A stretch of DNA of 64,000 nucleotides, taken from Tridacna crocea (lineage: Eukaryota > Mollusca > Bivalvia > Cardiida > Cardiidae). The stretch is taken from positions 47,966,992-48,030,991 of the forward strand of contig OX031065.1 in assembly GCA_943736015.1 (NCBI GenBank), given 5' to 3'. The position numbers and the translations under genes are program-made. Under the pieces are notes generated by a model. It was not told the DNA's origin and made no database searches. It was given only the letters and a program-made list of their open reading frames with translations. How positions within the stretch are numbered: position 1 is the stretch's first letter; every line of letters begins with the position of its first letter. Below are positions 1 through 64,000 of this stretch, in pieces.

Positions 1-949
1 ATAGCTTATACTGTCAAACATTTATCTAGGTCTACCTAGATAAATATATGGTATCAAGATTGCTGGTGATTTTTTTTCAAACTCATTACAGGAAAGTACA
101 TTTAAATATGCATCATTTTAGACCCGAACAGTCACTCTTTTGCACCACGGATCATTCCCATTCGCCTCTGTAGTAGGCTCAGAAAGTAGTCCGTCTAAAA
201 GTGATATTTTCGTCACATGACCATAACTCAAAATGGAGACACAAGCGCCGGTGAAAGAAAGACCAATAACGATTATTTTGTGTGCTGTTCAAACAGCATA
301 CGGCCAATCAGACCTAGTGGTAGAAAATATGAAATAGAGGGATTTTTTTGAAAAGCTTAACTGTCTTTTGAAGGACAAAAACTTGTTTTTTAACCGTACA
401 AACTTAGATTATCGGTGTGTCAAGACTGTTGTCATAATTCAAGGGCGCAGCCATTTTTGTTAAAATTGGCGTAAGATTCTGATCAGTAAAGAAGCTCGAA
501 AAAAATAGTTCCATTGTATGCAGGCAAATTCATCAGTTTGAATGCACCTATAATGTATCCAGATTCATATTTCCATTGTCTACTTTGTAATGTTACACAT
601 GCAACAAAACGTGTTTTCTTCCGTTTGACAAGATTCTTGTCATATAGCCCATTGCAGAGATGTATGGCGAGAGTAACTAACGACATCTCTGCTGAAAAAT
701 TACCAAACGGTGAACTTATATCTACTTCGATTGGTAAAGCATTGTTTGTGTTTTACATAAAGAATGGGGAATAATCCCTACCTTCAAAACGTCCTTATGT
801 TATTTATAACGAAAAATCTCCAGTAACTTTCTATAAAAAACACGAACTTTCGTGAATCACTAAACATTCTTGGGAGCATTCTACATTTGCAAGTAACACA
901 ACTTCTTATTGGCTAAACTGAATGAGTCATGCTCTGTGAAAAGGGGGAC
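1..949. other. No recognisable feature
   Basis: AT-rich sequence with only short chance reading frames. No domain, splice pattern, terminal repeat or tRNA-like box was recognised. It ends where the first TTAA-flanked MITE begins. Confidence 0.5.
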
Positions 950-1177
950 TTAACTCTTTCCCAAACAAGCCCTTGTTTTTACGTGTCTGCAGTAAAAGTC
1001 TTTTGAAAACATTGTGGGAAAAGGAGAAATTGCTCGTAACGAGCAATTTCTCCTTTTCCCACAGTGTTTTCTACCCATTTGAAGAACTTTCTGCCATTTT
1101 TATCAAATTTGAAATCGTCGTCCACAAACTCTTTGAGTTTGGAAGAGTCTAAAATTTGCCGTTTGGGAAAGGGTTAA
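950..1177. mobile_element. TTAA-flanked palindromic MITE (family A), CCCAAAC subtype
   Basis: A 228-bp element bounded by TTAA on both sides. The ends are inverted repeats: TTAACTCTTTCCCAAAC on the left and GTTTGGGAAAGGGTTAA on the right. The centre (about 1008-1072) is a nearly perfect palindrome reading GGGAAAAGGAGAAATTGCTC and then its complement. Related copies of about 200-230 bp recur roughly twenty times in this window. There is no coding capacity. TTAA ends fit piggyBac-type target choice, but no autonomous partner is present, so the superfamily is inference. Confidence 0.8.
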
Positions 1178-2000
1178 CGCATCTGCAAAGAATTTTCGGC
1201 CCAGGTCAATATTTACAGTCCGCTACGGAATCCTGTTTCCGCCATCCACTTTTCGACCTACGAGGAACTCGAAAAGTAGAAATTAGGCACACTAACTTCC
1301 ACTTTTCTAGCAAAAAAGTCACATCGAAAAGTCGAAAAGTTGAAGTTTTTGACCTGACAATTGTCATAAAACTTTCCACTTTTCGACCTCACGTTTGTCT
1401 AGAAAAGTAGAAATTAGGACGCACTAACTTCCACTTTTCGCCTTAAAATGCTAGGTCGAAAAGTAGAAAAGTGGAAGTTTTTCACATGACAATTGTCAAT
1501 AAAACTTCCACTTTTCGACCTAGAAAAGACAAAGTTGAAAAGTTGAAAAGTTGAAAAGTCGAAAAGTCGAAAAGTGGAAGTTAGCCGATTAAAACTTCCA
1601 CTTTTCTAGTTAGGACTAATTTTTCGCAGGATAACTTGGCCGCGTTATTATTTTAAATGTACACCGGTCAAAGGAAGATGGCGGGAGCGAATGGTAGAGG
1701 TTAAATGTACACCGAATAAGTCTGATGTCAGCCATAATACGGCAACTCACTAGTTTTCATTTTAAACCCGCCCTTATCGCATTGCTACGTCCTTCAGGGA
1801 ACAGACTTTAACGGTGTACACATTATTAGATATATTGAAATCATGTGGCCTGCAACACGCGAAAAGGGGCATACGGACATTTGCTTAGAGTGTCGTTTCG
1901 TATAAGGCCGCGCAGTTCGCCACTTTCCGTGTATGTAATTTTCAATTTAGCGCAAGTCTACTGTGGCACAAAATCTATAGTGGTCTTAAAGTGCCGTGTC

Positions 2001-2033
2001 GGATCAGCCTGTGCGATCTGCGCAGGCTGATCC
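2001..2033. repeat. Short perfect-type palindrome
   Basis: Arms GGATCAGCCTGTGC and GCGCAGGCTGATCC flank a 5-base loop, with one G-T wobble pair. It lies in the loop of the foldback-like element. From memory, this hairpin resembles a dispersed repeat common in bivalves. Confidence 0.6.
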
Positions 2034-2792
2034 GAGACGACCCATTATGGAAATGTCGGAATGCCGTTTTTCGCATATTGCAAGCCATATATAGTTGAAA
2101 CTTTGGACACTGATTAGTTTTTAAAGTTTAATGGACCCATTTCATCAAAAATCTTCCCTGAAGATTGAGTTGCGATCTCAAAATGTGGCTTGATCGCCGC
2201 TGATCGCAAGTAATCGGCGGTTGAACGCACCTTGGTCTTCTGTAGTCGCACAAGGTCAAGGGAAAGTATTCAAAAAAAAAGATCGAACCTAGGTTTTTGA
2301 CATGTCAAAAAACTAAGCTGCGATCTGGAAAATCTCAGATAGATTGCCGAAAGATCGTCCGTTAAACCATTTTTTTAAAGGGATCTTATCCAATTCAGAT
2401 TTACTTTGAGAAAACCTGCTATAGGCGAAAATTTTCAACATGGTTAGCCTGCACAATTCCTGCAATCTGACCAGATCGAGATGGTCCCTTTTCATGCGAC
2501 GAGTTGCATATCATGAAATGATACTACTAGACATTACTCTACCGAAATACCAACGCGGCAGATTCGGGGAGGTCATATTGATGTTAATGTAACAATGGGG
2601 AAAATATCGAGTCCGAGGACAGAAATCCTTAATCGAGTTCGGAGAACATAAATTCATAATCGACTCCGATCAGCATCATAGATAGGCCTACATCGACATT
2701 TTTATTAACCTTGGAAAGATTATGAAGGATCCCGGTGCCCACACCAAGCCAGTGTTCGAACCAGCGACCAAGATGTTAAAAAGTCACACATT

Positions 2793-3012
2793 TTAACCCA
2801 TTACCACTTGATTCCTGTTTTTGACACCTTTGCAAAATATTATTTCGGAAAACATTATTCGAAAAGGAGAAATAGCTTTTTACAAACTATTTCTCTCACA
2901 ATGTTGTCTACTCAATATTACACTTAGATTTCAATACACACTTTGGAATGTCGTCTGCAGTTTCTTTAAATTTGGACAGTCTTTTATTTCTTGTCATCTC
3001 GTAATGGGTTGA
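2793..3012. mobile_element. Family A MITE, diverged copy
   Basis: It begins TTAACCCATTACCACTTG and ends CGTAATGGGTTGA. The centre keeps GAAAAGGAGAAATAGC and a decayed complementary half. About 220 bp, nested in the loop of the 1196-3710 element and therefore younger than it. Confidence 0.6.
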
Positions 3013-3765
3013 ACGTGGTTTGAAAATGTCAAATTGGGCGCACGCTTAACGCGCAGTTCCTGACTAGATTTGTTTTACTATAAACTCAGCCCATAGGCGG
3101 TATCGGATAAAGATAGACGTCTGACTTAAACAGTGTACATGTATACTTATTCGGTAGACGTTTAGCCTTCATCGGGACAAAATAGGTGACACAGGAATTT
3201 TTACCCCTACACCGGCTTCAACACTATTCGGTGCTGATAAACAAACATCCCGTGATAACCAGTCCTAACTAGAAAAGTGGAAGTTTTAAGGCTAACTTCC
3301 ACTTTTCAACTTTTCGACTTTTCGACTTTTCGACTTATCAACTTTTCGACTTTTCGACTTTTCAACTTTTCGACCTTGTCTTTTTTAGGTCGAAAAGTGG
3401 AAGTTTTATTGACAATTGTCCTGTGAAAAACATCCACTTTTCTACTTTTCGACCTAGCATTTTAAGGCGAAAAGTGGAAGTCAGTGCGTCCTAATTTCTA
3501 CTTCTCTAGACAAACGTGAGGTCGAAAAGTGGAAAGTTTTATGACAATTGCCAGGTCAAAAACTTCAACTTTTCGACTTTTCGAGGTAACTTTTTTGCTA
3601 GAAAAGTGGAAGTTAGAGAGCCTAATTTCCACTTTTCGAGTTCCTCCTAGGTCGAAAAGTGGATGGCGGAAACAGGATTCCGTAGTCCACACAGGTTGAC
3701 CCAGGCCGACACTTTTTGTTATTGTTCACTTCTTTTGACTTTCAAAGGACCAGTCTACCTCATGA

Positions 3766-3994
3766 TTAACTCTTTACCCCATAAGGCATCTCTATGGTAT
3801 ATCTAATTGACCCTAAATAACAGCACGGATGAAGCAGTTTCTTATGTGTATAAGACACCTTTTGATGGCATAGAAAACATTGCGACAAAAGGTGAAATTG
3901 CTCGTCACGAGCAATTTCACCTTTTGCCACAATGTTTTCCAAAGGCTCCTACAAGCAATGTGTAGAAATGAGTATCTATGAAGTAAATGGTTAA
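3766..3994. mobile_element. Family A MITE with a symmetrically altered palindrome
   Basis: TTAA occurs at 3766-3769 and 3991-3994, giving 229 bp. The central palindrome (about 3880-3934) reads AAAAGGTGAAATTGCTCG and its exact complement. The family usually has GGAG here with CTCC opposite; this copy has GGTG with CACC, so both arms carry the matching change. The left flank has diverged more than the palindrome. Confidence 0.6.
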
Positions 3995-4200
3995 TTCAGT
4001 CGTTAAATAAAGTGTTTTGTTATGGATCCACATGTATGCAATGTGTTGCTCGGTCCCACTGATCATTAGAGATTCATTACGCCCCCTTTTGCAGGGCTGA
4101 AATGGTTTAGTCAATCATTTTATTTTACGTTTTAAATCTAGAAAACTCTGTAGAACTAGACAAAGAGTTACAGGAGTATACTGACCCTCCCCCCTTTTTT

Positions 4201-4866
4201 TTATTATCCCCCGCCGAAAGGCGGCGGGGGATATGGTAATAGTCTCCGTCCGTCCTTCCGTCATTCCGTCCTTCCGTCCTTCCGTCCCACATTTTTGTCC
4301 GGAGCATATCCCCAAAACTATTTGAGATATCATCTTCAAACTTCACAAGTGGATAGATCTCATTAAGGAGGCGTGAAGTGTACAAGAACCATAACTCTAT
4401 CTTCAGTATTTTTTTGGAGTTATTGCCCTTTGTACACTTTTTTCTGGAATTTTTGTCCGGAGCATATCTCCAAAAGTATAAAAGCTATGAACTTGAAACT
4501 TCACACACATATAGAACACATTGAGGAAAAGTGCAGTGCACAAGAACCATAACTCTATCTTCAGTATTTTTTTGAGTTATTGCCCTTTGTACATTTTTAC
4601 TTTGGATTTTTGTCCGGAGCATATCTCCAAAAGTATAAAAGCTAGGAACTTGAAACTTCACTCAAATATAGAACTAATTCAGGAGAAGTGCAGTGCACAA
4701 GAACCATAACTCTATCTTCAGTATTTTTTGAGTTATTGCCCTTTGTAAATTTTTACTTTGGATTTTTGTTCGCACATTTCTATTTAGATTCACAGGCTTT
4801 TTTTGACTGATTACCCTTTGATGAATTTATCCTGTTCTGGAACAAGTGCTAGTTTATTTTTCATAC
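4201..4866 (+). mobile_element. Helentron-like non-autonomous element (family C), 5' part
   Basis: It starts TTATTATCCCCCGCC and at once folds into a GC-rich hairpin (CCCCCGCC-GAAA-GGCGGCGGGGG), followed by GTCC/TTCC repeats. The body is a degenerate tandem array of about 155-165 bp units, each containing TTTTTGTCCGGAGCATATC and GAACCATAACTCTATCTTC. A second 5' end begins at 4867, so this copy lacks its own 3' end and looks interrupted by, or recombined with, the next copy. Small frames on both strands are by-products of the array. Confidence 0.6.
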
Positions 4867-5675
4867 TTATTATCCCCCTGGTGGGGGGGATATGGTAATA
4901 GTCTCTGTCAGTCCCTCCTTCCGTCTCCGATTTTTATCCGGAAGATAACTTAACCAGTATTTCAGATACCAACTTCAAACTTCGTAAGTTGATAGATCTC
5001 GTTAAGGAGGAGTGCAGTGTACATGAATAACAACTCTGTCCTTCAAAATTTTGGAGTTATTGCCCTTCGTTATTTTTCAGGCCTAATTTTTTTTTCTCTA
5101 GCACATAACTTGAAAATTGTTTCACATATCAACTTGAAAATTTGTATGTGTCTAGATTTCAATAAGGAGAAGTGCAGTGCAGAAGAATAATAACTCTAAC
5201 TTTCATAATTTTTGAGTTATTACCCCTCCTTATTTTTGCAGGCTTAACTTTTGTCCAGAACATAATTGAAAAACTATTTCAGATATGAACATGTAACTTA
5301 ATCGGTGGATGGATCTTACTGTGAGGAGTGGCAATATGATATTTGAATTATTGCCCTTTGTTATTTTTCAGGCTCAATTTTTGTCCAGGATATAGCTCAA
5401 AAATTATTTCAGTTAATGACATATTTCTTCATACGTGGATAGATTTTATTGTGGGGAACTGCATTGTACAAGAATGATAACTCTGCTTTTTATGATTTTT
5501 GGTTATTATGTAATGAAATCCTGTGCCATGGAACAAGGGAGCTTAATGTATAATTTTATCATGGACCAATAACAAAAAGGCCACATGTACATGCAAAACA
5601 CAATACCCCTTATACGTTTGTATCAAAAAAGGTCTTTTTAGGCGGGGGATATCATTTCAACGAAATTGCTTGTTT
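4867..5675 (+). mobile_element. Helentron-like non-autonomous element (family C), with 3' end
   Basis: A second 5' end (ATTATCCCCCTGG plus hairpin) is followed by four or five diverged array units. The 3' end is GGCGGGGGATAT, then the hairpin ATTTCAACGAAAT, then TGCTTGTTT. The internal GGCGGGGGATA is the inverted complement of the family's 5' terminus. This is the asymmetric inverted-repeat layout reported for Helentron-type (Helitron2) elements. Confidence 0.6.
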
Positions 5676-5680
5676 AAATG

Positions 5681-6326
5681 GTAAGCGCGTGAAGACAGGG
5701 ATACCCAAAAATAATATCGTCAATAGGTAGGCAAAAGAAATACCTTTCTGTTTGTGGTAAGTTCCTGATTGAAAACAAACATACTTTCATTTACAAAAAT
5801 ATGATTTACTTTTTGGTATTTTAAGCCAGGTAGGGTACAAAATCCTGTGTTATGGTAAAGACCTAACTCCGGTCTAAAACATATTAGCGCGTGAAGACAG
5901 TGATAGAAGAAAAATGAAAAAAATCGTCAATAGGTAGAAAAAGAAAAAAACAAAATACGTTGGTACTTGTGGTTAGTTCTTGACTTAAAAAAACAAACAT
6001 ACTTTCATTTACAAAATAGGATTTACTTTTTGGTATTTTAAGCCAGGCAGGGTACAAAATCTTGTGTTATGGTAAAGACCTAACTCCGATCTAAAACACA
6101 TTAGCGCGTGAAGACAGAGATATAAAAAAAAAGATAAATAAAAAATCGTCAATAGGTAGAAAAAGAAAAAAACAAAATACGTTTCTACTTGTGGTTAGTT
6201 CTTGACTAAAAAAACAAACATACTTTCATTTACAAAATATGATTTACCTTTTGGTATTTTAAGCCAGGTAGGGTACAAAATCCTGTGTTAGGGTAAAGAA
6301 ATAACTCCGATCTAAAACATATCAGC
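5681..6326. repeat. Tandem repeat, 3 copies of about 204-224 bp
   Basis: Units begin near 5683, 5885 and 6103 with AGCGCGTGAAGACAG. All three share AAACAAACATACTTTCATTTA, TTTTGGTATTTTAAGCCAGG and TAACTCCG. Copies 2 and 3 are closest to each other. The array starts directly after the 3' end of the family C element. No reading frame runs through it. Confidence 0.8.
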
Positions 6327-6365
6327 TACGTGTCAATATTTACTGGAGGACATCAGATTTCACCC

Positions 6366-6583
6366 TTAACTCTGAACCACACAATGAATTTTTGATAAAA
6401 GCATTTGCTGATGACAAATTAAAGGTAACTCAAATTATGAAATTGGTCCTTGATAGGGTAGAAAAAATTGAGGGAAAAGGAGAAAATGCTGGTTACCAGC
6501 ATTTTCTCCTTTTCCCACAATGTTGTCAAAAAAAATCTTTGTTTGGGATCATTAAGAGTCGGAATTGTGTGGTTAAGGGTTAA
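6366..6583. mobile_element. Family A MITE, well preserved
   Basis: TTAACTCTGAACCACAC on the left and GTGTGGTTAAGGGTTAA on the right delimit 218 bp. The central palindrome (about 6473-6524) is perfect and has the GCTGGTTACCAGC apex. The left half contains the shared block AAAGCATTTGC.GA.GACAA, and the right half resembles TCTTTGTTTGGGATC. Confidence 0.8.
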
Positions 6584-6586
6584 TAT

Positions 6587-6783
6587 TTAATTCTTATCCT
6601 GCTAAATTAAAAAAATGAAACTTTGGAGTCGATGATATTCACCAAGGCTTTTGCTATTTCGAAGGCTTCTGTCTGGGAAAAATATATACATCAAAGATTA
6701 GACTGCACGTTCTGTGCAGTCTCATCTTGATCCACACCGACCACCAAAGGTCATTGAGTCGTGCTTAGCAGCCAAAGGGTTAA
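6587..6783. mobile_element. TTAA-flanked MITE family B
   Basis: It runs from TTAATTCTTATCCTGCTAAA to CAGCCAAAGGGTTAA. It contains the inverted pair GACTGCACG-TTC-TGTGCAGTC near 6702-6722. It matches the element at 9323-9532 in reverse and part of 19800-19993. It lies between two family A elements and appears to share its right TTAA with the next one. Confidence 0.6.
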
Positions 6784-7010
6784 CATGACGACAAATATTT
6801 CGGAGTTTTAATATCGGAAACATTTGCATGCCACATTTTAATCAGATGAAGTTTAAATGATAGGACTAGTCTCTCAGTATATAAAAAATCTCAGAGAAAA
6901 GGAGAGAAAAGGAAAGTTTGATTACTCGTGTTTCTCCTTTTCTCGGCATGTCATCTGAATCTTTCTTCCCCAGGATCGTGAAAAGCGCTGGATCATATAA
7001 TGAAGGGTTA
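6780..7010. mobile_element. Family A MITE, diverged copy
   Basis: It starts at TTAACATGACGACAAATATT and ends at ATAATGAAGGGTTA. A decayed palindrome (about 6893-6948) keeps GAGAAAAGGAG and CTCCTTTTCTC. The right side retains CTTTCTTCCCCAGGATCGTG, the family's usual block. Confidence 0.5.
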
Positions 7011-7034
7011 CGGTGTCCAATGGAGTAAATAGAC

Positions 7035-7262
7035 TTAACTCTTTACCGCACGACAAAATTTAGACTGGTTCAAATTGAAAGCATTTGCCGACGACAAAAT
7101 TAAGGTGACTGAAAAATTGAAATTTGTTCAGGGAAGGGTAGAAAACGCTGTGGGAAAAGGAGAAAATGCTGGTTACCAGCATTTTCTCCTTTTCCTACAG
7201 TGTTTTCAAAAGGCTTCTTTCTCAGGGTCGTCAAAAGTAGGGATCGTGTGGTAATGGGTTAA
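7035..7262. mobile_element. Family A MITE, best preserved reference copy
   Basis: TTAACTCTTTACCGCACG and CGTGTGGTAATGGGTTAA form 18-bp inverted ends including TTAA. The element is 228 bp. The central palindrome, with arms of about 30 bp from GAAAACGCTGTGGGAAAAGG outward, has the GCTGGTTACCAGC apex. The left half carries AAATTGAAAGCATTTGC; the right half carries AAAAGGCTTCTTTCTCAGGG. Confidence 0.85.
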
Positions 7263-7402
7263 ATGCCTCGTAGACTGTAGGGTGTAGAGTTGATGACTGC
7301 ATTTTGCCCGACAATCTTTTTATTTTTCCCCGTTTACAGTAGAGCTTTTAGATCGGACATCACGTTAATCAATGTTGTGCGAATCAACATACAAGTTCAC
7401 CT

Positions 7403-7633
7403 TATCCTTTGATTTTTACCAAACGACAAAGTTTTAGACTGGTCCAAATTGAAAGCACTTGCAGACGACAATATAAATGCAACTCAAAAATTGAAATTTG
7501 TTCCCATCAAAGTAGAAAAAAAGTGTGGGAAAACGGGGGTTGCCAGCAATTTTCTCCTTTTTTTCCCACAATGTTTTGAAAAGCCTTCTATCTCAGGGTC
7601 GGAAAAACCAGGGATTGTTTGCGAAAGGGTTAA
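7403..7633. mobile_element. Family A MITE, moderately diverged
   Basis: The left end is degraded (TTTACCAAACGACAAAGTT). The right end is GCGAAAGGGTTAA. The palindrome keeps GTGTGGGAAAACGGGGGTTG and its partly matching half. This is the last of five TTAA elements packed into 1.27 kb. Confidence 0.6.
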
Positions 7634-7765
7634 AAGGGTGATCGTAAAGTTTCCAATAGCCACATTTGGACATTTAAGTTAATGCCTGTCATTTCAACAC
7701 CCTTGGGGGGGGGGGTTGAGCAGATATTTTATGATTAAATTTTTAGAAATACTTCCTGTAAATAT

Positions 7766-8077
7766 TTATGTAAAGTTTGTTGTAAACAAAAACATTTCTT
7801 TTGTGTCACCGTGGACCCGATGTTGACAGTTATCACGCTTTGCCCAGTTAATGATTTTTGAAAATGGTTTTTTGTTGATATCTGGGGGATAGAATTTATT
7901 GCACACACAGCAGCATTCAGTATCATCAGCATCATCATTACTATCATCACCATAGCTGCTAACATGTGGGTTATGATTCATATTCAATCCACTTGTTGAT
8001 GGCTTTGGACTTGTACCTACAGTGGCAACTGGATGTGAGTTGTTGGTCTTGGCTTTTATATTACTGTAGTCTTCCAA
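7766..8077 (-). pseudogene. Decayed transposase C-terminal Cys/His domain
   Basis: A 103-residue minus-strand frame with a low-complexity S/N/D-rich lead followed by ECCCVCNKFYPP, then WAKRDNCQHRVHG. The pairing of a CxxC motif with a W-x-x-C/D-x-C-x-x-W-V-H-like segment resembles the PHD-like zinc-binding tail found on pogo/Tigger-type DDE transposases of molluscs. Expected metal ligands are partly missing (CQHRVHG in place of C..W.H) and no DDE catalytic core is seen upstream. The call rests on motif memory and remains tentative. Confidence 0.35.
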
Positions 8078-8079
8078 CA

Positions 8080-9322
8080 GTTAAATATTCAGTTTCAGTG
8101 ATTGCAGCTCCACCAGGTTTGGGTTTTGTAACCAATGCTTTGACTTTCCCTGCATTGCAAGTACATGTACATTTACATGTGCATGACAGTGTGGGCTTTT
8201 ATTTTTGTGGTATTTGTCGAAGACAATACCACAATGAGTTCAAGATTAAATTTTGATAACCATGTATCTTATTTTGTACCGTGAATCTAATACTCCATCG
8301 TGTTTAGGTACACAGCAGTAGAAAGAATTTGAGTTCAAGTAGTTCCCCCTAAAATTTTGCCGGAATATCCCGGATGTTTGTAGCTTGAAAATGCTTCAAA
8401 CGCTTTGGAATATCATTACTACGTTCTCTGTCCTAACCACATACAAACAGACAAAGCAATGATTATATGCTCTTTTATCGCAAAAAAGCCAGACGGGCTG
8501 AAAAACATAATTTCAAGTGTAATAACTCAGCCATTTTCAAAAAAAAGTCGGTCGTCAATGACACTGATAAATTAATCAACCTCCGAAAGGTCCCGGGCTT
8601 TAGCGCAAGAATAAAAAACTTGGCATAAAGTAGTTCAATTTAAATACATGAATATTGCCATTTTCTTCATAATTTGCAGCTATCTAGGACGACATAGTTC
8701 AACCATTTTGTGCAAAACCGAAGGAAATAAACTCAGTTAAACTCATTTTTTCTCAGGCAAATGACTTTTACGGTGTCGCTCAAATATGTAATTTGAAATG
8801 GCATATTAAAATACATTGCGCGAGGCTATCGATCGTTGAGATACTTATTTTTGATTGAAACTCGCTTCTCGCGAAATGATACAAATTTGCCAACTGACCT
8901 TGGGCTTTTTCGTTCCAAAACCAATTCGTTCCATGGCTTGTTGGTCCTATGATTGCACGCTACTCCATTTGATTGCTCATGAATATTTATAGATCGAGGT
9001 AATAGACCATTTGCCAAATACCGTTACTGACGCGTCACCACGAGTTACTTCCCTTTCCACCCGACAATTTTTCCCAATCCTGTATATACCCGAATAGTGA
9101 AAGTGTCATATTTTTTAAATGGATTACACACTAAAAGCGATAAATAAACAACCTAAAACGGCCGTGCCGTTAGTTTCATCAATTATCTTTTTCGAAGACA
9201 CACACAAAAAAGAACTGTTGTTTTATCAATTTTTCGGCAGACTTCAGAGAGTATAGCGGTATCATTTATAAGCGCTGTCTCCTGCCGGGCGTGTTGATAG
9301 AGCTTTTTGCATGCAGACTGCA
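8080..9322. other. No recognisable feature
   Basis: Only short frames with no domain similarity. Some weakly coding-like sequence upstream of the transposase tail (8080-8260, minus strand) may belong to the same remnant. Confidence 0.4.
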
Positions 9323-9532
9323 TTAACCCTTTGGCTACCAAGTGCGACTCAATGACCTTTTGCAGACAATATAGATTCAGATCACACCAGGAAGAACGTG
9401 CAGTCTGATCCTAGATCTACACTATCCGATATGGAGATATTTTTCCTCGAGATACTCCTTTGAAATAACTTTTGAGGTTTTACTATCGGCTTTAAAAGTG
9501 GCATTTAATATATTTAGTAAGATAAGGTTTAA
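9323..9532. mobile_element. MITE family B, 210 bp copy
   Basis: It runs from TTAACCCTTTGGCTACCAAG to AGATAAGGTTTAA. Internal blocks CAGTCTGATCCTAGATC and ACTTTTGAGGTTTTA.C..C are shared with 19800-19993 and, in reverse, with 6587-6783. Confidence 0.55.
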
Positions 9533-10376
9533 CTTAAATTAAACAAATACCCCCCCTCCATTCCTAAAAAAATTAGTGCAAATATACCGTTTAAAGTGGG
9601 ACCTGTTAACCCAGGTTACATAATGCATTTAAAAAAAATGTTCAGGCAGAAAAATGCATCTTTTGGCACCAGTAATTAGAACAGACTTACCCTCCGTCAC
9701 AGCTTTTAACAATTCCAAACCTTTACAAGTGATCAACGTAAGACTAAACGGGATAAACACTTAATTATGACACATGTGTGTTAACTAGTCGGTGCCTAAA
9801 AAGAACACAACAGCTTTTCAAATAGATCATCCACTTTGACGGGGAAACACCGAGATCAAACGTACACCCAGCTAACCCTTGACTAGCTTTTCAATGAAAA
9901 TAAGTATAGCACGTATTCGCTTTCTGAAAATGAATCTGTAACATCTTTTCTTCTAGAGGGAATGGAAGGTTTGAAATTTGAACTAAACTTTGCTATTACG
10001 ATAGTCAACTTATAAGGTAGTTCAAACAGGAACATGGCAACTATACAGATTTTTAAAAATGTTATTTCAAAGTTAAGATTTTTGCTATAAATTCAAAATG
10101 TTTGATGTCCCAGTTTTTTGTTAGTAAACTGTCTATGTCTTTTAGCAGATACTGGAACGATTTTTTTGGAAAAATTATCACATTAATAGTTTAAATAAAT
10201 CAAACCACAGATTCCTAGACTTCGAGCATGTACGTTACAAACTTAGCTACAGAATTACGCAAACATTGGTTGAATAATCAGACATAAAATTAGGAAAGGT
10301 CTATTGCAGGTATATTGATGTTATCCCCCCCCCCCACACACACACACCCCATTATTATAACACCGAATCTTTCACC
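9533..10376. other. No gene; simple repeat near the end
   Basis: Unrecognised AT-rich sequence. A poly-C run followed by (CA)n lies at about 10325-10350. Confidence 0.5.
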
Positions 10377-10590
10377 AACTCTTTACGAAACAAAAATTTG
10401 CGACTTGCCCAAATTGGAAGTCTTTGCAGATAACAATTTGAATGTGGCTTAAAAATGAAATTTTCTTTAGGAAGGATAGTAAGGGGAAAAGGAGAATTTT
10501 ACTAGAATTTTAACCCTTTTCAACAACATTTTTAAAAAACTATATTTCTAAGGGTCGTAAAAACTTGGGTTATGTGGCATAGGGTTTTAA
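10377..10590. mobile_element. Family A MITE, old copy
   Basis: The left end is AACTCTTTACGAAAC and the right end ATGTGGCATAGGGTTTTAA. The centre keeps AGGGGAAAAGGAGAATTTTA, but its complement has decayed (CCCTTTTCAACAACATTTT). Confidence 0.55.
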
Positions 10591-10599
10591 ATAGTTACT

Positions 10600-10830
10600 T
10601 CGAATGTTTTCACCCGACGACAACAGTTTGGACTCGTCCAGATACTATGCATATGGAGAGGAGTGAATAAACGTGGGTCAAATGGTTGTAATTGTCTTTT
10701 AAAAAGTAAAAAAAGAAAACTATTGTTAAAACAGGAGAAGATGTATGTTGCAAGCCCTTCCTTTTTTCCTCCAATATTTTCGCTCACACTTTGAAAATTC
10801 GTTTTTTTCACAAATGTTTATGAACTACAT
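10600..10830. mobile_element. Possible very old family A MITE
   Basis: CACCCGACGACAACAGTTTGG, followed by a decayed AGGAGAAGATGTATG / CTTCCTTTTTTCCTCCAA pair, resembles the family layout. The ends cannot be fixed. Confidence 0.3.
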
Positions 10831-12400
10831 ATTGATTACTTTCAGTTTTCGATTTTTTGAAAGTGTGTGTGTTTGTGGGGGGGGGGAATGTTGAGAAAGT
10901 GAGACAAATAACAGACAGTGGGACAAATCAGCACGTCTGCCCCCTTTATACACGGGTCGCTCGAAATACTTTGGTAAAAGGTTGATTAGCTGTTTAGTGT
11001 CTTCAGAAAGACAGGGACAGTCCATTTAGTGATTTTAAAGTACTATTATCAAACATCCTTGTTGCACTTTCAGGCATGTACCTATTGACGAATAACTTAT
11101 GTTATCGATCATGAACAAAAGAAATGTGGCTTCAGATCAAAATTCAGACCTTCCATAACTTTTTTTAAGCTTCATTTTGAGTATAAAATATATGTATCTA
11201 ATGAAGTCTTACAAAAAAAAAAATGGGTAAAGGGTTAAATCGGTGTTCCTTTGATCTCGGTATCGCACTGCAGAGTGGGTGACCTTTAGAACAGCTGTAA
11301 TGTAGTTGCTTCTTACAGATTAGCACACACGTGTCACATTAAATTGACTCTTCTTATCTTTTGTTTCATATCAATTTACCCCTTTGGTTATCATTAATGG
11401 TCAGGATTATGAATTTTATATAGGTTTCAGAGGCTAAGTCCGTTCTTAGTCTCTACATGCTCTTTATTTAAATACGATTTTATAAAATGCATATTTTGTC
11501 TGTTTGTGATTTTCTTTTTCAAAGGCAATATCATGAAATATGTTTGAATTGTGATAGAATTGATTTCCATAGATTTCTTGCTATGTCATTTTCTTTTCAA
11601 TTATGAATTTGTCCAAATTTAAAGGATTTGCGAATGGGACATACGGCATTTGTTACTAAAATAATGCTTTGATTGTCTGGTGTCACGTGATACGGCTGGT
11701 GCGCCACTTACGATAAAATGGAAATATCGCTTACCGTCTATTGATTGTAATGTTGGAAAATGAATGTAAAAGGCTAGAGATATTTCATAATTATGGTTTT
11801 CAGGAACAAACTTAATTTTGTTCGATATATCAACAGGATTTTTCTCTCTATTCGTCATGCATCCTACTATCAAGGGGCGTTACTCCTGCTTCTTCCTCAT
11901 GATCAAAAGGAGACCACTTACACAAAATAAACGAAACTTAATTTGTCATGAATACTCTCCCTTCAACTGAAAAGGTATTCATTTGCTTGGTGGGTTGACT
12001 TTTAAGCCAATATCTGAACAATATGTCTCTGTTTCTTTCAAACTATTCATTCCACACATGGATTTCCTTGACAAATACCACTTCTGCGTTTTCAACGCTT
12101 TGATTTAACCTTAATTAGCAAGAATTGTTCAACAGCCTCTTTTCCTGATTTCATTGCCATGAGTTTCTGTACAGGATTTTCTTCAACAAAGCTTTCACTG
12201 GAATAAAATTTTTGTTCTTTTACAGCTTCCTTGAATCTTTCTACTTCGCCTTAAACTGGCTTTTTAATGCATTCTTAAACTACGAATTATATACAGTATG
12301 ATATTATTTTTGTTCTGTTAATACTTACATAAAAACATCAGTCCAATTATTACTTTTTTTCGCTATTCGTGAGAAATGGACTCATTCAAATAAATGCCTT
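10831..12400. other. No recognisable feature
   Basis: AT-rich; holds a GT/G-rich stretch at about 10862-10888. Frames up to 84 codons show no similarity I recognise. Confidence 0.5.
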
Positions 12401-12409
12401 GTTTCCACT

Positions 12410-12830
12410 GGTCAAGGCTGTACAGGTTTCTAGTCATTTCGTACCTGGTTAATTTCGTACCTAGGTCATTTCGTACGATTTTGGTCATTTCGTACCTATT
12501 GATACTTTCTATTTCGGTCATTTCGTACCCAGTTGGTCATTTCGTACCCACTTTGGAAATTTCATACACAAGTTTAATTATCATTTTGATTATTTAGTAC
12601 CTAGGTTTTCCTACTATTTGTGTCTTTTTTGTTGAATGACCACTGCTAAAATTTATACATTGCTGAAATTGTGTTAAATTCCGCCGAAGAACGAGTATAA
12701 TGGTTATGATTGTATCTGACCATTATTGGTCACTTCTTTCTAAGTTTAGTTTTTAAAACAAATATTGTTTAGAACTCCTTTGTTTATTTCTCACCGAGCT
12801 CTGCATAAATTTGATTTGTAGAAAAATATC
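12410..12830 (+). repeat. Dispersed repeat with GGTCATTTCGTACC motif array, copy 1
   Basis: At 12430-12600 the motif (G)GTCATTTCGTACC occurs about six times with irregular spacing. The downstream part (TGACCACTGCTAAAATTTATAC, then ATTCCGCCGAAGA and ATGGTTATGATTGTATCTGA) is matched at 16955-17310. No frame persists through it. Confidence 0.6.
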
Positions 12831-13002
12831 TGGAGAGAGACCAGTTTTTCGCTGTGTTAAGCGCGATGCAAAACCATGATTCTTTATTAACACTGTTCAC
12901 CAAACAGTATAGTTTTAGACTTGTTTAAATTGCAAACTTACGTCCTTTTGAATCTTACTTTCCCAGGACAGCAACATTTTAGTAACTTAGCCCTGTTTTC
13001 AA

Positions 13003-13226
13003 CACTTGCCCAAACAAACACGAGTTATCACGTGTGTGCTGTCAAATTCTTTTGGAAAAACATGTTGGCTAAGGAGAAATTGCTCGTTATAAGGAATTTC
13101 TCCTTTATCAAATACTTTTTTCCCCACTACTAGCGAATTTTCCACCATGTTTGCAGCTTTTTAAATTGTCGTCTGCCAACTCTGAATTTGGAAGAGTCCG
13201 ATATTTGTCGTTTGGAAAAGAGCTAA
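13003..13226. mobile_element. Family A MITE, CTCGT-apex subtype, diverged
   Basis: The palindrome reads AAGGAGAAATTGCTCGTTAT and a damaged complement. The right part has AAATTGTCGTCTGCCAACTC and ends TTTGTCGTTTGGAAAAGAGCTAA. It belongs to the same subtype as the copy at 950-1177. Confidence 0.6.
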
Positions 13227-13229
13227 GAG

Positions 13230-14056
13230 AGCGCTGTGCGAGAGTATTTGATACTGTAACAGAAGACAAGTTTTGATATAGATTCACAGTCACATCAATT
13301 TCATAATGTATTAAAAAATCTGCTGATGAAAACTCACATTTACTTACTTGCCCTGGCTTTCTTGAAACATTAAACATTTTTTTTTTTTTTTGCGGCGACT
13401 TTGATGCTTTGCATCAACTTTTTCTTGTTTAATATTTGATGATAAAAAGGAGGAGAAGATGTTTTCATCATGGTATCTTCAGAAACTGTAAGTAAATATC
13501 GATAGATTTTAGTCAAAATACCATTTATTTACACGTTTTTGTCGCATATTTTCTCTAGTGTCGAACCGTGGCTTCCGCTCCGAAAAAGTTGAGTAGAATT
13601 AGGACTCGTGCATATTTACGACGACGATGTTTTCGCGTATTTTTTCAAAATCGCGTGTGTGTAAGACACCGCGAATGCGTAGGACCGAGAACAGATCTGC
13701 CGACGGTACTTACACATAATTATTCTTTACAAATTATCTATAAAAAGGTCACTTGAATGAACACATCGTACGCTTAGCCTGAAGTTTAGATAGTTGATTG
13801 TATTGTTCATATACATAATTATTCTTTTTTTTTCTAATTTTGTTCGATGAATCATCGAAAGTATTGATTTCAAACCCAGCAAAATGGCCGCCTTCGACTG
13901 AAAAAATATGTTGAAAAGCTAAAAATAGACTTTGTATTCATGCCCGTTCTACCAAGTATCCGCGAAAGAAATTAACTCGTATTTACTGTCGTATTTATCC
14001 GTGATTTTTTTCTCTCTATCATTTTCGAAAACTGATTTAAGTGAACAGTGAGTGCA
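13230..14056. other. No recognisable feature
   Basis: Contains a T-run at about 13377-13391. A 62-codon Arg-rich frame at 13568-13756 has no recognised domain and is not called. Confidence 0.4.
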
Positions 14057-14551
14057 ATTATAAGGGTTAAGTGCAGATTTTTGTGTTTTCATCGAGATAT
14101 AAAATGCAACTGCCTTATTACATGGCTTAACATAACGTTATTTGTCATGTAATAAGGCAATTTTATTATATACCTAGCAGTGAAATCCTGGAATTTCCCA
14201 GTGTAATAAATTTTGATATCATCACTAGTGACGTTATCAACTTTCACTTCCTGCCGTCATTTGGGAACTACCTTTTTTTTTCGACTACATTTTTTTCGAC
14301 TTTCAAACGCAAAATTACAAATAATGATGTTAATAAGGTATATAATAAATTGAATAATCAGCTGGTTATTTTTGATATGAAAAATATCTCACTCGGACGC
14401 GTCGTAAGGCGTTAAAAAAACTCGTGCTGCGCACTCGTTTTTTCAACGCCTAACAACGCATCCTCGTGAGATATTTTTCATATCAAGATTATCCTCTATG
14501 CATTTTATATCTCGATGAAAACACAAAAATCTGCACTCAACCCTATAATAC
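14057..14551. mobile_element. TIR element with 51-bp ends enclosing nested palindromes
   Basis: Inverted ends lie at 14057-14107 (ATTATAAGGGTTAAGTGCAG inward) and 14499-14551. Inside are a palindrome at about 14111-14158 (TGCCTTATTACATG and its complement), a module AGTGAAATCCTGGAATTTCC, and a palindrome of about 110 bp (14376-14485) beginning GATATGAAAAATATCTCAC. No coding sequence. It overlaps the left arm of the larger inverted repeat below. Confidence 0.6.
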
Positions 14552-14990
14552 ACAACCCTTAGTTTCGATGACCCTATGAACATAACATTTTAAGAATTGT
14601 AGTAGGAGAAAATGCCAGTAACCAGCCTTTACTCCATTTTCTATATAGAGGATAATCAACTGGTTGTTTTTGATATGAAAAATATCTCACGAGGATGCGT
14701 TGTTAGGCGTTGAAAAAACGAGTGCGCAGCACGAGTTTTTTTAACGCCTTACGACGCGTCCGAGTGAGATATTTTTCATATCAAAAATAACCAGTTGATT
14801 ATTCTATTTATTATATACCTTATTAACATCATTATTTGTAATTTTGCATTTGAAAGTCGAAAAAAATGTAGTCGAAAAAAAGGTAGTTCCCAAATGACGT
14901 CAAGAAGTGAAAGTTGATAACGTCACTAGTGATGATATCAAAATTTATTACACTGGGAAATTCCAGGATTTCACTGCTAGGTATATAATA
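14164..14990. repeat. Long inverted repeat, arms of about 340 bp, loop of about 144 bp
   Basis: The left arm 14164-14500 and right arm 14645-14990 are inverted copies over nearly their full length. Both carry the 110-bp inner palindrome, TATATACCTAGCAGTGAAA at the outer edge and AACGTCACTAGTGATGATAT. Transcribed RNA would fold as a long hairpin. The outer module recurs at about 63640-63690, joined to a different element. Confidence 0.7.
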
Positions 14991-14999
14991 AATTGTTTT

Positions 15000-15640
15000 A
15001 TACCTTATCAAAGGCAAATTTCACCACTTGTGCCACGTGCAAATTGTCGACTGCAAATGCTTTCAATCTGGACAAGTCTACATTCATGTTATGCACAGTG
15101 AAAAGAAAAAAAAAACATGTAGGTGAAACTTCTACTTTCAAAGTGGGTGTGTCTTACTTTCAGAAGTGTACAAATTATTTAAAACAATACTGCCAATAAT
15201 ATTTTTCTTGACTATGGTATTAGTTTATCATTTGATAAGCGTTGACAGCTTTCAACTAAACTTTAGTACAGAATAAACAACATTTTCTATTGTGACTAAC
15301 AGTGGAATTTTGTGAGCTTTTATAATTATAAAAAAAAATTTACATATCTTACTAAAAGTATAGACTGTAAAATTTGACCTGGCAGGTGAGAGCTATGTTT
15401 TACCACATCATATTTTAGATTGACAATTAATTGGTAATATGGAAACCATTGTGAACAGCCGTATTCCATAAAGCAAAGGATTGATAAAGTATTATCTGTG
15501 CTTAGATTTACCACAAACAATTCCGGACTGGCTTGTGGCCATTAAAAGTAAACTAGACGATTGATGTCAAAGAATTATTAAACTGGTCTACAAAAACTGT
15601 TATCAAGCGAGTCTTTGGCGAGCTTAAAGACGTTTTATAC
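15000..15640. other. No recognisable feature
   Basis: AT-rich sequence without terminal repeats or plausible exons. Confidence 0.4.
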
Positions 15641-15644
15641 AGTT

Positions 15645-16170
15645 TTGTGAAAATTTAATCCTTTCAGAGAATTTTCTAATTCTTTCATATGTTGGGTAAA
15701 ATTCAATGGCAAACTCAAAAATAAAAAGAAAAAGGTATGTTGTCGAGTTGAGTTATATTTTCTGCTAAATGGCTGTTTCTATGGTAACCGTTTGTATCAA
15801 AACACCTATAATGACTATATCTTGATAAAAGACAGTATTACAGTGATAGAAAGTTTATTATACAATGCAAATATTATTTTGCATATTTAATATGTTATTT
15901 CTTGATTCTGTATGAGTGAAATAATAATCTGAATTCTTTTTCTTTTTAAAAAAATATTTTTCCTATTTCTTGACTCGCCAAAATATGAGCAAAATCCGCA
16001 CGTAGTCTTCAACTAATTCAAAATTTTGAAAAATTCCTTTCATGGAATTTTCTAATTTTTTGGTATATTCAGTAAAATTTAATGGTAAGTACAAAAATGA
16101 GAGAAAAAATAAGATATGTTGCCGTGTTAGATTTCTTGTAAAATGGCCGTTTCCATAATAACCGTTTAGG
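15645..16170. repeat. Direct repeat pair of about 150 bp
   Basis: 15645-15795 and 16018-16170 match in direct orientation. Both have GGAATTTTCTAATT.TTT-like cores (15666 and 16042), AATTCAATGG/AATTTAATGG, TATGTTG.CG.GTT and AAATGGC.GTTTC. A 107-codon minus-strand frame across the second copy shows no known domain. Confidence 0.55.
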
Positions 16171-16950
16171 CGCTCAGACCGATCGGCAATATCATGTTCA
16201 GTAGACTCTAGTCTCTGAGATAGTCGATACCGCCAAAAACTTTCCTGTGTGCTCCTGATCTTTTCCCTTTTAGATCTTTTTTGCAAAATGTCCGTTAAGT
16301 CGATATTGTAGACTCATTCTTCGCTTCGAAACGTACCGTATCCGAAATTCAAGGTATTGTCCGAACGATATACAAGTACCTTCTTTGAGAAGACTTACTG
16401 TCTGTTATTGTCTCCCTTGAAATCGCCAAAGTGATGTGCAGAAATGACTACCGAAAACGTCCTTAATAATTCTTTTTGGGGGACGAGTTTAATGATTTTC
16501 TATCTAAAAAACCAACGAGTGTCAGATTATTTTCTGTATAGCAAGAATTATAGTCCAACATGTGTTAAACCATTTGCATACATGTATCATGTGTAGTTAA
16601 ATTTACATGAAGCCAGTGCGCTAACTTTGACAGGTACGAACGAAAAATAGTTCCGACAAACTTGAATATATTTGATTTTGTTTTGAGTCTACAAGTGATT
16701 AAATTAACAACTTTATCATGTTTCATTCAAGAGCCTTGGTCTGTAATGTTTTAAAATGTAGCGTATAATTATAGAATGTTGACCTAATACTGCATTATTT
16801 TCTTATCTCACACATGTGTGAAACAAGGAAATTCGTAATGGCTGTATCACATTGAAAACAAGGAGTCGGCGGCACTATATTTTCATTCGGTTTTGAAAAG
16901 TACCTATGGAGGCAGCCATGTTGTTTACTCAGCTTCAAGTAATTTCATAA
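16171..16950. other. No recognisable feature
   Basis: No domain, terminal repeat or tRNA-like box recognised. Confidence 0.4.
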
Positions 16951-16954
16951 CTAG

Positions 16955-17310
16955 GCCATGTCGTACCTAGAACATTTCGTACAATTTTGGTAATTTCGGA
17001 CCCACCTATTTCTTTTATTTTGGTCGTTTCGTACCCACTTCAATCATTTCGTACCCATTTTGGTCAATAGATATTCAGTCCCTAATGTCAATTTGATATT
17101 TGGAATTTAAATTTAGTACTATTTTCTTCTGATGTTTCACTGATGACAACTGCTTTTTGTACATAGCTCCAATTATAATTATGATAAATTTCGCCTAAGA
17201 CTGGCTATGATTGTGTCTTACAATTATTATTATTTTTTTTTTATTTCTTAAGTTTTAAGTTGCATTCTAAGGATTGTTTAGGACTTCTCAGTTCATTTCT
17301 CACCGAGTTT
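16955..17310 (+). repeat. Dispersed repeat with TCGTACC motif array, copy 2
   Basis: 16955-17070 holds about five copies of GTNATTTCGTACCCA-like motifs. The following sequence (TGATGACAACTGCTTTTTGTA, AATTTCGCCTAAGACTGGC) aligns with copy 1 at 12410-12830. Both copies have the same orientation. Confidence 0.6.
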
Positions 17311-18060
17311 TGCAAAAGTTTGCCTTCGTCTATTTAAAATGCTATAATATACCTTTTTTAAATAAACATCTGATTTGCGGTGCCATTGATCTTATGCATC
17401 AATATTTTCTTGTTATCTTGCTTTGACTGCATCCCTTATAAACCTCAGAAAGAGACCAGGATATCAATTTCATGGATTTTCTTGCTAAATCAATTCAAAC
17501 TGTCGAAGCAAACAGAACAAAAGCACCACACTGAGGAAATAGATCAAAGGACCAAATTCTTTTGATCTGGATACCAAGGCTGTTATTGATATATTCATTT
17601 ATAGCTATCTTATTTATCAGGCTTCTTATTCTAGACATGTTTTTCCACATTCAGTTTTGGGGGAAAAAAATGAGTCCTCATTTAAATTTTGAACTTTGTT
17701 GACAATACATGAATCTAGAAAACATTGCTGGAAAAGGACACCTGTTACTTTCTAGAAAATTAAGGAAAAGTACAATTGTTTGATACAAGCTTAATTCTAT
17801 AATGTTCAACATCAGTGTGAACACCGAACCGTTTATCACACCATCCCAAATTTTTATGAGCGTAAGAAAAAATCCTTCCGAAAACAATATGAGAAAAGGA
17901 GAAAATGCTGCTAACAAAAAAAAAAAAACTTAATTCAATCAATTGAATCACATTTAATTCAATGCCTGCAAATGCCTCTATTGAAAATTTGGAACTGTTT
18001 GAATTTGGAGCTGGAAAATTAAATAATCTGCTAGATGGCATTTTAAAAATATACATCTTT
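17311..18060. other. No gene; flank of the long inverted repeat
   Basis: Around 17897 there is a GAGAAAAGGAGAAAATGCTG fragment of a family A MITE followed by an A-run, which looks like a truncated copy. The 130-codon minus-strand frame across 17760-18152 enters the inverted-repeat arm and is not taken as a gene. Confidence 0.4.
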
Positions 18061-19041
18061 ATTTCATGCTTTCCGGTAGGATATCGAGAAATAGCAGTGA
18101 AAATATTTTTCGATCTTACACTGGTACCACCAGTGACAATACCGATTTTCACGTTCTTGTTGCCTAGGTAAATTGCGCGTGCCTAACAACCAGATGGGAA
18201 ATATGACGTCATATACCTTACATTTCACGCGCTTGACGTAACGTTGCTACGCGGGAGGGGTACGCCACGGGGAATAACGGAAAAGAACTATACTGAATTT
18301 TGATAAAGCTCCTCCCAGAAAGGGTTAAAAGCATAAAATAAATAGAATATTTGCTTTTTTCGGTGTAAGATCGAAATTCATTTCATCTCGTGAACACCAT
18401 CAGTAATATTTTCACTCGTGGCTGTGCCACTCGTGAAAATATTACCGATGGTGTCCACTCGATGGAAATAATTTCGATCTTACACCGAAAAAAACAAATA
18501 TCCTCCATATCTGATTTGGCATTCAGGGAACAGAACCGATTGCTTTTCTCAAATGACTGCTGGAACTTTGAATTTCAGAATAAATAGAGGATATTTGTTT
18601 TTTTCGGTGAAAGATCGAAATTTATTTCATCGAGTGAACACCGTTGGTAATATTTTCACGAGTGGCGCAGCCACGAATGAAAATATTACCGGTGGTGTTT
18701 ACGAGACGAAATAAATTTCTATCTTTCACCGAAAAAAATAAATATTCTATTTATTTCATGCTTTTTACCCTTTTAGGGAGGAGCTTTATCAAAATCCAGT
18801 ACAGATCTTTTCCGTTATTCCCCGTGGCGTACCCCTCCCGCATAGCAATGCATTACAATATTACGTCAAGCGCGAGAGATGTAAGGTATATGACGTCATA
18901 TTTCCCATCTCCTTGTGAGGCATGCGCAATTTACCTAGGCAACAAGAACGTGAAAATCGGTATTTTCACTGGTGGTACTAGTGTAAGATCGAAAAATATT
19001 TTCACTGCTATTTCTCGATATCCTACCAGAAAACATGAAAT
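18061..19041. mobile_element. Long inverted-repeat element, arms of about 450 bp, loop 80 bp
   Basis: Arms 18061-18506 and 18587-19041 are inverted copies. Each contains ATATGACGTCATATACC or a close form, GGGAGGGGTACGCCACGGGG, GATAAAGCTCCTCCC and, towards the loop, a secondary palindrome around CACTCGTGGCTGTGCCACTC. A further left-arm copy runs from about 63690 to the end of the window. The arms yield similar short frames (with GIFTGGTSVRSKNIFTA) at 17760-18152, 18644-19048 and 63532-63789, which reflects shared repeat sequence. No transposase is seen; it is either a non-autonomous foldback/MITE or two inverted insertions. Confidence 0.7.
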
Positions 19042-19159
19042 GAAATAAACGTCTTAAAAAAAAAACAGTGTTATTTATTCAGCTATGATCAGCTAGCATG
19101 TAACCTATGCATAGGCAATTTATTTTAATCAAAGTGCTGTAAGCACTGTAATCGGACGT

Positions 19160-19460
19160 CACTGAATGATTATTGGTTGGTTGGTTGGTTGTATTGGAGT
19201 TTAACGCCACTTTAACAGCTAAGGTCATATCATGGCAATCGATGACGCACATGTGTTTCCTGACTTTCTCACACCAGTACTAACACAAATTTTCTTTCCA
19301 AAGCCACCGACTACTTTTCTCACATGTTTCTTCAGAGGTGAGAGGCATAAATACGCCGGAAAGAAAGTTCGCCTCAACCAAAGATAGAACTCACAGCCAG
19401 CGGGTCATGAGTTCGACACGCTCACCACTGAGCAACCCGGGTGGAGCCACTGAATGATTA
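19160..19460 (-). mobile_element. Full-length tRNA-derived SINE with 13-bp target duplication
   Basis: CACTGAATGATTA occurs at 19160-19172 and 19448-19460. On the minus strand the element begins CGGGTTGCTCAGTGGTGAGC, which fits a Pol III A box. A B-box-like GTGAGTTCTATC follows. It ends in CCAACCAACCAACCAA, a simple-repeat tail. The tail-proximal block GGCGTTAAACTCCAATAC resembles the end of the SINE at 45633-45865. The intact duplications suggest fairly recent insertion. Confidence 0.8.
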
Positions 19461-19799
19461 AGCAATGTGAATGTTTTCAAGGGTATAATTGTTGTCACGG
19501 CAACCAGCGTTTTCAATGAAAATTACTTAAGTTAGTTTAAAATTTGACTCGAGAAAAGCATTTCACCAATTACTAGTGGACATAACACTTGCCGTGAGTG
19601 CTACTTCTTGGAGGCGAGTTAGATTTCGTTCAAATTTTTTTAGTCATTTTTGCAAATAGATCTACTGCTGACATAGGCAATGCCAATAAATGTCTGAGAT
19701 AGTCAGATAGTAAGCTTACAAGGATCTTTGAAGCTTTCTGTCCTTATTTTTAATCTTAAATGAGCATCACATTGTATGATTGAAAAAAATTCCCAAAAC

Positions 19800-19993
19800 T
19801 TTTTACTTCTCTGTACCTCCTCTTAATTTGACCAATGAAAACCGTCACACAGTCTGTACAATCTGATCTTGGATCTATACTAACCAATAATGGGATATTT
19901 CTTTTTACAAAAATAACTTTGAAATAACAATATCCAGGTTTTCACCGTCCGCCAGAATGTTTTATTTAACTTTTTTAGTAGGTTGAGGATTAA
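19800..19993. mobile_element. MITE family B, diverged copy
   Basis: CAGTCTGTACAATCTGATCTTGG, AATAATGGGATATTTC, ACTTTGAAATAAC and TTTTTAGTAGGTTGAGGATTAA align in order with 9323-9532. Confidence 0.45.
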
Positions 19994-20011
19994 TTTGGAT
20001 TATACAGTTAA

Positions 20012-20241
20012 TTAACCCGTTACCACACAGCAAAATTTTAGACCAATCCCAATTGAAAGCATTTGCAGATGGCAATTTCAAAGTGGCTTAACTGGTGCAA
20101 ATTTGCTTTGATAGGGTAGAAAACGTTGTGGGAAAAGGAGAAAATGCTGGTTACCAGCATTTACTCTTTTTCCCACAATGTTTTCAAAAGGCTTCTTTCT
20201 CAGGGGGCGTAAAAAATTGTCATTGTGTGGTAAATGGTGAA
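20012..20241. mobile_element. Family A MITE, well preserved
   Basis: The left end is TTAACCCGTTACCACAC and the right end GTGTGGTAAATGGTGAA; 230 bp. The palindrome starts TGTGGGAAAAGGAGAAAATG and has the GCTGGTTACCAGC apex, with a small change in the right arm (TTACTCTTTTTCCC). Confidence 0.8.
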
Positions 20242-20308
20242 CAGCACAGGATGCAATAGTCAGCTATTTAACTCTTTACAAAACGAATCATTTTACGGCC
20301 CTCCACAT

Positions 20309-20870
20309 TAAAGGTGGCCCTTCAGAATTTGGGACGAAAATTTTACAAAAATACAAAAATATCATCCTTATACTCCCAAAGCCTTATAATCGTCATTCAT
20401 AAAACCCCAGTCGTTGAAAACCAACCGACAACACGAGAAATTAGAGATTTACTACGGCCAAGGTCGACATCGACGGGAAACACATTCTATTTTTACATGG
20501 ACATCTCGCTCATTTTCATACCGGAAATACACAGACGAAGCTTCAAACATAGCGTCCCATGAAGATATTATGAAAAATATGTATGAAAAATAATTACATG
20601 TTTGTTATGTAATGGAATTTAAGCGTCATTAGTCACGTGCCAGTCACTTAACATTCCCACAATGCATATTTTTTTTTTTTTGCGTGAAATCTAAAAATAG
20701 CTTAGGAGGCTACGTAGCCTTTTAAGGGAATACCACCAAAAAAAATTTTTGGGATAATTTTATGATTCTTAATTATTGATGATTTGTATTGTTTTTTCAT
20801 AAAAATTTCAGTGATATATATATTTTTTTATTTGGTGTGATGTGAAAATTCTAAGTACCCACCTTTAAAA
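20309..20870. mobile_element. Candidate DNA element with TTAAAGGTGG inverted ends
   Basis: The left terminus is TTAAAGGTGGCCCTTCAGAA. The right terminus, read in reverse complement, is TTAAAGGTGGGTACTTAGAA. About 560 bp. An 82-codon frame inside (20314-20562) has no recognised domain. TTAA-type borders are possible but not certain. Confidence 0.45.
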
Positions 20871-20885
20871 GCTGTTCCAGAAAGT

Positions 20886-21052
20886 TAAATGCGACTAAAT
20901 TGATGAAAACATATTCTTAAAGGGTTGAAAACAACATGAGAAAAGGGGAAAATGCTTGTAACCAGCATTTTCTTCTTTCTTTTCCCGCATTGCTTTAAAA
21001 AGGCTTCTTCCCCACTTAAGTGAAAACTCGGGACTGTGTGGTAAAGGGTTAA
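20886..21052. mobile_element. Family A MITE, truncated or diverged left half
   Basis: The right end GTGTGGTAAAGGGTTAA is intact. The palindrome reads GAGAAAAGGGGAAAATGCTT and an imperfect complement with an inserted CTTT. The left terminus is not clear. Confidence 0.6.
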
Positions 21053-22424
21053 TATAATTTAACAATTTGATATATGAGTTTCGCATTCACAATGATCTAA
21101 ATAATGAATGACTGGAGGAATGAGAAGGGTTCCCTGGCCAGTCAGGGTTTGCGTAAGTGGAATTTGCTACAAGTCACCTGGAGGTTTTATTTTTAGATCC
21201 ATTCATACTTTTGTGTACTTTGGAGTAGGAATCAGTGATATGAGCCTGATTTGCATATAGGCCTCCTAATTTACATATAAGCAAGCATCATGTAGACTAC
21301 CTTATCAATGACATCTTGTACAGTCTATTGCTTTAAAAGTGGACAGGTTCAAACTGGGATGATAAAGATTCTGCGCTTTAAGTAAAAGTTGTCATGATGA
21401 CTGAATTAAGATTCCTAACAGTAAGGAGTTATTTTTCTGTGGGGCAGTATTTGGCAACTGTGGGTTTTTTTGTTTACATTGAGTCTGGCTCAATCTGGAT
21501 GCTTCGTTGTTGTTGCTTCTTATTTAGACTTTATCTCGTTCTCTTTGAGACTCTCTCTCTCTCTCTGCAACCTTCTTCAAAATGACGACTGTAGTGGACT
21601 TGAAAGCGTCGGTAATCGATCACGTGATACACAAAGAAGAATTTGATTCGTTCTCCTCTCAGTTCTCACTTGTATCATAGGACTTCTATTTCGCCAGAAA
21701 CCTCCACCTAAATACATCACGTGACTATTTCTTCCCTTTACGTCGGAAATTTTCAATTTGTTGACCAGCATCTAGAATCTATGCAATAACGTGCTAGTAT
21801 AAGAAGACGAGTGTCATAATTCATTATTGTACGCATTGATAATAATATGCCATATTCGCCATACCAAGAAAACAAAAACAAAGTAAATCTGAAGTTCCTT
21901 GAATAGTAGCTAATCTAACGGTCTCTATACAAATTATGTATGCGTCCATTCCTGTAAAGGGCCTTTTCGGGAATTGGATCAGTTTGGATTGTGGAAAACG
22001 CCGTCTCTAATCGGTCTAACGACCGATTAAAAACAGCCCCTACAGGCTTGGGTAATAGTTTCAATATACGCCCTACATTTCCTTTGTACCTTTATATGTG
22101 ATGGATGATGCGTCATAGCAAACAGGTCGAATCTTCGAAGAATAAGACATGCGCAGAAGATTGAAATGATGGGTGCTCTGGTGAAAAGTGGTTAATTGCA
22201 TCTACATGACACATCTTACCAAGCAATTCATCAAATTATTATGGATTCATAACAAACAACTGAATTCTTAGGTATTCTTTTGACAGTCAGAAAGCTGACC
22301 AAAGATAAAAGTAAAACGTTTCAGCCCAGCTCCGCATGCGCCAGTTGAGATGTAATACTTTTTGCAGATGCATTCAGTCCCCTTTGGACAGAGCATGGCT
22401 CGCACAGAAAGTACTTTATGTATT
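21053..22424. other. No recognisable gene
   Basis: Small inverted pairs are present (ATCACGTGATA at about 21618 with ATCACGTGACT at 21717; ATCGGTCTAACGACCGAT at about 22010), along with a short CT-repeat at 21549-21566. None has clear element structure. Confidence 0.4.
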
Positions 22425-22634
22425 TTAACCGTTTACCATATGGCAAAATTTTGGACTTGTCCATATCAAAAGTTTTATAGAAAACAAATTGAATTTGGCT
22501 CAAATTGTGCCATTTGTGAGTGACAGGGCAGAAAATTCTGGGTGAGGAGAAAATGCTGTTTACCAGCATTCTTTCTTATTCCAACAATGTTGCCAAAGTG
22601 CAGTTAAAAGTATGGGTTGGGTTGTTAGAGTTGA
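22425..22634. mobile_element. Family A MITE, diverged
   Basis: It begins TTAACCGTTTACCATATGGC, contains ATTTTGGACTTGTCCATATC, and has a decayed palindrome (GGAGAAAATGCTGTTTACCA). The right terminus is near GGGTTGTTAGAGTTGA. Confidence 0.55.
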
Positions 22635-22663
22635 AGATTCAGTTTTATATTTCATAATATTTA

Positions 22664-23984
22664 TGCCCACCTTCAACGGAGTGGGGGTATGTTGCTTTGC
22701 TAATGTCGGTCGAGCAGATGGTCGGTCGGTCGGTAGGTCCGTCGGTGGTAGACCGTACCTTCGATCAAAGGTCAAGGTCACAGTGACCGTCAACATGTTG
22801 ATACATACATGTAGACTAAACATTGGATTCGGATGATTCGGATGATAACTAGACACAGAATTGACTTAGGTTCGCCAAAGTTGGCACAGACATGCGTCTT
22901 GGAGTGTAGATGATCCCTATAGATGTTAAGGTGAATCGGTCAAAGGTCAAGGTCATAGTGACCGTGCTGATATATAGGCAAACTTTGTCTGGATGATAAC
23001 TAGACGCAGAAATGACATAGGTTCGTTAAATTGCCACAAACATGTGTCTTGGAGTGGAAATGACCCCTATTGATTTTAAAGTCAATCGGCCAAAGGTCAA
23101 CGTCACAGTGACCGTCAACATGTTGATATATAAACTAAATAGACTAAACCTTGTCCGGATAATAACAAGACACTGAATTGACGTAGGTTCTTGAAATTTG
23201 GTACAGACATACATCACGGAGTATAGATGGTTCCTGTTGATCGAGGTCAATCGGTCAGTTGTCAAGGTCACAGTGACAATCAACATGTTGATTTATATAC
23301 CAAACCTTGTCTGGATGATAACTAGACACACAATTGACCTAGATTAGTCAAATTGCGCACAGATATTTGTCTTGGGGTGCAAATGATTCCTTGATTGATT
23401 TTGGAGACAATCGGTCAAAGGTCAAGGGCAAGGTGACCGTCAACATGTTGATATATAGACCAAACCTTGTCCAGATGGTAACTAGACACAGAATTGACGT
23501 AGGTTCAATCGGTCAAAGGTCAAGGTCACAGTGACCGTCAACATGTTGATATATAGACCAAACCTTGTCCGGCTGATAACTAGACACAGAATTGACGTAG
23601 CTTCTCCAAAATTGTGATCAGATATTTATCTTGGATTGTAAATTATTCCAATTGATTTTTAGGTCAATCGATCAATTGTCAAGGTCACAGTGACCATCAA
23701 TATGTTGATATATGGACTAAACCGTGTCTGGATGATAACTAGCCACAGAATTGATCTAGGTTCGTCAAATTTGGCGCAGATATTTGTCTTGGAGTGTACA
23801 TGATCCCTATTGATTTTGTGGTCAATCGGTCGAAGATCAAGGTAAGAGTAGCCGTCAACATTTTGATGTATAGACCAAACCTTGTCCGGATGATGACTAG
23901 ACACAGAATTAACGTAGGTTCTTCAAATTCCTTTATCAATGTGGCAGTAGGGGGCATGACTGTTTTACAAAGAGACATCTTGTT
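22664..23984 (+). mobile_element. Helentron-like non-autonomous element (family D) with 8-unit array
   Basis: It starts ATGCCCACCTTCAACGGAGT, followed by GGTCGGTCGGTCGG. The body is a tandem array with the core AAAGGTCAAGGTCACAGTGA at about 22766, 22935, 23091, 23257, 23413, 23513, 23675 and 23832 (spacing about 160 bp, one unit about 100 bp), each usually followed by CGTCAACATGTTGATATAT. The 3' end has GGGGGCATGACTG, an AGACA half-hairpin and TCTTGTT. GGGGGCAT is the inverted counterpart of the 5' ATGCCCAC. Frames on either strand come from the array. Confidence 0.65.
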
Positions 23985-24149
23985 AGAATTAGAATTTTGT
24001 TGATCATGTAGTTTACAATTCTCTCTCCCTTAGTAAATAATTGGTATTTGATACACACTACAGTAGGCAATTGAATGTGACATACTGGATGTCCGTGTCG
24101 GGATAGAAGCTGTGCTGAGTCAGTGTTCACCGAACCTGTATAGATTATC

Positions 24150-24495
24150 AAAGTTATCTTGCCTGCCTTGATGACGATGGCTTTGTAAGTTTAAGGTCCC
24201 TCTGTGCTCTAGGCATATATGGTATGGACCACTAGAGAGAGAATCAGTGCAAGGAAATCCGGGCTCAAACCCCTAGCTCATCTTCAATTAGGCCTCCTTG
24301 GGTCTTTAACGTACCTAGTGTAAAGCAGCGTTAAACGCAAGGTTACACGCAAGGCTATCGATGGGTTCCAAACCAGTTCCCTTCTAGTTGGATGGAAAAT
24401 ACAAGGTTTCAGATAGGTCCTGGTTTGGCCGGGTATCAAACCTCAGGCATCAGGATTGAAGGTCCAGCATTTTATCACTGCACTATGTGTCTACC
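24150..24495 (-). mobile_element. tRNA-derived SINE, minus strand
   Basis: In reverse complement the high-coordinate end (about 24428-24490) reads TAGTGCAGTGATAAAATGCT, like an A box, then GAGGTTTGATACCCGG, like a B box. The body runs down to about 24150. No clear target duplication was found. Confidence 0.5.
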
Positions 24496-24510
24496 TTTCT
24501 TGCTTTTCTT

Positions 24511-24832
24511 GATTGATTGAATTTGCATTTATTTATCGTCCCCACTCGTCCCCACCAGTTGCCAATACCGGTATAGGCCACACCCCCAGAGGGCTGTTAG
24601 TATTCTTAAGCGGGGATAGTGCAGATACAGGAGGAAACCCATCTTAAGTTAAGCCTGATTCTTTGATGTGCTCGATGTATAGCACCGTCATACAGGACCT
24701 TGATTTAACGTTTCATCCACACTATTAGTAATTCTAGGTGGCCAGCAATGGGGGTCAACCCACACCCTTAAGGGACTCGAAACAACACGTTAACGAGTCC
24801 TACGCTCTACCTATTGAGCTATGCGGACTGGT
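24511..24832 (-). mobile_element. tRNA-derived SINE, minus strand
   Basis: The tRNA-like head, read in reverse from 24832, starts CCAGTCCGCATAGCTCAATA followed by GGTAGAGCG, a good A box. The B-box-like segment is TTTCGAGTCCC. The body shares TTTATTTATCGTC, AGGGCTGTTAGTATT and GCTCGATGTATAGCACCGTC with 24851-25025. TTCTTGCTT near both ends may be the target duplication. Confidence 0.65.
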
Positions 24833-24850
24833 CTGTTCTTGCTTGCCTTC

Positions 24851-25025
24851 ATTGATTGAATTTGCCTTTATTTATCGTCGCCACCGGTACCACACTCCCT
24901 AAAGGCTGTTAGTATTGTCACGGGAGATAGTGCATATACAGGACGAAACCAGTCCCAAGTTTCATCTGGTTCTTTAATGGGCTCGATGTATAGCACCGTC
25001 ACACGGGACTCCGGTTTACAGTTTA
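24851..25025 (-). mobile_element. Headless partial copy of the preceding SINE
   Basis: It aligns with the body of 24511-24730 (ATTGATTGAATTTGCCTTTA, AAAGGCTGTTAGTATTG, TCGATGTATAGCACCGTCAC) but lacks the tRNA-like region, as expected for 5' truncation on the minus strand. Confidence 0.55.
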
Positions 25026-25490
25026 GCATCTACAATTATTAAGCAATCAGCACCTAGCTACGTAAAAATATATATGACCATAAGATCTCAGATGTCTTTG
25101 ATAATGGGTCTAACTGGACCAGAAGGACTAGAGATATTTACAATTGAATTAAAAAAAAAATGCTATATTTGACTTTGTTTAAACTCTAGCATCTACAATT
25201 ATCAACCAATCAGCATTAAACTTTGCCAAAATATATATGACCATAAGATCCCGGATGAGTTTGATCATGGGTCTAATCCGACCAAAACAACTGAGTTATT
25301 TGCCCTTGAAGTAGATGAATTGCTGTATTTGACTTTGTTTACTCTCTAGCATCTACAACTTTTACCCAGCCAGTACCAAACTTGTTCTAAGTATATATAA
25401 CCATAAAAATTGAAATGAGTTTGATAATGGGTAATCTGACCTGAACAATTGGAATTATTTTCACTTGAAATAGAGAGTTTTTTATAATAG
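25026..25490. repeat. Degenerate tandem array, 3 units of about 155 bp
   Basis: CTCTAGCATCTACAA and ATATATATGACCATAAGATC-like blocks recur at about 25030, 25185 and 25345. Each unit also has TTTGATAATGGGTCTAA or a close form. It is probably the internal array of a Helentron-like element without recognisable ends. Confidence 0.55.
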
Positions 25491-26174
25491 TTCTTTGTCC
25501 TGAACATCACTTTTTCATGTCCAGTCCGATTGACTTGAATCTTGGCATTTGTGTTTGTTTCAATAATAATGAGTGCACTGCGAAAGTACCATAACTCTAC
25601 CTTATACTGTGTATGAGTTAATTCCCTCTGACCGTCATTTTAACAGCATTTTCTGCTTGTCCGGAATATAACTTCGTCATCTTTTGTCTGAACATCTTAA
25701 AATTTGGTATGCATGATTGTTAAGAAATCACGAAGTGCAGTACACAAGAACAATAACTCTGCTTAGCGCAAATTTTGAGTTATTCACCCTTTGATATTCA
25801 CTTTAGTGGTATTTCTTGCTTGTCTGGAGCAAAATTTCGTCATTTTAAGTAGGAATGACTTGTAATATTTGAATGTTTTCCTTATTTGCCTTTGGAAGTG
25901 CAGTATGCAAAAACTGTAGTTCTACCTCATGCTGTCTTTGAGTTATTTCCCTTTGATTGTCATTTTAACCGCATTTAGTGCTTGTCCAGAATATAACTTT
26001 GTCATTTCAAGCCAAGAACAACTTCAAACTTGGTATGCATGTTTGTTGAATATTACGGAGTGTACAAGAACAAAAACTCCACATTGCACGGATTTTGAGT
26101 AATTCCACTTTGATCTTCATTTTTAAAGTACTTGTATTTCTTTCTTGTTCGGAACGGAACTTTGTCACCTTAAG
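25491..26174. repeat. Degenerate tandem array, about 4 units of 160-180 bp
   Basis: Units share CTTGTCCGGAATATAACTTC, GTCATTTTAA and GAACAATAACTCTGC-like stretches. The wording resembles the family C arrays (TTTTTGTCCGGAGCATA), so it may be a distant relative. It abuts the Gypsy fossil at 26175. Confidence 0.5.
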
Positions 26175-28410
26175 TCAAATTGACTTGAGACTTATTATGG
26201 CCTCGACCTTAGCTGGGTCAGGCTTCAGCCCTTTGTCGGTTATCACGTGACCAAAGAATGACACTTCTGAAACACCTATGATACATATGTCTGCGTTAAA
26301 TTTTATACCCTTTTCCCGCGCACGTTTCAAAGCATTTTGCAAGTTTTCGTCGTTTTCTTTTCGCGTTCTGCCGAAAATAAGAATATCGTCCACTATCGCC
26401 GTAATGCCTGAGAGCCCTTCAAAAATCTCATGGACTTTGCGAAGAAAGATATCTCCCGATGATTTGATGCCAAACGGTAGCCTCAAATACCTGTATCTAC
26501 AAAATGGGGTTGAGAATGTTGTCAGCAATGACGATTCTCTGTCTAGCTTAATACTCCAGTAGGCATGTGTGATATCTAATATACTGAGGTATGTTGCACC
26601 TGCAAGCTCAGACGTAACGTCATCTAAAGTTGGCATTGGCTGGTGAGGTCTGCGAATAGCCTCATTTAACCCTTTAGGATCTAAGCAAATTCTTAACTTT
26701 CTACTTTCTGGTTTTTCGACAACGACTATCGAGTTGACCCAGTCAGTGGGTTTATCGACTTTTACTATGATCTCGTCTTTTTTCCATCTGATCAAGTTCG
26801 GACTTGAGTCGCGATTTTAAAACTTCGGGTATCCTACGAGGTGCACAAACTATAGGGATTGCATCGTCTTTTAAATGTAAGTGACATGTACCTGGTATTA
26901 CTCCTATCCCATTGAACAAATCACAATATTCAGTGGTAATAGATTTCTTGCAAAGATCTTTTTGTTGTGACTGCAGTGATGACTCGACACGACAAGTGAG
27001 CTTTAGAAGACCTAAGTCAATGGATGACTTTAATCCTATGATAGCTGGGTCATTGCTATCCACAACATAAAATGTTGTCTTAACTGATTTGGCTTTAAAA
27101 GAGCAGGATACAGTTATCTGTCCGATGACCTTTACGGCATCGCCCGAGTACGAGGTGAGTTTGCAATCTGGGGCCTCTAGCGGGGTTTGAACATTTAATT
27201 TGTCTAAGACTTTACAGGAAATGATATTCACTTCACTGCCTGTGTCGATCTTAAATTGTACAGGGATTTTCTTACGACCTAGGGCAAGGGACACAAATGC
27301 ACGGTCTGGAGAATGTGAAAAAGTGCTTACCCTACCCTTATCGATAACGTCAATAAAATGCTCTTTATGTCCATCATATGAAAAACTGGTGTCACAGCCT
27401 TTGGCACCATAATAGCCACTGTTCTCTTCGGCTGTGTCAATGTCGAGCACTGCTTTTGACCTACACATTAATTGAAAATGATTAAGCTTGTGACAATGTC
27501 TACATGTCTTTCCGTATGCTGTACACAATTTTTTGTTCTTCCCATGTACTTTTCCGCAGTTCCCGCATTGGTTGTTTTGGGTGGAGGGCTTCGTCGTCTG
27601 CTTTCTGGATCCCCGATTGTAGTTCGATTGTTGTTTCTGGCTCCCGATAGCGTCAACGGGCTGTTTATCAGTGTCGACCATGCTCATCGTGGCCATTTGT
27701 TGCCTACAGTACTCGTAATTTTGCGCAATTTGAATTGCTTTATCCAACGTTAACTTTTCACCTTCGTTGATCAATGAGTTTTTCACGAATTTGTGAACAG
27801 CTTGTACCAAAAAGAATTCTGTCCCTTATCATTTCGTTTTCCTTGTCTGCGTACCTGCAGTCTCTGGCTCGTAACCTAAGCCTAGTCACAAATTTGTCTA
27901 TCGAATCGTTTCTTATCGTTTCCTTGCACTTCATTATTGAATCGAAAACGAACAAACACAGGATTGTGTTTTGGTTGCACGTGACTTTTAAATCCGTCAT
28001 AGTATGTTTTGAGTATTTTGGCCTCGTCTCCTTCGAGAGACCAAGACTGACATATGTCACTGCCTTTATCGTCAACCCAACTTAACAAGTATGCAACCTT
28101 CTCCTCTTCTTCCTTCGATTTTGGTGGACCTTGAAATATGAGTTCCACGTGCCTGTGAAACTTTTCCCATGCTTCTGGAAGATTCGAACTGTCCCAGTCC
28201 ATCATGGGCGGTATGGACACTGGAGAAGTATTCAGGCATGCGCAGTAAAACATATACAGGTACAATACAATATACTTCAATATTGTAGTAACATTTCGTA
28301 AAGTTTTTTTATTAATACAGTTAATGTAATCAATATCATGTAGCAAAGAATTATTGAATTTCCAAAAGCCTTTTCCGTGTTTAATTTCAGTAAATTGTAG
28401 TTCAATCAAA
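26175..28410 (-). mobile_element. Fossil Ty3/Gypsy element: gag, protease and RT
   Basis: Read on the minus strand, parts occur in order. A gag-like region (about 28200-27770, with WDSSNLPEAWEKFHRHV) is followed by a nucleocapsid zinc knuckle CRHCHKLNHFQLMC near 27510-27470. Then come an aspartic protease with FKIDTGSEVNIIS near 27240 and a reverse transcriptase (26795-26175) with KLRICLDPKGLNEAI, LRLPFGIKSSGDIF and the catalytic-type VDDILIFG. RNase H and integrase are not present, and LTRs were not identified on either side. The element is broken, with at least two or three interruptions plus the 3' loss. Family assignment is secure from RT and protease motifs; the clade is not. Confidence 0.85.
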
Positions 28411-28884
28411 ATAATTGAACATTGACCATGAGTGTGTAAGTGATGGTGATACCAACGTGGACATGCCGACAGAACAAGCTACGATGGGTGATCGCGAAAG
28501 TGAAGCAAGGAAGGAGGAAACAAATACATTTAACTTCTATTAATTTGACACTTGTGAAAACTGAGGAAATATAAAATGGGACAATTGTGTCACTGAAAGA
28601 AGTGCCTCTAAAGGATATTCAAATAACTTGACTGAATATGATATTACTGAAAACTCTAGTTAAATACATGACTTGAACTCTAGGTAAAATCAATACGCAT
28701 TTAATTCTCTTTAAGTGAGCGACAGGTTGTGATAAATTTATATTTTCCTGAGTAGTTAAATTGTTGTTTTATTGTGGCATTATTATAAGGCATTTGTTAT
28801 TGACTGTTTGAAATCACGGTCTGTTATTTATTTTTATTTATTTATTTATTGTGTCTAAAGTACATGTATTTATATGTCACGAAA
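28411..28884. other. No gene; contains (TTTA)n
   Basis: AT-rich flank of the Gypsy fossil, with a TTTA-type simple repeat at about 28825-28851. Confidence 0.5.
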
Positions 28885-29225
28885 AAAAGGGGAGTTATGT
28901 TGAAATCTCCTCAGTGGGGAGTGTAGAGTAGATTGCAATATTTCTTGACTGGGAATATTTCTTGTGCTGTTATGTCAGTTTACTGTTCTTGCGATTTTCA
29001 TGTGATTTACGCTGGCAGGGTCCCAGTAGTATTTCATGTCATTACAACGGCACTCATTGATGGTATATAAACAAACCAGTGTTTTTCAGTTGGTCTGAAG
29101 ACTTCTCGAGTCCTTTAGCGATTAAAGTCTAAAACGGATATTTAGTAAGAGAAGAACGTGACTGAAAATCTTTTTTTACTTTTCTTTCGAAATATCAGTA
29201 TTTATTGTGGATTATTAAAATCATC
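28885..29225 (+). mobile_element. Possible LTR or 3' end of an LTR-element fossil
   Basis: A purine tract (AAAAAAAGGGGAG, about 28884-28895) is followed by TGTTGAAATCTCCTCAGTGG and, about 165 bp on, TATATAAAC and TCTGAAGACTTCTCGAGTCC. Purine tract, TG start, TATA box and downstream leader match LTR layout. No second copy is seen, so this is tentative. Confidence 0.3.
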
Positions 29226-29860
29226 AACTTGTTCCATTCTTCATGTGCCTTTCCTTGTAGTTAATCATTCTCTATATAAAAGGATCTCTCAATATAAATA
29301 ATTAATGTGGTGGTTTAAAAATGTTAAAAGTTTGAACAGTTAAAAACTCTACCACAACATGTTTCGACTGTCCGAAAAGAAAGGCCAACTAAGTTCGTGC
29401 TACCACTTTTCAGTATTTTAAGATTTCTACTAATTTGCTCCAATAATAACTTTGATGTACATGTAATGTAAAAAGCTGACCCTTTGTGAGCCGATCAGTC
29501 AGATTCTTATCTTCAAGCATTAACCTTAAAACACTCATATCACCAATCGATTTTAAGTGATTAGAGCTTCCTACTTTTAAGTGATATGTAGATTTAACAA
29601 AGTTCAAATCCTAACACACAAACAAACAAAAAAATAACTGCAGGTAGAGTGATGACTACAAAATGGATTTTAAAAGTAAGGACTGTGTGGTTAAGGGTTA
29701 AAACACTACATAGCTTCAACAGTGTGCCTACTTATCGGGATTAAAACAATGTTGGATAGATAATCCAATAAGAGTGATATCAATTAAAAGTATCTGAATA
29801 GCCTGCTATACTATGGTAGTAGAATTTTCAAGTGAAAACTATGTATAAATATTTTTGATA
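29226..29860. other. No gene; MITE end fragment at 29660-29701
   Basis: GACTGTGTGGTTAAGGGTTAA at about 29680-29701 is the right terminus of a family A MITE without a recognisable remainder. Otherwise nothing is identified. Confidence 0.45.
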
Positions 29861-29861
29861 T

Positions 29862-30870
29862 TGAGCTGGTGGTTGAGCTGCAATGTCGAGCTGGCTCAAC
29901 AGACATTGATTGAATCATATATATAAGTATTTTTACTGTTGAGCTGGCGGTGGAGCTGGAATGTCGAGCTGGCTAAACGGACTTTGATTTTGACATATAT
30001 ATTTATTTTTACTGTTAAGCTGGCGGTTGAGCTGGAATGTCGAACTGGCTCAACGGACATTGATCGAAACATATGTATAAGAAATTTTACTGTTTAGCTG
30101 GCGGTTGCGATGGAATGTCGAGGTGGCTCAACGGACATTGATTGAAACATATGTATAGGTATTTTTGCTGTTAAGCTAGTGGTTGAGCTGTCTCTACGGA
30201 CATTGATTGAATCATACATGTTTGTATAAGTATTTTTACTGTTGAGCTGGCGGTGGAGCTGGAATGTCGAGCTGGCTAAACGGACTTTGATTTTGACATA
30301 TATATTTATTTTTACTGTTAAGCTGGCGGTTGAGCTGGAATGTCGAACTGGCTCAACGGACATTGATCGAAACATATGTATAAGAAATTTTACTGTTTAG
30401 CTGGCGGTTGCGATGGAATGTCGAGGTGGCTCAACGGACATTGATTGAAACATATGTATAGGTATTTTTGCTGTTAAGCTAGTGGTTGAGCTGTCTCTAC
30501 GGACATTGATTGAATCATACATGTATGTATAAGTATTTTTACTGTTGAGCTGGCGGTTGAGCTGGAATGTCGAGCTGGCTCAACGGACTTTGATTATGAC
30601 ATATGTATTTTTACTGCTGAGCTGGCCGTTGAGCTGGAATGTCGAGCTGGCTCAACGGACATTGATCGAAACATATGTATAAGTATTTTTACTGTTTGGC
30701 TGGCGTTTGAGATGGAATGTCGAGCTGGCTCAACGGACTTTGATTTTGACATGTACATATGTATTTTTGTTATTTAGATGGCCGTTGAGCTGGAATGTTG
30801 AGCTGGCTTAACAAGGCTTGTATTGAGCTGAATGTCGATTACTGAGCGTTGAGCCAACTTCACGGACCCT
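29862..30870. repeat. GAGCTGG minisatellite with 302-bp higher-order repeat
   Basis: The monomer is about 70-80 bp around TTGAGCTGGAATGTCGAGCT plus GGCTCAACGGACATTGATTG, with a spacer ending TATTTTTACTG. Four monomers form a higher-order unit repeated almost exactly at 29941-30242 and 30243-30544, including the same deviant monomer (GTTGAGCTGTCTCTACGG). The array then continues with single monomers that become divergent towards 30870. Short frames of repeated SVEP-like peptide on the minus strand are a consequence of the array. Confidence 0.85.
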
Positions 30871-32125
30871 GTATTGAAAACCTTTCAAATTTGGCTGGAT
30901 TCCAAACTATTGTTTTTGAGAAATTGTACATCAACTTCTATTACTATAACTAATTTGCCATGCCTACTTATACCGTCCTACTGGGTTCAAGCTCTGTGAC
31001 AAAAACATCCCGGGCTGCCCCTCAATTTTTTCCCTCCTGTTTGCATGAAGAGTAAGGCATTTGAAATCATGGTATGAAAATGAGTATCACATTTTTTCTT
31101 GACTTTTTTTTTTCAATCTACCATCAAAATAATCCATCAGCTAAGCCTCATATAATCGGCAGTGATTCAAATCAGCACTTAATTCATATCTCCACCAGAT
31201 GACAAACCAATGGATCCTCAAGTTTTAGAACATTTTCTGATGTCATATTAAATTCAGCTTTAGTTAAAAAAATTATCTGTGAAAAGAAGCAAAACCTTGC
31301 AAGAAGACTTGGGTGTCACTGAAATATCTTCGTGCAGATTTGTTTTTGTTGTAATCTATTCCTAGGTCAAAGCAAAGGATTTTTTCTTGAGATCCTGTTT
31401 AAAACCCTGATTGCGCTGCCAGTCATGTGGGAGTATCCTTGAGAAAGGCACACCATAGCCACAGGCTAGTACTAGTTGAAAACATTATCCTGAAGTAAGG
31501 ATGTTAATAACATTACGTATAAGCTAAATTGCGATGGAAAGTAACATAAAAGTCCATTCAAACAATTAATTACAAAGATTCAGATCTATAAACCTAAATT
31601 TCTGAAAATTGTTAATCTTTCCTAGATCCATCTCCTTTTCTCCATGCATGTAAACCGTTTGTTGCTTAAACACACATACGACTCGAAATACCTCTTACAA
31701 ACAACTTTGAAGTCATTCAGTGAAAAGAATTCATAATTTTGGAATTGATTAATATGCTGATTGGAATATCATTATAATTGATTAATTGATGAATTGATTT
31801 CTAGAGAATTCAAAGTTATATTAGGTGTTATGTTGTTGTATTTCTCATTAAAATGAATACACGTTTGTAGATGCTTCCTTCTGGGGAAAAATACATAGCA
31901 TTGTCTTCTGATAGACTTTTTTGAAAGTAAAACCATTTTATCTGTGATATTTAGGCTATTTTACGAAAAAGGTAAGTTTGAGCAAGGTTTTGTTGCTAAA
32001 TTGTTGATAAAATGATTTTCCGATTTTATCTTATGCATTAACATATCAGCATCATTATTAGTAATAATAATAGAAGTAGTAGTATAATAGTAGTCATATT
32101 AGTAATAGGTTTTATTGCATTAGTT
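30871..32125. other. No recognisable feature
   Basis: AT-rich, no domain or terminal repeat recognised. A degenerate AAT/AGT-rich stretch lies at about 32050-32105. Confidence 0.4.
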
Positions 32126-32302
32126 TGCTTACGATAATTGTGGGTAAAGGAGAAATGGCTGGCTACAAGCATACTCTCCTTTTTCCACAATGTGTCGTAC
32201 CCTGGCAAAGAATTTCGGTTTATTGTATGATTTTGGAGATTGATGTCTGCACCAGCCTTGAATGTGAAAGGGTCCAGAAATCGTAATTTAGTAAAGGGTT
32301 AA
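32126..32302. mobile_element. Family A MITE, old copy
   Basis: GTGGGTAAAGGAGAAATGGC and CTCCTTTTTCCACAATGTG remain of the palindrome. The right end is TTTAGTAAAGGGTTAA. The left terminus is lost. Confidence 0.5.
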
Positions 32303-32865
32303 CTAGAAACCTGCTGCTTGCGATATTTATAATGTACAGTAGCACTGGTATATAATGTTACCACCTGCATCGGAATTATGCAATGTTATTCAGTAGCCAT
32401 ATAAGTCATATTTTTAATCTCAGACAGCTTCTAAGTAGTAAATTTAATCATCTTGCCTGTATTGTTACAGTTTTTTTTAAAGCATGCATACTGTTTGAAA
32501 GTGTGCTTAACTGGAAACCGAATTGTGCCACTTTAAAAATCTATTTTCGTGGTATATCAAATCCCTCCACTACTGTTTATCACACTGATTGGATTATCTT
32601 TCCAATACTAGGATCCTGCGTGGATAAGTAGAAAACTCTGCTGGTTGTGACATTTGGAGAAACTCTTAATCCCTGTAACTTACATGTATGATATGACCGA
32701 TCTGTTAATTGGTATATCACTGATTGCATTATAGTGTCAATTGTTTGAAACATGCTAAGTCGGTGTACTGTTTAAATGATGGAAGTGTGCTCGACTAGAA
32801 ACCAAACTGCGCCACTTAAAAGATCTCCCAGCTCTGTTATCATTGAGACGACAAGTACATGTATG
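32303..32865. repeat. Weak direct repeats, otherwise nothing
   Basis: GGAAACCGAATTGTGCCACTT (about 32513) and AGAAACCAAACTGCGCCACTT (about 32798) indicate an old local duplication about 285 bp apart. No gene is seen. Confidence 0.35.
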
Positions 32866-33094
32866 TTAACTCTTTACCACATGAGAAGATTTTAGACTGG
32901 CCCAAATTGAAAGTATTTGCAGTCGTCAAAATAAAAGTGACAGAACAATTGAAATTTGGGTTGAAAAGGGTAGAATACATTGAGGGGAAAGGAGAAAATG
33001 CTGGTTACCAGCATTTTCTCCTTTTCCCACAATGTTTTCAAAAGGCTGCTTTCTCAGGGGTCGTTAAAAGTCGGGATTGTGTGGTAATGGGTAA
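32866..33094. mobile_element. Family A MITE, well preserved
   Basis: TTAACTCTTTACCACATG to TTGTGTGGTAATGGGTAAA; 229 bp. The central palindrome starts GGGGAAAGGAGAAAATGCTG and is almost perfect. It is one of the closest copies to 7035-7262. Confidence 0.8.
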
Positions 33095-33174
33095 ATACAC
33101 AGCATGCTTGACGAAAATTTACTCTCCTTAATTGAATATTTGATTCAGTCATTCTCTGAGTTCGTTTTAAAGAC

Positions 33175-34955
33175 TTGTAATGATGGCCCTGTATCGCTCC
33201 ACTGGCTAGTAAGTCAAAACACTACAAGCCAAACATTACAATACTTGGCCAATTAGTTTTTAACTAGAAGGCATACAAAATTTTCTTCTATAAAATCCTA
33301 TGAGAAAATTATGAACCCAGGAAAATGCCTGTTTTGGCTACAATTAATTGAATCCTGGTTTAGGTCCACAAGATACAGCCCCATGCCAAATAAAACAGGT
33401 CTAGAATGTGTGTTTATAAACAAGAAGATTTTCAAAGTTTGCTCAATAAAAGATCATGTAAAACTTGAGACAGGTTAGCCCTAGGTCTTTTGGTTAGTCA
33501 CAAGAAAATTTATCAAGTTTTTAAGTATTAAAGCCCATGTGACCCCTGGAGTAGGGCCGAAAATGACCCACAAGGTTACAATTTGGGTCTTCTTGGTAGA
33601 GGCACACTAGATAAAGGTATAACATGCAAAATTTGGTAGCCCTAGGCTTTATGGCTACATACGAGTATATTTTCAAAGTTTCCCTACATAAGCCTAATGT
33701 AAAAATTGTGACCCCAGGGCGGGGACAAATTTTACCCCAGGGCTATAATTTGGACGTCCTTGGTAGACATCAACTAGATAAAGCTACAATATGCAAACTT
33801 TGGTAGCCCTAGGCCTTATGACTAGGTGCGAGAAGATTTTGAAAGTTTTCCCTACATAAGCCCATGTAAAACTTGTGACCCCCCCCGGGACAGGGACAAC
33901 TTTGACCCCGGGGCTATAATTTGGACACCCTTGGTAGGCAACCACTACATAAAGCCACATGCCAAATTTGGTAGCCCTAGGCCCGATAGTTACATAGAAG
34001 AGGAATTTTAAAGTTTACCCTATATAAGCCCATTTAAAACTTGTAACCCCAGGGGCAGGGTCAATTTTGACCCCAGGGCTATAATTTGCACACCCTTGGT
34101 AAAAGTCAACCAGAAAAAGCTACATGCTAAATTTGGTACCCATAGGCCTCATGGCTAGGTCGAAGAAGAATTTTATAGTTCTCCCCATATAAGCCCATGT
34201 AAAACTTGTGACCCCCCAGGGCCAGGCCAATTTTGACCCCAGGGCTATAAATTGAAGAAACTTGGTAGAGGTCCACTAGATAAAGCTACATGCCAAATTT
34301 GGTAGCCCTAGGCCTTACAGTTTCGGAAAAGAAGATGTTCAAAGATTTTCAAAATTTTTCAGTGTTGTTGCCATGGCAACCAGAGTTTTTGAAGGAATCA
34401 ATTTTTTTCAAGAAATTCTAAAGAGGACCATGGCAGGATTATTTCTGTAGAGGTCCACTAGATGGAGCAACATGCCATATTTGGTAGCCCTAGGTTCTAT
34501 TGCTAAGTAGATGAAGGATTTTAAAGTTCTCCCTATATAAGCCCATATAAAACTTGTGACTCCCCCGGGGCGGGGCCAATTTTGACCCCAGGGCTATAAT
34601 TTGAAGAAACTTGGTAGAGGTCCACTAGATAAAGCTACATGCCAAATTTGGTAGCCCTAGGCCTTACGGTTTCGGAAAAGAAGATGTTCAAAGATTTTCA
34701 AAATTTTTCAGTGTTGTTGCCATGGCAACCAGAGTTTTTGAAGGAATCAATTTTTTTCAAGAAATTCTAAAGAGGACCATGGCAGGATTATTTCTGTAAA
34801 GTTTCATCAAAATTTGATGGGTAGTTTCAGAAAAGAAGATGTTTGAAATAAACCTTAACGCACGCACGAACAGACGGATGCACGGACGAACAGACGTACG
34901 ACGGACGCTGGGCCATGACATAAGCCCGCTGGCCTACGGCCAGTGGAGCTAAAAA
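33175..34955 (-). mobile_element. Helentron-like non-autonomous element (family B2, CCACTGG ends)
   Basis: Minus orientation. The 5' end is at 34955: TTTTTAGCTCCACTGGCC, then a hairpin-rich stretch and TCCGTCGTACGTCTGTTCG-like repeats. The body is a degenerate array of about 165-180 bp units (33330-34800) with AAACTTGTGACCCC, GGGCTATAATTTG, CCACTAGATAAAGCTACATG and TTGGTAGCCCTAGGCC. Two long blocks (about 34255-34440 and 34600-34790) are nearly identical, indicating recent internal duplication. The 3' end (33175-33210) reads, in reverse, CCAGTGGAGCGATACAGGGC plus a damaged hairpin half. Confidence 0.65.
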
Positions 34956-34990
34956 CTAACAGGTTGTTATTCATAACGTACAGGGTGACG

Positions 34991-35351
34991 CATCCTCGGA
35001 TACCCCAGGGTCTCCCTATTTGCTACGCTACATCGACCCTGGGACAATTGACTAATAAAACTTTGAATCAGCCGCCGAAAATCGATTCTAAACGTCATAC
35101 CGTACAGTACACTCGCCCATCACAAAATGATGATAGAACCAATGAAAAGCCAGCATTCGGCCAGCGGTAAAGCGAGCCGCCGAAAATCGATATGAAACGT
35201 CATAGCGTACTGTACACTCGCCCATCACAAAATGATGATGGAACCAATGAAAAGCCAGCATTCGGCCAGCGGTAAAGCGAAGGAAATTCAACTAATTGTC
35301 CCAGGGGTCGATGTAGCGTAGCAAATAGGGAACCCGGGGTATCCGAGGATG
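34991..35351. mobile_element. MITE with 9-bp target duplication (Mutator-like by TSD length)
   Basis: AGGGTGACG flanks the element at 34982-34990 and 35352-35360. The terminal inverted repeats are about 58 bp, starting CATCCTCGGATACCCCAGGG. The interior is a 105-bp segment present twice in tandem (35071-35175 and 35176-35280; GCCGCCGAAAATCGAT start). Nine-base duplications suit Mutator-like elements; no transposase is present to confirm. Frames of 67-75 codons reflect the internal duplication. Confidence 0.75.
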
Positions 35352-35360
35352 AGGGTGACG

Positions 35361-35480
35361 CGGTTTTAAAGACTTTGCCGGGGTCAGTCGTAAGGTGTAG
35401 GTTTCGTAACCCCGGGTTCGGGCCTCATTGGATCCACTTTTTTTTTAACGGGAGTATCCTGGGGTGAGATACATTAGAGC
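35361..35480 (+). other. tRNA-like (SINE head) remnant
   Basis: GGGGTCAGTCGTAAGGTGTA followed by CCCCGGGTTCGGGCCTC resembles a degraded A box and a good B box, with a T-run soon after. Probably a SINE head into which the preceding MITE inserted. A cloverleaf could not be completed. Confidence 0.35.
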
Positions 35481-35681
35481 CCAAGCTTAGGAATTGTGAA
35501 ACCAAGGAAATACATGAAATGTGAGCTGTCGCCATGATATGACTTAAAATATGTTGAAATCGGCTTAAAATGCCTTTAAATCAATCAATGCAAAGAAGAT
35601 TCGCCCCTGCAACCACAACAATTGTGAGAATTCTCTCTCTCTGATCATTTAGCATTATATTTATAAACAGAGTATGAAACT

Positions 35682-35912
35682 TTAACCTGCTAGGTACCAC
35701 ACAAGCCCAAGCTTTAAGGATCCTGAAAGATAAAGCCTCTTGGAATATTGCAGGGTAAGAAGAAAATACTGGTTACTGGCATTTTCCCCTTTCCTTGCAA
35801 TGTTTTCAACTTTATCAAAGAGACTTTTTCATTTGAGCTCCATTAGATCTATCATCTGCATATACTTTTAGTTTGTTAGATTCTAAATTTTGTTAGTTTG
35901 GTAAATAATTAA
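35682..35912. mobile_element. Family A MITE, diverged, complete
   Basis: TTAACCTGCTAGGTACCACAC to GTTAGTTTGGTAAATAATTAA; 231 bp, the normal length. The palindrome is altered to GTAAGAAGAAAATACTGG with TTACTGGCATTTTCCCC opposite. The right part keeps ATCTGCATATACTTTTAGTT in family order. Confidence 0.65.
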
Positions 35913-35933
35913 AGAACAAAATATATCATATTT

Positions 35934-37915
35934 AGCTCACCTAAGCACGAAGTGCTAATGGTGAGCTTTTGTGATCGCCCAATGTCCGTCGTCCGTCGTC
36001 CGTCGTGCGTCGTCAGGACGTCCGTCTCGAGAGCGTCGTGCGTCGTCCATTGTCAACAATTTCTTTAAACATCTTCTCCTTCTGAACCAATCTTGATGAA
36101 ACTTGGCAGGGATGTTCCTTGGGTGAAGTTCTACCAAAGTTATTCAAGAGATTGAATTCTAGACATAATTCTGGTTGCCATGGCAACCAAAAGGAAAACA
36201 AAAAAAAAAAAAATAGCAAAATCTTTGAAAATCTTCTCCTCTGAAACTAGAAGGCGTAGAGCTTTGATATCTGGTATGTAGCATCTCCTAGTGGACCTCT
36301 ACCAAGATTGTTCATATGATGCCCCTGGGGTCAAAACTGGCCCCGCCCCGGGGGTCACAAATTTGAAACGGAGGAACGAAGAAGGAAAACTTTAAAATTC
36401 TTCTTCTCTGAAACTAGAAAGTGCAGAGCTTTGATATTTGGTATGTAGCGTCTCCTAGTGGACCTCTACTAAGATTGTTCATATGATGCTCCTGGGGTCA
36501 AAACTGGCCACACCCCGGGGGTCACAAGTTTGAAACTGAGGAACAAAGAAGGAAAACTTTAAAAATCTTCTGCTCTAAAACTAGAAGGTGCAGAGCTTAG
36601 ATATTTGGTATCCAGCACCTTCTTGTAAACCTCTGCTAAGAGTATTCATATGATGCCCCTGGGGTCAAAACTGGCCACGCCCCGGGGGTCAAAATTTTTT
36701 ATTATAGGAACAAAGAAGGAAAATTTCAAGATTCTTCTTCTCTGAAACTAGAAGGCGTACGCTTTGATATTTGGTAGGTAGCATCTCGTAGTAGACATCT
36801 ACCAAGATTGTTCATATGATGCTCTTGGGGTCAAAACTTGCCCCGCCCCGTGGGTCACAAGTTTGTATTATAGGAACAAAGAAGGAAAATTTAAAATTCT
36901 TCTTCTCTGAAACTAGAGGGTGCAGAGCTTTGATGTGTGGTAGGTAGTATCTCCTAGTGGACCTCTACCAAGATTGTTCATATGATGCTCCTGGGGTCAA
37001 AACTGGCCACGCCCCGGGGGTCACAATTTTGTATTATAGGAACAAAGAAGGAAAATTTCAATATTCTTCTTCTCTGAAACTAGAAGGCGTAGAGCTTTGA
37101 TATTTGGTATACATGTAGCATCTCCTAGTGGACCTCTACAAAGACTGTTCATATGATGCCCCTTGGGTCAAAACTGGCCACGCCCCGGGGGTCACAATTT
37201 TGAAACTTAGGAACAAAGAAGGAAAACTTTAAAATTCTTCTTCTCTGAAACTAGAGGGTGCAGAGCTTTGATATGTGGTAGATAGCATCTCCTAGTAGAC
37301 CTCTACCAAGATTGTTCATATGATGTCCTCGGGGTCAAAACTGGCCCCGCCCCGGGGGTCACAATTTTGAAACATAGAAATAAAGAAGAAAAAATGTAGA
37401 ATTCTTGTCTGAAACTAGGTGGTGCAGAGCTTTGATATTTGGTATGTAGCATCTCCTCGTAAACCTCTACCAAGATTGTTCATATGATGCCCATTGGGTC
37501 AAAACTGGTCCCAGAGGGCAGAAGTTTGAAACATAGGAACAAAAAAGGAAAACTTTAAATTTCTTATTCTCTGAAACTAGAAGGCGTAGAGCTTTGATAT
37601 TTGGTATGTAGCATCTCTTAGTGGAATTCTACAAAGTTTCTTCATACTATGCCCCTGGGGTCAAAACTTGCCCTGCCCCAGGGGTCACAAGTTCGAAACA
37701 TAGAAAGAAAGTAGGAAAACTTTAAAATTCTACTTCTCTGAAACTAGAAGGCGTAGAGCTTTGATATTTTGTAAGTAGCATCTCCTCGTGGACCTCAACC
37801 AAGTTTTTTCTTAGGATGCCCCTGGGGTCAAAACTGGCCCTGCCCAGGGGTCACAAGTTTAATTTACAGCTTGGTTCTCAGGTAAGCGATATAGGACCAT
37901 CATGGTCCTCTTGGT
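35934..37915 (+). mobile_element. Helentron-like non-autonomous element (family A2, CACCTG ends)
   Basis: 5' end AGCTCACCTAAGCACGAAGT with a hairpin AGCAC-GAA-GTGCT, then GTCCGTCGTCCGTCGTGCG repeats. The body is about ten units of about 167 bp from 36240 to 37870, each with CTGAAACTAGAAGGCGTAGA, AGCATCTCCTAGTGGACCTC, TTGTTCATATGATGCCCC and GGGGTCAAAACTGGCC. 3' end CAGGTAAGCGATATA, then hairpin AGGACC-ATCAT-GGTCCT and CTTGG. The usual hairpin in this family is GGGCC/GGCCC; here both arms carry a matching change. Non-coding. Confidence 0.7.
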
Positions 37916-37989
37916 TTTTTTTCCAGCTACCAGTTTCTATAAAATAACAGAAAGCCTATGATTTATTACAATTAATTGAATTATAATTG

Positions 37990-38420
37990 TAATTTGACTA
38001 GGGTTTGGATGTGATAGTGGTTAAAAGTACAATGAGTGTAGCCTACCCATACTGACCAACACAAGCACAACGTTATACGGTAGCTTTACTCAGTTGACCT
38101 TAATTTACCGTAGTTGTTCGACATTAGAGTGTAGTTTATGCGTATTTTAGCGTAGTGAATAATTTAATCGAAGTTAGACGTAGTAATATCATAGTTAGCC
38201 CCAGTCACTGCACGTAGTTGAATGTAGTTAACCGTACTTACACGTAGTTCGACGTACTCAGACTTTCTGTATGGCCAAGTTTGAACCTACTTTGAACGTA
38301 CTGCAACGTAGTTGACCGTATTAGCATAACGGCAGACTACATTTGAAATGAACTACGGACAACTACGTGCATTGACCGTAAATGTGACCATAGCTTAATG
38401 TAGTAGACGGTAACGCTTGT
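37990..38420. repeat. Motif-saturated repeat: CGTAGTTGACCGTA
   Basis: About twenty occurrences of CGTA(G/C)T, many within GTAGTTGACCGTA-like words on both strands, at irregular 15-30 bp spacing. No open frame or clear terminal repeats. It resembles the arms of the 1196-3710 element in style but not in sequence. Confidence 0.5.
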
Positions 38421-38534
38421 TTTTCCCTTTACCACACAAAAACGACCCTGGGGGAAATTAGGTTTTGAAAACATTGCGAGAAAAAGAGAATATGCAGGGA
38501 AACAGCATTTTTCTCCTTTTTCCACAATGTTTTT
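38421..38534. mobile_element. Family A MITE, left portion of an interrupted copy
   Basis: It starts CCCTTTACCACACAAAAACG and keeps a palindrome AAAACATTGCGAGAAAAAGAG with its complement up to CACAATGTTTTT. The remaining portion lies at 40290-40385, on the other side of the family A2 element. Confidence 0.65.
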
Positions 38535-40289
38535 AGCTCACCTGAGCACAACGTGCTCAAGGGGAGCTTTTAGGATCACCCGGGTCCGTCGTCCGTCGTG
38601 CGTCGTCCGTCGTGCGTCGTCAACAATTCTTTAAACATCAACTCCTCCTAAATCGCTGGGTGGATTTGGACCAAACCTGGCAGGAATGTTCCTTGGGAGG
38701 TCCTCTTAAAAATTGTTCATAGAATTTGATTCCATCAAAAACTGTGGTTGCCATGGCAACCAAACGGAATTTTTTAGCAAATTCTTTAAAAATCTTCTCC
38801 TCTGAAACCGCTGGTCGGATTTTGAAATAATTTCACAGACATGTTCCTTGGGTGACCCTTTTCAAAAATTGTTCGTGAAATTTTCATCCGTCAAAAAATG
38901 TGGCTCTGGTGAATGGGGGCTACTTGCACTATACAGAAATAAAGGAATTCTTTAAAAATCTTCTCCTCTGAAACCGCTGGTCGGATTTTGAAATAATTTC
39001 ACAGATATGTTCCTTGGGTGACCCTTTTCAAAAAGTGTTCGTGAAATTTTGATCCGTCAAAAAATGTGGCTCTGGTGAATAGGGGCTACTTGCACTATAC
39101 AGAAATGAAGGAATTCTTAAAAATTCTTCTTCTCTGACACCTCTGGTCAGATTTTAAAATAATTTCACAGAGTTGCTCCTTGGGTGACCCTTTTCGAAAC
39201 ATGTTCGTGAAATTTTGATTGGTCAAGAAACATGGCTCTGGTGAATGGGGGCTTCTTGCACTATACAGAAATGAAGAAATTCTGGAAAATTCTTCTTCTC
39301 TGAAACAGCTGGTTAGATTTTGAAATAATTTCACAGAGTTGTTCCTTTGGTGACCCTTTTCAAAATTTGTTCGTGAAATTTTGATTGGTCAAGAAATATG
39401 GCTCTGGTGATTGGGGGCTACTTGCACTATACAGAAATGAAGAAATTCTTAAAAATTCTTCTTCTCTGAAACAGCTGGTTAGATTTTGAAATAATTTCAC
39501 AGATTTGTTCCTTGGGTGACCTTTTTCAAAAACTGTCCGCGAAATTTTGATTGGTCTAGAAACATGGCTCTGGTGAATGGGGGCTACTTGCACTATACAG
39601 AAATGAAGAAATTCTGGAAAATTCTTCTTCTCTGAAATGGCAGGACAGATTTTGAAATAATTTCACAGAGATGTTCCTTGGGTGGTCCTTTTCTAAGATT
39701 GTTCACGAAATTTTGATTGGCCAAGAAACATGGCTCTGGTGAATGGGGGCTACTTGCACTATATGGAAATGAAGAAATTCTTGAAAATTCTTCTTCTCTG
39801 AAACCCGTTGTCAAATTTTAAAATAATCTGACAGAGATGTTCCTTGGGTGACCCTTTTCAAAAGCTGTACATATAATTTTGATCTGTCAAGAAACATGGC
39901 TCTTGTGAATGGGGGCTACTTGCACTATACGGACATGATGAAATTGTTGAAAATTCTCTTTCTCTGAAACCCCTGGTCAGATTTTGAATTGTTCCTTGGG
40001 TGACCCTTTTCAAAACTTGTTCGTAAATTTTGATCCATCAAGAAACATGGCTCTTGTGGATGGGGGCTACTTGCTCTTATACAGAAATGAAGAATTCTTA
40101 AAAATTCTTCTTTTTGAAACTGATGGTCAGATTTCGAAATGACTTTTACAGGTGACCTTTTGAAAATTGCTTGGCAAATTATAAATTTGGTTCCAATGTT
40201 TCAATACCTCAAAAAAAAAAAAAAAAAAATAGACTATGGTCATCTCAAAAATTCAGGTGAGCGATCCAGGGCCATCTTGGCCCTCTTGT
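38535..40289 (+). mobile_element. Helentron-like element (family A2), inserted in a MITE
   Basis: 5' end AGCTCACCTGAGCACAACGT with hairpin GAGCAC-AAC-GTGCTC and TCCGTCGTGCGTCG repeats. The body holds about nine units of about 167 bp (38780-40110), with TTCTCTGAAACCGCTGGTC, GTTCCTTGGGTGACCCTTTT and CATGGCTCTGGTGAATGGGG. The unit length is near a multiple of three, so similar 73-79 codon minus-strand frames ending in ISV recur. 3' end CAGGTGAGCGATCCAGG, hairpin GGGCC-ATCTT-GGCCC, then TCTTGT. A T-rich junction on both sides suits Helentron insertion between T residues. Confidence 0.75.
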
Positions 40290-40385
40290 CTAGTTTTTTA
40301 ATCCTAGAATATGCGCCGTATTTGATTTGTAGTATGAAAACGCATCAGGTATGGACAAGTCCAAAATTTTGACGTTTTGTTAATA
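40290..40385. mobile_element. Family A MITE, right portion of the interrupted copy
   Basis: GTATGAAAACGCATCAGGTATGG then AAGTCCAAAATTTTGACGTT matches the family's outer half in the orientation that continues 38421-38534. Together the two parts give about 210 bp, the normal element length. Confidence 0.55.
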
Positions 40386-40976
40386 ATCAATACAGGTAGC
40401 TTACTCATTTGAGACGACAGGTAGGAAAAGCTTTAATGTATTCTCAAGTTCAGACGGTGTTCCAATCTGGTCTAATCTACATCACTCAAGAAAGACATTT
40501 CAAAAGTACAAAAAAGGCCTTTCTTGACTGATGTGGAAAACATTGTGGGAGAAGGAATAGTTGGATATATAATGCTTAAAAAAGCCTCACACAGTGAAGA
40601 AAAGAAATGCGTTTTATTGAGGAGTGGTGCACGTTGAAATGGGCTTTTGAGGAAAACGGGTCAATTTGCTATCTTTTTATCAGAATTGTTTCCTCAGCGC
40701 GCCAAAATAATGCAATTGATCGTTTAGTTTAAAATATTATAAGCTCCAACAACTCGAAACTTTTTTTCAGCCCAAGTAGATCAGGGTCAGAGAGCACGTC
40801 ACATCTAGTCTTCCATTGTCCTCAAGGCCACCTTAAGGTTGCGAAAGGCGACCTTAAAAAAAAAGACCATAGGGTTACATGACGTAACAAGGCAAGTACC
40901 TGAGAGTAATACGGAAGAATAATAAATCTTACCGTTTTAATCGGGTTCTGTTTTTGTGCATTTTTACAGAATTCTG
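40386..40976. other. Upstream flank of the METTL24-like gene
   Basis: About 590 bp between the repeat cluster and the first coding exon. It presumably contains the promoter or a 5' UTR intron: TTTTTACAG at 40961-40969 is a plausible acceptor just before the start codon. No TATA box could be assigned with confidence. Confidence 0.35.
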
Positions 40977-41073
40977 ATGTATAGACAAAGTTCGATGCGT
41001 GGTTTGCTGATCTTAGCTATAATCATTGTTGCGACCGTGTTAACGTTTGGAACCTACTGCCAAACCGACCCAG
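40977..41073 (+). CDS. METTL24-like: METTL24-like exon 1: signal anchor
   Basis: The ATG at 40977 begins a 32-codon segment, MYRQSSMRGLLILAIIIVAT onward, ending at TGCCAAACCGACCCAG before GTTTGT. It ends in phase 1; codon 33 (Glu) is completed by exon 2. A second in-frame Met at residue 7 would also leave the anchor intact, so the exact start is slightly uncertain. Confidence 0.75.
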
Positions 41074-44000
41074 GTTTGTAGCACTTTTGTTTTCTTTTAA
41101 ATCCGTTAATCTCGTTATAGGCGACGTAATGTTGCGAACGATATGAAGTAAGATTATGTACGGTGAATCAAATGTACATGTATCTAGACTAGTTCAAGAC
41201 TTTAGACTGTCTTTGTATTGATGTGGTAAGAAAAGAACCCTCTAGAAAACATAGTCACGGTGATTTACTAATGAACAATTATTTGTTCCTGTCAATCACC
41301 ATCTTATCGCTCTTGTCAGCGGGACTTACATGGAAACGGACAGAGCAACCTGGCTTTTAGATTTCTTTGTCCCAAAAACATAGATCAATGCTATGTTCCC
41401 ACTCTCACGATTGCGCCACAATTGAAATCGTGGTCTTAATCGTGAGCAAGTCGTGATTATCCTATCAGGTCGTATCAGAACTTGATGTTAATCGTGGCAA
41501 TCGTGTTAATCGTATGATTTTTTTGGCTGTCAAAAGATTTTCTACGATCAACACAATTGATTTTCAATCGTGATCATCGCTTCTAATAGTATTGAATCGT
41601 AACAAAACTTAGCGGATCGCATCAAATCGTGCTTCTAAATCGTGTTGATCGGGAAAACCTTGGACAAGCTAAAGGCAAAGCTCTGGTTTGATTTGTTGGA
41701 TAATAGGATAGGATAAGTTCTCCTTTTTGATCCCCATACATCGAGGCAACAGACGTAAGAAATGCGGCACCCTTTGCCGCAGCAGAACACGGTGCCGTTT
41801 AAAACGAACATATTCCCTTCAACATTGAACATTCAGGTTCTACTCGTAGCAGCTCAAAACGTTTTAGAAATAAACTCAGAAGCCTTTCCGAAAGCCTGCA
41901 AGCCAGGTTGGTTGGGTCAAAAGGGCAGGTCAAAAAAAGAGAATTTCAGAGAACCGATTACCGCATTTTCACCCTCAGAAAATGAAACAAGATGGCCAAG
42001 ATGGCAACAAGAGGGCCCTGAATCGCTCACCTGAATTTTAGAGAGGACCATAACTCTTCTTTTTTTTCTTTAGGTATTGGAACTTTATAAACAAAATATA
42101 TATTTTGCCAAACGATTTTTTAAAAGTCACCAGAAAAGTCATTTCACCACCTGTCACCACCCCTACAATCATCACCACAGCAATGATTATGATGAATCAG
42201 AATTCTGCAACTAGATTTTAAGATAGATCAGCCATCGACAATTTCTTGAAGAAGAGCACATTCTCGCACATGCTCGATAGTGACTAAAATTGTAAGTGGA
42301 ACAAGAACCAACAATTATTGGCTCTTGTTTTTCGACGGATATAGTTTTTGAGAAGAATCACGCAAGGAACATTTCTGTGAAATTATTTCAAAATCTGACC
42401 AGCGGTTTTTGGGAAAAATAATTTTTAAGGATTTCTCCATGGCCATATAGTGCAAGTAGCCCCCATTCACCAGAGCCATGTTATTTGATGGTCATCGAAA
42501 GAACATTTCTATGAAATTATTTCAAAATCTGATCGGCGGTTTCAGAGAAGAAGAATTTTCAAGAATTTCTTAATAGCCGTATAGTGCAAGTAGCCCCCAC
42601 TCACCAGAGCCATGTTTCTTAACGGATCAAAAATTCCCCAAAAGTATTTGAAAAGCGTCATCAAAGGAACATCTCTGTGGAATTATTTCAAAATCTGACC
42701 AGCAATTTTAGAGGAGAAGATTTTTAAAGAACTTCTTTGAAAACTCCATTTGGGTGCCATGGCAACCAGAGTTCTTTTATGGAAGCAAATTCTGTGAACA
42801 ATTTTTAAAGAGTTCCATGGAACATTCCAGCCAAGTTTGGTAAAAATTTGCCCAAAGGTTTGAAAACAAGAATTTAATGTACATTTGAAATGAAAATGGG
42901 GTATTGTGTATCATTAAGTCAACTAAACAACATGTTTATCTATCATCACATCTTCGCGAGCCAAGGTTGCGATCACTACGTGGATCTTACCTCGGCTGAT
43001 TGAGCCCGATTTTGAGATTCCTGCGATGCACCCTCTATTGGATGCTTGTTATTAAACCCCCCACCCCCCCTTTACATCATATTTCTGAAAGCCAATGAAA
43101 TATCGTTTTACAAACCGCTTACGAATATAACTATTCAACATGACGCGATAAGCAGACATCCACGTGGGTTTCCATGTTTACCTCAATTCGAAAGGTCGCA
43201 ACCTTATTCTATTTTTATCAAAGATGAAATGCTACGAACGATTTCATTCGTTGCAGTTAGAGCTGACTGCATCAAATGAAAAAGCGTATCGGGGAAATGT
43301 AAAAATCAAGCTCGATCTGCAAATGGTAGAGTAGCGTAGTGAATCGTCAGCCTTGGCTTGCGAACATGTTATCATCAAGGGAACTTCAATCTATTTGTAT
43401 GATGTGTCGAGGAGGCTAGAAAACTAACCGAAATATTAGCTTCTTTCTTCTGTGAGCCATGGTCACACCCAGAACTGTCTGACTACCTCTCTCCTGACCC
43501 TTGCGGGCTATGCTAGTCTGGCAACTACTCGTCTTCTTCCTCCCTGGTGATATAATGTCTGTATACTGCAGATCCATATCACATTATCACTTTCCTAAAC
43601 AATTAGTATTCACAAAAACAAGAGGGCCATGATGGCCCTGTATCGCTCCACTGGCTTTTTAACCCTTTACCACACAAATTGAAGTGTTCATGACCATGAA
43701 AAAGAGTGCCTGCAAAAACAATGAACGCTGTCAGGCAGTACAAGCAGGTTAATTCATTAGCATGAAAGGTAAAATCCTTGGAAAAATAAGCTGAATGATA
43801 GAAACCTTACTCTGAATTTATTATTCACCTCATGTGAGCATAACTATTAGCATGAAAAAATGAATAACACTTGAAAACAGAATATTTTCTATCAAAAAAC
43901 TTAATGTCTAGCACCAATCATGTATCAATGCAGTTTGATAATCAAGGGAGGTAAATAGTACCAAACTTTATCTTTCATAAAAAGAGTTATTTCCCTTGAT

Positions 44001-47000
44001 TAATGTATAAATTAAAGTGAGGCCCATGATCCCTGGATGGAGCTAATTTTGACCCCAGACCTACAATATGAAACTAGGATGTGTGGTTATAAACACTTGC
44101 CCAATAAAAAGCCCTGTACAACAAGTTTGCTCAATAAAAGGCCCTGTAAAATATGTGACCCATGAGACAGGTTTATAAAGCCAATGTAAAACTTGTGACC
44201 CCTGGGATGGGGTCAAACTTGACCCCCAAAGTTAGAATTTTGGCCCTCTTGGTAGAAGCCCATTAGATAAAGCTACATGCAAATTTTGGTAGCCCTAGGC
44301 CCTATGGCTATGTACAAGTAGATTATTAAAGTTTCCCTATATAAGCCAATGCAAAACTTGTGATCCCCTGTGACGGGGGCTAAATTTGACCCCAGGGCTA
44401 TACTTTTGGGCACCCTCGGTAGAGACCCCCTAGATAAAGCTACATGGAAAATTTGATAGCCCTAGCCCTTATAGCTAGGTGCGACAAGATTTTGAAAGTT
44501 TTCCCTATATAAGCTCATGTAAAATTTGTTACCCCCCGGGGCGGGGCCAAATTTGACCCCTAGGCTATAAGTTGGAAACCCTTGGTAGAGGTCCACTAGA
44601 TAAAGCTACATGCCAAATTTGGTAGCCCTACGCCCTATGGCTAGGTGGAAGAAGAATTTTGAAGTTCTCCCTATATAAGCCCATGTAGTAAAACTTGTTA
44701 CCCCCAGGGTGGGGCCAATTTTGACCACAGGGCTATAATTTAGACACTCTTGGTAGAGGTCCATTAAATAAAACAACATCCCAAATTTGGTAGCCCTAGG
44801 CCCTATGCCTAGGTAGAAGAGGAGTTTAAAAGTTCTCCCTAAATAAGCCCATGTAAAACTTGTGACCCCCGGGGCGGGGGCCAATTTTGACCCCAGGGCT
44901 ATAATTTGAAGAAACTTGGTAGAGGTCCACTAGATAAAGCTACATGCCAAATTTGCTAGCTCTAGGCCTTACGGTTTCAGACAAGAAGATTTTCAAAGAT
45001 TTTCAAAATTTTTCAGTTTTGTTGCCATGGCAACCAGAGTTTTTGAAGGAATTAAATTCTTTCAAGAAATTCTGAAGAGGACCATGGCAGGATAATTTCT
45101 GTGAAGTTTCATCAAAATTGGATGGGTAGTTTCAGAGAAGAAGATGTTTAAAGAAAAAGTTAACGCACGGACGGACGGACGGACGGACGGACGCACGACG
45201 GACAACGGGCCATGACATAAGCCCGCTGGCTTTCGGCCAGTGGAGCTAAAAATGTGAAGTCTGTGAACATATGCACTCATCGGGGTCCAATCGCAGCTCT
45301 CCCTCGGATATGATCGTGAAACGCGGCGCAACAACAATTGTATCTTAGCGAAACAAAGCGCTTCGGTTCGCAATAAACATATCTCAACTTATTCAAACGT
45401 ATGTATTACATCATCATAACTCGTGACTCCCACTCGTAATAATCGTATCGAATTGGGATTCAATCGCAGACTTGAAAAGGATAATCTTATCGGATCGGAA
45501 TGGATCGTATACGAACGTCAGGCCGGACCGTAAATGGTCGTGTGAACTGAAATGACCAATCGCAACTATGTCGCATCCGTTTTTTAACGTCTCTACTCGT
45601 ATCATCTCGTTTGTTTGTTTGTATCATCTCGTTTGTTTGTTTGTTTGAATGGTGTTTTACGCCGCTTTCAACAGTATTTCAGTCATATCACGGCGACAGT
45701 TCACATATTCATGTTTCCTGGGTTTCACCAGTACTAGGCTAGGCTCTGAAGTGTCTTGCCCAAGGACACTCCTGTGAAAAAAAACCCATTGGAACCAGCG
45801 AGGCTCGAACCTGGGACCTCCAGGTTACGAGTCCTACACTTTACCACTGAGCCACACAGGACCCCGTATCATCTCGTATCCACACCAAACAATTCCCAAA
45901 GTTTCAGAATAAGCTGCAGATTGCGAATCGTGGCGCTCGTAACTACTGTCGCGGCAGTGTGAACCTGGTATAATCATAAATTTTCACGTCAATCTCGAAA
46001 AGTATTTGTCGGAAATCAAAAACCTCGGTATGACCGGGCCTTTGATGGTAACGTCACGTGACGCGCTCCCACATGTGCTTCGCTCAGGGAAATCAAGAAT
46101 GAATAAGTGCATAGAAATCAGAGGAGATTACTTTCAAAAATAGTGAACACTCCAAGTTGCTTTTTATGACAATATTCCGATACCGGCAATAGTCCACATT
46201 CTTACTGATCTCCCCTATTATGGAAAATCATGACTCAAGTAAAAACGCTCCTGCATGATGCATTATACCAAGCAAGTTATCGCATAATATGAGTCCGGTG
46301 TTTACAAATCGGCTGAATCTTTAGGTAGAAATAGTATTTTGTCATGCAGAAAACTTGCTGCTAGAAAGCGGTTTTGGCCGATATCAGGTGCGTGGATTGC
46401 GCAGGCTGACAGGTTGTTACTTGTTCACAGATCCATTTAACGGCCTTTTTTCAGAGCACAATTCAGTCTATTATAAAAGGTTTATTGTTTATTGCATGGG
46501 TAGCGAAGTGGCTGGATTGTGAATGTAATAGTCGTAGGTCCGAATTCCACAATGACAAATAAGTTTTATTTTTCGTTTTTTCCCTATCTGCTTGCAAAAG
46601 TAAAGTTATGACTTTCCGATATGTATTTATAGCTTTCTTATTTTTCTCTCTTATTCATATCTCGTTTTATTATTCGGCTTTGGTCTTTCTCTGTAGCAAT
46701 TTAACCCTTTCCCAAATAATCCCTGGTTTTTACGGGTCTGGAATAGTAGCCTTTTGAAAACATTGTGAGAAAAGGAGAAAATGCTGGTAACCAGCTACCC
46801 TATCATAGACAGAAATCATCGTTTCAGCAAGAGTTGAGTTGTCGTCTGCAAATGCTTTCAGTTTGGTCTAGTCTAAAAGTTTGTCGTTTGGGAAAAGGTT
46901 AAACACTCTAGCAGACGACTGACTTTTCCAGATTGTCCCGTGGTGAAAACATTTGCAAATGACGATTTAAAATAGCGCCCAATCTTAACTGTTGGATGTG

Positions 47001-50000
47001 TCACGGAAGATACAGATAAGACTGTGCGAATAAGAAAGATATAGGCCTATTGTCCAGTATTTTCTCCTTTTCTCGTAATGTTTTCAAAGACTCTTAGCAT
47101 AATATTAGTAAAAACATAGAAATAGTTTTTCTTAATAAGTTCGGATGAGGTCATTCTCTTACCAAACAAACAAATTGTGGACTGGTCGACAATGAAAGCA
47201 TTTGTAAACAGAGAACACATGAAATATGGCTTGAATTATGGAGTTTGTTTATGAAAGGGATAAAAACATTGCATTTTCCCCTTTTCCCATTACGTTGTCA
47301 AAGGTTCCTTCCACAGTATCGTTGAAACTTGGGACTTATTGGTACAGTGTAGTAGAGCCACTTTTTATATGACAAGCTTATTTGGTCAGTCTGTATTACC
47401 CTGTGTTCTGTATGATCGGTCATTTTTCCTCCAATCAATCACAAGGTCTTTGATGATTAAAAAACTGTACTAATGGAGCTGCCAGTGTGTACTAAGGCCT
47501 TGGTCTTGTAGTTTCCTATTTTATCTTCATTGGTAGATCCGACTAATTCTGGGTCTTTTGATCGTGTGCCTAAGTTCAACCCTCAAACAGAGGCCCCATA
47601 CTAGTTAAGCCATTCCTGTGAAATGTGGCCAAACCACTGACAATGATAGCATTGCCTTCTTAACGCAATCGGACAGTCTTTGACCTTCTTCTAATGCACG
47701 CGAAACATGTAGGGGTATAGGAAGTTGACCCTTATAGTCTATGTTGTGTGTCTGCACCGTAAGTATGGTTAGTCTGTCTTCCATTTCCCTTTGAAAACTG
47801 TTGTTTTTGTCTCCCTCTGAAATTTCTGTGACGGTAACTTCCCTGACTTTGCTCCATGTCTCCATGCTGCTTTTCCATCTTATCTATCTAGTCTTTTAAT
47901 TTCTGTATAACCTTTTACCTCTCATAGTTCAGAAGACTTTGTTTCCATATCTACTTGGGATTGGCATTGTTGATGCCTTGTGGTTGTCGAATCGGCTCCT
48001 ATTTATCGATTTTAATCTTGACATTATCGTAATCATGTCATTCTTATAAGATGTCATAGGTTTGATGTTAGAGGTCAGCCTATGATAGGGTACCCTCTGT
48101 AGAATTGTTTCTTTTTTGGGGTAAAGCAACAGGTTTAAATACCTGGCTGTAAATTTCTTCAATGCTGGTAGAGTAACCTTAGTGTCCAAAGGCAACTGTT
48201 GACATGAATAAAAATTTCTCACCATACTGTCTTTGGTTTCTGTTGTTCCATTAATGCTCTCAAATTTCTGAAGAACAGATTCCAAATTAATTCCAGCTCC
48301 TAATCTTGGAATATCAGCTGCAGTCCTTTTCACTGATCGCCTGATTCCTAAACGTACATGTATCTGATCTTTTGTGTATGTCTTGTCAGCCAACAGGGTA
48401 TTTATCTCAAAGCTTAAAGTTTTTCTTGTTACTTCGCCTTTATTATCTTCCCCATAGAATAAAGATAATTTAGGGTAAGTATGCAGAGCTGTTGGTCTTG
48501 AAAAATCATGATCCGAGACGAGCAACCACAACTGGGCTATTAGTTATAAATTCAAACTTCTTTCTTCTCTTCTTCTTTCAGAGCGCTTTCATTCACGTTT
48601 AAGAATACCACAATACTATGAAAAGGATGTCGTTGGAAAAGAGACCTTGCTTCTTCCTTCGTTGGACAAAATAAACGCATTGAACATTTCAGCAGTTCTG
48701 GCTCTGATTCACCAGTAAGTCGCTCGTTTATGATAAATGTGATTCATTATTATTATAAAAATATACACCATCTTTTGGCGGTACAGCCGCCTTCTGCAAG
48801 TGTGGTTCTGTGAAATAATGCCTGCAGGATTACTCTTGAAGAAGCCAGCTATACTGCCAATTGGCTAAACAATAAACTATGAAATTAAATATTAAAAATT
48901 TAGACCGGTCAAATTTGAAAGCATTTGCAGACGACATTTTCAATGTGGCGCAGAGAATGGGAAGTAATTGCCACAGGTATCCACTAAATATGTGAGCCAT
49001 GCTCGCTTAAAAGTGGTTTTAATGCATCTTCAAAAGGTATTAATCCAGGTTGTCCTGCAGCGATCCGTAACAAGCATTTTCCCCATTTTGTTCCTAATAG
49101 TTTCAAGTTATATTCTTTAAGCAGGGTAGCACTGTCTGGTATAGGGTTCATCTGAGTTTGTTCGCATTTGGGTACCACAATAATTCGTTTACAAAATGAA
49201 TGTTACAAATCTGCAATTAAATGATGATTGGCATGCTACCATGAATCACAGGAATGCATTTAACCCTCCTTTGCTAAAGCATGGATCACATTTAATTGTG
49301 GAAATAATGTTTGTATAATTAAAAACAAATGTTTTATCCTAAATTCCGCCCAGGGTAACTTACCCTTAATTGGAACCAAAGATCTGCATACTGTGGAGGA
49401 AAACTTGAAATAACAGATAAAATGAAGAGTACACGACGATTTATTGCAGATTAACATCAGAAAGTCAAACAAAAACCTGTTGAAATTTCAAGACAGTTAG
49501 GCTTCCCATATGTTTTCAAGAATCCGTGTATCTAAAAATCTTTGATAATACTTTAAAAGAAAGGGTTAACGATGTATTAAAACAAATGTGGTATGAAGGT
49601 ATATGTAAAAGGAACTTAAGTTTATATTTGCAATTTGAAAATGACACTGAATTTAAAAAGTATCTTGATATTCTTCCTATAAACAAACGAACAGATTTAT
49701 CGCATTTACGTTTTTCCCTACATAAGTTACTTATCGAAATTGGGCGACAGGCGAAAAGAAGATTAGAACGCAGACAACGCATATGTTGTATTGCGTTAAT
49801 GACCAAGAAGACGAGTATCATCGTGTCCTAGTTTGCCCTGTTGTGTATACCGACATAAGAAAAAAAAATCATATAACGTGGTCCTTTCATAAAAGTTACG
49901 GCCAGACAACTGAAAGGTTACTTTTCGTTGTAGAAAACGGGGACGAAAGTTTGTGATACTAAGTATCTCTTGCTTGCCTTCTGCTGGAACCATATCTACT

Positions 50001-53000
50001 AGTCCACATGTATCTGCAATACAATACAATTTTTTTTCTATAAATCTGTTTTGTTAATGGTTTCCAGGACCTATTCAAAAGCACTATCTATAGGCAGCTT
50101 TGTGTACCGACCAAAAATGAGCTCATATGGAGAGTGTTTTGTGGCCTCACTTGAAGTACAGTTGTATCAGTGTACCAAGGAGTTTACATACTTCCTCCAA
50201 TCACTTTTTGGTCAGCTACAAGGGTGTCTTGCATAAAAAGAAGAGACCTAATAAATCTTCCAGGACCAACATTTCCCTCTGGATGGTATAGGTGTCGTGT
50301 GCGATTTCTTTATTCCCATTATCGTCTACAGCTCTGGTATTGTTCGGTTTTCAAAGTTTGCACCTTAGTCAAAGTCAATTGTGTTAGGTATTCCAAAATG
50401 AACGATAGATGCGTTGTAAAGAGCCCCTGCGATTGTTCTGGCAATTTGATGTTTGGTTAGGATGGCTCTGGCAAATTTGTGTATAAGTCTGTCACAAATT
50501 TCCAAAGTTTTCCATTGATGGATTCTGGGTAATGTAGCCTATGCTTACAATATCAAACGGCTAAGAGCTCTGCTTACCTAGGGCGCTCTGACTTTTGTTG
50601 AGTTTATCATCAAACAGCGGTTGCACTATTCTCTCCAATTAGTGACATCCTTTCCTACTCCTGGCAAAGAGAAAACTCCCTATTAACATCTCATAATTCT
50701 TACTATCCAGAGTAACTACACTCATTTTGAAGGCTCTGCAGGATTTCTTGTCTATAACTTTTTGGAATGACTGACTGATGAATTTCTTTATTATCTTCAA
50801 TCAAGATTCTGTCAGGATGGCTTTTTAAGACTAGAATTTCGGTACTGCTTCAGCACTTAGCCATCTTTTCTGATTTCTGTGTTCAGTATTTTCTTATAAA
50901 TGCCCGCTACTCTCCGCTGGTCTCTCAGTTTGTACTCTCTTTTGGCTGTTCTTATCTCTTTTAATTCCTTCCGATCAATGGGTTGACCTGTTTTATGAGT
51001 GGGGTCATACAGGTTAAAGCTTGCGATAAGTAAAGTCTCAATGTAAGCTGGTATGTAAATAGGTTACAGATAGCCTTAACTAAACTGTCATCAGTCATGA
51101 TCATTTCTGAGTTGTTTACATCTGATTATCATCCCATCAGCATCTGTATTCTTCATCCCTGATCTGTAATGAATGCCAAACGAGTACTTTGGAAAGGGCT
51201 AAGTCCAGCTTTGCCTAGTTGCAACCAGTTTTGCAGTGGAAGGTAATGCGTAACTGTGTTGTCTGTAAGTACGGTGAAATGATTCTCAGTGAGATAATCA
51301 CTGCATTTCTTGGTAATTTTGTCCATTTGAGAGCTAGGAACTCTTATCTTGTTCACGCTGTTCTTCTGCTGATCTTTCTTTAATGCACGGCTTGCAAAAG
51401 CAATAAATCGCTTCTTTCCTTCTTTTGTCTGGTATAGGACAGCTCTAAGTGCCTTGGCAGGGGCATCTATATGTAATTAAAACGGTAAAGTAAAGTAAGC
51501 ATAAACTAGAATGGGTGATGATGAGCGTTCCCTAACATGATCACAATCAAAGACTTCCTGTTTTGCGTCTGTCCATCTTCATTTTGCTGTCCTTTTCTTT
51601 TATTTCTTTTTGGTAGAAGTTGGTGGGAGTAATTCTGAAAGAGATTGATTTTATTATTCTGCTGTAATCTTTAATGAACCATCTGTAGTAACCTGAGAAA
51701 GCTAGGAAGGATCTGAGTTCATCAGGGTTACTTGGTTCTAGCCAGTTTCGAACTTTCTTGGTTTTGGCTGGGTCAGTTTTTATCCCATTGACTTTATCGA
51801 CATGTCCAAGGCAGCTAACTCCTGGCTTGAAGAAACAGCATTACTCTGGTGCTAGTTTTCATTTGGTTATTTCTCAGTCTTGTAAGAACCGAATCAAGTC
51901 TTTCTAAATGCTGTTTAAATGAATGGCTGAAAATATTCACGTCATCAAGGTAGGTCAAACAAATTTTCATGTTGGGGTCTCCGAAAAGTTTTGCATTATT
52001 CTTTTATAAATTATTCTTTTACTGGGCTGTTAATCATTCCAAAAAGTATTTTGTTATATTTATACAATCGAATGGATCCGACAGTAAATGCTGTTCTTTC
52101 TTTGAAAGCTTCACCAACTTCTATCGATGATATCCAGCTTCTTATATCTATGATGTTAAAGGACTTGGCTCTATGTAATCATGCGAAGATTTCTTCCATT
52201 CTTTGCAATGCAAATGAATCTATAAATGTAATGCTGTAATCCTGGAATCCACAAAAAGCCCTTACTTCTTCTTAGCTAATACGGCATGAGAAGTAAATGT
52301 AGATTTTTATTGTCTAACTATTCCAGCAGCCAATAATTGCTCAATTTGCTGTCTCATCTTTTTGATCATGGACGGTGGTATATATACGCCGATGTCACTG
52401 CGTAAAAAGTACGTTAGTCAAAAGGTTGGATCTAGGCTTAAGCTTGTTACATTTCCCTATGTCAATGTCACTCACTTTAAATATGTCTATGATTTTTCAG
52501 GAGGATTAAAAATTCTTCCTTCTTATCTGCATCAAGGAGTCCTGCTTCATCAATAGTCAGATTGACCAACACTCCTCTTTTCCAATACCCTAATGTACTG
52601 GAACTAGTCATAGGCAGACACTAGTGTCACTTTCACAAAAAATGCACTTTGTCCTAAAGTCACTCATAAACAAATGAACATGTTGCTGTCCTCCAGATCA
52701 CAGTAATAAGGGTTGTTCTTCCAACCTGTGAGGTAAATTGCACAATGTAGGTGGTCCTAGTCCAATAAAGCCCGATGTAATGGTGAATCGTGTAGGGTCC
52801 CAGGTAGGTGAAAATGAGTCGGCAGTACATACATTCTCTGTTTATAAGAAAATGATGAAGCAAAGTCAGTCTGTCCCGCCTTTCATTCTCTTAAAGTTTG
52901 TCCCCAAAACTTTGGTATAACTGTATAACTAAAGTTTACATGTGAACTCTATATTTCTGTAATCACTGATTAATGAAGGTCACTAAGTAATACATGTATA

Positions 53001-56000
53001 TGTTGGAAGAAAGTTGCTTTAAAATATGTTGGGTGCAAATGTTACCTGCTCCACTTATAAAGTTTACGACGAGACTTCTGTGAGATTGTGGGCTTGAGGT
53101 GGAAGTAGACACAACAACTAAAGTTTGTTACACAGTCGTCTGCAATACAGTACAATAACAAAATAAAAAAGAAATAATGTCTACTTTGAAGACAAACTCG
53201 ACTACCTTGCACGTTACAAAGAGATTAGACTGATAAAAAGGATTTTAATTTCCAAAAAGGAACAAAAGGTATCACACCACTACATTAATTTAAAGAGCAC
53301 TCGTCTACAAATATATTAGCAAAGTATTATTACAAGAAGCGAAATGTCCAAAACTTCACTTAATTAATGAGTTCCAAAAATAACATAAATCTAAGGAACA
53401 TTCGTAAGTTTGTCATAGAAGCCTTTAAGAATAAACTCCAAAAATAACATAAATCTAAGGAACATTAATAAGTTTGTCATAGAAGCCTTTAAGAATAAAC
53501 TCAAATTTCTAGTAGAAAGTATTTAGTCTAAGGCCTGGCAAGCTGGATTCAATTTTTTTTCAATCCATCTGGTAGAAAAATTTCATTGGTACCAGGTGAT
53601 AGCACAGCTATATAGAAGTCAAATTAGGGTGGATGCCAGAAACAAAAGTGGTGCAGATTTTTTTCAGACGCCATTTTGTTACCCCACCCACTGAAAATGC
53701 ATTGAATTGAGCTTATGTGTATAAACAACAAAATTTCAATAATTTCAGGACTATATTGATTGCAAATAGGTCTAATTGATAGTTAAGCACATAAGCAATG
53801 GTAAAATTCAGTTACAGGAGAAGATAAAATACATTGGGTGTCCTGGTGTTACCCCACCCGCCAAATTTGCATACATTTTTTGAAAATCATGAGCAACTTG
53901 ATATCATTTAAGACTTTTGTGTTTCACCTTCTTGTGAAAGGGTTTGATGAGAACTAAATGCTTAATGTTGTACTAAATTGCTGCATTGTATATTTGTTAC
54001 GGTCTTGCTTAGCTTTTACCCCACCCACTAATGTATATTCACGGCCATCTACGGGCTATTATATAATTATGGCAGATTTCAGGAGACACGATTTTTGAAA
54101 ATTAAGTTGGATTTTTTTGTTTGATAAGGTTCCTTATATCCACATTGGATTATTGTCTACTGTGATGCAGTGCTAGTTATTACACATCAACATGTCCTTC
54201 ATGTAACAAAATTGTAAAGTAAAAGAAATTCCATTCTAATTTAGAAAAATAAATATTTCCTGGTTCAGATTATAATATTTCACTTCGAATCATCTGTATA
54301 ACACATATTTGTTTTATATTAATTGAGTATTTTGGAACAAAATTTTGGCACATTATATGTCAGAAAAGATCAGTGTTTTGCAACTATTTTAATTTCTTGA
54401 AAAAGTTATATAGATCTAGTAAATAATTCCTAGCTGTTTGTACTTAAAATGTTAAAACTGTTAACTATATTCATGCTATATGCATTAAAAATATCATTGT
54501 TATGTAGGAAATAAATCTGTTACATCATGACATTTCAACAAGAGGGACATTGGCCCTGGATTGCTCACCTGAGACTATAGCTTAATTCCCTCATGTTTAT
54601 GCGATGAACTTTAAACTAACCTGTGACCCCAGGGGCAGGGCCAGTTCTGACCCCAATGGCATAATATGAACAAACTTCGGAGAGGTCCACTAGGAATTGC
54701 TACATGCCAAATATCAAAGCTCTATGCCTTCTAGGTTTAGAGAAGAAGAATTTTATAATTTTCTGTTTTTGTTCCTATGTTTGAACTTGTGACCTCCAGG
54801 GCAGGGCCAGTTTTGACCCCAGGGGCATCATATGAACAAACTTGGTAGAGGTCTACTAGAAGATGCTACATACCAAATATCAAAGCTCTACGCTCTCAAG
54901 TTTCAGAGAAGAAATTATTTTCAAGTTTTCCTTCTTTGTTCCTGTGTTCGAACTTATGACCCCCGAGGCAGGGCCACTTTTGAACCCAAGGGCATCGTAT
55001 GAACGAACTTGGTAGAGGTCCACTAGGAGATGTTACATTCCAAATACCAAAGCTCTATGCCTTTTACTTTGTGAGAAGAAGAATATTGAAGTTTTCATTC
55101 TTTGTTCCTGTTTGAGCTTGTGACCCCCGGGGTGGGGCCAGTTTTGACCTTAGTCGCATTATTTTAACAAACTTGGAAGAGGTCCACTAGGAGATGGCCA
55201 CATGCCAAATATCAAAGCTCTATGCCTTCTACTTTCAGAGAAGAAGATTTTCACGGATTTTGTTTTTTTTTTTCCTTTTTGCGGCCATGGCACCAGAATT
55301 GGGTGGAATTCTATTCTTTGAACAAATTTGGTAGAGCTTCACTCAAGGAACATCCCTGCCAAGTTTCATCAAGATTTGCCCAGTGATTTAGGAGAAGGTG
55401 TTTAAAGAAATTATTAACGGATGACAGATGCTGGACGCCGGACATAGGACAATCACAATAGCTCACCTTTAGCACATTGTGCTAAGATGAGCTAAAAAAA
55501 AAAAAAAAAAAAGAAACCCAGAAAAACACCCACATCCACATCCACATCCACACCCACACACACATATACACATACACACACACAACGCAGTTGTACTGTC
55601 AATGCAGCAAACAAAGAAACTGATGAATGGTCACTCGTGCGTCACAATTATGCTGAATGAACAGCGCATTTGTTAATTTTAAGTCAGCAAGAGGATTTTA
55701 GCTCCACTGGTGGAAGGCCAGCGGGCTTATTTCATGGCCCGCTGTCCGTCGTGTGTCTGTCCGTATGTGCATTAACTTATATTTCAAACATCTTCTCTGA
55801 CACTACCCATCCAAACTTGATGAAACTTCACAGAAATGATCCTGCCATGGCTTTCTTCAGAATTTCTTGAATGAATCTGATTCCTTCAAAAACTCTGTTT
55901 GCCATGGCAACAAAACTGAAAAATGTTGAAATCTTTGAAAATAAAATCTTCTTATCTGAAAGCATAAGGCCTAGGGCTACCAAACTTGGCATGCAGCTTT

Positions 56001-59000
56001 ATGTTGTGAACCTCTACCAAGTTCCTTCAAATAATAGCCCTGGAGTCGAAATTGGCCCCGCCCCGAGGGTCACATGTTTTATACGGGATTATATAGGGAA
56101 AATTTTAAAATCCTTCCTTAGGGCCTTGGGCTACCAAATTTGGCATGTATCTTTATCAACTGGGCGTCTACCAAAAGTGTCCAACTTATAGTCCTGGGGT
56201 CAAATTTGGCCCGGCCTCAGGGTCACAAGTTTTACATAGGCTTATATTGGGAAAGCCTTTAAAAATCTACCAGTACATAGCAGTAAGGCCTATGACTACC
56301 AAATTTTGGATGTAGCTTTATCTAGTGGGCCTCTACCAGAAGGGCTCAAATTATAGCCTTGGAGTGAAGTTTGTTCCCACACCAGGGGTCACAAGTTTTA
56401 CCTTGGCTTTTGTGTTGAAAATTTTATAAATGATCTTTTTACTAACCATAATAAAGCCTAGGGCTACCAAATTTAGCCCTGTTTCATGGATTTCATGCTA
56501 TACATGGCCTTTTTTCTTTTAGGAAACTTTGAAAATCTTCTTGTTTATAACACAACATTCTAGACCTGTATTATTTGGTACGGGGGTTTATCTTGTGGAC
56601 CTCCACCAGGATTCAAGTAATTATAGCTTTGCGGTCAATAATGGCTTTGCCCAGGGGTCAAGGGGTCATAAATTTCTCGTAGGACTTTAGAGAAAAAAAA
56701 TTGTATGTCTTCAAGTTTAGAAACAATTGCCCAGAGTAGTAATATTTGGCTTGTAGTGTTTTCATGTATTAGCCAGTGGCACGATACAGGGCCGTCATGG
56801 CCCTCTTGTGTTAAGTTATATCCCATATTGCATTAGTGAACTAGAGAAACAGATGAATGAAAAAAGAAATAGGACCCTTTTTTGACCTCGGCCTTAGCCT
56901 ATTGTATGTATTCAAGTTTGAAACCATTTGGCCGGAGTTGTAATGTTTGGCTTGTAGTGTTTTCACTTGTTACCCAGTGGAGCGATACAGGGCCATCATC
57001 TCTTTTTTCTAGTCATATCCCCTATTGCAACTGTGAAATAGATTAACAGAGTAGGAGAGTAAGAATAACAAAGGAAATAAAGCATCTTAAGAAATGAAAA
57101 TAGCCAAATCTTAGTGTTGGCATACTTATGGTTACAGTTGTGAATATACATGTATAATGAAATAACGAAATCAAAGGGTAGTGTGCAACAACAAATTCTA
57201 CTGTTGCACTCATAAATAGATCATTTTTGAGGTGCTAAATGCTAAAACTCCATAACTGTTCTTAATTCTGGTCCTCTATGTCTGTCCTAGTAGCTCTAGC
57301 CAAAACTGTGAAAAAATATAGCAAGAAATATTAACACATTCAATGTGAAGACTGAAAATCAGCGATTGTTTTCAATTCATTCTGCAAGGAACATTTATTA
57401 GGTTTTTTACGGTATGTGAAATTTGTCAGACTTGATTTAATATAAGTCTTACATACATGTAAATGTGGATTTTTATGAGCATCTTAAATTCAAAAGATTT
57501 GTCAAAAAGATTGCATTATTTCATTGGTTTTTTTTTCATCATTGTGAACTTAGGAAAAGTTTACTTTTTGTTATAGGCAAATTTGGGGTAGGCGCGTTTA
57601 TTAGCATATAAAAAAAATCTGCACCACTTTCAGATCTGGCATCCATGCTTAAAGTGACTCTAATAGGCTATCCTAACTCACTGTACCATTTGAATTTTTC
57701 TACCAGATGGATTGAAAAAAAAATTAAAAATAGGGCCCTTTTTTGATCTGGGCCTTAGCCTAATTATATTTTGGGTTCACCCTCCAAATATATACACAGA
57801 TAAATAAACACTTTACTGGAAAGCATAGGTAAAATTGTTTTCGTCTTGAAAAATGAACAGGTAGAATGCTGTGACAATGAGTGAAGAAATGTCTGTAGAA
57901 ATTGCCTTTCATTGTAACATCGCTCTACTCTTTTTCTTATAGCTAAACCAATTAACATTCGGTCAAATGATGTTTTATCTTTTAATAATCACAAACCATC
58001 TGCTCTACTCACCTTATTTCAACTACTAACACTGTAGTTACAAATACATGTTTCTGAGAACTTGACGATGAAGATCTGTAAAGGCCAAGTCTTGATTAAA
58101 GATTTATTTATCTATCGCTCATAATCTATATAATGGCTCCCAAATACAGTAATTAACCGTTGTATGTATTTATCTCTTTATATGCTGACAAATATTGCCA
58201 TAAACGGTGGGCGCTGTTGTCTCTTACTGTCTGACAAATTTTATGTGCCTTACTTTTTGACAAAGGAACCAATATTGCAGTAAATCATTGTGTGCATATT
58301 CTTTGACAGCCTAACAAATATTGCAGTAAGCCATTTTGTTTTGTAACTCACTGTCTTTTACTTGAAATAAACCATCGCGTGCAATTACCAGTATCTGCTT
58401 CACTGGCAGATGTCTAATAAATGCTATAAACCTTGGTGTGTTGTTGTTTCTGATTCTACTTTGCATTAAATCACTATGTACTCTTCATAATATCTGTGAT
58501 TTCATTTTTTTTTCCTCTACAATGTGTGGATTTTTGTTCCAATTCATTGTAAGTTACCCTGGGACAGAGGTTAAGATCAAAGCATGTATTTGAATCATAC
58601 AAATGACATATCCCGTTTTCTTTCGATATGATTCCTGTAGTCAACGCATAATGGCACTCCATGGATTATTTCAGTATTGGTAAGCCAGTTAAGAGATAGT
58701 TGCAAATCACGGTTTAAATAATGCAGTGTTAGTCTGTCAAGAGAAAATAGCACACCACGTGTTATTGATATATAAGTCAGCAAGTCCGTAGACATTTCAC
58801 AGTTCAACACGGCATGTACATTTTATCTACTACCCATGCAGTGTAATGGGGTAACACGATCCTGTACTCAGAATGACATTCATTAAACCATGTGAATGAA
58901 TTTAAATTCTTTAAAAAGTTGTTAACTGTAAACAGGACATGCTTGGGAAAAATGATAGAGTATAAAACATCCAGAGAATAATATTAGGACTGAGACATGG

Positions 59001-62000
59001 TTGACTTTGAATATAGCGATTTAATAGAAATTATTCCAAAGTTCCTACTATTATATTTCGAAACAATTACTTTAAGGTATACTAACACATACCAAATCCT
59101 TTGTCGAAACCAGCTTCGGATAGGAACCATTTATGATGGCGGAAAAGAAGTGTGCATTGATGAGCCTGTTGCACCGAAAAAACCTTGTTTAGTTTATTCC
59201 TACGGGTAAGCCACTTTACTATTTCTTTTAATATTTGGCATTTCATCTCAAGTAAGATCAAATAAAACCGAGTACATGAAGCTAAATCTGGTTTATCTGA
59301 AATGAAAACCGCCGATTGCAGAGCAAGTGCAATTGTTAGATACGTTTCCTTATATGTTAGTTTGCTGAGTACAGACACAAATCTGTGCACAACTTCTATT
59401 ATTATAAAGTCTAATGGTTTTAGGTCTTTACATTTTATCAGATGTAAACACAATTGAGGAATAAGAATTTCGCATATAGACATGAAATCTGATAGGAATT
59501 GGACATCTTCAGTCATGGAGAAAGAAAGGCCTGAAATCACCATTGTCAGAGCAGGTTTTATGTACAGAGTTCGTTAAATGTACTGAAACTGCAGATCTAC
59601 CATCTGACTGCACGTACGCAATCTATTCTTGTTCTATCTCCTGCTTTTGCCATATATGGTCATTTATGTCAGTGTCATTTCTTCTTTCCTAGGTCGAAAA
59701 ACAAATTTGATTTTGAATCGGACATCATTAGATGGTTTGGTTGCGAAGTTCATACATTTGACCCAAGGTAAATATCTTGATAACTGGTGCTTTCCAGATT
59801 TATCCTACCGCCGGAACTGATTTTTATTATTTCGACTTAAAGACAGATTTCGCTAGGTTTGTGCACAAAGATTTGAGAAGAGATTTGGAAATAGAGGAGT
59901 GAACCCACGGACAAAAAGTTAAAGAGTGTGAAACGATATCAAAATGGTCGTAAAGAAGTTAATTTTGGTCTGAACGCTTGGGCAATATATAGTCACACAT
60001 ATATCGTCACAAATGATAAGATATGGTGGATAAACGTACATGTGCAATATCTATAAAAAAAGAACGAAGAAGTATATATTTATACTTGGATAAATGTTTC
60101 TAAATTATGATATACATGTTTGTAAAAACCTTCAAAGGGGAGCCTAAAATCGGATCTTAGTTGTGAAACTTTTGAAAAAGATATCATAACGCCTGTCTAT
60201 GATGACATGTCAAACAACATACATACAACATGTACATGTAACAAACATTTTTCTTTTAGTATGAATCACATACCGAATGAACAGGTGAAAAACCCTCGTG
60301 GATGTAAGTTTCATCGAACAGGCTTATCCGACAAGACCACAGTCACAAAGAAAGGCTGGCAGCTTCAAACTCTAGGAAAGACAGTGAAAGACTTAAACCA
60401 CGAAAATGTTCGTAGACGAAACTGAATACTAAGTGTGTGTGTGAGAGAGCCATCACGTGTGAAAATAGGGGCTAAATGTAACAGCAAAAAATATCGACAC
60501 AGGTCAGATTGCGCAGTCCGCACACGATGACCTTGGTCGTAACTAAGTTAATGGACAATTTTCTTCGTGTCAAAGGATCAAAGATTATTACGTTTCCCAA
60601 GATAATACACAAAATGGCTGCCAAACACGATAAATTTTGTTGTTTGTTTTGTCTTCATATTAACATGTAATTAAAGACTTCTAAATGCGCGGACTGATTT
60701 GTTAAACCGACGAAAGAAAACGTCAGTACAGCGCTATAGCTTTTTTTTCTCGGAAAATTTACCATAGACCTGAGACGGTGCGGCGCACATTAATCCTAAA
60801 AATCATAAAAAAAAAGCTAACCGAAACGGGTCATTATTGATAACCACATTGTATTCTTTAAGATAAGATAAGATCATCGATGCTTTTTACCTAAAGCTTT
60901 TCGAATCACTTAGGCAGTGCTGCCATTTCATTGTCATTGATCTGCGATATGCAACGTCATTTGCAAATGAAGCTAAAAAATGGTGCAACCGAAAAGTTAA
61001 TCAAACAGTCAATGATCTGAAGTCTACTTGCTTTTAAGCTCACCTGAGCACAATGTGCTCAAGGGGAGCTTTTAGGATCATCCACTGTCCGTCGTCCGTC
61101 GTGCGTCGTCAACAATTCTTTAAACATCAACTTCTCCTAAACCGCAAGGCCAATTTGGACCAAACTTGGCTAGAATGTTCCTTGGGAGGTCCTCTTTAAA
61201 AATGTTCACAAAATTTGATTCCGTCAAAAACTCTGGTTGCCATGGCAACGAAATGGATTTTTTTAGGAAATTCTCTAAAAATTGTCTTCTCTGAAACCGC
61301 TGGTCAGATTTTAAAATAATTTCTCAGAGATGTTCTTTGGTTAACCCTTTTATGTTCGCGAAATTTTGATCCGTCAAGAAACATGGCTCTGGTGAATGGG
61401 GGCTACTTGCACTATATGGAAATGAAGAAATTCTTAAAAATTCTTCTCCTCTGAAACCGCTTATCACATTTCGAAATCATTTTACAGAGATATTCCTTGG
61501 TTGACCCTTTTCAAAATTTGTTCATGCAATTTCGATTAAAGAAACATGGCTCTGGTGAATGGGGGCTACTTGTACTATAAGGAAATGAAGAAATTCTTAA
61601 AAATTCTTCTTCTCTGGAACGGCTGGTCAGATTTCGAAATCATTTCATAGAGATGTTTCTTGGCTGACCCTTTTCAGAAGTTTTTCCTGAAATTTTGATT
61701 CGTCAAAAAACATGGCTCTGGTGAATGGGGGCTACTTGCACTGTTGAAATGAAGAAATTCTTAAAAGTTATTTTTCTCTCGAACGGCTGGTCAGATTTTG
61801 AAATAATTCCACAGAGATATTCCTTGGGTGACCCTTTTTAACAAATTGTTCATGAAATTTTGATTCGTCAAGAAACATGGCTCTGGTGAATGGGGGTTAC
61901 TTGCACTATATGGAAATGAAGAAATTCTTGAAAATACTTCTTCTCTGAAACGGCTGGTCAGTTTTGAAAATAATTCCACAGAAATGTTCCTTGAATGACC

Positions 62001-62820
62001 CTTTTCAAAATTGTTCACGAAATTTTGATTCATCAAGAAGCATGGCCCTGGTGAATGGGGGCTACTTGCACTGTACTGAAATTAAGAAACTCCTAAAAAT
62101 TCTTCTTTGCTGAAACTGCTGGTCAGATTTTGAAAGGACTTCTACCGATGTCCTTTTGAAATTTTGAAAATTGCTTGGCAAAAGAAGGATTTTGTTTCCA
62201 GTGTTTCAATACCTTAAAAAATGGCTATGGTCCTCTCAAAAATTCAGGTGAGCGATCCAGGGCCATCTTGGCCCTCTTGTTTACTTTCGCCGTCTCGGTA
62301 TATAATCATTGTACTGATTAAAGGACCGTTTTTCATGCTTTTATACGTTGCTTGAAGGAATCAAAATATATTCAAACTTCGAGATTCAACTGCAAAGGGA
62401 TCTTCACTGACTAATAATGTTTTAAGCATTCCGACATATTATAAGTGATACATGTATATTGTTTTTACCACAAAGAATCGAATATGCATTCATCATTTTT
62501 TTTTTGGCTTCTTTCAGAGAACCATAGATATTGTCAAAATGGACATAGAGGGATCAGAATGGCGGTCAATCAGTCAAATGATAGAAAGTGGTGATATCAA
62601 CCGAATCAAGCAACTTCAACTGGAGTTACATTTTCCACGCAAAGGAAAGAACTTTACAACCCATTTGGGTGTATTAAAGAAACTCTATGATTCTGGCTTC
62701 AGAGTGTTTAACCGAGAAAGTAACGTATTTTGTCCGAGTTGTAATGTGTTTAACGAGGAACTTGGGTACCAGATTTCGTACTTTGTCGAGATGTGCTATA
62801 TTAACTCGAATCTTCTTTAA
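40977..62820 (+). CDS. METTL24-like: METTL24-like methyltransferase, complete six-exon gene
   Basis: Coding exons are 40977-41073, 48582-48714, 59077-59205, 59693-59767, 60260-60407 and 62518-62820, joined by GT-AG introns in consistent phase to give 294 residues. Residues 8-28 form a hydrophobic signal anchor (LLILAIIIVATVLTFG) after a short basic N-terminus, so a type II Golgi/secretory membrane protein is expected. The C-terminal part matches the Methyltransf_21/FkbM-type fold of METTL24-like proteins: IYDGGKEVC (95-103), CLVYSYG (114-120, likely SAM-binding loop), FGCEVHTFDPS (135-145), GLSDKTT (166-172) and KMDIEGSEW (201-209). Length is a little short of human METTL24 (about 366 residues, from memory) but the domain is whole. 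SAM-dependent methylation is inferred from the family; the substrate is unknown. Orthology to METTL24 itself is less sure, since related genes are numerous in molluscs. Introns 1, 2 and 5 carry repeats. Confidence 0.88.
41385..41660. repeat. Motif-saturated repeat rich in AATCGTG, copy 1 (intron 1)
   Basis: Many words such as AATCGTG, CGTGATTA and CGATCA on both strands at 12-25 bp spacing. The left edge ATGTTCCCACTCTCACGATT partly mirrors the reverse complement of 45955-45975 (AGGTTCACACTGCCGCGAC). This and 45270-45975 may be the two ends of one element split by later insertions. Confidence 0.45.
42007..42865 (-). mobile_element. Helentron-like family A2, 5'-truncated copy (intron 1)
   Basis: Reverse orientation. 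42007-42035 is the 3' end (reverse: TTCAGGTGAGCGATTCAGGG, then CCCTCTTGT), with the hairpin loop deleted. Four array units follow (CAAAATCTGACCAGCGGTTT, AGTGCAAGTAGCCCCCATTC). The 5' hairpin terminus is missing. Confidence 0.6.
42956..43363. mobile_element. Small TIR element candidate (intron 1)
   Basis: The left end TCGCGAGCCAAGGTTGCGAT and the reverse complement of the right end TTCGCAAGCCAAGGCTGACG match over about 30 bp with a few differences. About 408 bp, no transposase. Flanks share ACATGTT..ATCATCA-like sequence, but no clean duplication. Confidence 0.45.
43618..45250 (-). mobile_element. Helentron-like element (family B2), intron 1
   Basis: The 3' end at low coordinate reads in reverse CCAGTGGAGCGATACAGGGC, hairpin GGGCCATCATGGCCC, TCTTGT. 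The 5' end at 45250 reads in reverse TTTTTAGCTCCACTGGCC and contains CCGTCCGTCCGTCCGTCC. The array of about seven units (44040-45100) shares CATGTAAAACTTGTGACCCC and TTGGTAGCCCTAGGCC with 33175-34955. A stretch at 43659-44000 starting TTTTTAACCCTTTACCACAC is unlike the array and may be a nested insertion. Confidence 0.7.
45270..45600. repeat. Motif-saturated repeat rich in AATCGTA/CGATCC (intron 1)
   Basis: Similar to 41385-41660 in word composition (TATCGGATCGG, AATGGATCGTATACG). It continues after the SINE as 45878-45975 (GCGAATCGTGGCGCTCGTAA). It is probably the right part of the same element. Confidence 0.4.
45621..45877 (-). mobile_element. tRNA-derived SINE with 12-bp target duplication (intron 1)
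   Basis: GTATCATCTCGT at 45621-45632 and 45866-45877 bounds the element. On the minus strand the head reads CCTGTGTGGCTCAGTGGTAA, an excellent A box, and CCCAGGTTCGAGCCTC, an excellent B box. The 3' part has GGCGTAAAACACCATTC and a CAAA-repeat tail. The tail-proximal region is related to the SINE at 19160-19460. Confidence 0.8.
45878..46700. other. Intron 1 sequence with one tRNA-like remnant
   Basis: 45878-45975 belongs to the AATCGTG-rich repeat. At about 46494-46560 GGGTAGCGAAGTGGCTGGAT and TCGTAGGTCCGAATTCCAC resemble A and B boxes of a degraded tRNA-derived sequence. The acceptor stem does not pair well. Nothing else is identified. Confidence 0.4.
46701..46902. mobile_element. Family A MITE, CCCAAAC subtype, with shortened palindrome
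   Basis: TTAACCCTTTCCCAAATAATC to TTGTCGTTTGGGAAAAGGTTAA; 202 bp. GAGAAAAGGAGAAAATGCTG is present but most of its complement is deleted after CCAGCTACC. The right half keeps GTCGTCTGCAAATGCTTTC. Confidence 0.75.
46899..47110. mobile_element. Family A MITE, old copy sharing a TTAA with its neighbour
   Basis: It begins at the previous element's right TTAA and has AAAACATTTGCAAATGACGA and TATTTTCTCCTTTTCTCGTAA. The right terminus is lost. Confidence 0.45.
47155..47345. mobile_element. Family A MITE, old copy
   Basis: TCTTACCAAACAAACAAATTG, GGACTGGTCGACAATGAAAG and CATTTTCCCCTTTTCCCATT follow the family order. The left half of the palindrome is deleted. It ends near CTTGGGACTTATTGGTA. Confidence 0.5.
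47605..48531 (-). mobile_element. Fossil Ty3/Gypsy gag fragment, intron 1
   Basis: Minus-strand translation gives a capsid-like segment (PKLSLFYGEDNKGEV, ILRRSV-type helix region, FYSCQQLPLDTKV) typical of Gypsy gag in invertebrates. Downstream, near 47700-47650, is a degraded zinc-knuckle region. The piece is broken in several places and has no LTR. Its 5' edge lies only 50 bp before exon 2 of the host gene. It is antisense to the gene and may or may not come from the same insertion as the pol fossil at 50050-52560. Confidence 0.7.
48582..48714 (+). CDS. METTL24-like: METTL24-like exon 2: lumenal stem region
   Basis: 133 bp preceded by a strong pyrimidine tract (TTCTTCTCTTCTTCTTTCAG) and followed by GTAAGT. 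It encodes residues 33-77, including LRIPQYYEKDVVGKETLLL and an amphipathic LDKINALNISAVLALIH. NIS is a possible N-glycosylation site. It lies between retroelement fossils 50 bp upstream and about 1.3 kb downstream. Confidence 0.8.
48715..49506. other. Intron 2 start; MITE fragment at 48896-48955
   Basis: AAAATTTAGACCGGTCAAAT and TTGAAAGCATTTGCAGACGA at 48896-48940 are a half family A MITE. A 64-codon minus-strand frame at 48984-49178 has no recognised domain. Otherwise unassigned. Confidence 0.45.
49507..49870 (+). mobile_element. LINE ORF2 C-terminal fragment (intron 2)
   Basis: The plus-strand frame encodes NKRTDLSHLRFSLHKLLIEI, then GRQ...RRQRICCI. In the next frame it continues EDEYHRVLVCPVVYTDIR. 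This order (basic helix with HKL.IE.GR, then C-x-C...EDE-H...CP-Y) is the C-terminal Cys/His region after the RT of several invertebrate non-LTR retrotransposons. A one-base frameshift separates the two halves, and no RT core lies upstream, as expected for a 5'-truncated copy. The clade cannot be assigned. Confidence 0.65.
50050..52560 (-). mobile_element. Fossil Ty3/Gypsy pol: RT, RNase H and integrase (intron 2)
   Basis: Minus-strand translation shows an RT region with the catalytic-type YLDDVNIFS near 51950, then HVDKVNGIKTDPAKTKKV near 51800-51740 at the RT/RNase H junction. An integrase C-terminal part with HSPYELIFGRYTKLPID lies near 50145-50095. The domain order is normal for Gypsy pol. 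It is heavily broken (many interruptions), so it is old. LTRs and gag are not contiguous. It is antisense to the host gene. Confidence 0.75.
52561..53372. other. Intron 2, no recognised feature
   Basis: The first 300 bp may still be retroelement-derived. No clear domain beyond it. Confidence 0.35.
53373..53501. repeat. Two-copy tandem repeat, about 64 bp unit
   Basis: CCAAAAATAACATAAATCTA begins each copy and CTTTAAGAATAAACT ends it, with only a few differences between copies. Confidence 0.75.
54539..55493 (-). mobile_element. Helentron-like family A2, reverse orientation
   Basis: The 3' end at 54539 reads in reverse CAGGTGAGCAATCCAGGGCC, a hairpin with a damaged arm, then CTCTTGT. The 5' end at 55493 reads in reverse AGCTCATCTTAGCACAATGT, with hairpin TTAGCAC-AAT-GTGCTAA in place of the usual GAGCAC/GTGCTC. 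There are four array units with GACCCCAGGGGCATCATATG-like text shared with 35934-37915. Confidence 0.7.
55495..55590. repeat. Poly-A and (CACATC)n/(CA)n simple repeat
   Basis: An A-run at 55494-55512, then CACATCCACATCCACATCC and CACACACA-type repeats to about 55586. Confidence 0.85.
55696..56812 (+). mobile_element. Helentron-like family B2, plus orientation
   Basis: 5' TTTTAGCTCCACTGGTGGAA, hairpin-rich start and GTCCGTCGTGTGTCTGTCCG. Five to six array units with AGGGCTACCAAATTTGGCAT. 3' end GCCAGTGGCACGATACAGGG, hairpin GGGCCGTCATGGCCC, then TCTTGTG. It lies inside the 53525-57765 element. Confidence 0.7.
56700..57060. repeat. Segmental direct duplication including an element end
   Basis: 56700-56860 and 56905-57060 match, covering the last part of the family B2 element, its 3' end and the flank beyond (ATATCCCATATTGCA / ATATCCCCTATTGCA). 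Duplication of flank plus element end points to local tandem duplication after insertion. Confidence 0.55.
57766..58137. other. Intron 2, no recognised feature
   Basis: No domain or element structure. Confidence 0.4.
58138..58480. repeat. Degenerate minisatellite, about 60-70 bp unit
   Basis: Words such as CTGACAAATATTGC, GCAGTAAATCATTGTGTGC and TGTCTCTTACTGTCTGACAA recur five or six times with strong divergence. Confidence 0.5.
58481..59076. other. Intron 2 end, no recognised feature
   Basis: Includes the branch-point/acceptor region for exon 3. The frame at 58997 that reads into exon 3 is treated as intronic because of phase. Confidence 0.4.
59077..59205 (+). CDS. METTL24-like: METTL24-like exon 3: start of methyltransferase domain
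   Basis: The acceptor TACTTTAAG gives the one base needed to complete Gln77, and GGGTAAGC supplies the donor. It encodes YTNTYQILCRNQLRIG, then IYDGGKEVCIDEP and KKPCLVYSYG. The open frame extends upstream to 58997, but only this acceptor keeps phase with exon 2. Confidence 0.85.
59206..59692 (+). other. METTL24-like: Intron 3 of the METTL24-like gene
   Basis: 487 bp, GTAAGC...TTTCCTAG. A 153-codon minus-strand frame (59082-59543) spans most of it and the antisense of exon 3. It has no known domain and is not called as a gene. Confidence 0.7.
59693..59767 (+). CDS. METTL24-like: METTL24-like exon 4
   Basis: 75 bp between TTTCCTAG and GTAAAT. It encodes SKNKFDFESDIIRWFGCEVH then TFDP, the segment that in this family holds the acidic residue expected to contact SAM. 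Phase 2 on both sides. Confidence 0.88.
59768..60259 (+). other. METTL24-like: Intron 4 of the METTL24-like gene
   Basis: 492 bp, GTAAAT...TTCTTTTAG. No repeat recognised. Confidence 0.7.
60260..60407 (+). CDS. METTL24-like: METTL24-like exon 5
   Basis: The acceptor TTCTTTTAG is clear. It encodes MNHIPNEQV, GCKFHRTGLSDKT and KKGWQLQTLGKTVKDLNHEN. The only phase-compatible donor is AAT|GTTCGT, which is weak; the alternative GTAGAC four bases on breaks the frame with exon 6. Confidence 0.82.
60408..61036 (+). other. METTL24-like: Intron 5, repeat-free first part
   Basis: About 630 bp with no recognised element before the family A2 insertion. Confidence 0.5.
61037..62280 (+). mobile_element. 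Helentron-like family A2, intact ends (intron 5)
   Basis: 5' AGCTCACCTGAGCACAATGT with hairpin GAGCAC-AAT-GTGCTC and GTCCGTCGTCCGTCGTGCG. The body is six units of about 165 bp (61260-62150) like those of 38535-40289. 3' CAGGTGAGCGATCCAGGGCC, hairpin GGGCC-ATCTT-GGCCC, then TCTTGT. It lies in the same orientation as the gene, 238 bp upstream of the last exon. Confidence 0.8.
62518..62820 (+). CDS. METTL24-like: METTL24-like terminal exon
   Basis: It starts after GGCTTCTTTCAG and encodes RTIDIVKMDIEGSEWRSIS, then LQLELHFPRKGKNF and a cysteine pair (FCPSC) near the end, finishing ...CYINSNLL. The stop TAA (62818-62820) forms the last three bases of the TTAA left terminus of a MITE. Confidence 0.9.
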   Translation, partial: RTIDIVKMDIEGSEWRSISQMIESGDINRIKQLQLELHFPRKGKNFTTHLGVLKKLYDSGFRVFNRESNVFCPSCNVFNEELGYQISYFVEMCYINSNLL

Positions 62821-63036
62821 CCCTTTACCGCAGAACTCTGAGTTTTAAGGAAAAAAGGCTTATGAAAACACTTAAGGAAAAGAAGAAAATGCTGGTGACC
62901 AGCATTTTTTCCTTTTCCCAAAAAGTTTTGTACTCCTTCACTGGATACGACCCTTCATTTCAGTAACATTTAATTGTTGTCTGCAAATGCTTTAATTTTG
63001 ACCCATCTTGAATCTTGTCGTTTGGTAATGAGTGAA
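62817..63036. mobile_element. Family A MITE fused to the end of the METTL24-like gene
   Basis: The left end is TTAACCCTTTACCGCAGAAC, whose TTAA contains the host stop codon. The palindrome (about 62875-62925) keeps GGAAAAGAAGAAAATGCTGG and its complement. The right half has TTGTCTGCAAATGCTTTAAT and ends GTCGTTTGGTAATGAGTGAA, a diverged right terminus. 220 bp. If transcribed, it begins the 3' UTR. Confidence 0.75.
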
Positions 63037-63540
63037 AGAAAGATGTTTACGCATAGGCACTTAAGATCCTCGCAAATGAGCACGACAGCATTTCCAAGTT
63101 CAAATATTTTCTGTTTATCCGCTACAATACTAATCAACTGTTCTTCATAATTAATGTTCAAACTCTAACATTAAAGGTACATCTGTTCTCGTTTTTAGCC
63201 ATCCTTTAACCCTTTTTATCTTTATGTTGTCAAACTTTAATCATTCTTGAATTTCCATGTCAAATGTTGCTCCTGGCGATTGCAAGGTAGCATACATTAC
63301 GACCGAGAGGCCATCAAAGAACTACCTGATGTAATGCTTCCTGTTTTAGCTTTTCGATATATATGTATGTATTTTATCCCTCAAACTATATACATAGTTA
63401 ATTTATCTATCTGTTCGAAGCTAACTCAATCTGAACCATTCTACAAACTATGAAAAATTTACAGCTTTACCATCCCTGGTTCTTCTTACAAACAAAGTCA
63501 GTAACAAAGAAACAATTAAACAAATGCATAGCTAAAAAAT
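63037..63540. other. No recognisable feature
   Basis: Downstream flank of the METTL24-like gene. No clear polyadenylation signal could be tied to the transcript. Confidence 0.4.
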
Positions 63541-63612
63541 AAACCACATCTGGCGGGATTCGAACCCATGGCAGACAAGACCAAGACAATAACCACCGAG
63601 CCAAAGAGATAT
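63541..63612 (-). other. tRNA-like remnant
   Basis: On the minus strand, TTTGGCTCGGTGGTTATTG (A-box-like) and CATGGGTTCGAATCCCGCC (good B box) are spaced as in a tRNA. Acceptor and T stems do not pair fully, so it is a tRNA pseudogene or SINE head rather than a functional tRNA. Confidence 0.45.
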
Positions 63613-63639
63613 AGATCTCCCGAACGCAATTATAAGGTA

Positions 63640-64000
63640 TTTTACTATATACCTAGTAGTGAAATCCTTGAATTTCCCAGTGTAATAATTTTGATTTATT
63701 TCATGCTTTCCGGTGGGATATCGAGAAATAGCAGTGAAAATATTTTTCGATCGTACACTGGTACCACCAGTGAAAATACCGATTTTCACGAGCTTGTTGG
63801 CTAGGTAAATTGCTCGAGCCTAACAACCAGATGGGAAATATGACGTCATATACCTTACATTTCTCCCGCTTGACGTAACGTTGCTATGCGGGAGGGGTAC
63901 GCCACGGGGAATGAGGGAAAAGAATTGTACTGAATTTTGATAAAGCTCCTCCCAGAAAGGGTTAAAAGCATGAAATAAATAGAATATTTGTTTTTTTCGG
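63640..64000. mobile_element. Left arm of a further long inverted-repeat element, cut by the window end
   Basis: 63640-63690 matches the outer module of the 14164-14990 repeat (TATATACCTAGTAGTGAAAT, GAATTTCCCAGTGTAATAA). From about 63697 the sequence follows 18061-18370 (CATGCTTTCCGGTGGGATAT, ATGACGTCATATACC, GGGAGGGGTACGCCACGGGG) to the last base. The two modules are joined here in an order not seen elsewhere in the window. Confidence 0.7.

Follow-up and report, generated by a model that had tools for sequence, protein, structure and literature searches.

The 64,000-nucleotide stretch of Tridacna crocea DNA analysed here (contig OX031065.1; hereafter the window) carries several families of elements with asymmetric ends, and it raises the question of whether each 5' end keeps to its own 3' end and which machinery moves the pairs. 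A preliminary description had recognised four Helentron-like families (A to D), and had proposed that their end pairing is under selection and that one machinery mobilises them all. When the window was re-mapped with a mismatch-tolerant scan, nine complete elements were recovered, four of family A, three of B and one each of C and D (Table 1). The class of the 5' end agreed with that of the 3' end in 7/7 A and B elements, as had been claimed; C and D are single copies in the window, and for these two a match consists only in complementarity between the 5' and 3' ends (7/8 in family D, judged by eye). Allowing at most one mismatch, GCTCACCTGAG gave nine matches in the window against 0.44 expected and GCTCCACTGG seven against 1.41, a few of these motif matches (e.g. 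43829 and 58397) not being element ends in the re-mapping. The scan found no 5' end nearby for the A fragment. Among the A copies the hairpin is GGGCCATCTTGGCCC in two, GGACCATCATGGTCC in one and GGGCCAATGTCCC in one. The exact hairpin GGGCCATCATGGCCC, which had been described as shared by A and B, is confined within the window to a single B copy (43624-43638), the hairpins of the B copies at 33180 and 56772 being broken and changed respectively; genome-wide the sharing is real, as this hairpin is common to a large A subfamily (1474 copies) and to B (1629 copies).

Table 1. Elements with recognised ends in the window.
Feature	Coordinates	Strand	Ends and core
Family C element	4206-5672	+	5' hairpin ATCCCCCGCC..GGCGGCGGGGGAT; GTCC-type microsatellite; 157/160-bp tandem core; 3' subTIR GGCGGGGGATA; weak hairpin; CTTG
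Family D element	22663-23982	+	Ends ATGCCCAC../GGGGGCAT; tandem core ~158 bp; CTTG end
B element	33180-34950	-	3' hairpin broken after GGGCCATCAT; B5 0 mismatches; B3 0 mismatches up to CATCAT
A element	35934-37913	+	ATA spacer; GGACCATCATGGTCC hairpin; tandem core ~167 bp
A2 element	38535-40288	+	5' arm AACGTGCTCAAGGGGAGCT; CCA spacer; GGGCCATCTTGGCCC hairpin; 166-bp core
A element fragment	42008-42737	-	3' end (42033-42008); hairpin lost; partial tandem core
B element	43619-45247	-	GGGCCATCATGGCCC hairpin intact
A element	54539-55493	-	5' CTTAG variant; 3' hairpin GGGCCAATGTCCC
B element	55700-56808	+	Followed by a second, damaged B 3' end at 56973-57009
A2 element	61037-62279	+	Subclass as in 38535-40288

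Also in the window are a 78/303-bp tandem array (29836-30812), at which the end scan recognised no Helentron ends, and a near-perfect palindrome (32973-33039) with 33-nt arms that are 91% complementary. The palindrome is part of a repeat that recurs in the window (e.g. 7035-7274 and 20012-20237) and at many other loci.

We consider it very probable that these elements are HINEs, short, non-coding and non-autonomous Helentrons with cognate Helentrons, and that every end class represents a separate lineage derived from a source of its own. The plan runs from a T-rich target through a 5' subTIR, which forms the first arm of a 5' hairpin, and a short GTCC-like microsatellite into a satellite-like core, and from there to a 3' subTIR that complements the 5' subTIR, then to a hairpin, which is weak in C and D, and a terminal CTTG. 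Judging from the family to which such elements belong, the cognate Rep would recognise the subTIR pair together with the hairpins, nick at the T-rich left boundary and after CTTG, and have the strand moved by rolling-circle replication, with mobilisation in trans. What is directly observed of this scheme is the anatomy, the matched ends, the TT and T flanks and the end-sharing loci with RepHel genes. TT preceded 40 of 42 5' ends (background 0.12), and T followed 17 of 18 3' ends, sampled hits chosen to end in T having been excluded; as read from these flank counts, insertion is within TT. None of 200 shuffles folded as well as the 5' hairpin of A, nor as that of C. Neither the 5' hairpin of B (12/200 shuffles as good) nor that of D (39/200) was exceptional. 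A 7-bp stem is predicted for the 3' hairpins of A and B, with shuffles folding as well in 12/200 cases for A2, 21/200 for B and 2/200 for that of locus L052, and the 3' hairpins of C and D were no better than shuffles as single-stranded DNA (110/200 and 55/200 respectively). Fold-back MITEs, or another cut-and-paste class, might be suspected from the inverted repeats and from the strong 5' hairpin of A and C; this is very improbable, as the 3' inverted repeat is internal, the elements are flanked by TT and T, and A2 ends occur on a RepHel-endonuclease element (see below).

Exact patterns were searched across the genome (1.05 Gb, 31 contigs), with reversed patterns as the control, and each control returned 0 matches. 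The 5' ends numbered 7460 for A and 1224 for B. Among 3' ends there were 1629 of B, 619 of family C and three kinds of A: 1474 with a four-base spacer (TTCA), 3965 with a three-base spacer (CCA) and a CATCTT loop, and 46 with a three-base spacer and a CATCAT loop. The hairpin followed by TCTTGT occurred 4948 times. Pairing was examined on contig C1 by joining coordinates of 5' ends to any listed same-strand 3' end no more than 4 kb away, the 3' lists reaching 27.0 Mb for CATCTT and 58.6 Mb for TTCA and one of the 46 three-base-spacer CATCAT places being included. For A, 100 5' ends (up to 12.33 Mb) were joined and 48 had a listed 3' end. With rare arms merged (CATGGAG with TGGTG; CAAGGAG and CAAGGCG with AGGGG), 26/26 AGGGG-arm ends were linked to the CATCTT subclass and 21/21 TGGTG-arm ends to the TTCA subclass; one end of another arm type was linked to TTCA at 3979 bp. 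For B, five of ten 5' ends were linked up to 12.33 Mb, 13 of 27 up to 27.0 Mb and 38 of the 70 places up to C1:59.2 Mb (out of 100 listed for B5), and all 38 links were to B 3' ends. The 5' ends that had no exact 3' match (52/100 in A, 32/70 in B) are uninformative on pairing. A strand-flipped control of the join gave 1/110 links.

A second sample consisted of 40 of the first 43 listed hairpins (three were skipped), picked regardless of the repeat beside them. Within-class pairing was seen in 28 of the 40 (17 A with A, 11 B with B). One was A with B, nine of known class had no 5' end within 3.5 kb, and two, L009 and L028, had 3' repeats that are unclassifiable and were excluded from the A/B table, L028 likewise having no 5' end within that distance. 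The A-with-B case resolves, in that the B 5' end pairs with a separate B 3' end, which lies 2148 bp upstream of the one sampled. Mixing of A2 5' ends with B2 3' ends was absent among the linked copies compared. Fisher tests on the pairing assume independent copies, which these copies are not.

Common descent alone, each family having spread as a unit from one source, could produce such an association, and we put the chances of this explanation at about even. Subfamily labels that are not part of the inverted repeat, namely the second arm at the 5' end, the spacer at the 3' end and the hairpin loop, are equally linked, at 26/26 and 21/21, and the copies are not independent events, both as common descent would have it. 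Against it, the 3' subTIR is conserved above its neighbours in A (0.915 versus 0.737 in the 80 bp upstream; 21 copies; 0/72 windows as high) and in B (0.947 versus 0.593 upstream; 17 copies; 0/71 windows as high), an excess that is unclear in the A-TTCA subfamily alone (18 copies; 7/72 windows as high). Complementarity is also kept in families A, B and C, whose letters are unrelated. Locus L022 shares a change at three sites, 5' arm 1 (TTTAGCAC), 5' arm 2 (GTGCTAAA) and the 3' repeat (CTAAGG), with one 5'/3' mismatch remaining; yet the window copy 55493-54539 has the 5' variant alone, its 3' CTCAGG being unchanged. The data are therefore consistent with selection on end pairing, but as common descent explains the association without selection, that part of the preliminary description is unproven.

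The source of A2 is most likely a full Helentron, encoding RepHel and endonuclease, which has A2 ends on both sides and a tandem core related to that of A2. A search of the genome with the PF14214 profile gave 32 matches from 42 candidates, all of which were scored, and the match at C1:69635045 sits in an open frame of 2575 aa, whose continuity over 3.4 kb rests on the open-frame length from that search. The C-terminal 1207 aa of the frame matched PIF1 (7.3e-23) and Exo_endo_phos (7.3e-5; 23.1 bits, under the Pfam cut-off of 24.5). Downstream of the frame lies an A2-type 3' end (L049:5653-5687) whose loop is CATCTT and in which the GAT that follows the repeat carries one change; over 74 bp this region matches the end of window element 38535-40288 at 93% identity. 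Upstream is an A2 5' end at L057:1817, identical over 34 bases to that of the window, followed by GTCC repeats and a 166-bp array that continues into L050, where it is ~83% identical to the window array; L050 contained no A2-type 3' end between array and frame. From L057:1817 to the 3' terminus the element measures 14.7 kb. A second A-type 5' end in the same orientation occurs at L057:2756, where the first tandem array ends, so the left boundary of this Helentron is one of the two. As judged from its sequence, a candidate Rep/PIF1-type helicase/endonuclease partner with both A2 ends exists, at one complete locus. The preliminary description had classed these elements as Helentron-type and proposed a search for a RepHel gene flanked by the same ends; for A2 this locus bears it out, down to the A2-like tandem core.

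The A2 link rests on this one complete locus, as the closest relatives among those with downstream DNA examined, at C11:13.54 Mb (94%) and C7:28.85 Mb (92%), showed no A2 end downstream in L054 and L065. These two downstream stretches are mutually similar to the end of the DNA examined, and the elements may end beyond it. In the sampled non-autonomous copies, tblastn at E 1e-3 detected no helicase-endonuclease remnants; the search covered 41 sequences, the window and 40 loci, and was repeated with a positive control.

Next to the 3' ends of the GGACC-hairpin A subfamily and of family C are other proteins, related to the A2 protein but diverged from it. A 298-aa stretch at the end of the C1 frame served as query in a protein search, in which 132 of 444 candidates were scored; it gave at least 131 matches, and among loci other than the A2 Helentron 3' ends were found at L052, L060, L063, L064 and L069. 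An A-type 3' repeat with a GGACC-type hairpin is present at C10:26.0 Mb (67% identity to the A2 protein; 2534-aa frame), C9:7.9 Mb (64%), C1:73.6 Mb (48%; 2599-aa frame) and C7:40.3 Mb (40.28; 42%). The C9 and C7 genes are both interrupted by stops, and none of the PF14214 matches lies near either locus. Window element 35934-37913 has the same hairpin type as these four loci, and its last 55 bp are 91% identical to the 3' end of the C10 Helentron, for which no 5' end was found in 5 kb. The locus at C15:29.8 Mb (47% to the A2 protein) ends in the family C repeat and hairpin, its 3' end matching window positions 5503-5678 over 176 bp at 94.9% identity; it is interrupted, with a 343-aa frame at the endonuclease and a Rep match 8.6 kb upstream that contains a stop. 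Judged from coordinates only, the interrupted locus at C2:11.34 Mb (51%) likewise has a C 3' end on its strand, 6.4 kb downstream. The proteins at C1:73.6 Mb and C15 are about equally distant from the A2 protein, yet the ends beside them differ.

No partner for B was found downstream of the Rep/endonuclease matches L051, L053-L056, L059, L061, L062, L065 and L066, stretches that gave only five-difference chance matches to this hairpin type, and none for D among the RepHel/endonuclease loci examined. One could still suppose that all end classes are mobilised by a single RepHel, as the preliminary description proposed, and that this RepHel reads only the 3' hairpin and CTTG terminus which the classes have in common, with a neutral subTIR. 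The identity of hairpin GGGCCATCATGGCCC between the large A subfamily and B would fit, as would the failure to find a RepHel with B ends among the loci examined. The GGACC-type end, moreover, is found with proteins whose identity to the A2 protein is 48 to 67% (42% in an interrupted one), so that one end type can accompany diverged proteins. We nevertheless regard a single RepHel as unlikely, as the A2 and C 3' ends stand beside proteins only 47% identical (298 aa) and their hairpins are unrelated; the notion of four families served by one machinery is not supported.

Several other observations were made around these genes. At L058:3908 a degenerate B-like 5' end, which may be a fragment or chimera, lies 0.7 kb upstream of the open frame of a Helentron with an A-type 3' end. 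A different type of RepHel is found at L056 (C16) and at Rep places on C17, C2 and C13, with open frames of 1976 aa (two) and 1896 aa (two); L056 has PIF1, with neither an endonuclease match nor any of the ends described here. Short endonuclease remnants, covering approximately residues 198-297 of the 298-aa query and mostly 35-46% identical, occur at more than 20 places; a GGGCCAATGG-like hairpin accompanies the A-type 3' repeat in which two of the remnant loci, L067 and L068, end. OB-fold exons, suspected by eye in L053 and L055, received no Pfam support in L055.

The tandem cores, ~157-167 bp between element ends in the window, show a pattern of relatedness of their own. The two CCA-type A elements have cores with 84% mutual identity, which share only a 37-bp motif with the core of the GGACC-type A element. 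The latter core aligns with the B cores in the same orientation, at 66-71% identity over 318 to 1052 bases. Among 28 sampled elements with both ends, all 11 B elements had cores like those of B in the window; of the 17 A elements, one had a core like that of the GGACC-type A element and 16 matched none of the nine window cores. By this comparison A ends go with several cores and B ends with one kind. It is conceivable that the subTIR pair acts as a specificity tag which co-diversifies with RepHel, 5' arm 1, 5' arm 2 and the 3' subTIR being read by the cognate Rep and replaced as a unit and the 3' hairpin, and sometimes the core, being shared across tags. The relatedness of GGACC-type A and B cores under different subTIRs, and the hairpin common to an A subfamily and B, fit such a tag; we hold the idea to be doubtful, the more so since the B-type cores in 11/11 sampled B elements argue against free movement of cores.

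The reading as HINEs with cognate Helentrons places these families among systems already described. Among bivalves, the CvA, CvE and CvG elements are 'pearl' elements. In the available text they have conserved ends around a satellite-like core, a likeness drawn from description only (PMC11136912). FoHeli of Fusarium oxysporum resembles the present elements in its asymmetric terminal inverted repeats, a 5' hairpin with a GAA loop and subgroup-specific letters matched at both ends; it differs in that the text available credits it with no endonuclease and no satellite core (PMC5148889). For the Helentron/HINE elements of Metaseiulus and DINE-1 of Drosophila, the accessible portion of the account gives subTIRs that define families and a last 60 bp that defines subfamilies, palindromic subTIRs, a 3' palindrome and TT insertion, with HINEs considered deletion derivatives of Helentrons (PMC4067079); the hosts are different, and here the A2 Helentron itself has a tandem core. 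Cg_HINE of the Pacific oyster, likened by its description (PMC7492417), has an 11-12 bp 5' subTIR with a complementary IR beside it, a GTCC/GTCY microsatellite, satellite-like central repeats, a 3' subTIR and a palindrome, and its subTIR, IR and stem changes are element-specific. The pattern in T. crocea is therefore real and of a known kind, family-specific paired subTIRs being already published. A literature search at the level of titles and abstract starts found no autonomous mollusc Helentron with a satellite core. As far as their available text goes, the oyster papers related Cg_HINE to no autonomous Helentron, leaving the link from satellite HINE to autonomous element unresolved (PMC7492417), or detected no autonomous element (PMC7992393), whereas in the single assembly examined here a full Helentron can be seen to combine HINE ends with a related satellite-like array. 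Whether a Rep recognises its cognate pair of ends can thereby be put to a direct test, and the locus suggests that coding elements can carry a tandem array along with them.
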